From assembly GCF_037975245.1 (NCBI RefSeq), contig NC_092573.1, positions 14,776,001 through 14,840,000 on the forward strand: a DNA stretch of 64,000 nt, written 5' to 3'. Under the pieces are notes generated by a model, which was not told the DNA's origin, ran no database searches, and was given only the letters and a program-made list of their open reading frames with translations. Shown piece after piece: positions 1 to 64,000 of the stretch (position 1 is the first letter of the stretch; each line of letters starts with the position of its first letter). A program made the translations under genes and the position numbers. The DNA is from Apostichopus japonicus. Its lineage: Eukaryota > Echinodermata > Holothuroidea > Aspidochirotida > Stichopodidae.

Positions 1-1629
1 GGTGTTTTTAAGACCTCGAGTAAGATGTTTACAATTCATTCAAGTTGTGCAGGACAAATGATGTTGCATGTGATCCATGAATGGTATTTTGCTATATCAC
101 GTTCAAAGCCTCATTGTAAAGTTAAACAATATATTTAAGTTATCAATTCCGCCTGGATTGAGGAGTCGAAATCTTCATCACCAAGCCTAAAGAGCAAACC
201 ATATGTTCAACATATCTCAAATACCATTTGAAAACTAGAATATTTATAGAAACATTACTGACAATGTTCAAATGTTCTCCTATTGTTGTTGGATTATAAC
301 ATGTTAACAGTACATTTCTGCCTAAATATAATGTGAGATTGGGAGAAATGCTATGATTCTATACGTAAGAGCCCTATAAGCAATGATATATATCTAAACC
401 ACGAATAGGTAGAACTGCAGAACTAATAAAGTATACAGTAGACTCTACAAGTTCAAATAGCAAGTCTAAAATAGCATAATGGGGAAAAAAAGAAACGAAC
501 ATCATGAAAGCGTGCATTTCTCCTTCACCATTAATTGTTTTATCATATAGGTATAATTACAAAGTTAAAAGACAATCTCCTGTTGACATATCATAAAGGT
601 CTCAGCAAAAGCCCTTTTCACAGGATGTGAGTATATGACTAATACAAAGACTGAATCATTTTAATGAGCTTCAATTAAGTTTCCACCGTCTAATTTCCTT
701 AATAACGCAAACTGAAAAATTAAAGACAGGCTTCAATGAAAGTACAGTGGAAGAACATGTGTTCAATATACATTATAGATCCGCATATGATACGCTATAA
801 TTATAACCCTTTATGTTTGAATTAAAAGGAACAATGTTCCATTGTTTTAGGAAAGTTTAACTGAGAGCTTTTAATCCGAAAGATGATATTTTGTTTCAAA
901 GCAACAGTTTATAAAAATGTGTTAGGTCTTTTGCAATGATGTTTCTTGTACCTTTACTGCATCTGTTGAGTCCTTTAAGATGTATACCTACACGGTTGAA
1001 AGTCTTTTTAACAAGATCACTGTCTTTCTTGTCTTAAGAAACAGAGCCTTGATCACTATCTAATGCCCACACATTTATCATCAGGTAATCTTTCATGAAA
1101 GTTTTGGTGAATTAAACAAATGACATGATTCAATATTTTGTTACTCTGCCATGCCCTAAGCATATACACATAACTAAAATTGTCTTCAGTAAAGAAAAAC
1201 GTCTGTACAAACATTTTACTACATTTTCCTTAATTATGTTTCTGTGTGACAGACGTATTCTTCGCATATGTCTGATGCAATTATTACTTCTCAAATAACT
1301 TCAGCTTACAGTGAAAGCAAACGTTTATTTTTAAGGTTTTATAGTAGATATGAACGTTAAGGGACCGTCTCAACAGCTAAAATGTAAGGAATAATACTTT
1401 AAAAGGGAATCACTGATGACTAGTTCTCGCATTATCGATTAAAACAATTCCTATTTGGTTCCCTAAACAATAAATGAGATGTTCAGTTAACTCACCCTAT
1501 GTTCATGATTTCTGAGTTGATATTTAACACAACTACCTGTTGTTTATTGGAATAAACTGATGGATTTCTGTCTACTTTGTATATGATTCTCAATGCACGC
1601 TGTTCATTTTTGTAGAGCATCTTTATTTC
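1..1629. other. Gene-free AT-rich stretch
   Basis: No open frame of note, no tRNA and no clear repeat was seen here. If the minus-strand exon at 1630-2022 is real, later exons of that gene could lie here, but none could be recognised. Confidence 0.4.
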
Positions 1630-2022
1630 TTACACTTTAGTTATTAAAGCTGAACCGAGGAACCATACAGAAGATATATCTAAAATCCAATCTTCGATTT
1701 GTTCCCCTTTTTCTATCCTAAATTTAGCAACAACTTGAACATGCATATAAGAGTGTAAAATGATAGAATCATAAAATATCATATCACATTTGCCATCTTT
1801 GTTGTTGTTGCTTAGATTATATGAAATCATGCTACATACATATTTAAATAGAGATGCAGAAACTTTCCCTTTCATTTGTTCAAAACTTTTTGTGTCGAAA
1901 AAGAACAAGAATGTCTTTTTTTCAAGATTATTGCTGTCAAAAGTGATACTATCGTGATCAAAGAAACAGATAACAAAAAGCATACCAATGATTAATAGAA
2001 CTGTTGAGATCCTTGCGTCCAT
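1630..2022 (-). CDS. Putative first exon of a secreted protein, unidentified
   Basis: Open frame of 130 residues that I do not recognise. It opens with MDARISTVLLIIGMLFVICF, a basic-then-hydrophobic stretch typical of a signal peptide, followed by a mixed hydrophilic region with one NLS glycosylation site and two cysteines. A TATAAAAG box lies about 170 bp upstream on the same strand, which favours a genuine 5' end. The frame closes at TAA, but a possible splice donor (GTGTAAG) sits at its very end, so this may be exon 1 of a longer gene. A chance frame is not excluded. Confidence 0.4.
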   Translation of the reverse strand: MDARISTVLLIIGMLFVICFFDHDSITFDSNNLEKKTFLFFFDTKSFEQMKGKVSASLFKYVCSMISYNLSNNNKDGKCDMIFYDSIILHSYMHVQVVAKFRIEKGEQIEDWILDISSVWFLGSALITKV

Positions 2023-2188
2023 TTTGTGTCACCAACGGTATTCAACTTCTGGATGGAATAAAATAAATATTCTTGATTCTTGATGGTAAGTTCGAAGTTC
2101 TGTCTTCCTTACAATCTTCCGACCTTTATCGTGAGTAACTAGTAGGGATCTTGTTTAACAGTGTGCTACTGTGTCCGGTAGCAGAGCT

Positions 2189-2196
2189 CTTTTATA
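2189..2196 (-). promoter_or_regulatory. TATA box for the minus-strand frame at 1630-2022
   Basis: Minus-strand TATAAAAG. Transcription starting about 30 bp downstream would give a 5' leader of roughly 140 nt before the ATG at 2022. Only the motif and its spacing support this. Confidence 0.4.
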
Positions 2197-2199
2197 CTT

Positions 2200-3300
2200 C
2201 CTAGCACGTTGTGGATTAACACGTCCAGTTGCTTACACTCGTCGTAGATAGTTGACATGAGTCTATTACTCACTTTACAGTCGGATGGACATCTATTGGA
2301 TGTTCCGCTCCCAAGCTGTATTTTTGGATGGTAACACTGACGTATGGGAAGGATGTCTAAAGAGATTTTGAAGTATGAGGAAATTCAATTCTTCCTACGA
2401 GTTTAACCAAAAAAAGATTTCTCTTTTCACCCTCATGGGTATAGACTTATATAGTAGTGCAAAGAGAAAACTATTTCTCCTATGCAGGCCTATCTACATT
2501 AGATACATATATACGTGTTACCTATTCTCAATCTATATCGTTTCGTATGACGAAATCATTACTCATTTTGTGCATGTTTCTCCACGTGAAATAACCAGCA
2601 AACGTTCATTATAAGTTAACGTTCCCAAGAATTAGACGGAAATAAAAAGAAACTGCTATGTACGATGCAACCTGTTGTTTTAATATGTCAACATAGATAG
2701 TATTATCAACGCAGTCTTTAATTTAGTAAGCGATATGTCGAAATTTTATTAAGAGTACGAACGATCATATTAAGAAACACCTGAAACGTTCATCGTCCTT
2801 GTCATTTCTGCGTATAACATTCCATGACCGTGCGCCATTCATTTTTTACATGCATATTCATGATGATGTCATAATATTATGATCAACATGAACAAATATG
2901 TCGCCCTTAATTCTCTGAGACAGTAGGATACGTGGACGCCTTAATTCACATCACTATGTTAATCAATGTTAATTTGTCAAACTGTCTCATTATTGTTACG
3001 TCACACCGAAAATGTTTCAGTATATTTCCCGTTTTAGAGTAGAATGAATGTGTGCCATCCGTTTTAAACAGCAACTTGCCAACTAGATTCTGCAATATTC
3101 AATTGACTATTAAAATATACAACTGATGTCCCACGAGATAAATCTGGGAGAGAAATGTCTACTTTCCATAAATTATCAATTTTCATACAAAGTAGCTTTT
3201 AATACGGACAAGAATTACGATAAAGTTAAAGAGAGTTTGAATAGAGCCGGTAACCATGACAAAGTCGATTAATTTCCCATAAGTTATCAGTAGTTTCCAG
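2200..3300. other. Gene-free stretch
   Basis: AT-rich sequence. The only plus-strand frame (2375-2614) has no recognisable feature. No structure seen. Confidence 0.4.
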
Positions 3301-3537
3301 GGAGTGTTAGCTCAGTGGTTAACGCCGGTGCCTTTCAATCATAAAGGTCCCGAGTTCGAGTCACTCCAAGATTAATGTATGTCGTCCAGTTACAGAGTTG
3401 TTGACAATTGACAATTCATAATCATGAACGTTAAAATGAATCTAAGAGACTGACTTCGGTCAGCTTGCGGCTTTGATAAGCCAATGATGCATCTTCGCGA
3501 GTTCCTGCTTGCAGGAGGATCTTAAATACAAACTATA
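3301..3537 (+). repeat. tRNA-derived SINE, complete copy
   Basis: The first 70 bp form a tRNA-like head: A box TTAGCTCAGTGGTTAA and B box GAGTTCGAGTC, with GGAGTG pairing to CACTCC. The body of about 165 bp starts ATTAATGTATGTCGTCCAG and contains a small hairpin (CTGACTTCGGTCAG). The 3' end holds TTCCTGCTTGCAGGAGGATC, a short inverted repeat, before AAATACA. The same body, without the head, recurs at 32121-32297, which shows that this is a dispersed family. Confidence 0.75.
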
Positions 3538-3539
3538 AA

Positions 3540-4900
3540 GCTAACTTTGAACAAACTTATTCCTTGTGTAGTTATGTTCAATTATATATTATCATGCTGG
3601 ACACTCTACGCAACATACAGAAAACCGACATAAAGGCCCGTACTGTGCTTTATGACTTCACAGTTGAAGTACTACCAAAACAGGAATAGTTTAGAAGGAA
3701 ATTAGATGATGGTATGTGCAAGAAAAACTTGATTTTAGTATTACGTTGAGTTACCAAGATAAGAATTAAAGGAAGACAACGGTATTGACTCTTCTCAGAG
3801 CAACTATGATAATTGTATCATATATCACACTCTACTTGAGGGCGGTAGAAGAAGCCTAATTGGTTAGAGAGAGCGATAGAGCAGAGGCACAAGTTTCGAG
3901 GGGCAGTGGGACGTCTGAATTTGATATTTGCATCATAATTTTAGACAAATTGATTTGTTTGTATGTATACCGTATACCACAAATTCAAGTATTGACGTTT
4001 TCTTAGAACAAAAAGGCACTGCATAATAACATATTTTCTTTAAAATGTTTAACAATAGGACCTTCTCAATAAGAAACAATATAAAACGAAGAACAGCAAT
4101 ATGACATTTTGTTCTAAAATGGAAAACGGTACGCCTCTTTCACAAAATGATAGGGCTCTTTAGAATTATTAAATAATTTTTTTACAAAGATGGATGGGAT
4201 ACGAACATATGATTATTCCCCCTGGGCCCCGCCGCCATGTTCTACTTTCTATCAGAGTCACCTAAGTAAACCTAGTACAATGTTCCGAACAAATTCTACG
4301 GAGTGGTTCCCCCTCGTTCATAAATTAACAGGTGTTAAGCCCTTACCAACTTAATTTCAACAACCATTGATACCATCAAATATGATATGCAAATTAGTTG
4401 AGATTCCAAGTCTGCTCGATCGGTTTATCTATGCATCTCCGGCTATATAGCTATATATGAATAATGTTTTGACATGCGCAATGGCTTACTTTTGACGTTT
4501 GTTCAAGATCATGGACGTTGTAAAGGTTGTAAAGCTGTGGTGTTACTTCCGTAATCAGTAATTAGGTTTGTGCCAAATTAAGTTACGCCGAGGGAGAGTA
4601 CTTAATACAGCACAAGCTAGTAACACAAGTCCACATAACCACCAATTAAAGGGACTTAAGTTAGAACATGCGGGCATCCAGAAAGACGGTTGACTCACCT
4701 GGCGACATATATAGTTTGCAGATAAGAAAACAAGCACACGTACCTTTGCACTGATGTTATTAACAGTTTCCATCCGTTCAGTGATGTAGTCATTTGCCGC
4801 TTTAAAAAAAAAAAAAAAAAAAACATCTACTTCGACAGTCATCAATCAGGTTATATCCCTAACCCTATAAAAGATTACGTCTAAAGTACTATGTATACGG
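3540..4900. other. Gene-free stretch
   Basis: No gene recognised. It contains a poly-A run near 4804-4822. Nothing else of note. Confidence 0.4.
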
Positions 4901-4919
4901 TTTCCTGTTAAATGCGGTG

Positions 4920-5055
4920 ATATCGATAAATCGACTTCTTTAAACATATTTAATTTGTGTAAAAGTAAGTTGGCCTGACGTTTCGATCCTAGCAGGATCT
5001 TCTTCAAAGGCAAGACATATTTAATTTGTGTGTAATTTATACTATTCCATAACAA
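4920..5055 (-). mobile_element. Penelope-like element terminal fragment
   Basis: On the minus strand, TTTGAAGA is followed by a perfect hairpin GATCCTGCTAGGATC, then GAAACGTCAGG. This arrangement, a near CUGANGA motif, a stem-loop, then GAAAC, is the degenerate hammerhead-like signature often found at the ends of Penelope-like elements. No reverse transcriptase lies beside it, so this is a terminal remnant. The call rests on the motif alone. Confidence 0.4.
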
Positions 5056-5470
5056 TTATATAAGCCTGCTACTGGTATTTCATGATTACATTATTGATCA
5101 GGTTTTCAAATGTAATGGAATGGGGGAATTGTAAAATCCCCCGACTGTCTTATATTATAGGGACTGAACCAATATGGAAGGGCCAGGGGCTTATGACCGG
5201 TTTTTATAAAGGAGGGTGTGGTCCCATATGGGATTAATGAAGCTTTCTCACGTGTTGCACCGTCTGTGAATCGTTACCCAGGCAAGAAATGAAAAATGTG
5301 TTATTTGCTTAGCACGAAAATAAACTTGCTAATAATGTCTCATCTTAAGGCGTCGACGAAACTCCTAGGGTACCAGTATCATGTAGGCTATATATACTTG
5401 TCCATGACATAGTAGTAGTAAGTTGAGTCTCGTCTATCCGACATGCTCAGTGATTAACCTCCGCCACGTA

Positions 5471-6500
5471 TCACGATCTTGCGCAAGGTTTATTGCTTCT
5501 TCGAAATTGGAATTGAAAATCGTTGTGCCCCATAGTTCGCAATTGTACAACAACAAAAAAACTCTTTAATAAAGTCTCAAAGATCCTAAGCTTAATTTTC
5601 CGGCTTATGTTTTTGCTTTTAAAAATGCTTGACAGTGTGTTGAAAGCACCGTTGGTTATACCAATTCTTCTGTTAATGTCTTCTTCGGTCCCCAGCAAGC
5701 TTCCAACATATTTACATTTCTTCCAACTGTCATTTCCTTTTCTTGTGATTGTAAATTTCTCAGTTTTTGTGCAATTGATTTTCAGATTTCTTACTGCCAG
5801 TTTGTCAGAGACTCGTTTTTCGATGTCTTGCAGTATATGCTGACCAGTTGATGCCCAAGAGATATCATCAGCGTATTGTTGGTCTACAGTGAAAAAAGAA
5901 TTAGTGGTGGTAGTGCTGTAATCATGATCAACTAACTGCGATGGCAGGATAACTGCATCGATATCATTATCATCTGATTTCATAGAGTTGGCTAGATAAG
6001 TTATAAAAAAATAGTGCACTTGCACTATCTCCTTGTGGTGAACCAATGTTAGTGTAAAAGGAAGTCCTAGTTTGCCCTCTAATTTGACGGTGTAGGAGAC
6101 GTTATCGATTAGCATTGATATCAGGTGAAGTTCGTCGTTGTCAAGAACCTGTTCTAGGTCAGTTAGCAAGGATCCTCTTTGAATTGTGTCGAACGCCTTG
6201 CTCATATCTAGCATCAATAGATTTATAGTGTAACCTATGGATGTTATAGCTTTTTCTGCTAGCACTTTAAAAGCGAAGACAAGTTCAGCTGTGCAACGTC
6301 CTGAAGTGTAGGCAGTTTGGGTAATGGGGAGGATATGCTTATCAATTGACGGACGAATCCTCCTGGCCACACAAACCGCAAGAATTTTTCTCAGTGTTGA
6401 TAAAAAAATTACTGGTCTTAAGTTTGACATGCTTCGGCTCTTTCTTGATCTCTGGACTGTGTTGAAGTTGACGCTGAATGAAGCACTCCTGTGTTTGTTG
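5471..6500 (-). pseudogene. Decayed non-LTR retrotransposon reverse transcriptase
   Basis: The minus strand encodes reverse transcriptase blocks in order: SNLRPVIFLSTLRKILA (about 6430-6380), a GR-TAELVFAFK block, LDMSKAFDTI (motif A, near 6200), and QYADDISWAS (motif C, near 5870) followed by a thumb-like region. Motif B, GSPQGD, is present but in another frame near 6040, so at least two frameshifts interrupt the gene. No endonuclease region was found. The clade is not certain; it differs from the Tx1/L1-like elements further right. The copy is dead and truncated at both ends. Confidence 0.75.
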
Positions 6501-6679
6501 GCTTCAATATGATATTCCTAAGGAGAAAATGGCTGCTTCCTAAACCCTTTATTCCCAAGACAGCTGCATCAATCAACATTCCCAATGTACCCAATGGACA
6601 ACATTCAATAACTTCTGTTTCAGTGAACAACATCATCTGTTTCTCAGAGCTGTAATTGAAGGTAAAATTGTTGCCCACG

Positions 6680-9250
6680 GGCTTGAATCACGTAAAAATG
6701 TTACAAGCTAGCCCTGTTACTTGTTCGTGTTACTGTTGGTTGTTAGTGTTACTGTGTCCACTGCGTAACGTTATGTTACAGAGTAAGGATGGGCTACTCG
6801 GACTAGTATGAGTCGAGTGTAGTCTACAGAAGCCTAGGCCTACACAGTTTGCTAATTTTCATGTGCGATTTGCATTTGCCCAAGCACCCTGCCTGGGGTC
6901 ATTCACTTACAGACCTATTCACTGGCAAGGCCTACAGTAGCTGAAGATGGTTTTATTTAAGATACATGTCAGAAGGTCATTCTAGTATTAGACTAGTATT
7001 ATATACCTGAAATAAATATCACCAACACATTACTGTGACTCAACCTATGCCATTTGGCAATACTTCTTTAGTTGGCTGGAATTTTAGCATACATGTTCAG
7101 GGTTTTTGTTAAGAAATGTAGTAGGTGGGTCAAGTTGAAAAGTAGGCGGGACTGTCTTTACGCGGACATGGGGGAGGGGTCTAAGGAAAATTTCAATTTA
7201 AAAAGTCTCTAGATGCAAAATGGTGCAATATACAGCTGTTTGGTCAATGATATTGCCCCCTCCCAATCACCCCTTTCTTCTGTCCTATTTGTCTTTTTTT
7301 CTCCTCAATTTTTTCATTAACACTCTGGTCATGGAGCCTAGGGAGGTAGCTATGCCACTGAACCGAACTTAGCAAGGGTGTGACGCACTTGCTGCATTAA
7401 ATGAAGTGCGAAAATAACAAAATGATAATAGGTCTAGTAGGTCTACGGTACCTTTGGGCTGTGGGTATTTATTCCTCTCGATTTTTTTTGTCATTTTTTT
7501 TTTTTTTTACTGAGCGTTGCAAAGTATCCAGGTCATGTACGTGCAGTAGGCGGGTCATTTGACCCGGGTCCCGGCTACTAACTAAAACCCTGCATGTTTT
7601 CTTCTTTAAAACTCAAATATTTTATGTTCAGTTGTACCAAATCTCTGATGATAGGTGCACAGAGTCAGGAATGTTTTCCAAATTGTGTGCAAAGTGGATT
7701 GACACAAGTAGCTTAAAATATGCCTATTCAGTTTGATGGCTCAGTAATATCAGATTAGGCGCTTTCTTTCTCCTCCCCCTATAGAAGAAATACATTTAAT
7801 CCCCAAAACTGAAGATAAATAGTTAATTTAGGAAAAGGCAATCACACATGCATACTTATCAGTAATGCTTCTTGTATTGTGTGTCCATGGCAGTAATATG
7901 CATAACTCTAAATTCTACATAGTTCACTACTGCATGAACATAGGCTTGTTCAAACTTGGGAGTTTCAACTACACATGCACAAATCCTCAAAATCTGACCC
8001 AACATTTTCCCTGGGGGCTTTGGAGTGTTTGCAAACCAGCTCTACAAAAATTACATGTAAATAACCTTTTCTATGCAATGTCGATTACATGAAAATAAAT
8101 TTCAACGGCTACTTTTGATGATGCATGAAGTACAGTAGTTTACACACAACCATTACATCAAAAAACTTGACTGCGAAATAGGTTGCAACAAAGAAACTAC
8201 TGTGGTATGAATGCACATTATACATTAGCAAATCTCAATGCGGAGAGCACAATCAAACTGTGAGATGAAAAATCCTGAAAACAATGATTCAAATATTACC
8301 TGATAGTCTCAGAAACAATTCAAGTGCATCTTCGCACCATGAAAGCTTTCGTAAAAACTTAGTACTGTATTTGACAACAAGGCCTAGAACGTTATGATAT
8401 TTGAGTGCACACATATGATAGCCTATACCACAAACTTTGCTCTCTCTACACAGAGGAAAATAACGTTACAAGTAGTTGCATATTGTGTTCATGGAGCACT
8501 ACAGATGCAAGAATGTCTGCAGACAATGGGAAAGGGACTATTAGCCAATGAAATCACAGCACATATTGGAAAAGTATCATTGACTATTTTTAGCATGAAA
8601 ATTTCTTTAATGGAAATGATGTTATTCCTGTACCTTGCAGTCGATTGTTTTGATTTATTTGTTTCCAAACAAATTCAATATTCTGGTAGGACTGGAAGAA
8701 ATTTGTGTTTTTCAGAAGAAGTTGTTGTTTCTTGAAAAGAAAGAAAGATGTTCATTAAAAATGTATTTCCTTTTGCATAGGCCTAGTTGAGTGTACTTGG
8801 GGTTTGTTTCTCTCATAAGAAGTTTGCGTCCGCCGGCAATTTGAAGATTTTGGGTCCCTGGTTAAAACATTGCGTCCTGGACGCAGAATCCTGCGTCCAT
8901 TACAATACTGCATCGCTGCTGGCCAAAACTGCTGAAGCAGAAGCAAGCTCATGTCAACTGCTTGGCCATAAGTTAATCAACCAGTCAAAAATACAATCCT
9001 TTCCACTTTAAGGCTTAAGTCATTTGATTGGATTTTGTTTGCTCTAAAGTTCTAAGGCTGCAAGGAAAGGTAAATCTAGGATGTAGTCTTGACTTTTTCA
9101 CAACATCACAAACATTCTTTTATATGAGCATGTTGTTTATCAAAAAGTAATTATCAACGGGATTGAGTTTTCATGTTTTTCAGGTCAATCGTTTTAATTT
9201 GTTCATGTATACTATGCATCTTGCTGTGAAAGTAGAATGTTAATCTCCAG
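6680..9250. other. Region without a supported gene
   Basis: No exon could be assigned. Short repeated phrases are present, such as 'taggcgggtca' near 7540 and a 'gcgtcc/ggacgc' inverted pair near 8872-8900. Further exons of the divergent gene starting at 9441 would be expected here on the minus strand, but none was convincing. Confidence 0.35.
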
Positions 9251-9255
9251 TATAC

Positions 9256-9441
9256 CTGCTTTACTTCTTCATCAGGTTTCCCACAATTGTCATTGATCAA
9301 AGGTACCATCAGCCTGGTGCTATCTGGAGAAGTTTCATTTACTAGTGATGGTTCAAAGACCGTCTTTGATTCGGTCTCTCGATGATCCACTTTGATTAAG
9401 TCACATAGGCTGACATTGAATGTGAGTGATCGGTGTAACAT
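9256..9441 (-). CDS. Putative first coding exon of a gene divergent from PTRH2
   Basis: Sixty-two codons from ATG at 9441 to a good splice donor (AGCAG then GTATAC), ending in phase 0. The predicted residues are mostly polar and include an NET glycosylation-type site. I do not recognise the protein. Only 34 bp separate this ATG from the PTRH2 ATG, a typical bidirectional-promoter arrangement, and that is the main reason to take the frame seriously. Downstream exons were not found. Confidence 0.4.
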
Positions 9442-9475
9442 TTAGCAGCAGTCAAGTGACATCTCGGCACGGTCA
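9442..9475. promoter_or_regulatory. Candidate bidirectional promoter / 5' UTR interval
   Basis: Interval between the divergent start codons at 9441 (minus) and 9476 (plus). No TATA box is visible. If both genes are real, their 5' leaders must overlap each other or the opposite coding exon. Confidence 0.3.
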
Positions 9476-12400
9476 ATGGAGCCATCAGGGGAAGCAGCTG
9501 AGGCAGCAGCAGAAGCCCCCCCGCCCCCCTCAGGAGAAAAAATACCAGAGCTGGTTAAAATGCTGATGGCCATGGGCATTGACAGAGAATTGGCTACACA
9601 GGTAGTCAAATTTTTTATCTAAATGTGTAGAATATAGTAAATGCAGATCATTTCATTTCTTTGTACCCTACATGATTGTTTTGGGAACACCTTTAAGAAA
9701 CAGTGCAGAGCTCTGCTTATGCACTGCATAATAATGTGCTTATACACTACATATACACTGCTTATACACTGCTTATACACTACATAATAATGTGTGACCT
9801 TTAACTGGGCTCTAAAGAACTCTACAGTAATTCAGCTCTGCCTGTAGATGAGTCTAATTTGACCAGCTAAAAAGAACCACTGCCATTAAAAGGAAATAGT
9901 TACCTCTTTGTAGCACCCTGTCTTATTATGGTTATTTATTTGTTATAATTTTGTTGATTCTAGTTTAGAAACAGCTATGAAATTTATTGGCTATTAATAC
10001 AAGATTCTGTGAAGCCCTTAGATTGATCGGTAACACTTGTTGAATTGTTGCTTGAGATGATGCCACATTACCTATCATATTGCATACAGTACTGTATCAC
10101 CAGGGATCACATCCCAGTTTCACTTACATAGATACAGAACCTGTTCAGCTAAGAGATCTAAAGCAACGTGTGGCTAAGTTTTTTGTATAAAATCCAAATC
10201 AACAACCAGCAAAAATTGTTCTGCTATTGGTTTGCTTGTATGTTAGCTCTGACCACAATTGTTATATCTTAGGTTGGGAAAGACATGGTAGTACTTTGTT
10301 CTTTGTTTTTTTTTTGGGGGGGGGGGTATTTAAAGGTCTTTGGACACCTATAAACCACATTGTCCTAATCACTCTAATGGGCATTAGAAATCATGAAAAT
10401 AGCTGCCAAATCTGTCAAAGATTGACCATATTACAAGTCCTTTCTTAATTCTAGTATAATTTATGAATAAACAGTAGCTAATTATTCACAGTGATGATGT
10501 AAAGGGAGTGATTGCCTAATTTTCTGTTATGTTATTCTGTGTTTCATCTGTACCATAACATCTGTTTCTCTCAGGCTGTCTGGGTGACTGGAACCACTAC
10601 GGCAGATGCTGCCCTCACATGGATTTTTGAAAACCGAGATAGCGTGGAGCCTAGCGAGGTGAGAATTTCAATAGAAACCGTGATAGAAGTTTCTATCAGT
10701 ACCCCTATATGTATCTTTATGTCCATATGTATCTTTATCATTTTGCTAGAAGAATTATTAATAATAATTTGCTAGAAAAAAACAACCAGTAAGAGAAGAA
10801 CACAGCATCACACAGAATAGTGTATGGTAAATATATATAACCAAATTTTTGTTGGCTATTTCTTTCTTTTATTCATTCGCTTGATTCAAGCTTTTGACTG
10901 TTTTTTTGTTTAAATTTTTTATAGGAAAGGCTCCCACCAGACGGTGCCCTTGTAGAAGGTGACAATGTAGCCAAGATGGTCTTTGTCGTCAACATGGACC
11001 TCAAAATGGGGGTCGGTAAGGTGGCGGCGCAGGTAGCCCATGCTGCTGTAGGGTTACATAAATTCCTTCTACAAAATCAAGAGGTTTATGGTCATCTTCT
11101 CCTGCTTTGGGATGCAGATGGGTAGGTACACAATAGATGGTATGAAACGATGGGGTTACCATGAACTTGGTCTAAGGGTGTGGAGAAGGTGGATAGTGGG
11201 GGGGGGGGGGAGTGCTGGAACGAACGTAACAATGGTGAACTGTTATTACTGTAAATTGACAAAACAGAACATTTCCAATTATTTTTTGGGCATTGGAAAG
11301 TGGTGGATTAGTTGATTTGGTTACTTCTATAAATATTCCATTTCTTTTGGATTGAAGATTATTTGGGAACCACAAAGTGGAGGGACAAGTCGTGTCGACA
11401 GATAAGGATATTTCTTCATTTATATTTATTTTATAGTATCTAACTTGAAAAGGTACCAAAACAGGCCTTAGTCTGTATGATGAGAAACAAGGGTATTTGA
11501 GACTCATAGAATGTCTTTACTAATCTATTAAGGACAAACACAGTCTTAAAAGAACCTGTTTGCTCTTAATTTGTATTCTGACATAACCTTATTCCACTTT
11601 CAACCAGAAGCACTGAAGAATTGAAGATACTAGTGCAACTAGTTTTTGTTTTGTTTTACAATAACAATATAGCATTTCTTGTATCTAATGAAAAGTGCTG
11701 AAAATTAGCTAAGTTACCTCTTAATGGTCAGAATTTTATTCTTTCCTTTTTTTTTGGTCTGATTATTTCAAAGTTGGCTATAAGCTGGAAACTTTTGCAA
11801 TAATGCTTTGGTATGATAAGACTTGTTGCTGATGTTAAAGTAATGGAAAAATAACCAGCTGCTCTGTGGTGCCAAGCTTGTGTTGTGATATTCAAAGTTA
11901 AACTTTGTGGTCAAGATTGTTTGGGTAATGCGAGGCAATGTGATGGCATACACCACATTTGCTTTTGGACATTATCTTGGTTGGTTTTGTTTTAAAAACA
12001 AATGTTCATTGAAGACTGTTCTAGAAATGGAAACAAATAAAGGTGTCATTTTCTTTCAGAGTTTTCAAGTTTATTCACTAAATAGATATACTGTACATAC
12101 AGGAATATGGTTAGGAGCAGTAAAGACTTTTAGGAGAGGATGAGAGGTAAATACTTTTAGGAGAGGTCCATCAAGTATGTGACATGGAGCGGATAGAATG
12201 TTTGGGTCATATTAAACATTGCCATCCACTGCAAGAACTGAGCAAAGATGACTTGAACTGGTTGGATTAATTTAGTTCTAAAAGGTTTATGTTTCCACTT
12301 GGTTTCGAAACAACTTTGTTCGTCATGGCTGCACTGCAGTGATGTCCAATGGGGTGCCTTTGCATACCTCAGTATTTGAGAAAGTGGTCAGATGCTGGGG

Positions 12401-15400
12401 CATACACTCTCGTCCGTCGAATGGGGACGTTAAATGGTCGTCCCGGGAGCAGGATTGGGAGCCAATTCACACCCCTGCCTCGTTATTCTCAGAACACTTA
12501 TCGAAAAGAGAAGGCTTGAAATAAGCCGGTGTTCATCCACGATATAACATGGATAGGGTCTCAAATAAGCTACTGTAAGGCTTCCTGATCCTTGGGTCCC
12601 TAAACTAAACTAAGAAAATTCACAAAGATAAATGATAGGTTAGTCAGTTTATTAGATGTATGTACCTCTAAGTATGAATTGATGACAGTGGTTGAAAGTA
12701 TGACTTAGAGCAGGTTTTAATTTTATTGAATTGCCATAATTCAATGAAAATGTTGAAAAAATGTGAGTGTTAGTAATGTTCCCATAAGCTGAAACCGTTT
12801 TCGAGATATTCACCATTAAAATATGCTAATAGCCTGGAATGCTCCCCCAAAGCTTTAAGCCTTAAATTGATGATAACCTTAGCTATATTTCTAATAATGC
12901 TTGACTGTAAAGCTGACCTTTGAACTGCACATGACTAATAGAGCACCCATGGATGATGTCTTACACCACCTTTTGTTCTTGGAAATAATTTGTAATAAAT
13001 TATAATCATGATGTACTTCTAAACCATATAAGTTTTATTGCTTTGATTTTAAGTTTTGTACTGCTTCAGCATAGCCGACGTCATCTCCATCCAAGTTTAT
13101 ATCCTTAGACAGACGAAGCTGGTCAATCGTCTTTAACTTTTATCCCAAAAGGAATTAGTCTTTTGGCACATCTACATCTTGCCTGTATTAAATATTTCCA
13201 TGATTCTACATGGACAGTTTATGGTTATTCTTATAGGTGCAGGATTTAATTGTCCAGTATATTTTCATGTAGCTGAAAACAATTTGAATTATTGGTTTGA
13301 AATTTGTCCATAATGAGGCCCTTTATAGTATTCAGGTAAGGGTTAAATATTGAGACACATATGATACACTCTGTGACTTTCCTCTGCTTTTGTAAGATGC
13401 TTTGTCGGTAATTCTGTGTTGTGTTTTATTATGATTATTCTTTTTCTGTTATATAAAAAATTCTGTAATTAAATTAAAATTCACATTTAAAACCTTTTCA
13501 TTGACTACAGAGAAGCCTAGAATAATTGGTTATTTATGCGACAAGTCATGACGTTTTGCCCAAAAATTTAATTTGTGAAAGAAAACTGAATGCTTACATG
13601 GACAGATGATTTGAGCCTCCTTGCTTTATTGCAGACACAACTTGAGGAGTGTTAGAGGTGAAGGTTGTATGGAATTTGTCTCAATCTGGTTATATATAAC
13701 ATATTATAACACTAAAAGCAAATAAGGTACATGAGAAACATTATCTGCTGCTTTAATCCACCAAAGTCACTTCAGGAATAATAAAAACTTTGGTGAGACT
13801 TCCAAAAATTTCTAAATGAAAAAAGAAGAAACTGTATTAAATTTTTAAATTTTGTGTATTGGATGTATATCACACTTTTTGATGGGTCTGATATATACCC
13901 TCTTTTGAACAGGCTGACGTGTCACCCTCATTTGATATTTCACCCTACTCTGATGGGTCTAATATATTGCCTTTGTTTAATGGGTCTGATGTTTCACCCT
14001 CATTTGATATGTTACCCTGTTTGATGGGTCTGATATTTTACCCTACTCTGATGGGTCTAATATATTGCCTTTGTTTAATGGGTCTGATGTTTCACCCTCA
14101 TTTGATGTGTTACCCTGTTTGATGGGTCTGATATTTTACCCTACTCTGATGGGTCTAATATATTGCCTTTGTTTAATGGGTCTGATGTTTCACCCTCATT
14201 TGATATGTTACCCTGTTTGATGGGTCTGATATTTTACCCTACTCTGATGGGTCTAATATATTGCCTTTGTTTAATGGGTCTGATGTTTCACCCTCATTTG
14301 ATATGTAACCCTGTTTGATGGGTCTGATAATTTACCATACTCTGATGGGTCTAGTATTGCCCTTGTTTAATGGGTCTGATGTGTCACCCTCATTTGATAT
14401 GTTACCCTGTTTGATGGGTCTGATATTTTACCCTACTCTGATGGGTCTAATATATTGCCTATGTTTAATGGGTCCGATGTGTCACCCTAGTTTGGGGCTT
14501 TGATACGTCACCTTTCTTGATGGGTCTGATATATAATTACCGTACAGTAGTTTGATGGGTTTGATAAATCACCCTTCATTGGTGTGTCTAGTATATTACC
14601 CTCGTTTGATAGCTTTAAATATAATTCACTAGTTTAAAATGTTACCATAGCTTGAGTAAGGTCTGATTTGTAAATCATAGGTTGATGGGTCTACAATATT
14701 ACACTGCTTTGATGGGTCTGCTATGTTATCCTCATTTGATGGCTCTGTTATATTAACCATTTTTTATTGGTCTGGTATATTACACGTATTCGATGGGTCT
14801 GTTCTATTACCCATATTTGATGGGTCTGGTATATTATACTTATTTGATGGGTCTGATATAAAACCCTCATTTGATGGCCCTGTTATATTACCCATTTTTG
14901 ATTGGTCTGGTATATTACACGTATTTGATGGGTCTGGTATATTATACTTATTTGATGGGTCTGATATAATACCCTTATTTAATGTGTCTGCTATATTACT
15001 GTTATATGATGGATCTGGTATATTACCCTTATAAGATGGGTCTGGTATATAACCCTTATTAGATGGGTCTGCTTTATTACCTTTATTTGATGGGTATGGT
15101 ATATTACCCTTATTTGATGGGTATGGTATATTACCCTTATTTGATATAATACCCTTATTTGATGGTCTGCTATATTACACTTATTTGATGGATTTCGTAT
15201 ATTACACTTATTTGATGGGTCCTGTATATTACCCTTATTTGATGGGTCTGCAATATTACCCTTATTGATGTGTCTGGTATATTACCCTTATTTGGTGGGT
15301 CTGTTATATGAACCATGTATGAAGACAAAATTTGATTCAGATTTCTGATATTGACATGCTGATGTAGAATAAAGCAATAGCGCCACCAATCTAAAGCATT

Positions 15401-18400
15401 TAGTGCCACCAATACTATTACTCAACAGATCAAAATAAAACAGCTTTTAAGTGTGAAGGTTTATCAACCGAAATGATTAATAAATTTGATTCAATCCTCA
15501 ACAAATTGTCCTGCAGACACTTTCAAAGAAATATAAACATATGTGTTAAACAAAATTAGAAAATTTTAAGACATTTTTGACAGTATATACTTATTTGAGA
15601 TGAATCTTGGCAACAATAGCTAATGGTCAACATTGTGGGACTGTATTGTAAATAGCATCAATTGCCAAATATCTCCAAGTCAATCCAATCCCTATTTTCC
15701 ATAGGAAGCTACTGTAAATTAACTTTGAGTAATACTCACAATGATTAAACTTCACATGTAGAAAGATTAATCCAGTGAATAAGAATCAACTGAAACTTCT
15801 GATATAATAGATATTATTTATGTCATCATAGCAAAACCCATGAAAAATAGAGTGCTTCTCCTCCATGATTTGCCTTTAGAAATACCTAGCAATTTTATGA
15901 ACAATGGATGTAAAGCTTGAAAACCGTGGTTTATAAGAGGTGAGTCATGTGACCCCCTTCTCCGCTCGCTCAGAACATTTCTTCTCTCTGCTCCATTTGT
16001 TTGTTTTGATAGTTGACAGAGACCTTGATTTCACATTCTTTGTTTGTTATGTCAGAAATTCAGAAAATGACCCATTCAAAGTGGAGCAATTAGTCCGCAA
16101 CTGATGTGGTGAGGTAGCCAAACATTTCAGACGTTTTAAAAAACAAAGAGAATGGGTGGAAGAAGACAACAGTGAGTGTGGTGTGTCTTCTGCAGTCTCG
16201 GCATGGTGTTCTGTTATAAAGTGATGTCAGGTGTTTGGTTTCAATTAAGTGTGTGTTATTTCAAACTGTTTGCATACACTGTTTGCATCTACTTGCATTC
16301 CAATTATCCTTTTGATGTGAACATAGGAGTCATCGGCAATCAACCCGCCCTATTTGTTTAGTTAACAAACCTGATTTGACAGGTCTTGGAACCCTACCGT
16401 GATATCTCGACTGTGTAAATAAATCCGAGCGTGTTGACTCCTGGCCTCCGTTTTATACACATTTCTAATTTACCGCAGTTCCGATCACATGTGACTCAGA
16501 CAGCTGGCTCAGTGGGTCCATCGTTTTGTTTTCATCATCAATTTGTTCCTCAATCTATTTTCTTTTCGTTTATCTTGTTATACAGTACAGCACGTATCTT
16601 TTAGAAGTTCTGTCATTGTTAAGTATCACTAACTAGTGCATTGAAGTATAGCTTTGCTGTGCCTGCAATGTGGCTACTCTTATAATGCAAATGAGCTTTG
16701 TACAATAAATGATGTTATTACTTTATTGCAGCTCACTTGTTGGTACCTGAGGAAAGGCTTACCGATGTGCAAGCATGATTGTCATTGGGCGGGGGGGGGT
16801 GGGGGGGGGAATGGAGGGTACAGTATCTGTGATACTTATCCTTTTATAGTATATTTTCGTCTTGATCGATTACTTTCTCATGATCAATATAAAATATCTT
16901 ATATTTTTTGTGTATTGGTTTCCAATACTATGGCTGATAATTGAATAGCTGTTACAGACACTCCAATCCTTCCTAGGTTACTATTTGTAGTATTAAAACA
17001 TTGATTCTAACTGGAAGACCCTTTAACCAATCAAAGCATCTTAGCATACGTCATAGTTTGTATGCAGAGAAGTAATGTCTCTAAATGTTTCTGTTTGCTT
17101 TATTTCTTTTTCCTCCCTTCTTGTTTGTCCAACATCAGCTCTAACAAATCTTGCTTGCAAATGTTGCCAGCATGTGAACCAACCAAAATTGAACCAATCC
17201 ATGCATTTTTTTTTATTTCCAGAGAAACAAAGATTGTCTTGAAAGGAGATAATATTACAATCTTAGAAGACCTGAGGAGAAAGTCAGAGGCTGCTGGTTT
17301 ACCATGTTACTTAGTCAGTGATGCTGGAAGGACACAGGTAGGTCCTCATGATTTCAAAGCACTGAGCAGATTGCATTTGAGGTTTAGTTTTTATCTTGCC
17401 CTGAGATACCTTGAAGTTTTTTTGCCTCGATGTCACAACAGGTGTATGACATCTTCAGAAAGCCTGGTGGTTTGCAAAGGCATCAGCACTTAACCTAGCC
17501 CTACCATACTTTGAAAGTAGAGACATCTAGCCTAACCTACCACACATTGAAAGCTTGAAAGCAGAGACACCTACCCTAGCCTGCCAAACTGTGGAATCTA
17601 ACTAGTCAATGGAATTGTGCCAATTTGTAAAAAAAAAAATGGAAATCAGACCTAGAAACCATTGCTTAGATAACTGAGTGAATCTAAAAAGAAAGGATGG
17701 CAAGGCAACCAACAAATGTGAAACATTAAATGTGTTAAAATATTTTACAGGAAAAGACAAATTGTTGGTATGATGGGTGTTATACACTTGCTATCAAATC
17801 ATTGTTTACTCAGTGCAGGGATATGAAATTGTCAAGTATAATTCCCTCAATGTATTATGTTCTGTAAATTTCATTTTGTAGAGGACAAAATTGGGTATGA
17901 GGTTATGGCTTGATTGAGTCTTCTTTACCTATGCAAAGAAAAGTCATTCATAATTCCCTATACATCTTGTATGTTTGTAAAATGTCAAAGTTGTTGTGAA
18001 ATCCCCTTCTCTGTTAGTGTCAGGGTTAAATTGAATGAAAATGGGGCAATACTGATTTCATAGTTACTGAAGATAGTAATTACAAAAAATACAGCAGACT
18101 TTAATTTATAATTCTCAATGGGGAATTATTAAATCTGATATCAAATTTACAATATGCATATGAATTGTGGGTAAATTGCTACAGAAATGCATATCAGTTT
18201 TTGATGTGTCTGCGTGTGTGTACAGAGATGTTCATATCTGCTATATTTTACACTAAACTTAAAACCTGCTGCACAGATTGTGCTCAACTTTTACAGCAAA
18301 GGATGAATTTTTGGGTGTAAACTTAATTTGATATGTTGTAGACCATCACAAACACTGCTAGCAAATCAAGATTGGAATTTAACTTTTCAGAAATGACCCC

Positions 18401-19190
18401 TTTAATGAGGTTCATCAGTTAAAGTGACTGGACTATTTAGTGTAGACCATCAGATCAGTTCCTCAAATGGCAACACAAAAATCAATGGGATAACAAGAAT
18501 TTTATGACCTGAAATGATATGCTTTACAAATTTGTCTAGGACATATTTGTTTTGCATATCATGCCAGGGTAGCTCTGTTGTTTACATGACCATAAACCAA
18601 CATGTTTTGGTTAAGATATTATAATTTATAAAACAACAGATTAAAATTAACAATTGGGCCTGAACTGACAAGCCGATGTCATCATCTTTGAGGCATTAAA
18701 GGAGCATTCCAGAGGTAAACAATATTTTGAAAACCTAAATACCTATAGAAGCATAACTAGCACTCAAAAGTGGACTATAGCATATCAAGATTAAAATTTG
18801 GCCTAAAATTGCCCATTAAAACCCAAATCATCTTGAAGTATTTTGTGTTTATTTGTTCATATTTTCTTTGTACAGCAACTTTTTGCATTTTGCGCTTTAT
18901 AAATTGTGTTATTATTATGATTATTAAGTCACTTCCCTGCTACTGACTTTCATTGACATGTCTGGGGTAGTTACACTTTCAGAATGGAATTTCTTTTCTG
19001 TAGAAAGTTTTGCTTGTACTTTGTTTACTTTTCTCACTTCTTTTGTATCAACAACAAAAAGGGAATATTTCTCTGCAATTTTTTGCCTACGTCTATTTCT
19101 CAGGTTCCTATGGGCTCGTCCACAGTGTTTGCCATCTTTGGAAGGGTCAATGAAGTTGATGACATCACAGGTCAGCTGAAACTACTCTGA
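9476..19190 (+). CDS. PTRH2: Peptidyl-tRNA hydrolase 2 with N-terminal UBA domain, 5 exons
   Basis: Complete gene of 202 residues. Exons: 9476-9601, 10575-10658, 10925-11121, 17223-17337 and 19104-19190; every junction is GT-AG and the phases agree. PTH2 enzymes cleave the ester bond of peptidyl-tRNAs released from ribosomes, recycling tRNA. Residues 1-22 are Ala/Glu/Pro-rich. Residues 23-66 form a UBA-like three-helix domain (PELVKMLMAMGIDRELA). The catalytic domain runs from about 86 to 202, with VVNMDLKMGVGKVAAQVAHA (92-111), the DAGRTQ motif (169-174) and the terminal VTGHLKL-like DITGQLKLL. Exon 3 does not stop at the tempting GT at 11084: it continues to GAT GG|gtaggt, completing the LLLLWDADGETKIV segment. 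Human PTRH2 has a membrane anchor instead of a UBA domain, so this is the UBA-type form. A poly-A signal may lie near 20001 (AATAAA). Intron 3 (6.1 kb) holds a minisatellite. Confidence 0.93.
12330..12620 (+). repeat. Probable retroelement-derived segment in PTRH2 intron 3
   Basis: Higher GC content than the surrounding intron, with a short inverted pair (GGGACGTTAAATGGTCGTCCC-like, near 12424-12444) of the kind seen in dispersed 3' tails of aquatic-animal SINEs and LINEs. No second copy in this window, so the assignment is tentative. Confidence 0.3.
13878..15306 (+). repeat. Minisatellite with about 24-bp units in PTRH2 intron 3
   Basis: About 1.4 kb of near-tandem units built on TTTGATGGGTCTG followed by ATATTACCC, with point changes and small indels. 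In the left third, units group into a higher-order repeat of about 120 bp in which TTTGATATGTTACCC, CTCTGATGGGTCTAATA and TTGCCTTTGTTTAATGGG alternate; on the right the simple unit predominates. Frames through the array encode FDGSxI-type repeats, which are an artefact of a unit length divisible by three. Confidence 0.9.
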
Positions 19191-19199
19191 CACTTAATA

Positions 19200-21480
19200 T
19201 GACTGTAATCTGTTCAAATTAAACCCACATAGAAGGCTTGCAGCAGACTTGAGTTTACCCGAGACTATATTGCCATGGTAACTGTGGATTCTGCTGAGCT
19301 GATGAATAGCCCAGGTGTGGATGGACATTTTTGACTGGTCAGGGTACATTTTTCAAGATTGAGAAATGTATGATTGCGATGTTTAGAAGATGTCTGTGTG
19401 ACAGTCTGATATCGGTTGTGTAAATTTATGTGAAATGTTCTTTTTTATTTGAAAATTGTGCTCTGTGTGAAATGAACGACGAGTTCTTTTTATTTTTACC
19501 AAATGTATGAATGGAAGTTGCCTTCAGAATGGAAACTGCCTAGTTTTGTCATTTCAAAAATGGAAATTTTGTGGAGGCAGTTTTTATTTTCTCGGTTGAC
19601 AAATGCTAAGATGACTCAACCCTAATATTTTGGTGAATCTAACTAAGATCATAAACTAAAAAATAAAAAATATGTTGCTTTCAATGTGTAAGATTTGTTG
19701 CTATGCCAAAAATTGTGTATTCCTGCAAGTTTCAGCTGTTTTATCTTTTTCGAAAGGTTGCAAGAAATAGTCGCTTAGGTACTTTCAGTGTTATTTAAAT
19801 GTCTTTAGTTAGTCAAGTTGCTTCCAAATAGTACGTTCCATATGTCACTCATTAATGAGCTGGCAAACATATAAAAAAAATTAAAACAATCTTATTGTGC
19901 AATATGGCTAGCATGTAGTCTTAATGCAAAGCAATACATAGTTAGTATTAAAATGAAACCCCAACTGGGTTTCAATGTGACAAACTCAACCATCAAATTA
20001 AATAAAACTTTGGGAAGCTGGTTTCGATGGCAAATGAGATCATTTACACTGATCTAAAGTGTCCATGCCAGCATAAAATGAGTAAACTTGGTTCACTATT
20101 TCGCCTGGACAAAAATGTGTTGAACGACCCACGTGGATGTGGTCGACTTATGCAATGGATCAGACCACATTGCAGATGGATTCAAAACAACAGAGTGAGT
20201 TCACCTTTGTGAATTGTTTCTCTATTTGTATCGGTCTACATTATTCGGCCCACCCCGAGTTACGTTAGTCTGTTTGGTCCCACTTGGTAGTTTTATAGTG
20301 TGCTTAACGACTTTAAGTAACCTTAAAAATGCATGCGCTGTATGTATTCCGCACTATTCCAAAGTAGCTGTTTTATTTTGATTGGATTATTTTTCGTACT
20401 TTTGTTTTTGACAATTCCAGTCCTATTTTATGTTTTTTTTGTTGTGCTTTCATTATACAAAGCTTGCTTTCAACAACAAAATGGGGGTGGGGGTGGGTGG
20501 GATGGAGGAGGGGGGGAGGAAGGCATTTCAACTGACATGGAGTCTAACTGTATGTCAGTTATGGGGGATTGGTATATACACAAGTGGCCAAAACATATTT
20601 CTACACTCAGTCAGAAGGCTTTCAAAGCCTTGTTAATGTGTATTAATACAAAAAATGCTTTACACCAGAGTGTGTGTGCTTTTCATTGTCTGTGTTGGGA
20701 TGCAGGTTATTAATAAAACATATTTAGTGACCAAGGAAAGAGAGAGAGACAGAGAGCAAAGTTCTTTAAATAGTGAAAGGTGGAAGTTTTTAAAAAGCGA
20801 TTTTTTTTTTGGTCACACAGATTCCCAGTCAGTTACATACTCATAGAGTTATAATATCTCACTTTCTCAAAACTAGTTCACTGAAGCAAGTGTCATACAT
20901 AGTTTAGCAGCTATTCTAAAAGGTTATGTTCAGTAGGCTAAAGGTAACTTAAAGTTTATTGGATCTCACGAAAACCGCCCACCCCTGACCCCTTGCTGAC
21001 TCTTTGCCAGTCATTTCATTGACATTAATGTAGATACTTCTTTTCAGCGTGTACAAACATTAATTTTAATTTGTTTAATTTATTTTTTAATCCATGTCAA
21101 ATGAGAAGTAGACTTTTCTTGATATGCTGCGTGGGAAGATGATATCGATCTCAAAATGACATCTTCATTATGATTCATAATGCCTATACAGTATCGGTCA
21201 CATACTGTGTATATGCACTCATGTGTTCTCCACCCATTAGACTAGATTACCTGTCATTCCTTGTGACATGACTAAACATTCCAGGTAGATTAATAGTATA
21301 CATGTGTAGGGGTAATGGTTGCACTGCAGCAACATAGAGAAGTGTGTTTGATGTAGCAGTAATTTGTGGTATGAATTTAAATGGTAGTGGCATCTTAAGG
21401 AGGCCATTAGTTAAGCAGCTTGCAGAGATGGGCAGTGGTGAGCTTTTCAACTTGACTAATAATGTTCTCTGTTCACTGAA
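19200..21480. other. PTRH2 3' flank without a supported gene
   Basis: Probably 3' UTR up to about 20000-20020, then intergenic. Contains a G-rich run near 20483-20520 and a poly-T run near 20801. No exon recognised. Confidence 0.35.
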
Positions 21481-21489
21481 ATGGTGCAT

Positions 21490-22320
21490 GCCAGCTTTCA
21501 TGGGGTTTGCTATTACAATTAGGCAAATTCATGAATAGTCATATTTACAACGGTTTTAAAATTCAGAGGCAGCCTGCCAGCTTACATCAGGTATCCTATT
21601 ACAATATGGAGGCTCATTAATATTCGTATTCTACAATGTTTCAACTTAATGCAAGCAGAGGCAGCCTGCCAACTTTCATGTGGTTTCCAGTCACAGTTAA
21701 ACTCATGAATATTCATATTCTACAATGTTTCAACTTAATGCAAAGCAGAGGCAGCCTGCCAACTTTCATGTGGTTTCCAGGCACAGTAAAACTCATGAGT
21801 ATTCATATTTACAAGATTTAAAATTCAGAGGCAGCCTGCCAGCTTACACCAGGTATCCTGTTACAATATGGAGGCTCATGAATATTCATTTTCTACAATG
21901 TTTCAACTTAATGCAAGCAGAGGCAGCCTGCCAACTTTCATTGGGTTTCCAGGCACAGTTAAACTCATGAATATTCATATTCTACAATGTTTCAACTTAA
22001 TGCAAGCAGAGGCAGCCTGCCAACTTTCATGTGGTTTCCAGGCACAGTTAAAACTCATGAATATTCATATTCTACAATGTTTCAACTTAATGCAAGCAGA
22101 GGCAGCCTGCCAACTTTCATGTGGTTTCCAGGCACAGTAAAACTCATGAATATTCATATTTACAAGATTTAAAAATTCAGAGGCAGTCTGCCAGCTTACA
22201 TCAGGTATCCTATTACAATATGGAGGTCATGAATATTCATTTTCTACAATTTTTAAACTTAATGCAAGCAGAGGCAGCCTGCCAACTTTCATTGGGTTTC
22301 CAGGCACAGGCAATATTCAT
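21490..22320 (+). repeat. Tandem array of about 90-bp units, two alternating types
   Basis: Roughly ten units anchored on AGAGGCAGCCTGCCA (for example at 21565, 21658, 21747, 21827, 21919, 22010, 22100 and 22269; one variant unit at 22178 reads AGAGGCAGTCTGCCA). Type A contains CTTACATCAGGTATCC and TACAATATGGAGG; type B contains TTTCATGTGGTTTCCAGGC and TTTCAACTTAATGCAAGC. Both share CTCATGAATATTCAT. The order is about A-B-B-A-B-B-B-A-B, so the array grew by copying multi-unit blocks. Confidence 0.9.
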
Positions 22321-22399
22321 ATTCTACTGTTATTGCAAGCTAATTCCAGGAAAGGTTGCTACTGCTAGTTTCATGTCAAGCTTTACACAGTAATCTATT

Positions 22400-23795
22400 G
22401 TAACATATCGACAGCGAAAACTGCGAAAAATCTGTTTGAAAATTAGATTTTTTTTTTCTTCTCCCAAAGTTGGGATATGGAATATTGTACATTTTCAGGA
22501 AATGTACTAGGCAGATGGTTGATATTATGTTAACATGTATAGTCTCTGTATAGATATGCAAAATGCTAAATTACTACATAACTGTCAAACCATCTTCTCA
22601 GCAGTCTATGCAATTGGGCGAAGACCGATGCATTTTGTAGCCAACAGTTTGAACTCTTGAAGTTTTCAGGATATGCTGAGTGACATAATGGCACATTAAT
22701 GTGTGTATCTGTTTGTCTATGTGTGCTTTGTTTGTTATAAACTTCTCATACCACCGCCTGCCAAACTGCTACATTGCTTCTCCACTCGGAGCTCTTGTAT
22801 TCTTGCTTTGCCCTGGCCAGAGAATTCTCTAATGTGTAAAGTTTCTTCCAAATTACCCCCTCCCCCGCACTCCGTAGACTGATGTTATGACAGCGTTCAT
22901 CTTTCCATGAGTGATGAGGCAGGTAATGAGCTAACAATTCTGTGACTAGATTCATTCATAACTTCGCTGTTTCCAATCTTGGTAGACTGACTCTCTCTTC
23001 GGTTATATTGACTATTCCCACATTGCAGCTATTCCAATTGGGCTATGATGTCACCATAGTACGAGGACCATGTCCTGCCAGTCGAAATATTCCACTTTTA
23101 AGTAGGGGTGTTTTGTATGTGTGTAGAATCTGAAACAGTCGTTTTACTGAACGTTGTAGACGGGTGATAAGAACAATCCATCGGAGTGGTCGGAAATATA
23201 TATAATAGGGGTGATTTCTTATGGAGTTTTTTCCTCTCCTTCTTAGAGTTATAGTAATTGTTGTCGGTGTCAAATATGGATTATTTTCTCTCCTTATCAG
23301 AATAATAGTTTTTCATTTATTTAGATATCGGACATTGGAGTATAGTCCAAAATAAAACTGCAGCCGGCGACGATTGGGACATACAGTAGTATGTATCCCC
23401 CAAGGTGCTACACTTATATTATGTATATTTATTCCATTTCGATGTTCTTGCGGGGGACATATCATAAATTACTGTAATCTGTGTGTCTTCTGTAACATTA
23501 TACACACTTCCCTCAGAAGTTAGATCCTATGCGATACATGCTGAGGTCACGGCGGGTCAGATTTCGTTGCCACAATAAAAACCATTATGCATTCATCATG
23601 TGAACTCGTTGGTACACATGTACGTGCATTTGTGCAATACATGGAACTTCCTGAAATACCTCATTGCGTTGCTGTTCAAATTCTTTTTTTTTATCTTTCT
23701 TCCTTATTTTCTGCATTGTGTTCGTTGATACTTTTGAGGAAGTTTCCTAACCGGAAGAGGGGATGGCGGAGGGCTGATTGGTTTTATTACAGGCG
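22400..23795. other. Gene-free stretch
   Basis: No exon recognised. A short inverted pair (GGGACATAC / GTATGTATCCCC, about 23367-23400) is the only structure seen. Confidence 0.35.
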
Positions 23796-24204
23796 TAAGG
23801 CCCGGTCACACTACAGCGATATTTTATCGGAATACGGTCCGATTTTTCTGTTTTTAGGACGAAGAGTGAGGTTTGTGGTAGTGAATGTAATGGGTGCAGT
23901 GGAGTATTCGAATACCTACTCCATATCTGAGGGGTTCTGGAACGGACTACATTATGAAGTGACGTCACATCGAAAAACGATAAAAATCGGATGAGAAATC
24001 GGATAGCTATCCGATAAAAGGAAACGGAGTCAATATCAAAAGTTAGGAGCGGGCTATTCCACATCGGAATGGCTCAACATATAGCAAATCAGGTCCTTTA
24101 TCACTGTGGCTAGAAGACCCGAACGAAAAACTGGCTGTTTCGATTCCTCTGGGAAAATCGGATAGTATTCCGATAAAAAATCGGTATAGTGTGACCGGGC
24201 CTTA
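23796..24204. mobile_element. Non-autonomous DNA transposon (MITE) with long terminal inverted repeats
   Basis: The left end TAAGGCCCGGTCACACTA and the reverse complement of the right end match, and the similarity continues inwards for about 50 bp (CGATTTTTTATCGGAATAC). The element is about 400 bp, has no transposase and contains further CGGAT/ATCCG palindromes. The TAA/TTA at the tips could be part of the inverted repeat or a trace of a 3-bp target duplication as in PIF/Harbinger elements. The superfamily is an inference from the tip sequence only. Confidence 0.75.
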
Positions 24205-24209
24205 ACTGT

Positions 24210-25045
24210 TATTAAAAATTAGTGTGGTATGTGGACGTCTCTTTTGGAGGCCAAACAAACCAAACATCTCGATTCGGTCGCTTGTATCCGTTCATATGCT
24301 CTTCCACAGTTTTAAACTCAGGGAATGTTTTCACTGTATTCAAGCTTTTTATCATGAAAGGAAAAAATGACAGAAAAGTGTTTTATTACTGGATGTTATT
24401 AATTATAACATTCTTCAAAATTTAAATACTCATCAACAACATATACACAAGAATATTACGCTAAATTTAAGTCCATAGGTCGAGCTAGCTGTCGTGTATT
24501 CATAAGGTTGGGGGTATGGTATGGTTCAGACCTTAGGGAAACTCTGGAGTCGGGAAACCGCTGGTTTAGGTATATTTATTCAATTACATTGTAAACAAGT
24601 AGTTGGAATATAATTACTATTATTTAGTTTTGTTATTAGTGAAAACTTTTATGTTACCAAGCTTTGTTCTAAGGGATTAGAATGGGTGTTGAGAGGGGGT
24701 GGGTTGGGGAATCTTGCTGTAGAAACGGTTCAATTGACAGCATTTCATACTTGATTCTAAATTAACGAACATGGGTTTACATTTTATTTATGCCCACCTT
24801 GCAGCAGGTCAAGTGAGTCACTGATAAACTAAGGACAATTTGCTTCTTCTTAACAAATAGTTAAACAAAAACTTTTACGAATGGCCTCTTCACTACAACT
24901 CCACCGGCAACACGATGACTTAAACTGGTACATACTGATTAACACGGACTCAGATTAACTAAGATACTAATCATGGTGACATGCATGTTAGTGATTGACG
25001 ACTGTTTCTCGAAGTCGTTCGTAGTTCACCGATATTATATATTTT
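24210..25045. other. 3' flank of the nicotinic receptor gene
   Basis: Probably the 3' UTR of the minus-strand receptor gene at its right edge; a minus-strand AATAAA lies near 24785, about 260 bp past the stop codon. No other gene recognised. Confidence 0.35.
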
Positions 25046-28000
25046 CTAGGCGACCATTAAGAATAGCACGATCACTGACGTCATCACCAAAGCTAGTGTA
25101 AACGCTATCAACAGAATTCTATCAAAGATGATACAGATATCGAGCCATTGTTGCTTCACACTATCGGATCTGTCAGTCTCTTGCGCATGCTCCATTAAAC
25201 GACTCACACATCGTTCAATCTGCTTGACAGTGCCACCTATGGCGTCTGTTAGTCCAGAATCACTTTCGTAATCTGAATCTTCACCCTTTTGTGTTTCCTT
25301 GGCAACCGATTCTTGCAGCGCGAGTTTTTCCAACAAACTTTTACCTACAATACGATCGTCAATAGACCCGGGACCGTTTTCAGGATCAAACGGGTCCTGG
25401 ATCGCGGCTAAGCCTTCGTCGATATCAGCATCGTCATAGTCACGGAAAGGATGTCGTCTGCCGTGCATAAAAAGTATGTCCGCCAATTTATCTAGCACCA
25501 ACCATCGCAGCCATCTTGGGGGTGTCGTCTTGGGTTCTCGGTAATATAAACGCAAGACAATGACACTCATCGCTGTCTCCAGGCACATGATGACGATTAT
25601 ACATTCCAACAGTTGAGCTGCAATCAAGAGATGATAATAATGATGGTAATTATACAGGTCCACTTCAAGTACCATGATTGCCAATAAATAGGCCTAAGTT
25701 GTGGTCCTATAGACAATCAAATTAGGAATAGGAAGTAGGCATTCTGTCGACACGTTCGGTTAAGGTAGGAGAAAGGGAGGGTAATCTGGATTAGCTTCTT
25801 CGCCCTCCCCTCCCCTTCCCCCCCCCCCTAAAATGTCAAAACTGAATTATATACAAATGTGGTAAATTGTGGGATATCTTGCTCACGTGACAATTCAAAG
25901 CACTATTGTTTCTGTATATCGTTGATATTCTGTCGCACTTTAGTTTATGTCAACCATTGGTTCTTGGGTAATCACAACTGCTTCATTCCTTCCCATCCAG
26001 CCCGCTTACCAAAAAATAAACAAAACAAAAGTCACGACACTACGAATAAATTTTGGAAAAACATTTCTATATGCCAAGGCTCCATGGTTCAAGAATATAG
26101 AGCACAGAATGGCTTACAATGACAACTTACCTAGCAACGGGACGGAGTCCGCATTAGGGGGCAGCAGACTTGCTCCTAGCAAGAGAAAGAATACCAGAGC
26201 TAGAAGCACGGTGATATTTAGTCCTACTTTCTCTCCCGATTCCATCGGCATGTAGAAACTAAGTACAGACAACCACGACATCAGTATAGACGGTATCACC
26301 AAGTTGAACAAATAAAACAATTCTTTCCGTCTCAGTTCTAGAGTGAAGGTAATATCCGAGAAAGGAATCGGACAACAGCCGTATTTGACTAAATGTTCTT
26401 CGACCGGCATGGCGAGAAGTTTCCACTGACCGTTTGGAGTTAGCTGAGAGAAATCACCGCTTTCTGTGAAGGAAATGGCAGATAACATGTAAGAATTGTT
26501 CTATGGTACTCTTATAAGCTTCTGGAGTGTAAGCTGAGTGCATTGGCTACTGGGGTTGGTTGGATGAGGGCCGGGAGTCTTAAAATCTCTTTACAGCGTC
26601 TTGACTATACTAATATACGAAATGGATACATTTCGTAGATATACATAAGTAGATCCATGACATTATGTTACTTCTTGACGCTTATCTATGCACAATAAAG
26701 ATAGACAGAGTCCATCCTGCACTGTTGTATGTGACAGTTATACAACTGCACCCAGAAAATTATGAAAGACAAAGAGCAACACATAACTACACACTAAATT
26801 ATACAAGAATGTTTGGTCTGAACGTTATTAGATTTCGACAAAGACCAGCGAATATTTCAAGACGCTCATACAGTGGGTATACGGGTGGGGTGAACCACCG
26901 CCCCTTTTCAACCCTTCATAAATATAATAAGAAAAATAGTTATTTATGCAAACTTGTGTTAAGCCATCTTAATAAACCTGATTTATAGCCTGAATATGCC
27001 CCAGAATGCATCATTTCACGTCTGAATTTGCTTTGTTTTTTTTCTGCGGAGGAGCTAGAACCCCAAACGCATGTGTCGGCTTCAACAACCACAATACCAC
27101 CGTACTTCATCCTTTATAACTTCCTGGATCCTCGCCTTAACTGATATTTACCTGATACTTGTCGCATGATCACCTCGTTACCGAGGTAAGCCCAGGGTCC
27201 AAACTTGAGAATACAGGTTTGCTCATCAAATGGGAACCTAGTGATGACGAGACTGCATGAAGACTTAAATATAGCAGGAGCCGGCCAGTAGACACCTCCA
27301 GTATAGTTGATGACGGCATTTGTCAGAAGGACTCCGGTACCGGGCTCTTTATCTACGTCAGCACTGTCAGGATAAAGAAAGGAATGACGTCACTTTAAAG
27401 ATGACAGTATACACGATTTTAAGAAGATGGAGCGATTTTGCTAATCCTTGACAGAAATAATTATATATGGCCGCTTTTACCATGATGCAACATGAAATGG
27501 ATCCAAATATACCTGCTATATGTTATGTTAGGTACTTATGTTATCTCAATTTCTATTGTTCCCCCTCCCCCCCCCCAAAAAAAAAAACCCCGCTAAATAC
27601 CCATTTGGCCTCCCATGATGATAATTCAATAATGTAATTCATTAAGAATGTAAATTCACCTTCATTGATCAACTCATGGTAACCTCCACCTCCCCATTCT
27701 CACACCTTGTCTTTACACAAAGAGACACCTATATACCTGTAGGCCCAGTCATTGTAAATTTAACTGTAAGCCATTGTCCATGTTATTGACACGCCCATTT
27801 GACTTACTTTCAAAGCAAAACACTATAGCTGAGATACATGTTCATCCATAGAACGGAATGCTATTATTGTGAAGTTGTCATGACATGGTGTACTCCACTT
27901 TAAACAAAGGCCTTGGTGAAGGCTACCAAAGTGAATGATATATTCTAATAAGCCACGCCCATTTTGCCCTGCACCTGTGATGTAATATTTGTAGGAGATC

Positions 28001-31000
28001 AACATCATTCCAGCGGGCATGCTTACTCTTCTTGAGTTAGAGTTATCTGTTAGTTATTAATCTCAGGAGCCGTAATTATGTCAAATAAATATTACAAAAA
28101 CAATAAAATAAATAGAATATCTACAAGCCACGCCCATTTGACCCACCTGTTATATAATACCGTATCTGGTATCCATATCCTCCTGGAGGAGATGGTCACT
28201 TCTGTTAAATTGTCATAATCTTCTGGATTCCATTTCAAGTAGTCATCATGCCACCACTAGAAATAAAACGAAATATGCGAAGAAATTATTAAATGTCAGC
28301 GGAACAGAATATATTAAACTATCTAGCGAAACAGGGTAAAGGAAGTGAGACATCGAACTCAAGTTTGGCCTATACATGCGCGATTGTGAAATGTAAATGG
28401 AGTCATTTCAACTGACATGTGTATGTGCTGAAGAGAGTTTAAGCAGGGACGTTGCTAGGGTCTTGTGATGGGGGGTAGGGCGGGAAATAGTAGAATCATA
28501 ACATTCCAACTAGAATCATAATTTTCCAACTGGGTGGGTTCATAGGATATGACCGACTGATAGTAATCATCTTTACTGTAGTAAAGGTGGCCTATACTGT
28601 AGGTTACATTATATTGCATATATTAATTATCATGACTATACTTGCGAAATGAACACCGTGAACAGGTACAAAATCCGTCATTGAATTTCCAATTTCGGAA
28701 TTTTCAGCAGCACAACGCGAGTAGGTTATCAATTCTTTGTACCCTGGTACGTAGTAATAATGCTTTGCAAGGTGCTAAATCGAACGCCAATTGGCCGTAT
28801 TCAGGCAGCATTAAAGTTAGTTTGTAGTACTTTCAATTTTATTATGGGTTGTACAAGGAGTTAGAAACAAGATTTCGGTTAATTGTAAGTTCGAATTACG
28901 TCAAATCTTGTAATAAGGTAAGCCTGAACTTGGAAATATAGCCTCATATTATTAACTCAGAAATCAGAATTATCCTGTCAAGAGTGCGATCAGCTTAAAT
29001 TATGTTAAGAGATATTGCATAGGTAAAATGTTCAAACTGTCATGCTTTTGATCGCCGATTTTCCAACTACTGAAGATTCCAGCCAATTATTGGGGGGGGG
29101 GGGGATAAGACACCCCCTTTAGCTACGTCCCTGAGTTTGGGTTGGGAATGGGGGCGATTGTCACAGCTAACAAATAACACACATGAGACACGGCTACATG
29201 ACATTGCTATTGAAGTGGACATTTAGGACAGCAACGTTTTCGAAGATGTAAAAATATTATCCTGCCTTAAAAAATAATATCCTGCCTTAAAAATAATATC
29301 CTGCATTCATGAAATATCATGCACTGAGTATCAGGTCTGGAGCCGTGGAAATGTTAACCTATAATACAATGTTCTAACGACGGCAGTGTCTATCGATCAA
29401 ACTTTATACATGTAGTTTGTTGTAGTTTATTTTTCATCTGATACGCTCGTTCAAATAATAGTAATTAGGCTAGAAAGATTCCCTTACCTGTTCTAACCAA
29501 ACCGCTGTGGCTAGAATTTGATTTCTCTCGTCCTGTAAAAAAGAGAGGCACAGAAACAGATTGTGAGCGTCAATAAATCAATTATCACTATTGATTTGGG
29601 AATAATTTACGTCTTGCAATTAAAAGAAAAAGTTTTCTAATTTTTTTTTGTAGTCAACTTGTGTTTGCTTTTATACAGTTTACCTCGATTTATATATATT
29701 AAGACTAATTGTTCAATTTAAATATTCCAAATTCCTGATTTGTTTTTTTGAATTTATCTGTTTTGTCCCGAACCTTTCTGTGGATTTTATATTTCAAATG
29801 TGAGGTTCCTGTACTTGCATACGGTAATTACTTCACTCGGAACTCTACATCGATGAAGAACACACACAAGCTATAATCGTTTGAATAAAGTTGCATTTTG
29901 GTTGAAATGTTTACAATTACTTGACATTTGAAGACAGATTAAGATACTTGGAAGCACCATCTGTTACTTTAAACCCACCAAAATCTCAGCAGAAAACTAT
30001 GACGTTATATAGTCAATATATATAGTTTGCAATATAATAATAAAGCATTGCCAAAAAACTGTGGGACACAAAAAAATGAGGTATTAGATTAACCTTTAAA
30101 TTATTCAGCGAGGACCAATAAATTTAATGTAACCATGAATAAATTATTAATTAGATTGTGTCCTTAATTAATTTGTCTGGTTCACAGATAATTAATAATT
30201 GGCCAAAGATGCAACCCAATAAAACATCATATAAAGCATACTGTTTACTTTGGAAGCCGACCATTATATATAGGCACATTTGACCATTACAGACGACGAA
30301 CTTATATTACCTAATTATATATTGTAGACACATAGATAAGTAAAGTCATGTTGACTACACTTACAATTTTCAGAATTCTTGATAGTTTCATATGATAGAA
30401 TATTTCTACCAGTTGGCTCTCCATGGCAACCGGTCGAACATATCGACTGTACTGCGACAGGAGATCATCGATTAGCTTAGCTTCAACATCTGCCGCTAAA
30501 ATCAGGAATATATTAAAAAAATAATTAAAGACAAAACAGTTAACGGTCATCAGTCAGATACCAAAATATGCTATAATTTATAATTTTAGGTTTACAGTCT
30601 TGTAAGGGCCAAGGCCCTCTCACACGACTTTACAACTTAACCCTGGTCATTGGTAACTTGTCACACCTACACACCAAAGTGTGCACAATTCAATCAATCT
30701 GTACTAGGGCACCATGCACCGTGCACCACAACCACGTGTCCCCCGGGGGACTTCCCATAGGGTGCAGCCACAAACCGGCGCAAACAACTATGCTAGCAAG
30801 TCTATTAATGGTCTCTAAATTAAACACGCACAAAATATTATAACACACTAAGATATTTAAATGGCTAAGTTAACAAAATTAAATGCTTTTGAAAATATTT
30901 AGCAGGGTACACTTTCAACACTGACTATATCCTTTAAATTAATTTAAACAAAAATACTTGAACATGATTAATCGGTCTAACCACGGAGTTTCTATATTTG

Positions 31001-31532
31001 ATCCTGCTGATCCTGGGATCAACGAAGGCAGACTCGTATGGACTATATTTATATAGGACTTCTTTTTTCTTTTCTTTTTTGGGGTGGTATTTTGTTTCCA
31101 AGATTTGCACCAAAATACATTTAATGGGACGGAAATATATATTATGATATGACAGAAAATGCGCAATTCCAAAAGAAAGAAAAGAAATAAAAGAGATCAG
31201 GAATTAGAAGAAAAGTTATGATAAGTTAGCAAATTTGTGTGTGAAACGAATCTCTATGCATCCACAATGAAACCCAAATATTCCTATAGATTATTTATTT
31301 TACACTGAATAAACTATTTGCAAATTCGTTCCCCCACCGAATCCGATAACCCCTCCCTCACACGTCTCCGTCCATCCTTAATAACAAAAACCAAAAACAC
31401 TCCTTTGCATAATTGACCGCTTAATACCGCTTATCGCCTATTATTAGAAATAAAATGTGTTTAAAACTTACCTTCTGTGGGCAAAGAAACTTGTAAGCAG
31501 AACAAAATGAATATTTTCAGCAAAAACCCCAT
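25046..31532 (-). CDS. Nicotinic acetylcholine receptor alpha-like subunit, 7 exons
   Basis: Complete gene of 487 residues. Exons in order: 31532-31472, 30495-30365, 29532-29488, 28256-28147, 27363-27152, 26463-26131, 25617-25046; all junctions are GT-AG in matching phase, and the 45-bp and 110-bp exons are the sizes typical of this family. It encodes a subunit of a pentameric ligand-gated cation channel in the plasma membrane. Residues 1-18 look like a signal peptide. The ligand-binding domain has WIPDTVLYN, the Cys-loop C152-C166 with 13 residues between and FPFDEQ inside, loop-B W173, and vicinal C216-C217 in YGCC, the mark of an alpha-type subunit. M1 spans about 235-258, M2 264-287, M3 299-322; a 130-residue acidic intracellular loop follows, and M4 is near the C-terminus. 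Oddities: M2 position 2' is Gly267 and 20' is Ser285, and the aromatic residue after the Cys pair is Phe221. A second subunit lies on the same strand near 63.3 kb. Confidence 0.95.
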
Positions 31533-31539
31533 CTCTAAA

Positions 31540-32120
31540 CTCCGAAATGAGAAAAAGATGTTTGTACGTATATTGTCATCACTGGAGAAACTAAACTTCG
31601 TTCGCACACCAGACCAACAAGAAGCATCTCATACACGAGCAGGGTATTACGTAATCATGTTTTTTTGTGTAACTAATAGAAAACTGGTCAACAGATGGCA
31701 ACCAGCTAATAGTCATCTCGTGAGTCGAAAATCAATGCAGGAATGAAAAAAGTTTTCATCGATCACCATTCCTAGCTATCTTCCTTCCTGTTTTAATATT
31801 ATTATTAACGACGAATCTGAATTAGTATACCGCTATTTTTTTTTAACCGGATTGGTAATTCTTATAGTATGACTTTAGACAGAATTGTAGTATTGATATG
31901 TTATATCCCAAGAAGAAAGAAGAAGAACATTGAGTGCTTGTAACGTTTCTAGAACTATAGTCTGGTTTGGATATTCATCTTGACGCTAAATTTGTGAACT
32001 ACCCCTGCAAAACTAAATTATTGATGACGTCGGCTCCTCAGATCAGGTCTTAATGATAACCAAGTTAATCTATTGTTTTATAAGTTCTAATAAACTCTGT
32101 CAGATCATGTTCTATTAACT
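31540..32120. other. 5' flank of the receptor gene
   Basis: The receptor's 5' UTR and promoter should lie just above 31532. No convincing TATA box was seen. Otherwise empty. Confidence 0.3.
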
Positions 32121-32297
32121 ATTAATGTATGTCGTCCAGTTACAGAGTTGTTGACAATTGACAATTCATTATCAAGGACGTTAAATATGAATCTAAGAGA
32201 CTGACTTCGGTCAGCTTGAGGTTTTGATAAGCCAATAACAGAGGCTTCTTCGCGAGTTCCTGCTTGCAGGAGGATCTAAAATACATACATACATACG
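32121..32297 (+). repeat. SINE body, 5'-truncated copy
   Basis: Matches the body of the SINE at 3301-3537 from ATTAATGTATGTCGTCCAG through TTCCTGCTTGCAGGAGGATC, without the tRNA head. It ends in a CATA repeat (TACATACATACATAC), the kind of 3' tail left by target-primed reverse transcription. Confidence 0.8.
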
Positions 32298-32629
32298 TTA
32301 TATTAAAAATAGGGCACTGTTGGATGACGATCAACAACATTTATCTTTGAATAAAAAAATTACGTTACATTGTAAACATGTCATTTGAGGCCTTCAAGTT
32401 TATGTTTTCCAATCGAGGTTTGTGTTGTATTTGGGGAACTGACCTAATGGTTTTTGTATTATCTTATGTAATCCAGTCACTATAATTGATGAACCTCGGC
32501 GTTTAAAAGGTCATTTCTCAACAATGAAATGTATTATAGCAAAAACAAAAACCAGGAGTGATAACAGAGGCTTTGAGTGGTCTTCACATATCAAAAATAA
32601 TTTTGTGCCTGAAGTCATGACTCAGGCCC

Positions 32630-32670
32630 GGTCATTTCGATGGCGTTGGTTCGAATCCCACTGTTGCCAG
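32630..32670 (+). pseudogene. tRNA-Leu 3' fragment
   Basis: Only the variable arm, T arm (GGTTCGAATCC) and TGTTGCC acceptor strand remain, so it lacks the A box and anticodon. Confidence 0.7.
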
Positions 32671-32728
32671 ATGTAATAACTAAATGCTACGAATGCATAA
32701 TAATAACTAACTTCTATTAATCCGTATA

Positions 32729-32810
32729 GGTAGCGTGGCCGAGTGGTCTAAGGCGCTGGTTTTAGGCACCAGTCATTTCGATGGCGTGGGTTCGAATCCC
32801 ACCGCTGCCA
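32729..32810 (+). tRNA. tRNA-Leu(TAG)
   Basis: Loop TTTAGGC; acceptor GGTAGCG/CGCTGCC; UUCG variable arm. Followed by a T4 run. This gene and its right flank resemble those at 38189 and 45991. Confidence 0.93.
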
Positions 32811-33865
32811 GATGAAATTATTTTCTTTTAGATGCGACGTATGCACAATGTAATCAAGGTAAAAATTGGATCGTGGAGCAAGCGACAACATACTTTGCTT
32901 GGGAAAGTCCAACTTTATCAATATTTATTTTATAATTGTTTTATAATTGTTAATTATTCTCGCACAGTTTCTAGTCCTGGGAAAGATGTAACTACTAACT
33001 AGAAAATAAGTTCTGTTTCCAATTCTATGGGATGGTAAGCTGAGCTAGTAGCATGGAAGATTGTCACACTGAAGTATGACTATTGGTGATTGGGTTTAGA
33101 CTGCTTTGAGCATAAGATGAGTGCCATATTTGCCCATGCTTCAATACTTGTGTAATGGTGATTCCAGTTCTGTTAAATATTAGTTTGCAAGTTACTATTT
33201 GTCCCTAAAACTTCGTACTTGTTATCTACATCTTTGGTGGAATTCAAGTCCTCACACAGTTCCGAGATGTCACTGTCGCACAGTAAGGGTCGTGACGTTG
33301 TTAGAAGTCGGTTCAAGTTAGATCCGTTGCTTACCTCCCCCTCCCCCCCCCCTAGGTTAATCCACTTAATCTTTAGTTTTCTTGTTTAGCCAGCAGACAG
33401 TTAGTACCTCAAGCGTGGAGATCTCGCTTCCAACACTAGATTGGGGGCTAATGAAATACGGCCTTTCTTTCAATTGTTTGTAATAAGCTTAAATAAAGCT
33501 TAAACTGGAGGGTAATACATAGAGCCATGTAAGGATGCCATTGGAGATGGACACTGCCTATTTTCTCTAAAGTCAGAATCGGTTCGTCATGTGTTTTGTT
33601 TAGTGTAAATCACTAAGGGAAGATCATACTGTGGGTATACGAAATGTTGCGTCATGATATCAAGTTTGCTTTTCTGGTTATATCCAAAATTTAAATAGGC
33701 ACAATGTGTATATTTATAAATGTTTTCTAAAATGAAATCGTAAATAGACTGAAAGGAAAGGTGAAGCTGCGTTCTGTTATGCGCAGTTATGTGTCAATTT
33801 TGTGTGTTTTAGGCTAAGTAACAACGTTAAATTGCTTTTCTATTTGTTTCTATAACACGTAAATG

Positions 33866-33902
<37 letters not shown>

Positions 33903-33960
33903 ATCATTTAGTATATATTGTTTTGTACACTAAAATAGTTAATAATCTAGGAGTAACTAA
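32811..33960. other. tRNA-cluster spacer, no gene
   Basis: Spacer block related to those at 38271-38700 and 46073-46510. It has a poly-C run near 33344 and a (TA)n microsatellite at about 33867-33899. Confidence 0.6.
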
Positions 33961-33966
33961 AGTAAA

Positions 33967-34035
33967 GGTAGCACGATCGAGTGTTTTAAAGCACCAGTTA
34001 TTGCGATGGCGTGAGTTCGAATCCCACCGCTTTCA
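33967..34035 (+). pseudogene. tRNA-Leu pseudogene, internal deletion
   Basis: Starts GGTAGCACGATCGAG, has lost part of the D and anticodon arms, and ends CGCTTTCA. The B box is mostly kept. Confidence 0.75.
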
Positions 34036-34138
34036 GGAGTTAAATGTTTTCTTTTGGAATCTAAGAAGACATATACTTTAAAAACAAAAATAAGAGAAAC
34101 ATAATTTCATAGATGTTTCGTTTAATGGTTTCAGTATA

Positions 34139-34196
34139 GGTAGCGTGGCCGAGTCCAGTCAATGCGATGGCGTGTGTTCGAATCCCACCGTTGCCA
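34139..34196 (+). pseudogene. tRNA-Leu pseudogene lacking the anticodon arm
   Basis: GGTAGCGTGGCCGAG joins directly to the variable arm (CCAGTCAATGCGATGG), deleting the anticodon arm. Acceptor ends remain paired. Confidence 0.8.
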
Positions 34197-34626
34197 TGAG
34201 TATTTTCTTACTTTTAGATGCTAATGCCATATTTCAAGAAAATCACAGAAACATAATTTCATGGAGAAGATTTCGTTAATTTTTTCAAATATTCGAAATA
34301 TTGCATTGTTCGTTTCCGTAAATTTCGAGACAAGAATGTGTCCACTGATGGCCAACAACATCATTAAGTGTAAATAATGTATTACAGTGTACAGGTGTGT
34401 ATTATTTCGTGTAATGTTGTATGTTTATAATACTTCTGTGCATTGTGTTATGACGATAAAGGTATAATTCCTTCTTGTCACCTTCCAAATTATTAAAAAG
34501 ATTAATTTGTGTATAATTAGGTTTTATTTTATTTACAGTTTTGTACAATGAAATTGACAATAAAATGAAAGCAAAAAATAGAAACATAATTTCATAGAAA
34601 AGGTTTCGTTAAGTGATTTCTGTATA

Positions 34627-34708
34627 GGTAGCGTGGCCGAGCGGTCTAAGGCGCTGGTTTTAGGCACCAGTCATTTCGATGGCGTGGGTTCGAATCCCAC
34701 CGCTGCCA
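34627..34708 (+). tRNA. tRNA-Leu(TAG)
   Basis: Loop TTTAGGC; D loop GAGCGG; CGCTGCC acceptor; UUCG variable arm; T5 terminator. Confidence 0.93.
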
Positions 34709-34793
34709 GGAGTACATTTTTAATTATAGAAACTATAAAACTTCAGGAAAATAACAGAAACATAATTTCATGTCGTATTATAATTTCATTATA

Positions 34794-34944
34794 GGTAAGG
34801 TGGCCGAGTGGTCTAAGGCGCTGGTTTATTTTGTTAATGGGTGAGCCAGTGGGCTCGCCTTCAAATAAAAACAAATAAATTTAAAAAGCGCTGGTTTAGG
34901 CGCCAGTAATTGCGATGGCGTGTGCTAGAATCCCACCGCTGCCA
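34794..34944 (+). pseudogene. tRNA-Leu interrupted in the anticodon loop by a LINE tail
   Basis: The 5' half runs to GCGCTGGTTTA. An insert of about 60 bp follows, with the GGTGAGCC/GGCTCGCC hairpin and an A-rich end. Then GCGCTGGTTTA repeats and the 3' half continues to CCGCTGCCA. The repeat of 11 bp is a target-site duplication. The insert is 5'-truncated at TTTTGTTAATGGG. Confidence 0.88.
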
Positions 34945-35180
34945 GATATTAATATGTGTGTTATGTTTGGGAAGCTACTAGAAGACTTATTTCAAGAAAA
35001 TTATAGAAACATTGAATTGTTCGTTTCGAATTGATAGGAGACTTCCCGTCACACTGTAAATTGTGATGAAACAAATAAATATACAAATACAGATAGTTTC
35101 CGTAAATAACGAGTCACGAGTGTGTCCACTGAGGGCCGACTATACATAATTGTTTGTAAATAATGTATAATAGTGTACAG

Positions 35181-36075
35181 TTGCACAAACTAATTGAACT
35201 TATCTTAACAAGAAACTGTTTCGAGTTCAATAACCAATTCTATCTACAAAAGATCGGTTGCGCTATGGGTAGCCAAGCCTCTCCGGAAATCTGCGATATC
35301 GTCATGCATAGACTTGAAAACCAGATTTTACCGACAGATAATAAAATCTTAAAATGGCTCCGCTATAGAGATGACATTCTATTGCTCTACGACGGTACAC
35401 ATCAGGAACTTGAACAACTGGTAAACAGGTTGAATGAAATTCACCGCTTTTTAAAGTTTACGGTAGAAATATCACACACCGAGGTAACATACCTAGATTT
35501 GAAAATCTTCAAAGGTCCAAGGTTCGAAACCAATGGGTTATTAGACACCAAAGTCTACACCAAACCCACGGAAACCTTCCAATACCTCGACAGAAACTCT
35601 GCACACCCACTTGCCACTTTTAAAGGCTTCATTAAAGGGGAAGTAATACGCACGTCTCTGTAACAATGAGACTGATTTCTTACAGAAAAAGAACGCGTTC
35701 ACAAAGAAACTGTTACTCCGTAACTATAAGAAAGAGGAAATTGCCTCAGCCACGAAAGGCATAAAATTTGAAAACCGTGGGCAATACCTCACTAACAAAC
35801 CTAAACAAAAGGAACCACCACTGGTGTTCAAGCTTACCTATACACCCCATATCAAAACCACGCATTTGAAAAAAGCACTTTTGAAACATTGGCACTTAAT
35901 CTCGCAACACGCGGAATTATCCAAACTGTTTCCAAAAGAACCGATTCTAGCCTACGAAAGGGCCCCAAATCTCAAAGATTTACTTGTTAACTCAATGTTT
36001 CGTACTAACGAAGAATCAGCTGACCCTCAAGGTTCACACGAAGCTCTTTTAGATGCTCTTATAGCTGTACTATGA
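35181..36075 (+). pseudogene. Penelope-like reverse transcriptase, frameshifted 3' part
   Basis: The first frame (to 35663) has GCAMGSQASPEICDIVMHRLE and the catalytic WLRYRDDILLLY, then TYLDLKIFKG and YTKPTETFQYLD, in the order typical of Penelope-type reverse transcriptases. A frameshift near 35660 moves the rest to another frame: a KLLLRNYKKEE block, then FKLTYTPHIKTTHLKKALLKHW and EPILAYERAPNLKDLLV (35824-36075), a region that follows the RT domain in this family. The N-terminal RT motifs are missing. Confidence 0.85.
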
Positions 36076-36408
36076 GTCCATAAAAACTCGTGCACAGAAA
36101 GTAGATGCATTTTGAGAACGAGACGCCCAGGCCGAATATAAAATATTCAAAGGCTACTACTGATGAAGCTCCTCCTGTAAAGTTTGAGAGCAGAAACCGG
36201 TCTAGTTGGTCATAAGAACATACGCTAGTCTCTCCTACTATTAACAGTACACTCAATTCACCAAATAGGTGCAATTATGTTTCACCATGAGGAGCATGCT
36301 ATAAGTTCATGTTCCTCGGGCCCTCCCTTAAAAATACTTCAGGTTCTTGGCGACTACGTTGCGTTAGATAGTGTAAAACCACCTACACCCCCCCCCTTTC
36401 ATTTCACA
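35181..36408 (+). mobile_element. Penelope-like element fragment inserted in a tRNA spacer
   Basis: The flanking spacer is recognisable on both sides: ...AATAGTGTACAG before, ...ATATTATTTCGTG after, as in uninterrupted copies such as 37110-37145. The insert carries the 3' part of a Penelope-type reverse transcriptase (next entry) and then a non-coding end with a possible hammerhead-like motif (CTGATGA near 36164, GAAAC near 36195). No GIY-YIG endonuclease frame was found, so this is a truncated, non-autonomous copy. Confidence 0.75.
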
Positions 36409-36625
36409 TCATATTATTTCGTGCAATGTTGTATCTTTATAATAGTTCTTTGCATTGTGCTATAAATGTGTATTTCCTTCTTTTTGCCATCCAAATCATC
36501 AATAAGATTGATTTGTGTAATTATTCATATTTTATTTACAGTCTGGTACAATGAAATTGACAATAAAATGAAAGAAAAAATAGAAACATAATAACATGGA
36601 GGTTTTGTTAAGTGATTTCTGTATA

Positions 36626-36707
36626 GGTAGCGTGGCCGAGCGGTCTAAGGCGCTGGTTTAAGGCACCAGTCATTTCGATGGCGTGGGTTCGAATCCCACC
36701 GCTGCCA
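36626..36707 (+). tRNA. tRNA-Leu(AAG)
   Basis: Loop TTAAGGC; but with the UUCG variable arm and GAGCGG D loop otherwise typical of TAG copies. CGCTGCC acceptor; T5 terminator. Confidence 0.92.
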
Positions 36708-36801
36708 GGAGTACATTTTTAATTTTAGAAGCTACAAAATTTCAAGAAAATAACAGAAACATAATTTTATGGAGAAGATTTCGAATTGTGATTTCAGTAT
36801 A

Positions 36802-36950
36802 GGTTAGGTGGCAGAGTGTTCTAAAGCGCTGGCTTATTTTGTGAATGGGTGAGCCAGTGGGCTCACCTTCAAATCAAACAAGTTTTTAAAAAATCGCTGG
36901 TTTAGGCGCCAGACATTGCGATGGCGTGTGCTAGAATCCCACCGCAGCCA
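36802..36950 (+). pseudogene. tRNA-Leu interrupted in the anticodon loop by a LINE tail
   Basis: Same arrangement as 34794-34944: ...GCGCTGGCTTA, a tail with GGTGAGCC hairpin, then TCGCTGGTTTA and the 3' half ending CGCAGCCA. Extra mutations in both halves. Confidence 0.87.
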
Positions 36951-37454
36951 GATGTTAATGTGTGTGTTATGTTTGGGAAGCTACTAGAAGACTTATTTCA
37001 AGAAAATAATACAAACATTGAATTCTTCGTTTTCGAATTGATAGTTTCCGTAAATTTCGAGTCACGAGTGTGTCCACTGAGGGCCGACTATACATAATTA
37101 ATTGTAAATAATGTATAACAGTGTACAGGTGTGTATTATTTCGTGTTATGTTGTATGATTATAAAAGTTCTGTGCATTGTGTTATAAATGTGTATTTCCT
37201 TCTTTTTGCCATCCAAATGATCAATGTGATTGATTTGTGTAATTATGCATATTTTATTTACAGCTTTGTACAATGAAATTGACAATGAAATGAAAGAAAA
37301 AATAAATACATAACATAATTGTTAAGCTATTGTATGCTTTATAGAAGACTTCCTTTCACATTGTAGTATATTTGCACGTGAAAAAAAACAAAATAAATCA
37401 AATCAAATCAAATCAAACTTCATGGGGTATGTTTCTTTAAGTGATTTCTGTATA

Positions 37455-37536
37455 GGTAGCGTGGCCGAGTGGTCTAAGTCGCTGGTTTAAGGCACCAGTC
37501 ATTGCAATGGCGTGGGTTGGAATCTTACCGTTGCCA
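37455..37536 (+). pseudogene. tRNA-Leu(AAG), mutated copy
   Basis: Full length with loop TTAAGGC, but the B box reads GGTTGGAATC and the T stem no longer pairs (GTGGG with CTTAC). Shares all these changes with 37822. Probably not functional. Confidence 0.8.
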
Positions 37537-37638
37537 GATGTATTATTTTTTTCTTTTGGAATCAAAGAAGACATACTTTATAAACAAAAATAACATTAAC
37601 ATAATTTCATAGAGTTGTCGTATAATGATTTCAGTATA

Positions 37639-37720
37639 GGTAGCGTGGCCGAGTGGTCTAAGGCGCTGGTTTTAGGCACCAGTCATTTCGATGGCGTGGG
37701 TTCGAATCCCACCGTTGCCA
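37639..37720 (+). tRNA. tRNA-Leu(TAG)
   Basis: Loop TTTAGGC; CGTTGCC acceptor strand gives a G-U pair; UUCG variable arm; T4 run downstream. Confidence 0.92.
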
Positions 37721-37821
37721 GATGTAAATCTTTTCTGTGGGAATCTAAGATGACATATTTTATAAACAAACAATAGCAGTTACATAATTTCGTGGAGGTT
37801 TGGTTTAATGATTCCAGTGTA

Positions 37822-37903
37822 GGTAGCGTGGCCGAGTGGTCTAAGTCGCTGGTTTAAGGCACCAGTCATTGCAATGGCGTGGGTTGGAATCTTACCGTTG
37901 CCA
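37822..37903 (+). pseudogene. tRNA-Leu(AAG), mutated copy
   Basis: Duplicate of 37455-37536, with the same broken B box and T stem. Confidence 0.8.
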
Positions 37904-38005
37904 GATGTATTATTTTTTTCTTTTGGAATCAAAGAAGACATACTTTATAAACAAAAATAACATTAACATAATTTCATAGAGTTTTCGTATAATGGTTTCA
38001 GTATA

Positions 38006-38087
38006 GGTAGCGTGGCCGAGTGGTCTAAGGCGCTGGTTTTAGGCACCAGTCATTTCGATGGCGTGGGTTCGAATCCCACCGTTGCCA
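38006..38087 (+). tRNA. tRNA-Leu(TAG)
   Basis: Duplicate of 37639-37720. Confidence 0.92.
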
Positions 38088-38188
38088 GATGTAAATCTTT
38101 TCTGTGGGAATCTAAGATGACATATTTTATAAACAAACAATAGCAGTTACATAATTTCGTGGAGGTTTGGTTTAATGATTCCAGTGTA

Positions 38189-38270
38189 GGTAGCGTGGCC
38201 GAGTGGTCTAAGGCGCTGGTTTTAGGCACCAGTCATTTCGATGGCGTGGGTTCGAATCCCACCGCTGCCA
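38189..38270 (+). tRNA. tRNA-Leu(TAG)
   Basis: CGCTGCC acceptor, UUCG variable arm. Its right flank matches those of 32729 and 45991. Confidence 0.93.
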
Positions 38271-39093
38271 GATGAAATTATTTTCTTTTAGATGCGACGT
38301 ATGCACAATGTTATCAAGGTAACAAATGCCATTTGAAGCGTGGAGCAAGCGACATCATACTTTGATTGGGAAAGTCCAACTTTATCAATATTTGTTTATT
38401 TTAATTGTTTCATTATTTCTCGATATAACTTCTAACCTGAATAAATTTACTTGTAATCGTACATGTTATCCACATCTTTGGTGGAATTCAAGTCCTCACA
38501 CAGTTCCGAGATGTAACTGTCGTACAGTAAGGATTGTGACATTGTTAGAAGTCTGTTCAAGTTCAATCTGTTGCTACCCCCCCCCCCCCCCTTGTTAATC
38601 CACTTAATCTTTGGCTATATTGTTTAGCCAGCAGACAGTTAGTACCACAAGCGTGGATATCTCGCTTCCAACACTAGACTAGACATTCGAGTTACGAATG
38701 TATCCACTGAGGGCCAACAACATCATTAAGTGTAAATAACGTATTACAGTGTACAGGTGTGTATTATGTCGTGTAATGTTGTATGTTTATAATAGCTCTG
38801 TGCATTGTATTATGACGATAAAGGTGTAATTCCTTATTGTCATCTTCCAAATTGTTAATAAGATTAATTTGTGTAATATGTACAATTTTATTTACAGTTT
38901 TTTTACAATGGAATTGACAATAAAATGAAAGGAAAACAAAATAGAAATATAATTTCATGGAAAAGGTTTCGTTAAGTGATTTCTGTATAAGGTATACCTT
39001 ATTAACAGTTTATAGAATGAAATTGACAATAAAATGACAGAAAAAGAACAGAAACATAATTTCATGCAGGTTTTGTTAAGTGATTTCTGTATA

Positions 39094-39175
39094 GGTAGCG
39101 TGGCCGAGCGGTCTAAGGCGCTGGTTTAAGGCACCAGTCATTTCGATGGCGTGGGTTCGAATCCCACCGCTGCCA
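39094..39175 (+). tRNA. tRNA-Leu(AAG)
   Basis: Loop TTAAGGC with UUCG variable arm; GAGCGG D loop; CGCTGCC; T5 terminator. Confidence 0.92.
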
Positions 39176-39269
39176 GGAGTACATTTTTAATTTTAGAAGC
39201 TACCAAATTTCAAGTAAATAACAGAAACATAATTTCATGGAGAAGATTTCGTATTGTGATTTCAATATA

Positions 39270-39414
39270 GGTAAGGTGGCTGAGTGTTCTAAGGCGCTGG
39301 TTTATTTTGTGAATGGGTGAGCCAGTGGGCTCGCCTTCAAATGATTTTTTTTTTAAACTGCTGGTTTAGGCGCCAGTCATTGCGATGGCGTGTGCTCGAA
39401 TCCCACCACTGCCA
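39270..39414 (+). pseudogene. tRNA-Leu interrupted in the anticodon loop by a LINE tail
   Basis: GCGCTGGTTTA, insert starting TTTTGTGAATGGG with the hairpin and a T-rich stretch, then CTGCTGGTTTAGGCGCCAG and 3' half ending CACTGCCA. Counterpart of 47164. Confidence 0.87.
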
Positions 39415-39817
39415 GATGTTAATGTGTGTGTAATGTTTGGGAAGAAACTAGAAAACTTATTTCAAGAAAATAAAAGAAACATTGAATTGTTTGTTTCGAA
39501 TTGATCGTTTCCGTAAAAATTCGAATCACGAGTGTGTCCACTGAGGGCCGACAACATAATAAATTTTAAATAATGTATTACAGTGTACTAGTGTTTATTA
39601 TTTTGTGTAATGTTGTATGTTTATAATAGTTCTGTGCACTGTGTTATGACGATAAAGGTGTATTTCTTTCTATCAACCTTCCAAATTACCAATAAGATTA
39701 ATTTGTGTAATAAGGTTTATCTTATTAACAGTTTATAGAATGAAATTGACAATAAAATGACAGAAAAAATAACAGGAACATAAATTCATGCAGGTTTTGT
39801 TAAGTGATTTCTGTACA

Positions 39818-39899
39818 GGTAGCCTGGCCGAGTGGTCTAAGGCGCTGGTTTAAGGCACCAGTCATTGCGATGGCGTGGGTTCGGATCCCACCGTTGCCA
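39818..39899 (+). tRNA. tRNA-Leu(AAG), slightly degenerate
   Basis: Acceptor GGTAGCC gives a C-C mismatch at the last pair, and the T loop reads TTCGGAT. UGCG variable arm; T5 run downstream. Confidence 0.8.
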
Positions 39900-40000
39900 A
39901 ATGTAAACATTTTTCTGTTGGAATCTAAGAAAACATATTTCATAAACAAACATAACAGTAACATAATTTCGTGGAGATTTGGATTGATGGTTCCAGTATA

Positions 40001-40032
40001 GGTATAGCGTGGCCGATTATAGTCATTGTGAT
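40001..40032 (+). pseudogene. tRNA-Leu remnant
   Basis: GGTATAGCGTGGCCGA joins to TTATAGTCATTGTGATG: most of the D arm and the anticodon arm are lost, and the LINE remnant follows directly. Counterpart at 47888. Confidence 0.7.
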
Positions 40033-42387
40033 GTATTAAACACAATGGTTTTGTCTCTGATTTTTTCTCAATTAAATGAGGAGTTAGGCAATGATGTCCA
40101 ATTTCAGCTATATTTTATGTTCTTATCACAGAAGCCTTTCATAAAATAATTTGTAATAATCCGGAAATTTCTGGAATTAAAATATGCAACACCGAAATTA
40201 AATTGTTTCAGCATGCTGATGATACAACATTCTTTGTTTCAAATGTTACAAGTATATATGCAATTAAAGATACCATTAATATTTATGAACAAGCATTAGG
40301 TTCAAAATGTAACTTGGACTAAAATTAGCATTTAATAATAGACCAAACCCAAGATGAACCTAACGAATTTTAATTTTCCTGTAAGGAAAGATTATATTGA
40401 TGTTCTATGTGTTTCTATTGGAATGTGAATTGGATTATTGAAGCCCAAAACTGGAAAATAAACTAGAAATATGTACATCGTTACTAAAAAGATGGACATT
40501 TAGAAAGCTATCACTTAAAGGCAAAGTATTAGTTGTTAATTCCTTAATAATATCTAGGTTCGTGTATTTAATGAGTATTTTTACTGTGCCAAGTTGGGTA
40601 TTAGACTCAATTCGTCAGGCAGTAACTGATTTTATATGGAATGGGAAAACACCTCTAATCAGGTTTAAGTCATTAATGTTGCCTATAAGTAAAGTATGGC
40701 TCAAGCTATGTGACTTTGAAACTACACGAAATTCTTTAAGAATTAAATTAGTTAGCAAACTGTTAAATGGAATTGTAAAATGTCAAACTGAATGCATTAA
40801 TGTTATTTTTTCTTAATAAGTACATAAATTTAAAGCTTGGATTGGGTATTTTTCAAGTGGACCCTCAGACCAAATCTTTACATACTATACAACCTTTTGC
40901 CAGAGAAATACTACTCGCATGGATAAATATTACACAGGGCTAATTTGTAGAACCTATCACACGAGAGGAGATGCCTATCCAACCAATTTTCCATAACCCT
41001 CTCTTACGCGATGAGAACGGTGAAACTCTTTTTAACAGTATTTTTTTTTATTGATGGGGGTATAATTATGGTTGGTGACCTTATGTATGAGGTTATCCCA
41101 ACACAACTGCCATCAGAAGCCTTTCATGAATGCAGAACACTTACTAATCCCGATAATCCTATTTCCTTGAATGAAGTACAAGCGATTATTCCTATGGTAA
41201 TGAATGTATTACCCGAGAACTGGTTGACAGAGATCTATTCATCCGACAGGGTGGTATCTACACAATCCGACTTACAATACGCCATTCATTCTCGATGTGG
41301 TTGTGAAACTATTGATGGTGCTGTAAAGGATATCTAACCTTTTACGTACTTTAAGAAATAATACCCTAACGGTGAAATCTATTGGAAGAATACTTATGCA
41401 GATCTATCTTTTGAAACTAGGTGGGAAAGTGTTTTTAAAACGCCTAAGAGTTATACAGATGCTGAAATTGATTATAATATAATGCATTACATTTTATTTA
41501 CGAATGAAATATTGTACAAATTCAAAATTATTGATTCCCCTCTGTGTACATTTTGCAGAAGTTCGATTGAAACAATACATCACCCTTTTTTTATAAATTG
41601 CCCTAAAATATTACCCCTTTGGGAAAATTTAACCAACAAACTAAATAAACTACATTTTATTGACAGCCATTATCGTTGGACCTTAGCAGCATTATTTGGT
41701 CAAGGTCTTCATGCAAAACATTAAGATAGTCTCCATATAGACTATATATTTAATGTTTATCAATCTGTAATATGGAACGCCGTAATGCAATTATTTATAA
41801 TGGTGGTACTATTAATATTACAGCCTATTTTCATAATCCTCTAAAGAAGAACTTACGTCTTATTTATGAGGTTTACGTGAGCCATAAAAATTTCGTCTTT
41901 TTCAGTTTTATGGAAAAGGTAAAATTCTACTTTTAGCCGACAAAGATTATACCTACCAGTACTTTTTAGATAGAGGCTAAAGCAATATAATTTTTGAGCC
42001 GATTAACTGTATAATAAGTTATTATTATTTATAATGGTGGTACTATACTATACTAATGCCTGTATACGCATATTTAAGGAGGGCTATATCTGTAAAAAAA
42101 TTCAGCCTAGTATTAATTCAATGAGTTATTATTGACTTGAATAACTATTCCTAATTTCTCAAAGTAATATATACTATATGAGATTACAATCGAATTAAGT
42201 AAAACGTATTTAGTAATATCATACCAACTATGGTATAAGAACAACATTTGTGAGTTACTAACAATAATTATATTTTTTATTTTAATACACAAGTTCTGTA
42301 AGAACTTATTGTATATATTGTTTGGTGAATGGGTGAGCCAGTGGGCTTGCCTTCAAATAAAAATTTAAAAACAAAATATAAAAAAGT
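40033..42387 (+). mobile_element. Decayed Tx1/L1-like LINE, copy A, ending in a tRNA-Leu
   Basis: Broken reverse transcriptase ORF2 with the catalytic block FQHADDTTFFVSN (near 40208-40245), then SLKGKVLVVNSLIISRFVYL and DFIWNGKTP (40510-40655), FIDGGIIMVGDLMYEVIP (41044-41100) and a C-terminal CTFCRSS...H...C block (about 41545-41615). It is cut by stops and frameshifts and lacks the endonuclease. The 3' end is AAGAACTTATTGTATATATTG..., the GGTGAGCC hairpin, AAATAAAA, then an A-rich tail that meets CGCTGGTTTAAGGCACCAG, the tRNA-Leu anticodon arm. Confidence 0.85.
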
Positions 42388-42444
42388 CGCTGGTTTAAGG
42401 CACCAGTCATTGCGATGGCGTGGGTTCAAATCCCACCGTGGCCA
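42388..42444 (+). pseudogene. tRNA-Leu 3' half at the LINE copy A junction
   Basis: Begins CGCTGGTTTAAGGCACCAG, continues through the variable arm, T arm (GGTTCAAATCC) and CGTGGCCA. The 5' half is missing because the LINE occupies it. Confidence 0.85.
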
Positions 42445-42555
42445 GATGTGAATGTTTAGTTTTGGAATATTAGAAGACATATTTTATAAACAAAAAAGGA
42501 AAAGAAAAAACAGAAACATAATTTCATAGAGGTTTCGTGTAATGGTATCAGTATA

Positions 42556-42637
42556 GGTAGCGTGGCCGAGTGGTCTAAGGCGCCAGTTTTAGGCACCAGT
42601 CATATCGATGGCGTGGGTTCGAATCCCACCGTTGCCA
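42556..42637 (+). tRNA. tRNA-Leu(TAG), altered anticodon stem
   Basis: Loop TTTAGGC, but the 5' anticodon strand reads CCAGT, so pairing with ACCAG is lost. The variable-arm loop is ATCG. Probably weak or inactive. Confidence 0.75.
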
Positions 42638-42732
42638 GGAGTAAATTTTTAATTTTAGAAGATAATGCCATATATCAAGTAAATAACAGAAACCATTTTC
42701 ATGGAGAAGTTTCGTTCGGTGATTTTTGTATA

Positions 42733-42814
42733 GGTAGCGTGGCCGAGTGGTCTAAGGCGCTGGTTTAAGGCACCAGTCATTGCGATGGCGTGGGTTCGAA
42801 TCCCACCGTTGCCA
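42733..42814 (+). tRNA. tRNA-Leu(AAG)
   Basis: UGCG variable arm; CGTTGCC; T7 terminator. First AAG gene of the 649-bp units. Confidence 0.92.
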
Positions 42815-42930
42815 GATGTATTTTTTTCTTTTGGCAAAGAAGACATACTTATAAAAAAAATAACATAAACATAAATTCATAGAGGTTAATTTAAGAAGCT
42901 AATGCCATATATCAAGAAAATAACAGAATA

Positions 42931-43106
42931 GGTAGCGTGGCCGAGTGTTCTAATGCGCTGGTTGAGAAGAAGAACTTATTGTATATATTGTTTTAGTGAA
43001 TGGGTGAGCCAGTGGGCTCGCCTTCAAATAAAAGAAAAATGAAAAAACGGACTGGCTTTATACGACCGTCATTGCTAAGCCGTGGGTTCGAATCCCACCG
43101 TTGCCA
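42931..43106 (+). pseudogene. tRNA-Leu interrupted by a longer LINE tail
   Basis: The 5' half ends GCGCTGGTTGAGAAG. The insert starts AAGAACTTATTGTATATATTG, has the hairpin and an AAATAAAAG end. The 3' half is diverged (ACTGGCTTTATACGACCG) but keeps the B box and CGTTGCCA. Its 5' truncation point differs from the insert class at 34794. Confidence 0.87.
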
Positions 43107-43203
43107 GGAGTAATTTTTTTTTTGGAAGATAAGGAGACATATTTCAAGAAAATAACAGAGGCACAATTTCATGGAGAATATTTCGTTAAGTGATTTCTGT
43201 TTA

Positions 43204-43285
43204 GGTAGCGTGGCCGAGTGGTCTAAGGCGCTGGTTTTAGGCACCAGTCATTTCGATGGCGTGGGTTCGAATCCCACCACTGCCA
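43204..43285 (+). tRNA. tRNA-Leu(TAG)
   Basis: CACTGCC acceptor strand gives one C-A mismatch; UUCG variable arm; T6 terminator. Confidence 0.87.
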
Positions 43286-43381
43286 GAAGTAATTTTTTAA
43301 TTTTAGAAGATAATGCCATATTTTAAGAAAATTACAGAAACTATTTTCATGGAGGAGATTTCGTTCGGTGATTTTTGTATA

Positions 43382-43463
43382 GGTAGCGTGGCCGAGTGGT
43401 CTAAGGCGCTGGTTTAAGGCACCAGTCATTGCGATGGCGTGGGTTCGAATCCCACCGTTGCCA
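43382..43463 (+). tRNA. tRNA-Leu(AAG)
   Basis: Copy of 42733-42814 in the second 649-bp unit. Confidence 0.92.
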
Positions 43464-43579
43464 GATGTATTTTTTTCTTTTGGCAAAGAAGACATACTTA
43501 TAAAAAAAATAACATAAACATAAATTCATAGAGGTTAATTTAAGAAGCTAATGCCATATATCAAGAAAATAACAGAATA

Positions 43580-43755
43580 GGTAGCGTGGCCGAGTGTTCT
43601 AATGCGCTGGTTGAGAAGAAGAACTTATTGTATATATTGTTTTAGTGAATGGGTGAGCCAGTGGGCTCGCCTTCAAATAAAAGAAAAATGAAAAAACGGA
43701 CTGGCTTTATACGACCGTCATTGCTAAGCCGTGGGTTCGAATCCCACCGTTGCCA
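43580..43755 (+). pseudogene. tRNA-Leu interrupted by a LINE tail
   Basis: Copy of 42931-43106 in the second 649-bp unit. Confidence 0.87.
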
Positions 43756-43852
43756 GGAGTAATTTTTTTTTTGGAAGATAAGGAGACATATTTCAAGAAA
43801 ATAACAGAGGCACAATTTCATGGAGAATATTTCGTTAAGTGATTTCTGTTTA

Positions 43853-43934
43853 GGTAGCGTGGCCGAGTGGTCTAAGGCGCTGGTTTTAGGCACCAGTCAT
43901 TTCGATGGCGTGGGTTCGAATCCCACCACTGCCA
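43853..43934 (+). tRNA. tRNA-Leu(TAG)
   Basis: Copy of 43204-43285, with the same C-A mismatch. Confidence 0.87.
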
Positions 43935-44030
43935 GAAGTAATTTTTTAATTTTAGAAGATAATGCCATATTTTAAGAAAATTACAGAAACTATTTTCATG
44001 GAGGAGATTTCGTTCGGTGATTTTTGTATA

Positions 44031-44112
44031 GGTAGCGTGGCCGAGTGGTCTAAGGCGCTGGTTTAAGGCACCAGTCATTGCGATGGCGTGGGTTCGAATC
44101 CCACCGTTGCCA
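44031..44112 (+). tRNA. tRNA-Leu(AAG)
   Basis: Copy of 42733-42814 in the third 649-bp unit. Confidence 0.92.
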
Positions 44113-44228
44113 GATGTATTTTTTTCTTTTGGCAAAGAAGACATACTTATAAAAAAAATAACATAAACATAAATTCATAGAGGTTAATTTAAGAAGCTAA
44201 TGCCATATATCAAGAAAATAACAGAATA

Positions 44229-44404
44229 GGTAGCGTGGCCGAGTGTTCTAATGCGCTGGTTGAGAAGAAGAACTTATTGTATATATTGTTTTAGTGAATG
44301 GGTGAGCCAGTGGGCTCGCCTTCAAATAAAAGAAAAATGAAAAAACGGACTGGCTTTATACGACCGTCATTGCTAAGCCGTGGGTTCGAATCCCACCGTT
44401 GCCA
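44229..44404 (+). pseudogene. tRNA-Leu interrupted by a LINE tail
   Basis: Copy of 42931-43106 in the third 649-bp unit. Confidence 0.87.
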
Positions 44405-44501
44405 GGAGTAATTTTTTTTTTGGAAGATAAGGAGACATATTTCAAGAAAATAACAGAGGCACAATTTCATGGAGAATATTTCGTTAAGTGATTTCTGTTT
44501 A

Positions 44502-44583
44502 GGTAGCGTGGCCGAGTGGTCTAAGGCGCTGGTTTTAGGCACCAGTCATTTCGATGGCGTGGGTTCGAATCCCACCACTGCCA
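44502..44583 (+). tRNA. tRNA-Leu(TAG)
   Basis: Copy of 43204-43285 in the third 649-bp unit. Confidence 0.87.
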
Positions 44584-44681
44584 GAAGTAATTTTTTAATT
44601 TTAGAAGATAATGCCATATTTTAAGAAAATTACAGAAACTATTTTCATGGAGGAGATTTCGTTTGGGTGATTTTCATGAAA

Positions 44682-44852
44682 GGTATCGTTGCCGATTCAT
44701 CTTACGCGCTGGTTTAGAAGAACTTATTGTTTATACTGTCTGGTGAATGTGTGAGCCAGTGGGATCGCCTTCAAATAAAAAACATTTTAAAAACGGACTG
44801 GCTTTATACGACCGTCATTGCTAAGCCGTGGGTTCGAATCCCACCATTGCCA
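44682..44852 (+). pseudogene. tRNA-Leu interrupted by a LINE tail
   Basis: Starts GGTATCGTTGCCG. The junction is cleaner than in the 649-bp units: CGCTGGTTTA then GAAGAACTTATTG. The hairpin has changed to GTGAGCC/GGGATCGCC. The 3' half ends CCATTGCCA. Confidence 0.85.
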
Positions 44853-44949
44853 GGAGTAAAAAAAATGTTTAAAGCTAAGAAGACATATTTCAAGAAAATA
44901 ACAGAAGCACATTTTCATGGAGAAGGTTTCGTCAAGTGATTTCGGTATA

Positions 44950-45031
44950 GGTAGCGTGGCCGAGTGGTCTAAGGCGCTGGTTTAAGGCACCAGTCATTGC
45001 GATGGCGTGAGTTCGAATTCCACCGCTGCCA
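44950..45031 (+). tRNA. tRNA-Leu(AAG), weakened T stem
   Basis: T arm GTGAG-TTCGAAT-TCCAC has one mismatch and one G-T pair. UGCG variable arm; CGCTGCC; T8 run followed by G-rich spacer. Confidence 0.82.
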
Positions 45032-45445
45032 GATGTTTAAATGGGGTTTTTTTTGGGGGGGGGGGGAAGCTAAGAAGACTTATTTCAAGAAAATAATAGA
45101 AACATGGAATTGTTGGTTTCGAATTGATCGTTTCCGTAATTTTCGAGTCACGAGTGTTTCCACTGAGGGTCGACTATACATAATTCATTGTAAATAATGT
45201 ATAACAGTGTACAGGTGTGTATTATTTATGATATGTTGCAGGCCTATGTTCATAATAGTTCTGTCCATAGTGTTTTTGGCACTTATTGTGTATTTCCTTC
45301 TTTTTACCTTTCAAATTATTAATAAGATTAATTTGTGTATTTAGGTTTATTTTATTTACAGTTTTGTACAATGAAATTCAACTGAAAGAAACAATAAAAG
45401 AAACATAATTTCATGGAGAAGGTTTCGTTAAGTGATTTATGTATA

Positions 45446-45527
45446 GGTAGCGTGGCCGAGTGGTCTAAGGAGCTGGTTTAAGGCACCAGTCATTGCGATG
45501 GCGTGGGTTCGAATCCCACCGTTGCCA
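45446..45527 (+). tRNA. tRNA-Leu(AAG)
   Basis: AAGGAGCTGG in place of AAGGCGCTGG before the anticodon arm; CGTTGCC; UGCG variable arm; T6 terminator. First of four genes spaced about 181 bp apart. Confidence 0.87.
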
Positions 45528-45626
45528 GATGTACTTTTTTCTTTTGGAATCCAAGAAGACATACTTTATAAACAAGAATAAAATAAACCTAATTTCATAG
45601 AGGTTTCGTATAATTGTTTCAGTATA

Positions 45627-45708
45627 GGTAGCGTTGCCGAGTGGTCTAAGGCGCTGGTTTTAGGCACCAGTCATTGCGATGGCGTGGGTTCGAATCCCAC
45701 CGTTGCCA
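45627..45708 (+). tRNA. tRNA-Leu(TAG)
   Basis: TAG loop with the UGCG variable arm usual for AAG copies. A-box change (GCGTTGCCGAG). T6 terminator. Confidence 0.85.
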
Positions 45709-45807
45709 GATGTACTTTTTTCTTTTGGAATCCAAGAAGACATACTTTATAAACAAGAATAAAATAAACCTAATTTCATAGAGGTTTCGTATAATTGTTT
45801 CAGTATA

Positions 45808-45889
45808 GGTAGCGTGGCCGAGTGGTCTAAGGCGCTGGTTTTAGGCACCAGTCATTTCGATGGCGTGGGTTCGAATCCCACCGTTGCCA
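45808..45889 (+). tRNA. tRNA-Leu(TAG)
   Basis: UUCG variable arm; CGTTGCC; T4 run downstream, like 37639 and 38006. Confidence 0.92.
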
Positions 45890-45990
45890 GATGTAAATCT
45901 TTTCTGTTGGAATCTAAGATGACATATTTTATAAACAAACAATAGCAGTAACATAATATCGTGGAGGTTTGGTTTAATGATTCCAGTGTA

Positions 45991-46072
45991 GGTAGCGTGG
46001 CCGAGTGGTCTAAGGCGCTGGTTTTAGGCACCAGTCATTTCGATGGCGTGGGTTCGAATCCCATCGCTGCCA
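45991..46072 (+). tRNA. tRNA-Leu(TAG)
   Basis: T stem ends CCCAT, leaving one G-T pair; CGCTGCC; UUCG variable arm. Right flank as at 38189. Confidence 0.9.
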
Positions 46073-46806
46073 GATGAAATTATTTTCTTTTAGATGCGAC
46101 GTATGCACAATGTTATCATGGTAACAAATGCCATTTGAAGCATGGAGCAAGCGACATCATACTTTGATTGGGAAAGTCCAACTTTATCAATATTTTGTTT
46201 ATTTTAATTGTTTCATCATTCTCGCCCAGTTTCTGGCCCAGGGAAAGATATAACTTCTAACCTGAATAAGTTTACTTGTAAACGTACATGTTATCCACAT
46301 CTTTGGTGGAATTCAAGTCCTCACACAGTTCCGAGATGTCACTGTCGTACAGTAAGGATTGTGACATTGTTAGAAGTCTGTTCAAGTTAAATCTGTTGCT
46401 CCCCCCCCCCCCCTTGTTAATCCACCTAATCTCTGGCTATCTTGTTTAGCCAGCAGACTGTTAGTACCACAAGAGTGGATATCTCGCTAACAACACTAGA
46501 CTAGACATTCGAGTTACGAATGTGTCCACTGAGGGCCAACAACATCATTAAGTGTAAATAACGTATTACAGTGTACAGGTGTGTATTATGTCGTGTAATG
46601 TTGTATGTTTATAATAGCTCTGCATTGTATTATGACGATAAAGGTGTAATTCCTTATTGTCATCTTCCAAATTGTTAATAAGATTAAGTTTTGTAATTAT
46701 TTATATTTTATTTACAGTTTTTTTACAATGAAATCGACAATAAAATGAAAGAACAAAATAGAAACATGAATTCATTGAGTAGGTTTCGTGAAGTGATTTC
46801 TGTACA

Positions 46807-46888
46807 GGTAGCGTGGCCGAGCGGTCTAAGGCTCTGGTTTAAGGCACCAGTCATTTCGATGGCGTGGGTTCGAATCCCACCGTTGCCA
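46807..46888 (+). tRNA. tRNA-Leu(AAG)
   Basis: AAGGCTCTGG before the anticodon arm; GAGCGG D loop; UUCG variable arm; CGTTGCC; T7 terminator. Confidence 0.88.
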
Positions 46889-46987
46889 GATGTATTTTTT
46901 TCTTTTGGAATCAAAGAAGACATACTTTATAAACAAAAATAACAGTAAAATAATTTCATAGATATTTCGTATAATGGTTTCAGTATA

Positions 46988-47069
46988 GGTAGCGTGGCCG
47001 AGTGGTCTAAGGCGCTGGTTTAAGGCACCAGTCATTTCGATGGCGTGGGTTCGAATCCCACCGCTGCCA
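46988..47069 (+). tRNA. tRNA-Leu(AAG)
   Basis: UUCG variable arm; CGCTGCC; T5 terminator. Flanks resemble those of 39094. Confidence 0.92.
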
Positions 47070-47163
47070 GGAGTACATTTTTAATTTTAGAAGCTACAAA
47101 ATTTAAAGAAAATAACAGAAACATAATTTCATGGAAAAGATTTCGTATTGTGATTTCAATATA

Positions 47164-47308
47164 GGTTAGGTGGCTGAGTGTTCTAAGGCGCTGGTTTATT
47201 TTGTGAATGGGTGAGCCAGTGGGCTCGCCTTCAAATGATTTTTTTTTTAAACTGCTGGTTTAGGCGCAAGTCATTGCGATGGCGTGTGCTCGTGTCCCAC
47301 CGCTGCCA
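47164..47308 (+). pseudogene. tRNA-Leu interrupted in the anticodon loop by a LINE tail
   Basis: Counterpart of 39270-39414, with extra changes in the 3' half (GCTCGTGTCCC in place of the B box). Confidence 0.86.
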
Positions 47309-47711
47309 GATGTTAATGTGTGTGTTATGTTTGGGAAGAAACTAGAAAACTTATTTCAAGAAAATATTAGAAACATTGAATTGTTTGTTTCGAATTGATC
47401 GTTTCCGTAAAAATTCGAATCACGAGTGTGTCCACTGAGGGCCAACAACATAATTAATTTTAAATAATGTATTACAGTGTACTAGTGTTTATTATTTTGT
47501 GTAATGTTGTATGTTTATAATAGTTCTGTGCATTGTGTTATGACGATAAAGGTGTATTTCTTTCTATTAACCTTCCAAATTACCAATAAGATTAATTTGT
47601 GTAATAAGGTATATCTTATTAACAGTTTGTAGAATGAAATTGACAATAAAATGACAGAAAAAATAACAGGAACATAATTTTATGCAGGTTTTGTTAAGTG
47701 ATTTCTGTATA

Positions 47712-47793
47712 GGTAGCGTGGCCGAGCGGTCTAAGGCGCTGGTTTAAGGCACCAGTCATTTCGATGGCGTGGGTTCGGATCCCACCGTTGCCA
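47712..47793 (+). tRNA. tRNA-Leu(AAG), no clear terminator
   Basis: UUCG variable arm; T loop TTCGGAT; CGTTGCC. Downstream reads AAATGTAAAAAAGTTTCTG, so no T4 run follows closely, unlike its neighbours. Confidence 0.83.
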
Positions 47794-47887
47794 AATGTAA
47801 AAAAGTTTCTGTTGGAATCTAAGAAAACATATTTTATAAACAAACATAACAGTGACATAATTTCGTGGAGATTTGGGTTCCAGTATA

Positions 47888-47919
47888 GGTATAGCGTGGC
47901 CGATTATAGTCATTGTGAT
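47888..47919 (+). pseudogene. tRNA-Leu remnant
   Basis: Counterpart of 40001-40032, upstream of LINE copy B. Confidence 0.7.
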
Positions 47920-50227
47920 GTCAGTATTATACACAATGGTTTTGTCTCTGATTTGTTCTGAATTAAATGAGGAGTTAGGCAATGATGTCCAATTTCAGCT
48001 ATATTATATGTTCTTATCACAGAAGCCTTTCATAAAATAATTTGTAATAATCCGGAAATTTCTGGAATTAAAATATGCAACACCGAAATTAAATTGTTTC
48101 AGCATGCTGATGATACAACTTTCTTTGTTTCAAATGTTACAAGTATATATGCAATTAAAGATACAATTAATATATATGAACAAGCATCAGGTTCAAAATG
48201 TAACTTGGACTAAAATTAGCATTTAATAATAGACCAAACCCAAGATGAACCTAACGAATTTTAATTTTCCTGTAAGGAAAGATTATATTGATGTTCTATG
48301 TGTTTCTATTGGAAATGTGAATTGGATTATTGAAGTCCAAAACTGGAAAATAAACTAGAAATATGTACATCGTTACTAAAAAGATGGACATTAAGAAAGC
48401 TATCACTTAAAGGCAAAGTATTAGTTGTTAATTCCTTAATAATATCTAGGTTCGTGTATTTAATGAGTAATTTTTCTGTGCCGAGTTGGGTATTAGACTC
48501 AATTCGTCAGGCAGTAACTGATTTTATATGGAATGGGAAAACACCTCTAATCAGGTTTAAGTCATTAATGCTGCCTATAAGTAAAATATGGCTCAAGCTA
48601 TGTGACTTTGAAACTACACGAAATTCTTTAAGAATTAAATTAGTTAGCAAACTGTTAAATGGAATTGCAAAATGTCATTAAAAGGCATTAATGTTATTTT
48701 TTCTGAATAAGTACGAAAATATGAAGCTTGGATTGGGTATTGCTAAAGTGGATCCTCAGGCTAAATCTTTACACACTATACAACCTTTTGCCATAGAAAT
48801 GCTGCTCGCATGGATAAATATTACACAGGGCTAATTTGTAGAACCTATCACACGATAGGAGATGCCTATCCAACCAATTTTCCATAACCCTCTCTTACGC
48901 GATGAGAACGGTGAGACTCTTTTTAACAGTATTTTTTATTGATGGGGGTATAATTATGGTTGGTGACCTTATGTATGAGGTTATCCCATCAGAAGCCGTT
49001 CATGAATGCATAACACTTACTAATGCCGATAATCCTATTTCCTTGAATGAAGTACAAACGACTATTTCTATGGTAATGAATGAATTACCCGAGAACTGGT
49101 TGACAGAGATCTATTCATCCGACAGGGTGGTATCTACACAATCCGACTTACAATACGCCATTCATTCTCGATGTGGTTGTGAAACAATTGATGGTGCTGT
49201 ATTAACTTGTAAAAAGGCATCTGACATTTTACGTACTTTAAGAAATAATACCCTAATGGTGATATCTATTGGAAGAAAAATTATGCAGATATATCTTTTG
49301 CAACTAGGTTGGAAAATGTCTTGAAAACGCCTAAGTGTAATACAGATGCTGAAATCGATTATAAAATAATTATAAATTGTATACATTCAAAATGATTGAT
49401 TCTCCTCTGTGTACATTTTGTGTACAAAGTTCGATTGAAACAATACATCACCTTTAATTATAAATTGCCCATAAATATTACCCCTTTGGAAAAATTTAAC
49501 CAACAAACTAAATAAATTACAATTAATTGACAGCCATTATCGTTGGACCTTAGGAACATTATTTGGTCAAGGTCTTAATGCAAAACATTAAGATAGTCTC
49601 CTTGTAGACTATATAAATCTGTAATATGGAAAAGCCGTAATGCAATTATTTATAATGGTGGTACTATTAATATTACAGCCTGTTTTCATAATCCTCTAAA
49701 GAAGAAGTTACGTCCTATTTATGAGGTTTACGTGAACCATTCAAATTTAGATAATTTTTTTTTTTCAGTTTTATGGAAAAGGTAAAGTTCTACTTTTAGC
49801 CGACAAAGATTAAACCTGCCTGCAGTACTATTTAGATAGAGGCTAAATCAATATAATTTTTGAGCCGACTAACTGTATGATAAGTTATTATTATTTACTA
49901 ATGCCTGTATACGCATATTTAGGTAGGGCTATAGCTGTAAAAATTAAGCCTATATTAATTCAATGAGTTACAATTTACTTGACTTACTATAACTAAAATT
50001 TCAAAGTAATATATACTGTATGAGATTACAATCGAATTAAGTAAAACGTATTTTGTAATAACATACCGATTATGGTATAAGAACAACATGTGTGAGTTAC
50101 TAACGATAATTATAGTGTTTATTTTATTAAAAAGTTCTGTAAGAACTTATTGTATATATTGTTTGGTGAATGGGTGAGCCAGTGGGCTCGCCTTCAAATA
50201 TAAAATGGAAAACAAAATATAAAAAAG
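47920..50227 (+). mobile_element. Decayed Tx1/L1-like LINE, copy B, ending in a tRNA-Leu
   Basis: Duplicate of copy A by block duplication: HADDTTFFVSN near 48100-48140, DFIWNGKTP near 48520-48547, then a 140-residue stretch (48902-49324) with FFIDGGIIMVGDLMYEVIP and SRCGCETIDGAVLTCKKASDILRTLR. Broken by stops and frameshifts. The 3' end is AAGAACTTATTGTATATATTG, the hairpin with GGCTCGCC, an A-rich tail and the tRNA anticodon arm. Confidence 0.85.
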
Positions 50228-50285
50228 TCGCTGGTTTAAGGCACCAGTCATTGCGATGGCGTGGGTTCAAATCCCACTGTTGCCA
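50228..50285 (+). pseudogene. tRNA-Leu 3' half at the LINE copy B junction
   Basis: Starts TCGCTGGTTTAAGGCACCAG, keeps variable and T arms, and ends CTGTTGCCA. Confidence 0.85.
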
Positions 50286-50394
50286 GATGTCAATGTTTAT
50301 TTTGGAATATAAGAAGACATCTTTTATAAACAAAAAACAAAACAAAAAACAGAAACATAATTCCATAGAGGTTTCATATAATGGTTTCTGTATA

Positions 50395-50476
50395 GGTAGC
50401 GTGGCCGAGTGGTCTAAGGCGCTGGTTTTAGGCACCAGTCATTTCGATGGCGTGGGTTCGAATCCCACCGCTGCCA
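50395..50476 (+). tRNA. tRNA-Leu(TAG)
   Basis: Consensus copy: CGCTGCC, UUCG variable arm, T5 terminator. Confidence 0.93.
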
Positions 50477-50573
50477 GGAGTAAATTTTTAATTTGAGAAG
50501 ATAATGCCATATTTTATGAAAATTACAGAAACCATTTTCATGGAGGAGATTTTGTTTGGTGATTTTCATCTAA

Positions 50574-50743
50574 GGTATCGTGGCCGAGTATTCTTACGCG
50601 CCGGTTTAGAAGAACTTATTGTATATTTTGTTTGGTGAATGGGTGAGCCAGTGGGCTCGCCTTCAAATATAAACATTTTAAAAACGGACTGGCTTTATAC
50701 GACCGTCATTGCTAAGCCGTGGGTTCGAAACCCACCGTTGCCA
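50574..50743 (+). pseudogene. tRNA-Leu interrupted by a LINE tail
   Basis: GCGCCGGTTTA then GAAGAACTTATTG, hairpin, AAATATAAAC, and a diverged 3' half (CTGGCTTTATACGACCG). T arm GGTTCGAAACC. Confidence 0.86.
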
Positions 50744-50838
50744 AGAGTAAACATTTTTTTAAGCTAAGAAGACATATTTCAAGAAAATAACAGGAGCACA
50801 ATTTCATGGAGAAGATTTCGTTAAGGGATTTCTGTATA

Positions 50839-50920
50839 AGTAGCGTGGCCGAGTGGTCTGCGGCGCTGGTTTTAGGCACCAGTCATTGCGATGGCGTGGG
50901 TTTGAATCCCACTGCTGCCA
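50839..50920 (+). tRNA. tRNA-Leu(TAG), degenerate
   Basis: First base is A in place of G; D arm reads TCTGCGGC; T loop TTTGAAT changes the B box. TAG loop with UGCG variable arm. Likely weak or inactive. Confidence 0.72.
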
Positions 50921-51014
50921 GGAGTAAATTTTTAATTTTAGAAGATAATGCCATATTTAAAAAAATTACAGAAACCATTTCATGGAGAAGATTTCGTTTG
51001 GTGATTTCTGTATA

Positions 51015-51096
51015 GGTAGCGTGGCCGAGTGGTCTAAGGCGCTGGTTTAAGGCACCAGTCATTGCGATGGCGTGGGTTCGAATCCCACCGTTGCCA
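51015..51096 (+). tRNA. tRNA-Leu(AAG)
   Basis: UGCG variable arm; CGTTGCC; T5 terminator. Confidence 0.93.
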
Positions 51097-51193
51097 GGAG
51101 TAAATTTTTAATTTTAGAAGATAATGCCATACTTCACGAAAATAACAGAAACATTTTCATGGAGAAGATTTCGCCTGGCAATTTTCATAAAAA

Positions 51194-51365
51194 GGTGTCG
51201 TGGCCGAGTGTTCTAACGCGCTGCTTTAGAAGACATTATTGAATATGTTGTTTTAGTGAATGGGTGAGCCAGTGGGCTGGCCTTCAAATAAAAAAGCATT
51301 TCAAAACGGGCTGGCTTTTTACGACCGTCAATGCCAAGCGGTATGTTCGAATCCCACCGTTGCCA
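51194..51365 (+). pseudogene. tRNA-Leu interrupted by a LINE tail
   Basis: GCGCTGCTTTA then GAAGACATTATTG, the hairpin with GGCTGGCC, A-rich end and a diverged 3' half (GGTATGTTCGAATCC). Confidence 0.86.
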
Positions 51366-51468
51366 GGAGTAAATGTTTTGGGTTTTTTTTAAGCTAAGAA
51401 GACATATTCCAAGGAAATAACAGAAGCACAATTTCATGGAGAAGATTTCGTTAAGTGATTTCTGTATA

Positions 51469-51550
51469 GGTAGCGTGGCCGAGTGGTCTAAGGCGCTGGT
51501 TTTAGGCACCAGTCATTTCGATGGCGTGGGTTCGAATCCCACCGCTGCCA
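51469..51550 (+). tRNA. tRNA-Leu(TAG)
   Basis: Consensus copy with CGCTGCC, UUCG variable arm and T5 terminator. Confidence 0.93.
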
Positions 51551-51645
51551 GGAGTACATTTTTAACTTTAGAAGATAATGCCATATTTCAAGAAAATAAC
51601 AGAAACCATTTTCATGGAGAAGTTTTGTTTGCTGATTTTTGTATA

Positions 51646-51727
51646 GGTAACGTGGCCGAGTGGTCTAAAGCGCTGGTTTAAGGCACCAGTCATTGCGATG
51701 GCGTGGGTTCGAATCCCACCGTTGCCA
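51646..51727 (+). tRNA. tRNA-Leu(AAG)
   Basis: Acceptor GGTAACG pairs fully with CGTTGCC: the G-to-A change turns the usual G-U pair into A-U. D arm CTAAAGC. T6 terminator. Last gene before the intact LINE. Confidence 0.9.
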
Positions 51728-51796
51728 GATGTATTTTTTCTTTTGGCAAAGAAGACATACTTATAAACAAAATAACATAAATAATTGAAAATCAAC

Positions 51797-53194
51797 ATGG
51801 CTGCTCTTAGTCGAGACACGTCCATACAGCTTCACCTAGATTGTAGTGAGGGGAAGTCAGTTATTTTTAATCTTTTGAAGGAAAAGTGCATAGATCCCGG
51901 AGAACATCTAACGGCGGTTCAGGAACTCCCCGGTAGACTATGGGACGTGACTTTCAAAACAGTAGATTTGAAGAAGAAGTTTTGGCCTGCTCTATCGAGT
52001 GCAGATTGCTGCACTGCAACAACATATACCGGTTGCACGACGCTAGTTACGGTTTTGCATGTACCATATGAATTGGGGGACAACGTGGTGAGGTATATTC
52101 TAGGCCGTTACGGTAAAGTTGTGAGTGGTCGTTTCCTTACACTTTCCGACTACCCACAGGTGTTTAATGGGATTCGGCAGTATCAGGTTGAAATCACCAA
52201 AGACATCCCCTCATCCTTAAGACTTGGTGGAAGAAACTGTTGGGTGCGATATAGAGGCCAGCCCAGAACGTGCCTGAAATGTGGAGCAAACGGACATGAA
52301 GCAAAACACTGTGACCAGATAAAGTGCTACAACTGTCACGAAATTGGACATACAGCAAAGCAATGTGTGACTGAAGTTAAGTGCACCGTATGCGAAAAGT
52401 TGGGGCACACCTCTCGTAGCTGCCCAATTTCCTTTGCGAACAAAATCAGCCCTACCGCCAGAGCCTGGGTCAAGGGTCCTGCTGTCGTGCAACAAGAGGC
52501 AACAATGTCGGAAGAAACTGACGAGCCAACGGCAAAAGTAACTGACGGCAACACCAATGCCGAAACGGTCGATACACAAGGTATGACACAGGACCTAGAG
52601 AAAAAAGAAGAAAGTCAAACAATCAACGATAGCGACACAGATTTGTTCGAAAACACAGAGGTTATGGAGACAATGTCTTTAGCATCAAGTAGCTGGGCCA
52701 CCCCTCAAACAGAACATCGGGAAGTATCGAACAGCGAAAGAAGACAGTCTAAACCTTCACCTGAAATATCGTCACAAGAGGACATCGTTGGGGATAATAA
52801 ATTTCGTCCCAGCTTAAGACCCAAGAGAAAAAGTGTCTCCCAACCTGAAGCAGTCAAAAGACCAGAAAGATCCAGGTCAAGTCTTCGCTTCCCCGCCGAG
52901 GACCCCAAAGATAGTGTGAAAATGTCACAAATTTTTCTAGAGGATGAGCCATGGCACTCATGTAAAGCAAAGGGATGCCCGGAAGTTTTTTCTGAGTATC
53001 ACGTTTTGAAAGAGCACCTGTTAAACGCCCACCCAAAGCTGAAACCGTCAAAGTACCCATGTGCTATGAAGTCATGCAAGAATACGTGTAAATCCCCCCA
53101 GGAATGGATCTTACATATGGCTGACGAGCACCCAGAATTTGTCAGTAAAAAGGAGATAGAATTTTTCGACAGGTATTTTTTAAGGAATGCCTGA
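51797..53194 (+). CDS. LINE ORF1: nucleic-acid-binding protein with three CCHC knuckles
   Basis: 465 residues from ATG at 51797 (an upstream TTG in the same frame is not a likely start). An N-terminal region of about 155 residues has no motif I recognise. Three zinc knuckles follow at about residues 158-212: CLKCGANGHEAKHC, CYNCHEIGHTAKQC and CTVCEKLGHTSRSC. A long acidic, Ser/Thr/Glu-rich stretch (about 235-375) follows. Near the C-terminus are two C2H2-like fingers: CKAKGCPE...H..HLLNAHP and CAMKSCKN...ILHMADEHP. It should package element RNA, like a Gag-type ORF1p. The three CCHC motifs match Tx1-clade ORF1 proteins more than mammalian L1 ORF1p. Confidence 0.92.
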   Translation: MAALSRDTSIQLHLDCSEGKSVIFNLLKEKCIDPGEHLTAVQELPGRLWDVTFKTVDLKKKFWPALSSADCCTATTYTGCTTLVTVLHVPYELGDNVVRYILGRYGKVVSGRFLTLSDYPQVFNGIRQYQVEITKDIPSSLRLGGRNCWVRYRGQPRTCLKCGANGHEAKHCDQIKCYNCHEIGHTAKQCVTEVKCTVCEKLGHTSRSCPISFANKISPTARAWVKGPAVVQQEATMSEETDEPTAKVTDGNTNAETVDTQGMTQDLEKKEESQTINDSDTDLFENTEVMETMSLASSSWATPQTEHREVSNSERRQSKPSPEISSQEDIVGDNKFRPSLRPKRKSVSQPEAVKRPERSRSSLRFPAEDPKDSVKMSQIFLEDEPWHSCKAKGCPEVFSEYHVLKEHLLNAHPKLKPSKYPCAMKSCKNTCKSPQEWILHMADEHPEFVSKKEIEFFDRYFLRNA

Positions 53195-53251
53195 TCATCG
53201 GAATCTCATTGTGGTATACATCTCGTTCTGTTCTTTACTTTATCTCTCTCT

Positions 53252-56200
53252 ATGGCTACTATGAACCTATCGATTGCTTCACTTAACGTTAATGGACTAA
53301 GAGACAACAAAAAATGTTCAAAGATTTTACAATGGGCTAAGATATTCAATTTTGATATTATTCTTCTGCAAGAACTGTATTTGTCGGATAGTGCCGACTC
53401 TCAATTTTTCAGACGTCAATGGGGTGGTCCTTTCATTTTCTCCCCTAGTTCTTCTAATCACTCTTGTGGGGTGGGTATTGCTTTCAGTAGTAAACTGTGT
53501 TGCGTCATTTCGCAAGTAAGACACGATACCTCTGGTCGTTGCATTTCTGCCCTCTGCACTATTCATAACAGTACTGTACGGGTTTGTAACATTTATGCGC
53601 CTAACGCCCCGAGTGAAAGGAAAGCGTTTTTCAGGCAAATTTACACTTACACCCGTGGTTACGATCCTATTATTTTGGGGGGCGATTTTAATTGTGTAAT
53701 GGATGACATCGATCGCTCAAACATTTCGTCCAACCGTTCTGCTTTTGTAGGCCGGGATGAGATCAACGATCTTATTGTCACTTATAATCTTGTTGATTGT
53801 TATAGGGTTATCCACCCCACCATACCCGGTCATACCTGGTTTCGTTTTAACAACAGTCAAAGTTCTAGACTTGATCGAATCTACTCTTCGAGAGATTTTT
53901 TTGTCAACAAAGCGACTACGTCGCCGATCCCTTATTCTGACCATAAGCCTATTCAGGTCAACATCAAAATTCCTCACACTGCTACTCGGGGGAAAGGTTA
54001 TTGGAAGTACAATGTGTCTCTTAACAATGATAAGGAATTCTGCAAAGAATTACGTGTTTATTATAAGCTTTGGTCTACTCTGAAGCCAGGTTTTAATGCT
54101 TTATCTGATTGGTGGGAGAACGTTAAGTCTAGAATTAAAACGCTTGCGGTTCGGCACAGCTCCCGCATTGCTCGTCAGAAGAGAAATCGGCTTAAAGAGC
54201 TTCAAACGCTTTGTGCGACTTCAAATTCTCAGGAAATCGATGATATTATTAACACTGAGTTAAGGGGTGCTTACATTCGTTCTAGAGCTAAATTTCTTGA
54301 AGAAGGGGAAAAACCATCTGCCTTTTTCTTTAGAAAAGAAAAACGTCAAGCCGATCAGAAAGTTGTTCATCAAGTCCGCAAACCGGACGGTAATATTACC
54401 TGCAATAATAAGGAAATTATAGAGGTTTTCCACAAATTCTTTAGTGATCTCTATTCCAACCACGAAGGGTTTGACGAGAGTTCTCAAGATGTTTTCATTA
54501 ATAGTTTGCACAACATGTTAAATGATGAGGACATTGAAAGTCTTGAAAAACCAATCACTCTAGATGAGATAAAGATTGCTCTGTCGCTTGCTTCCAATAA
54601 CAAATCTCCGGGTATTGATGGTCTTCCATATGAATTCTATTCCTCCTTCCTAGATATGTTGGGCGAAGACCTCCTCGGTGTTTATAACAACATTTTCAAA
54701 ACTGGCACTATGTCAATGTCTCAGCGTACAGGCATCGTTACCCTTCTCCCAAAGAAAGGTGATAAGACTGACCCAACCAATTGGCGTCCAATCAGTCTGC
54801 TTAACACAGACTATAAATTGATCTCGAAGGTTCTACAAATCAGAATGTCTAAAGTATTGCCCACTATTGTAAACGAGCATCAAACATGTTCTGTCCCTGG
54901 CAGATCTATTCACGATAATATGTTCATAATTAGAGATATAATTGATTATTCAGCCATGAAGAAAATTGATTGTGCCCTCATCTCAATCGACCAACACAAA
55001 GCTTTTGATAAAGTTTCTTGGTCATTTCTTATGAGAGTTCTCGAGAAGTTACGGTTTGGTAGCAATTTTCGAAAATGGGTGACTATTTTGTACAACAATA
55101 TTTACAGTCGTATTCTTATCAAGGGAAATCTCTCTGATATCATACCCATTGCTCGAGGGGTGAGGCAGGGCTGCCCCCTTTCACCGGTTCTGTATGTGTT
55201 ATTTATTGAGCCAATTTCTAGATATATTAATAGTTGCAATAGCATCCGGGGCTTTCCCATCCCTGGTGGGAGTGGCAGACGTGTTAAATTTCTTCAATAC
55301 GCGGATGACGCCACATGTGTTGCAACCAATATTGGTGATATCGCACAGTATTTTAATGTGTTTAAACTTTTTCAAAAAGCTACCGGTGCTTCTGTAAACA
55401 TGAGCAAGACTTGTGGCTTAAAGTTGGGTACGTTTGCCTCTCGTCAGTTACCCACCAACATTCATTGGAGTACCTCTTCAATCAAAATCACGGGTGTGAC
55501 CTTTGGTTCAAAGGAGGCTGTCCATTGTAATTGGGCTACAAAGGTTAAATCTGCCACTCTACGTGCTAAATCTTGGAGCAGCAGACATTTGACTCTCCTA
55601 GGCAAAGTACTGGTTACTAATACTGTTATTTATCCACTGTTTTACTTTGTGGCCCCCGTTTTTCGTGTGCCTGATAGTGTGGTCAAGGAAGTAAACAAAG
55701 CCGTTTTCTCCTTTATTTGGGGTGAAAACAAACCCGACCTTGTGTCTAGGAAAGTCATCATCTTGGACAGACTACAAGGCGGCTTAGGTTTAGATAGTTT
55801 TAGAAATAAGATGGATGCATTGTTAATTAGACCGTTATTTACCTTGCTGACTCGCATGCAAGACCCGCCTATCCATTTTATTATAGCTCGTTTCTTTCTG
55901 GCCATGCCACTGCGTAGAGTCTTCCCTCAGTTATGGTCCAATACGCGGCCAAACTCTGCCGTTTGTCCACCCTCGTTACTTTACGCAAGTGATATCATTA
56001 GGAGGTTACATTCAATGGACAGCCTTTTCTTTCAGTCCAGTAAGAGTATCAAACTTATTACTAAATCCCTTCAACCCAGTGGTGCCAACTTAATTGCTGT
56101 TAGAGATTACCCAACGTTCCCTTGGGAGACCATCTGGAAGCTGGCTTTTAGTAACATGCTAGGCAACAAATTAATGGATTTTCAATGGCGTCTAGCACAT

Positions 56201-56695
56201 CACATTTTGTACACCGGTAAAAGGATAAAGGACTGGGGAATGGGTGACGGTATTTGTCCTTGCGAGCAGTGTAACGAAATTGAGACTATTTCTCACATTT
56301 TCTGGGAATGCCCAAAAGCCAAGACAGTTTTGATTTGGGTAGAGAAAATTTTTCACAGATTAGCTGGTGATAACAGCTCATTTAACATGAAACTGTATTT
56401 GTTTGGATTCCCTTGTGTCGACTTTCCACAGATAGTTTTCAACAGAATTTGGTTTATCTTTTGTATTACGAAATTTGCTATTTGGAAGTCAAGGTGCCTT
56501 CACATTTTTGAAGACCAAGCCCAAACTGGGACTGCTCTTCTCTCGATTATTGCAAAAGAAATTAAAACCCGAGTAGAAGCAGACTTCAGTCGTCTTACAA
56601 AACATCAGTTCAGTAAACTTTGGACGTCCGGAACGTCTTTTGTTAAAATTAAAAAAGACAAACTTCATATTAATCTCAAGACAAATTTCTCTTAA
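53252..56695 (+). CDS. LINE ORF2: endonuclease-reverse transcriptase
   Basis: 1147 residues, full length. The APE-type endonuclease (about 1-235) has SLNVNGL, LLQEL with the catalytic Glu, NIYAPN, GGDFNC and YSDHKPI. The reverse transcriptase (about 440-760) has LLPKKGDKTDPTNWRPISLL, SIDQHKAFDKV (motif A), GVRQGCPLSPVLYVLF (motif B) and FLQYADDATCV (motif C, two catalytic Asp). The C-terminal region has a Cys/His block, CPCEQCNEIETISHIFWEC (about 1006-1025). It nicks target DNA and copies the element RNA by target-primed reverse transcription. No stop or frameshift is seen and all catalytic residues are present. Compared with the decayed LINEs of this cluster, residues and 3' UTR differ clearly, so this is a separate family. 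Confidence 0.95.
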   Translation: MATMNLSIASLNVNGLRDNKKCSKILQWAKIFNFDIILLQELYLSDSADSQFFRRQWGGPFIFSPSSSNHSCGVGIAFSSKLCCVISQVRHDTSGRCISALCTIHNSTVRVCNIYAPNAPSERKAFFRQIYTYTRGYDPIILGGDFNCVMDDIDRSNISSNRSAFVGRDEINDLIVTYNLVDCYRVIHPTIPGHTWFRFNNSQSSRLDRIYSSRDFFVNKATTSPIPYSDHKPIQVNIKIPHTATRGKGYWKYNVSLNNDKEFCKELRVYYKLWSTLKPGFNALSDWWENVKSRIKTLAVRHSSRIARQKRNRLKELQTLCATSNSQEIDDIINTELRGAYIRSRAKFLEEGEKPSAFFFRKEKRQADQKVVHQVRKPDGNITCNNKEIIEVFHKFFSDLYSNHEGFDESSQDVFINSLHNMLNDEDIESLEKPITLDEIKIALSLASNNKSPGIDGLPYEFYSSFLDMLGEDLLGVYNNIFKTGTMSMSQRTGIVTLLPKKGDKTDPTNWRPISLLNTDYKLISKVLQIRMSKVLPTIVNEHQTCSVPGRSIHDNMFIIRDIIDYSAMKKIDCALISIDQHKAFDKVSWSFLMRVLEKLRFGSNFRKWVTILYNNIYSRILIKGNLSDIIPIARGVRQGCPLSPVLYVLFIEPISRYINSCNSIRGFPIPGGSGRRVKFLQYADDATCVATNIGDIAQYFNVFKLFQKATGASVNMSKTCGLKLGTFASRQLPTNIHWSTSSIKITGVTFGSKEAVHCNWATKVKSATLRAKSWSSRHLTLLGKVLVTNTVIYPLFYFVAPVFRVPDSVVKEVNKAVFSFIWGENKPDLVSRKVIILDRLQGGLGLDSFRNKMDALLIRPLFTLLTRMQDPPIHFIIARFFLAMPLRRVFPQLWSNTRPNSAVCPPSLLYASDIIRRLHSMDSLFFQSSKSIKLITKSLQPSGANLIAVRDYPTFPWETIWKLAFSNMLGNKLMDFQWRLAHHILYTGKRIKDWGMGDGICPCEQCNEIETISHIFWECPKAKTVLIWVEKIFHRLAGDNSSFNMKLYLFGFPCVDFPQIVFNRIWFIFCITKFAIWKSRCLHIFEDQAQTGTALLSIIAKEIKTRVEADFSRLTKHQFSKLWTSGTSFVKIKKDKLHINLKTNFS

Positions 56696-56937
56696 GGTTT
56701 TGTTTTTCTTTTCTAAGGTCTTAATATATACTTCCTTTGTTCTGCATTAACTGTTTGGATTATTTTTTTTTGTTTACTAAATTCTGTTTAGTACTTGTCA
56801 AAAAGTGCACTAAGTGCACTTGTTTTATCTGTACATTTTGATTTTGGTTGAATAAAGTGAACATTAAAAAAAAAAAAAAAAAGAAAATAACAGAAACCAT
56901 TTTCATGGAGAAGATTTCGTTTGGTGATTTCTGTATA

Positions 56938-57019
56938 GGTAGCGTCGCCGAGTGGTCTAAGGCGCTGGTTTAAGGCACCAGTCATTGCGATGGCGTGGGT
57001 TCGAATCCCACCGTTGCCA
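56938..57019 (+). tRNA. tRNA-Leu(AAG)
   Basis: First gene after the intact LINE. GCGTCGCCGAG alters the A box by one base; UGCG variable arm; CGTTGCC; T5 terminator. Confidence 0.88.
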
Positions 57020-57116
57020 GGAGTAAATTTTTAATTTTAGAAGATAATGCCATATTTCACGAACATAACAGAAACATTTTCATGGAGAAGATTTCGCTGG
57101 GTGATTTTCATAAAAA

Positions 57117-57288
57117 GGTATCGTGGCCGAGTGTTCTAACGCGCTGTTTTAGAATAACTTATTGTATATGTTGTTTTAGTGAATGGGTGAGCCAGTGGGC
57201 TCGCCTTCTAATAAAAAAGCATTAAAAAGCGGGCTGGTTTTATACGACCGTCAATGCTAAGCGGTATGCTCGAATCGTACCGTTGACA
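57117..57288 (+). pseudogene. tRNA-Leu interrupted by a LINE tail
   Basis: GCGCTGTTTTA then GAATAACTTATTG, intact hairpin, diverged 3' half with a damaged B box (GCTCGAATCG) and end CGTTGACA. Confidence 0.86.
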
Positions 57289-57390
57289 GGAGTAAATGTT
57301 TTTGGGTTTTTTAAGCTAAGAAGACATATTCCAAGGAAATAACAGAAGCACAATTTGATGGAGAAGATTTCGTTTGGTGATTTCTGTATA

Positions 57391-57472
57391 GGTAGCGTGG
57401 CCGAGTGGTCTAAGGCGCTGGTTTTAGGCACCAGTCATTTCGATGGCGTGGGTTCGAATCCCACCGCTGCCA
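57391..57472 (+). tRNA. tRNA-Leu(TAG)
   Basis: Consensus copy; T5 terminator. Start of the first 809-bp unit. Confidence 0.93.
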
Positions 57473-57568
57473 GGAGTACATTTTTAATTTTAGAAGATTA
57501 TGCCATATTTCAAGAAAATAACAGAAACCATTTTCATGGAGAAGATTTCGTTTGGTGATTTCTGGATA

Positions 57569-57650
57569 GGTAGCGTGGCCGAGTGGTCTAAGGCGCTGGT
57601 TTTAGGCACCAGTCATTTCGATGGCGTGGGTTCGAATCCCACCGCTGCCA
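57569..57650 (+). tRNA. tRNA-Leu(TAG)
   Basis: Consensus copy. Upstream element reads TGATTTCTGGATA, one base off its neighbours. T6 terminator. Confidence 0.93.
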
Positions 57651-57746
57651 GGAGTACTTTTTTAATTTTAGAAGATAATGCTATATTTCAAGAAAATAAC
57701 AGAAACCATTTTCATGGAGAAGATTTCGTTTGGTGATTTCTGTATA

Positions 57747-57828
57747 GGTAGCGTGGCCGAGTGGTCTAAAGCGCTGGTTTAAGGCACCAGTCATTGCGAT
57801 GGCGTGGGTTCGAATCCCACCGTTGCCA
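57747..57828 (+). tRNA. tRNA-Leu(AAG)
   Basis: D arm CTAAAGC; UGCG variable arm; CGTTGCC; T5 terminator. Confidence 0.92.
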
Positions 57829-57925
57829 GGAGTAAATTTTTAATTTTAGAAGATAATGCCATATTTCACGAAAATAACAGAAACATTTTCATGGAGAAGA
57901 TTTCGCTGGGTGATTTTCATAAAAT

Positions 57926-58097
57926 GGTATCTTGGCCGAGTGTTCTAATGCGCTGCTTTAGAAGAACTTATTGTATATGTTGTTTTAGTGAATGGGTGAG
58001 CCAGTGGGCTCGCCTTCTAATAAGAAAGCATTAAAAAACGGGCTGGCTTTATACGACCGTCAATGCTAAGCGGTATGTTCGAATCCCACCGTTGACA
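57926..58097 (+). pseudogene. tRNA-Leu interrupted by a LINE tail
   Basis: GCGCTGCTTTA then GAAGAACTTATTG, intact hairpin; 3' half ends CGTTGACA. Confidence 0.86.
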
Positions 58098-58199
58098 GGA
58101 GTAAATGTTTTTGGGTTTTTTAAGCTAAGACGACATATTCCAAGGAAATAACAGAAGCACAATTTGATGGAGAAGATTTCGTCTGGTGATTTCTGTATA

Positions 58200-58281
58200 G
58201 GTAGCGTGGCCGAGTGGTCTAAGGCGCTGGTTTTAGGCACCAGTCATTTCGATGGCGTAGGTTCGAATCCCACCGCTGCCA
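58200..58281 (+). tRNA. tRNA-Leu(TAG)
   Basis: T stem GTAGG/CCCAC carries one A-C mismatch; otherwise consensus. T6 terminator. Confidence 0.88.
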
Positions 58282-58377
58282 GGAGTACTTTTTTAATTTT
58301 AGAAGATAATGCTATATTTCAAGAAAATAACAGAAACCATTTTCATGGAGAAGATTTCGTTTGGTGATTTCTGTATA

Positions 58378-58459
58378 GGTAGCGTGGCCGAGTGGTCTAA
58401 GGCGCTGGTTTTAGGCACCAGTCATTTCGATGGCGTGGGTTCGAATCCCACCGCTGCCA
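58378..58459 (+). tRNA. tRNA-Leu(TAG)
   Basis: Consensus copy; T6 terminator. Confidence 0.93.
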
Positions 58460-58555
58460 GGAGTACTTTTTTAATTTTAGAAGATAATGCTATATTTCAA
58501 GAAAATAACAGAAACCATTTTCATGGAGAAGATTTCGTTTGGTGATTTCTGTATA

Positions 58556-58637
58556 GGTAGCGTGGCCGAGTGGTCTAAGGCGCTGGTTTAAGGCACCAGT
58601 CATTGCGATGGCGTGGGTTCGAATCCCACCGCTGCCA
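58556..58637 (+). tRNA. tRNA-Leu(AAG)
   Basis: UGCG variable arm with the CGCTGCC acceptor strand usual for TAG copies; T5 terminator. Confidence 0.93.
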
Positions 58638-58733
58638 GGAGTACATTTTTAATTTTAGAAGATAATGCTTTATTTCAAGAAAATAACAGAAACCATTTTC
58701 ATGGAGAAGATTTTGTTTGGTGATTTCTGTATA

Positions 58734-58815
58734 GGTAGCGTGGCCGAGTGGTCTAAGGCGCTGGTTTAAGGCACCAGTCATTGCGATGGCGTGGGTTCGA
58801 ATCCCACCGCTGCCA
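58734..58815 (+). tRNA. tRNA-Leu(AAG)
   Basis: Same sequence type as 58556; T6 terminator. Confidence 0.93.
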
Positions 58816-58912
58816 GGAGTAATTTTTTAATTTTAGAAGATAATGCCATATTTCACGAACATAACAGAAACATTTTCATGGAGAAGATTTCGCCTGGTGG
58901 TTTTCATAAAAA

Positions 58913-59084
58913 GGTATCGTGGCCGAGTGTTCTAACGCGCTGCTTTAGAAGAACTTATTGTATATGTTGTTTTAGTGAATGGGTGAGCCAGTGGGCTCGC
59001 CTTCAAATAAAAAAGAATTAAAAAACGGGCTGGTTTTATACGACCGTCAATGCTTAGCCGTATGTTCGAATCCCACCGTTGCCA
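58913..59084 (+). pseudogene. tRNA-Leu interrupted by a LINE tail
   Basis: GCGCTGCTTTA then GAAGAACTTATTG, intact hairpin, AAATAAAAAAG, 3' half ending CGTTGCCA. Confidence 0.86.
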
Positions 59085-59186
59085 GGAGTAAATGTTTTTG
59101 GGTTTTTTAAGCTAAGACGACATATTCCAAGGAAATAACAGAAGCACAATTTCATGGAGAAGATTTCGTTTGGTGATTTCTGTATA

Positions 59187-59223
59187 GGTAGCGTGGCCGA
59201 GTGATCGAATCCCACCGTTGCCA
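59187..59223 (+). pseudogene. tRNA-Leu pseudogene, middle deleted
   Basis: GGTAGCGTGGCCGAGTG joins to ATCGAATCCCACCGTTGCCA; D loop, anticodon arm and variable arm are gone. Confidence 0.8.
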
Positions 59224-59343
59224 GATGTATTTTTTCTCTTTTGGAATCAAAGAAGACATACAAGCTTATTAAGGCATATTTTATAAAAGTGAACAGGAAC
59301 ATGATTTTATTGAGAACGTTCGTTTGTTTAGCGTTTCCAGAAT

Positions 59344-59420
59344 AGTAACTGTGACCGAGTGGTTCAAGGCGCTGGTTTAAAGCACCAAACATTGAGATGG
59401 CTAGGGTTCGAATCCCCATG
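59344..59420 (+). pseudogene. Degenerate tRNA-Leu
   Basis: AGTAACTGTGACCGAGTGG, CGCTGGTTTAAAGCACCAA and GGTTCGAATCC are recognisable; acceptor ends are lost. Confidence 0.65.
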
Positions 59421-59515
59421 TAAATGATTTCTTTTGGAAGCTTAGAAGGCATACTTTATTTAAAAGAACAGAAACATTATTTCATGGAGAAGGTTTCGTT
59501 TAATGTTTCCACATA

Positions 59516-59545
59516 GGTAACGTGGCCGAGTGGTCTAAGGCGCTG
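59516..59545 (+). pseudogene. tRNA-Leu 5' half at the LINE copy C junction
   Basis: GGTAACGTGGCCGAG through AAGGCGCTG, then unrelated LINE sequence begins within the anticodon stem. Confidence 0.8.
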
Positions 59546-60625
59546 AAATATACTCTTCAGATGATATTGTTTCATCACAGCATCAAGGCACTCACATTCA
59601 CGAGCGGTTCAGAGGATACAGATCCTTCCAAGCTTCCGTGCAAGCAGACGTCTAGCCTGTTGCGCAATAGTGTTAGAAATACCCTAAGGGTATACCCATT
59701 GGGATAATGAGTTTGGCGTTATTGATTAATTTATAAAGGCTGGAAAAAGACATTTAAAGGAGTCCGAGTTGTTTTCACGATGCAGATATTGATTTTAAAA
59801 TGGGGCAGAACTCTATACGAACGATAAACTCTACAAAGTTAACATAGTTGACTCTCCGGATACATGGTACGACCATTCATTTGTTCATCGATTGCCCTAT
59901 TAACTCCACATTATGTAGTACTGTAAACACGAAAACTTAACTGTATTTATACAAAAGACGACATCAATCAATGAAAGCTATTACTCAGCTTGGGCTTCAC
60001 AATAGCCGCAAGGAAGGACATCTTTGTAGCTGCCTGCTCAATACTTATAAGTCTACAATCTGGAACAGCCTAGTCATTTACCTTAGCAATAATTATCATA
60101 TCAAATATAGAACGTCTTTTCCCTAGCAGTTTGAAGAAAAAATTATAGACCTACTTTATAATGTGTGAAATGGAAACAATAACATTGACAGAAGCTCTTT
60201 TACAATATTTTCGCACAAAATGATGTGGTGCTCTCTAAAAGCAACTTTACGACCTACTCCTATCATTTCGACAGGGGTTAGTGAACCCCATTTGCTTCTA
60301 CTGGAAATAGCTGGGGTTTTTGCTTCACTGGTCACTGTAACGTGGGTTTTTGTTAGCTTTATATTGACTTCATTATACATTTTCATATCACGATTCGCCA
60401 CTTAGTTGAAAGGGGAACTTCATGTAAATAATTGTGAGTCTAGCACGTTTCGAGAAATTTGTATTCGTATTTATAGTATAATCATTTCAACCGTTGCTAA
60501 TAGCAACATTTCTAAGTTATTATCAATAACTTTATCCTTTATCTTACAAAACAATTTCAGTAAGAACTTATTGTATATACCTTTTTGCGAATGGGGGTGA
60601 GCCAGTGTGCTCAACTTTTCGACAA
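59546..60625 (+). mobile_element. Decayed Tx1/L1-like LINE, copy C, starting in a tRNA-Leu
   Basis: Directly follows a tRNA-Leu 5' half. Scrambled frames match the C-terminal region of copies A and B: a TNDKLYKVNIVDSP-like segment (about 59810-59855) against TNEILYKFKIIDSP, and AACATTGACAG...CTCTAAAAGCAACTTTACG (about 60180-60250) against the corresponding 3' part. It ends AAGAACTTATTGTATATACC and a decayed hairpin (GGTGAGCCAGTGTGCTCAAC). No tRNA 3' half was recognised after it. More decayed than A and B, so older. Confidence 0.7.
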
Positions 60626-60692
60626 CGTGGTTCCGAAGAAAGTAACAGAAACATGATGTCATGGAGAATGTTTTGTTTGGTGAGTTCAGATT

Positions 60693-60766
60693 GGTAGCGT
60701 AGTCTAAGGCGCTGGTTTTAGGCGAAAGTCATTGCAATGACGTGGGGTCGAGTCCCACACCTGTCA
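60693..60766 (+). pseudogene. Degenerate tRNA-Leu(TAG-like)
   Basis: GGTAGCGTAGTCTAAGG lacks part of the D arm. The loop TTTAGGC remains but the 3' anticodon strand is GAAAG. B box GGGTCGAGTCC. Confidence 0.72.
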
Positions 60767-60864
60767 AAAGTAAATGTTTTCTTTTGAAATCTAAGAAGAA
60801 ACATTTTGTCAAAGAAAATCAGAACCATGATTTCATGGAGGTTTCGTTTAATGGTTTCAGTATA

Positions 60865-60935
60865 GGTAGTGTGGCCGAGTTGTTTAAAGGCGCTGGTTAA
60901 TGGCAATGACGTGGGTTCGAATCCCACAACTGCCA
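60865..60935 (+). pseudogene. tRNA-Leu pseudogene, anticodon arm deleted
   Basis: GGTAGTGTGGCCGAGTTG, CGCTGGTTAATGGC, then B box GGTTCGAATCC and CAACTGCCA. Confidence 0.75.
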
Positions 60936-61024
60936 AAAGTAAATGTTTTCTTTTGAAATCTAAGAAGACACATTTTGTTACAGAAAAAACAGAACCAAGA
61001 TTTCATGGAGATGGTTTCAGAATA

Positions 61025-61138
61025 GGTAGCGTGGCCGAGTTGTCTATAAGGCGCTAGTTTTAGCAGGGAGTTGTTATGGAACCCTGGTTTTAGGCACTAG
61101 TCATTTCGATGGTGTGGGTTCGAATCCTTCCGCTGTCA
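61025..61138 (+). pseudogene. tRNA-Leu(TAG) pseudogene with a 30-bp insertion
   Basis: The 5' half to CGCTAGTTTTAG, then about 30 bp (CAGGGAGTTGTTATGGAACC), then CTGGTTTTAGGCACTAG and a 3' half ending CGCTGTCA. The insertion duplicates part of the anticodon arm but carries no LINE hairpin. Confidence 0.72.
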
Positions 61139-61139
61139 G

Positions 61140-63285
61140 ATTAGTTACTCGCCGTTCATTGATTTAACTTTCGTTTTGAGCGTTTCGGTCAAGATTTTTC
61201 TGTATGAAAATCTAGAATGGAATCGAATTTTACAAATAAACTATTCGTGATGGCTTATATTCAATTGCAACGTTAATGGGGAAGAAGTCTATCACAGGTA
61301 ATGAACCTTTTTAAAGGTTATGCATTTAAATTCTCCTTTAAGCATAAACAAACATAAACTAATTATCTTATTTCATATCTTTATGTGTGTTTATGTGTGT
61401 CTGTCACCAGTATCTATAAGTGGTTTGTTTCTGCAGTGGGAAGTGCTGCTGAAATAAATGCAGCGCTTCATTTCATAATCACGAAATTAATTGAGCACAT
61501 ACAACAGGTTCTAATATATTGTTAATGACTTAATTAATTTAATAAATTGTAAGAACCACAAGAGATGACATAGTGCCCCCCCCCCTTAAATCCTCCCAAC
61601 ATCAACAGATATTAGGAGTTATTTGGCTTGAGGAAAATATCAATTTTGGGCAATAGAAATACTCACGGTGTTGTTGCATTATCAATTGACTGATTACGTT
61701 TAGAACATCGGTGTTTATAACGCATAAATTCACGCACCCCTCGGCCTCGAAAAGAAAACACAGGATATACATATGTGAACAAGAAGAGACAACTTAAATG
61801 TTTATTTAGCACTATATACACTTTCACATTTAAAGGCACATCTTCGGTTAAGCCTACATGCAGGAATAACATTATTCATCTGTTAATTAGTTCAGAATTA
61901 TTGAAAACAAAGACGTTTAATATTACAGCCTAGCATAATAAAATCTATTGATGGTTAAACAGCAGTGCGGAAAGATACCACACGGATGGAAAACATGGTA
62001 AGAAGTCTCGTTGGCAACATCAAAAATAGGTCCCTGACGTAACTTATACTAGTTATCTGTTTCTTTCAATCAGTAGAAATAAGAACTATATATAAAGAAA
62101 CTATTTTTGAAAGGATAAGTTTGCAAAATGCATGTTACCGGTCTATGGATATACATGTCCATGGTTTCTTTGTTGTAGACATTGTTAGTAGAACGGGTTC
62201 ATACATTCTGTAGAGAAAGCTATCCATTGATTAAGTACATTTTAATATGCATTTTGCGTTGTTTGCACCGTTTATAGACCTCTGACTAGATCACATAGTA
62301 TTCAAACTTAATCACTTGGGGGGGCATGGGTAGGGGCATGGGGGGACGTGCCCCTAAACTTCAGAGCTTCTTTGGATGACATTTAACACCGTTTGTCGTT
62401 AACACAAAATGTAGCACATTATATACTTGTCAGCTTATATCAAGTTTAATAATCATAATTGATGTGGTTTCACCGATTAATACTCGTGTATCATGATGGA
62501 CCATGAGCAGACACTCCTAAAGTTGTGGTTAATTCGTATCTATATTATAAGAAGGTATGGCTTGTTGACGGTTCCTACAGCACAAAATCCACAATTTTCG
62601 AGCGAAACGGCAGTATGTGAGCCTATGTTGTTACACTTATCTCTACAAAGTGATAGTACACAAATAGTCATAATTCATTAAAAGAAAGGTTCAGAAAAGA
62701 GCGAAAAGCTTCACTTTTATTCAGCGGCGCTTTGTAAAGTAAGTAAGATGTATAGAGAGAAAAACCTCTTGCTTAAAAGTTTCAGCATACTTTGGACAAG
62801 TTTCGATGTCAATTATGTGCCTCATTCTCTCTCGAGGAATCGCACCTTACCAGGGTTGCCATAATTCCCATAGGACTATCTGTTAAAAGCTGTTAATTAT
62901 GCAACAGCAACGTAATTACGTCATGCATCGAAACTGAACTGCTGATTCTCATTTGTTAAATCTTTGCATACAAGTCGGTTTGTCTCGTTATTTAAACAGA
63001 TTTAACGTAAACTGTCTTTAGGGGATTTCGCAGCCTCGAGGTACAACAGGTGATGTTAAATAAACAACATAAATTTAATTTTGATAGAACTATATTATAC
63101 TCTTTTTCATAAAGCTTAATGATTCTCTTTCTCTTACGCGCACCTCTCTCCATCTCCCTTCCTCTTTCTCTCTATAATGAAAGGACTAATTCTCTTTAAA
63201 GTTCATGTGCTACTTTGAAAGTTCTCAACGTATCACACTACTGGTATAGTGAACATGTGACTATGAGAGTCTTGACTATACACGG
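61140..63285. other. Stretch without a supported gene
   Basis: AT-rich, with short C and G runs (61577-61584, 62321-62345). It probably includes the 3' UTR of the receptor gene ending at 63286. No tRNA copy or LINE tail seen, so the cluster ends near 61138. Confidence 0.4.
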
Positions 63286-63496
63286 TCATTCCACGAGAGT
63301 ATACGGTTTCTTTTGTCCCAGAATAATGGCGGTGACGATAATGGTGAGAAAGAGAAACAGCCACAGAAGGAGTCGATCAAGAACATGGGCGACATGTTTC
63401 CACTCATTCATTATCTCTTCTTCGTCATCTGCATCTTTGGCTCTCTTGGTCAGGAAGGACAGATTCGTACGGATGCTGCTCAGATTATCTTCGAAC
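63286..63496 (-). CDS. Second nicotinic receptor subunit, last exon only
   Basis: Minus-strand terminal exon: acceptor TTTCCTAG at 63497, 70 codons, stop TGA at 63286. It encodes the end of the intracellular loop (EEEIMNEWKHVAHVLDR, the amphipathic helix before M4) and the M4 segment LLLWLFLFLTIIVTAIIL, then a short tail. This is typical of Cys-loop nicotinic subunits. Earlier exons would lie beyond the right edge of the window. Sequence differs clearly from the last exon of the gene at 25046, so it is a separate subunit in the same orientation. Confidence 0.85.
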
Positions 63497-63693
63497 CTAG
63501 GAAATAAAAGGAACAGCAGATTTACGTTAATGATAGACCGAACTTCATTCTTCCGTGGCGTATTATTTATTATTATTATTATATGATTGTCATATCCTGC
63601 ACCAATGCTGTTTATTTTAGGCCAGTATGATTTGTTTCTCTATGGAGGGTATGGTCAACATTTTTAAAGAGGATAGCCAACATTCTCGTCCCA

Positions 63694-64000
63694 GGGGGTG
63701 TGGGTTGTATATCCCGCTCCCCCCCCCCCCTTTTGTTCAACCCCAGCACATAACAAAAACTAGTTATCAGCGCAACCTTGTCTATAGACATAATTAAAGA
63801 CTACTTTATAACTTAAATAAACCTCGGACTGCACCCATCTCCCATCAAATCCACTTCATTTAATATCCAGAATTTAGGGGTGTGGGTTGTATATCCCGTT
63901 CCCCCCCCCCCCCCTTTTGTTCAACCCCAGCACATAACAAAAACTAGTTATGAGCGCAACCTTGTCTATAGACATAATTAAAGACTACTTTATAACTTAA
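63694..64000 (+). repeat. Tandem duplication, 183-bp unit, in the receptor intron
   Basis: GGGTGTGGGTTGTATATCCC, a C run, TTTTGTTCAACCCCAGCAC and the following 90 bp occur at 63694 and again at 63877, nearly identical. The second copy is cut by the window edge. It lies upstream of the receptor's last exon, thus probably in its final intron. Confidence 0.9.

Follow-up and report, generated by a model that had tools for sequence, protein, structure and literature searches.

The 64-kb stretch of sea cucumber DNA analyzed here (the window) carries on its forward strand an array of tRNA-Leu genes, whose 38 intact members (19 AAG, 19 TAG) lie at positions 32729 to 58815 and provide the supply of targets for the insertions described below. 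All 16 copies of a LINE tail present in the window fall inside this array. A preliminary description of the region had reported 13 tRNA-Leu copies split at the same place, and this is what we found: 13 copies are interrupted in or next to the anticodon, at or beside CGCTGGTTTA, a motif that occurs 27 times in the window compared to 0.05 expected occurrences. Four of them (class I) contain an insert starting with TTTTGTGAATGGG or a near variant. The copy at 34794 to 34944 consists of a tRNA 5' half, a 59-nt insert with the tail hairpin, the target-site duplication (TSD) GCGCTGGTTTA and the 3' half, and its duplicates are located at 36802 to 36950, 39270 to 39414 and 47164 to 47308. The inserts of the nine class II copies start with GAAGAACTTATTG or a near variant; three of these copies represent units 1 to 3 of a 649-bp triplication (42931 to 43106, 43580 to 43755 and 44229 to 44404), and the others are found at 44682 to 44852, 50574 to 50743, 51194 to 51365, 57117 to 57288, 57926 to 58097 and 58913 to 59084, all on the forward strand. 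In both classes (G)CGCTGGTTTA recurs after the A-rich tail as a TSD of approximately 11 nt, a feature that the preliminary description did not mention; it spans the anticodon stem, the pattern that target-primed reverse transcription would leave. The target variant is GCGCTGG in class I and ACGCGCTG or ACGCGCCG in five of the nine 5' copies of class II, and both classes keep the 5' boundary CTGGTTTA, which is decayed in several class II copies. The halves of the split tRNAs have decayed as well, with 2-7 plus 5-14 changes (1-2 of the 3' changes stem from the cutting point of the piece) compared to means of 0.37 plus 0.53 for the 38 intact copies.

Longer remnants of the element are represented by two further classes on the same strand. 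Class III copy A (40003 to 42444) is a LINE relic extending from the palm of the reverse transcriptase (RT) to the 3' tail (approximately 40033 to 42387), followed by GTCGCTGGTTTAAGG and a tRNA-Leu 3' half; copy B (47889 to 50285) is 90% identical to it and has the same junctions. Both had been described as full, decayed LINE coding sequence, but they are only about 2.35 kb long and begin inside the RT domain. Their 3' side matches the insertion site, with the target variant GTCGCTGG that is also present in the intact tRNA copies 37455 and 37822, and their 5' side abuts a tRNA copy without anticodon stem. Class IV (59516 to 60640) comprises a tRNA-Leu 5' half ending with GGCGCTG, a diverged LINE relic (59546 to 60612), whose tail shows only 76% identity to that of copy A, and a decayed 3' half. 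Classes I, II and III thus share one 3' site and differ in their 5' ends, in agreement with the constant 3' junction and differing 5' starts noted at the outset. A TSD was seen in neither class III, which has no 5' copy of the target, nor class IV, which has no 3' copy. All copies seen of the tRNA-Leu subfamily are decayed.

The relationship of these relics to known LINEs can be judged from a copy with open reading frames, L056, which is inserted in a satellite repeat (satellite X) elsewhere in the genome. It encodes an open ORF1 with CCHC zinc knuckles and an open ORF2 with APE, RT and zf-RVT domains (Pfam). A look for an intact master copy with the same 3' end had been suggested, and L056 provides an open-ORF copy, although in a satellite and not in tRNA-Leu. 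Among PDB entries the nearest to its ORF2 is human LINE-1 ORF2p (6e-78, compared to 4e-13 for R2), and L056 shows 74.6% identity over 579 aa to the reading of class III. The RT pieces of class III themselves match LINE-1 ORF2p entries and one entry named 'RNA-directed DNA polymerase' (best E value 3.5e-14), with no R2 match at E values up to 1 in this search. An ORF2 with APE and RT that is nearer to LINE-1 than to R2 places the lineage in the L1 group (L1/Tx1), and the APE domain separates it from the NeSL group, whose members have a restriction-like endonuclease and no APE. CCHC zinc knuckles in ORF1 accompany Tx1 elements, but can also be found in other L1-group clades.

The 3' tail can form a hairpin, in which 95.4% of the cells pair compared to 33-57% for slid versions. 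Both partners have changed in only one pair, and column shuffles equal the real alignment in paired cells (115/500) and in covariation score (60/500). We therefore rejected covariation as proof of the hairpin, whose support comes from pairing. In addition, almost no shuffled sequences fold as well as the A-type tail (1/200) or its core (0/200), whereas many match the class IV tail (89/200).

A search of the 671.6-Mb genome with a 34-nt tail and up to three mismatches recovered 17 close matches, of which 15 are located in the tRNA-Leu array; the scenario in which most copies with this tail would lie outside tRNA-Leu, named beforehand as evidence against specificity, is not borne out by these close matches. 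Of the remaining two, one precedes a unit of satellite X and the other a flank merely resembling it. Since the tRNA-Leu subfamily is known from one array, specificity for the gene and specificity for the array cannot be separated. Broader tail matches amount to 59, and the 29 flanks examined comprise 17 in tRNA or 5S rRNA genes, ten in the satellites X and Y and two (L022, L068) without confident assignment; from a further set of 46 genome matches, the 25 copies of a 313-bp fragment and the four C17 pieces were left aside when targets were assigned. These wider relatives carry the same 3' hairpin and are inserted in tRNA-Asn(GTT), tRNA-Ser(GCT), one 5S rRNA gene (flank match with an E value of 1.6e-6) and two tandem satellites. 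Hence a single LINE lineage has several targets, tRNA-Leu among them, and its specificity is broader than first proposed. In tRNA-Asn and tRNA-Ser the 3' junction matches that in tRNA-Leu; the tRNA-Asn copy is flanked by an exact 14-nt TSD, GCGCGTTCGGCTGT, and the tRNA-Ser copy by GGCGATGGAC, with 8/10 positions agreeing between the two sides. In satellite X, the copy L058 shows GGTTGCTCTCTGT on both sides, including a CT insertion private to this site, and L056 has a TSD that is two nt longer on one side; the start of the duplicated stretch (GGTTG) is shifted upstream by a few nt relative to the site used in tRNA-Leu and tRNA-Asn. Rfam recognised no tRNA in satellites X and Y, nor did ARAGORN in the windows holding them. 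No relatives were found in a search of viral contigs, and an exact 21-nt match in a Subtercola genome was taken as chance.

The recognised targets (tRNA-Leu, -Asn, -Ser and one 5S gene) are all Pol III genes, as would be expected if the element found its tRNA and 5S targets through the Pol III transcription complex rather than through the DNA sequence, with the endonuclease setting the final base only. TRE5-A of Dictyostelium is likewise a LINE preferring tRNA genes, but, according to the section of PMC3706591 cited here, host DNA-binding proteins guide its insertion, which takes place away from the target. The sea cucumber insertions, in contrast, occupy a constant position within the gene itself. 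Moreover, satellites X and Y have no known transcription, and the tRNA target patches have a common GCG start. Guidance by the Pol III complex is an unlikely explanation, though the least so of the alternatives considered here.

A single LINE insertion in one tRNA-Leu, spread by duplication of the array and given its various 5' ends by later deletions, would be another history of the locus. Indeed, the 13 split copies do not represent 13 events: they are two types multiplied by array duplication, three of them within the 649-bp triplication. Nevertheless, common ancestry of pairs of classes was rejected in five out of six flank tests. Downstream flanks reject all three pairings (I+II, p = 3e-64; I+III, 2e-50; II+III, 0.0115), in a tree with long branches flagged by the tree tool, including tRNA 44950 and class I; upstream flanks reject I+III (p = 5e-5) and II+III (p = 0.001) but not I+II (p = 0.09). 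The classes also differ in their target variants and in their nearest intact units, which are tRNA 44950 for the downstream flank of class I (99/95) and 37822/38189/45991 for the upstream flank of class III (98/89); upstream, six of the nine class II copies group with 42733/43382/44031 (93/74), apart from the other three. Gene conversion within arrays could mix flanks. Finally, the CTGGTTTA boundary in classes I and II would not be restored by chance deletions. We therefore reject a single origin as very improbable, and the flank phylogeny, suggested earlier as a way to refute repeated insertion, supports several events at the fixed site, even though most of the 13 copies are duplicates. Relics A and B add a third insertion event and the relic at 59.5 kb probably a fourth.

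Three other identities of the inserts, a SINE, tRNA introns or a DNA transposon of the Dada-tL kind, can practically be dismissed. Dada-tL too inserts strictly near the tRNA-Leu anticodon, and its target as published in the cited part of PMC8869645 covers, on the tRNA strand, nearly the same patch, but Dada elements are reported there to make 6-7 bp TSDs and to have the opposite orientation at the anticodon. They use a DDE transposase and no reverse transcription, whereas the inserts include LINE coding sequence and have 3' tails rich in A, 5' ends at differing points and TSDs of 10-14 nt; the tRNA halves, moreover, are decayed. The split tRNA-Leu genes very probably contain fragments from the 3' end of an L1/Tx1-type LINE family, which target-primed reverse transcription likely placed at a fixed site in the anticodon arm, in likely three or four events followed by array duplication. 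An APE-type endonuclease would nick the bottom strand immediately ahead of the 3' D-stem strand (ahead of GCGC in tRNA-Leu and -Asn, of GGCG in tRNA-Ser), the hairpin-bearing 3' end of the RNA would be reverse transcribed from this nick, and the top strand would be cut 10-14 nt further, in the anticodon loop. LINE subfamilies likely switched among tRNA isotypes, 5S rRNA and satellite repeats. We slightly favor the view that the patch between D-stem and anticodon loop serves as a portable address, with subfamilies having hopped among tRNA-Leu, -Asn, -Ser, 5S rRNA and tRNA-like satellites, with unit counts reaching tens of thousands, while keeping the 3' hairpin and, in tRNA genes, the structural position; the satellites would then be a refuge keeping an active copy while tRNA-directed subfamilies die out.

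Precedents for the targeting of tRNA genes exist among LINEs of the NeSL group, in Dewa, which inserts beside tRNA-Leu, and in Dada-tL. The zebrafish LINE Keno targets U2 snRNA and, like Dewa and Mutsu, belongs to the Tx1 clade. Dewa is specific for the spacer of tRNA-Leu genes and Mutsu for 5S rRNA in zebrafish (PMC3706591, citing Kojima & Fujiwara 2004), and the target-specific families of Tx1 are APE-type (PMC4640811). All three resemble the sea cucumber lineage as LINEs with strict small-RNA-gene targets, Dewa adjoining tRNA-Leu and Mutsu being located in 5S; in the sea cucumber, by contrast, insertion takes place within the tRNA gene itself, in its anticodon arm, and at a matching position in tRNA-Leu, -Asn and -Ser. 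NeSL-1_TV (tRNA-Pro), LIN15_SM (tRNA-Arg) and LIN25_SM (tRNA-Glu) are also non-LTR retrotransposons specific for tRNA genes; in the cited part of PMC4640811, the NeSL clade encodes a restriction-like endonuclease, in contrast to the APE-type enzyme of L056. If our interpretation is true, several different tRNA genes are entered at a single structural spot by one APE-type LINE lineage, and this LINE and the DNA transposon Dada-tL have converged on almost the same stretch of tRNA-Leu. The target change of a target-specific LINE would then become studiable within one genome, and the open-ORF copy located beside its satellite target makes the cutting rule accessible to biochemistry.

In the window, ARAGORN predicts 38 intact tRNA-Leu genes (19 AAG and 19 TAG, all on the + strand, 32729-58815). 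A blastn search with a 64-nt query covering the LINE tail, the 3' end with its hairpin (TAAGAACTTATTG...GTGAATGGGTGAGCCAGTGGGCTCGCCTTCAAATAAAA), recovered 16 matches, which fall from 34.8 to 60.6 kb without exception; the sole further match, 16 nt of AT-rich sequence at 33911 (E 0.11), is taken as chance. At 13 of the 16 the tail splits a tRNA-Leu gene, in agreement with the preliminary description. Four of these inserts (class I) start with TTTTGTGAATGGG or a close variant and nine (class II) with GAAGAACTTATTG or a close variant, which bears out the different 5' starts described earlier, but the two longer relics A and B (class III, from about 40033 and 47921, 90% identical to each other), for which full LINE coding sequence had been claimed, hold only reverse transcriptase (RT) and C-terminal coding sequence. 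In a further, more diverged relic (class IV, 59516-60612; 76% identity in the tail region), a tRNA-Leu 5' half ending in GGCGCTG is followed by LINE sequence.

The junctions place these insertions in the anticodon arm. Class I and II inserts are preceded by ...GCGCTGGTTTA, intact or decayed, and the A-rich stretch at their other end is followed by a repeated (G)CGCTGGTTTA, or its decayed form, and then by the tRNA 3' half; this repeat is a target-site duplication (TSD) of about 11 nt, which starts at the 3' strand of the D-stem and reaches the anticodon. The A-rich stretch of class III is followed by GTCGCTGGTTTAAGG, and the 5' side is joined to a tRNA copy without the anticodon stem, as seen from a stretch of 13 nt in which 12 match the tRNA (0 of 5000 shuffles were as good, for A and for B). 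The 5' side of class IV is clear and its 3' side decayed, with a tRNA resemblance there that does not rise above chance (811 of 5000 shuffles). Class I has the target variant GCGCTGG, five of the nine 5' copies of class II have ACGCGCTG or ACGCGCCG, and class III has GTCGCTGG, which also occurs in the intact copies 37455 and 37822. The split tRNA halves of classes I and II are decayed: their first 24 nt carry 2-7 changes (mean of the 38 intact genes, 0.37) and the 3' part 5-14 (mean 0.53), one or two of the latter being due to the place where the piece was cut; relics A and B carry 2 changes each in the tRNA 3' part. Two tRNA-Leu pseudogenes (34139-34196 and 59187-59223) lack the block from D-loop to anticodon, and the former resembles the tRNA piece preceding relics A and B.

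Descent of all interrupted copies from one insertion was rejected by flank phylogeny in five of six class-pair tests. When two classes were forced into a single clade, the downstream tree (150 nt, 53 rows) gave p values of 3e-64 (I and II), 2e-50 (I and III) and 0.0115 (II and III), and the upstream tree (100 nt, 54 rows) 5e-5 (I and III) and 0.001 (II and III); classes I and II as one upstream clade were not rejected (p 0.09). Downstream, class I groups with the intact tRNA 44950 (99/95), both being among the long branches flagged by the tool, and its flanks share 90-93% identity with that of 44950 (blastn). Upstream, class III groups with the intact copies 37822, 38189 and 45991 (98/89), and six of the nine class II copies with 42733, 43382 and 44031 (93/74), apart from the three triplicated class II copies. 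Class II alone forms no clade in the best trees, yet the tests do not reject such a clade (0.41 and 0.09). Conversion within the array could blur the count of events. Because of the flank trees, the clade tests and the differing target variants, at least three insertion events are likely, or four counting class IV. Three repeats of a 649-bp unit lie at 42733-44682, each holding an intact AAG, a split and an intact TAG tRNA-Leu, and the flanks of the split gene are identical.

The 671.6-Mb assembly containing the window holds 17 matches to the 34-nt tail when up to 3 mismatches are allowed. Of these, 15 lie in this tRNA-Leu array; the remaining two are on C2, where a unit of satellite X comes next, and C11, where GTGCTCTGTA... 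comes next, which is X-like without a confident assignment to X. A broader 28-nt degenerate pattern has 59 matches, and the 29 flanks examined comprise 15 tRNA-Leu, one tRNA-Asn, one 5S, seven satellite X (six in long windows and the X-like L069), three satellite Y and two not assigned (L022, L068). Outside these 59 lie the Asn copy with an exact TSD, the Ser copies and class IV. Relic A as query gave at least 46 genome matches, 25 of them one 313-bp LINE ORF2 piece (90-92%), which in the two loci compared belongs to another repeated unit, and looks to do so in L034-L054 and four more places; surroundings were examined in eleven 10-kb windows, a set outside which four C17 pieces fall. Satellite X units also occur in 5 of the 21 L034-L054 loci with this piece.

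Relatives occupy other tRNA genes. At L060, with 16 tRNA-Asn genes by ARAGORN, the A-rich LINE tail end runs into GCGCGTTCGGCTGTTAACCG of a tRNA-Asn(GTT) gene, and GCGCGTTCGGCTGT stands before the insert as well, giving an exact 14-nt TSD; a second tail there is followed by GCGTTCGGCTTTTAACC. At L059 (19 tRNA-Asn genes) the LINE 5' end is preceded by GTTCGGCTGA. Among the seven tRNA-Ser(GCT) genes of L062, a tail with the same hairpin has GGCGATGGACTGCTAATC after and GGCGGTGAAC before the insert (8/10), and two further A-rich junctions, both decayed, lie there or no more than 2 nt away. On C17, a 5S rRNA gene comes after one of the copies (Rfam 36.3 bits, E 1.6e-6, below the gathering score of 38, with the 3' end cut).

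Both satellites, X with a 155-bp period and Y with a 165-bp spacing in the listed places (e.g. C2:17149544-17171197), carry LINE tails; a 23-nt motif of Y occurs at 51,589 places in the genome with up to 2 mismatches. They look tRNA-like in having D-arm-like and B-box-like stretches. Rfam recognised neither, and ARAGORN found no tRNA in X at L055-L058 or in Y at L021 (25 units) and L061 (29 units).

Inside satellite X, L056 has an ORF1 of 356 aa with CCHC knuckles and an ORF2 of 1288 aa with APE endonuclease, RT and zinc-binding domain, both without stops, flanked by GGTTGTGCTCTGTACC and GGTTGCTCTGTACC. It supplies an open-frame relative where an intact master copy with the same 3' end had been proposed, but among the genome copies examined none of the Leu subfamily is intact. 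The L057 ORF2 is 98.4% identical to that of L056. At L058, GGTTGCTCTCTGT stands at either side and includes an inserted CT peculiar to this one site, good evidence that this is a real TSD. The L056 ORF2 shares 74.6% identity over 579 aa with the class III reading and 33% over 894 aa with the other LINE of the window; among solved structures it comes closest to human LINE-1 ORF2p (6e-78), with R2 well behind (4e-13).

That other LINE (51785-56880, +), in a tRNA-Leu spacer, has an open ORF1 (469 aa, CCHC), an open ORF2 (1166 aa, APE-RT), a poly(A) tail and an imperfect duplication AAAATAACA(T/G)AAA, and lacks the tail hairpin of the tRNA-splitting family. It recalls Dewa, reported from a tRNA-Leu spacer, although a single copy is no proof of specificity. 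A different spacer in the array holds an RT remnant (35160-36072, +; Pfam RVT_1), which we take to be Penelope-like. Elsewhere in the window lie presumed exons of nicotinic acetylcholine receptor-like subunits (25046-27389 and 63286-63639, -), suggestive of an animal genome, an open 348-aa frame resembling by eye another LINE-type reverse transcriptase (5471-6517, -) and a protein-like minisatellite of FDGSGIL repeats, open on both strands (14681-15281).

The copies show one fixed 3' site with differing 5' ends, TSDs at several of the insertions and a shared hairpin of 9 pairs, in which 95.4% of cells pair across 17 tails. Insertion would begin with a bottom-strand nick directly before GCGC or GGCG, from which the hairpin RNA would be reverse transcribed, and a top-strand cut would follow within the anticodon loop. 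The 3' copy CTGG(C/T)TTTA suggests that class II entered a TAG gene; if so, the second cut would fall after nt 36 of the gene in both tRNA-Leu(TAG) and tRNA-Asn, and about four nt earlier in tRNA-Ser. The target may be read by its sequence or through the Pol III machinery. Among the open-licence papers searched, none was listed that reports a LINE in the anticodon arm of tRNA-Leu, and the excerpts available from PMC10886601 hold nothing bearing on LINEs in tRNA-Leu. According to excerpts of the respective sources, NeSL-group elements target tRNA-Pro, -Arg and -Glu (PMC4640811); Dewa, Mutsu, Keno, TRE5-A and Dada-tL are covered in PMC3706591, and Dada target sites in PMC8869645. We call the LINE family in tRNA anticodon arms a variant of already known target-specific kinds.
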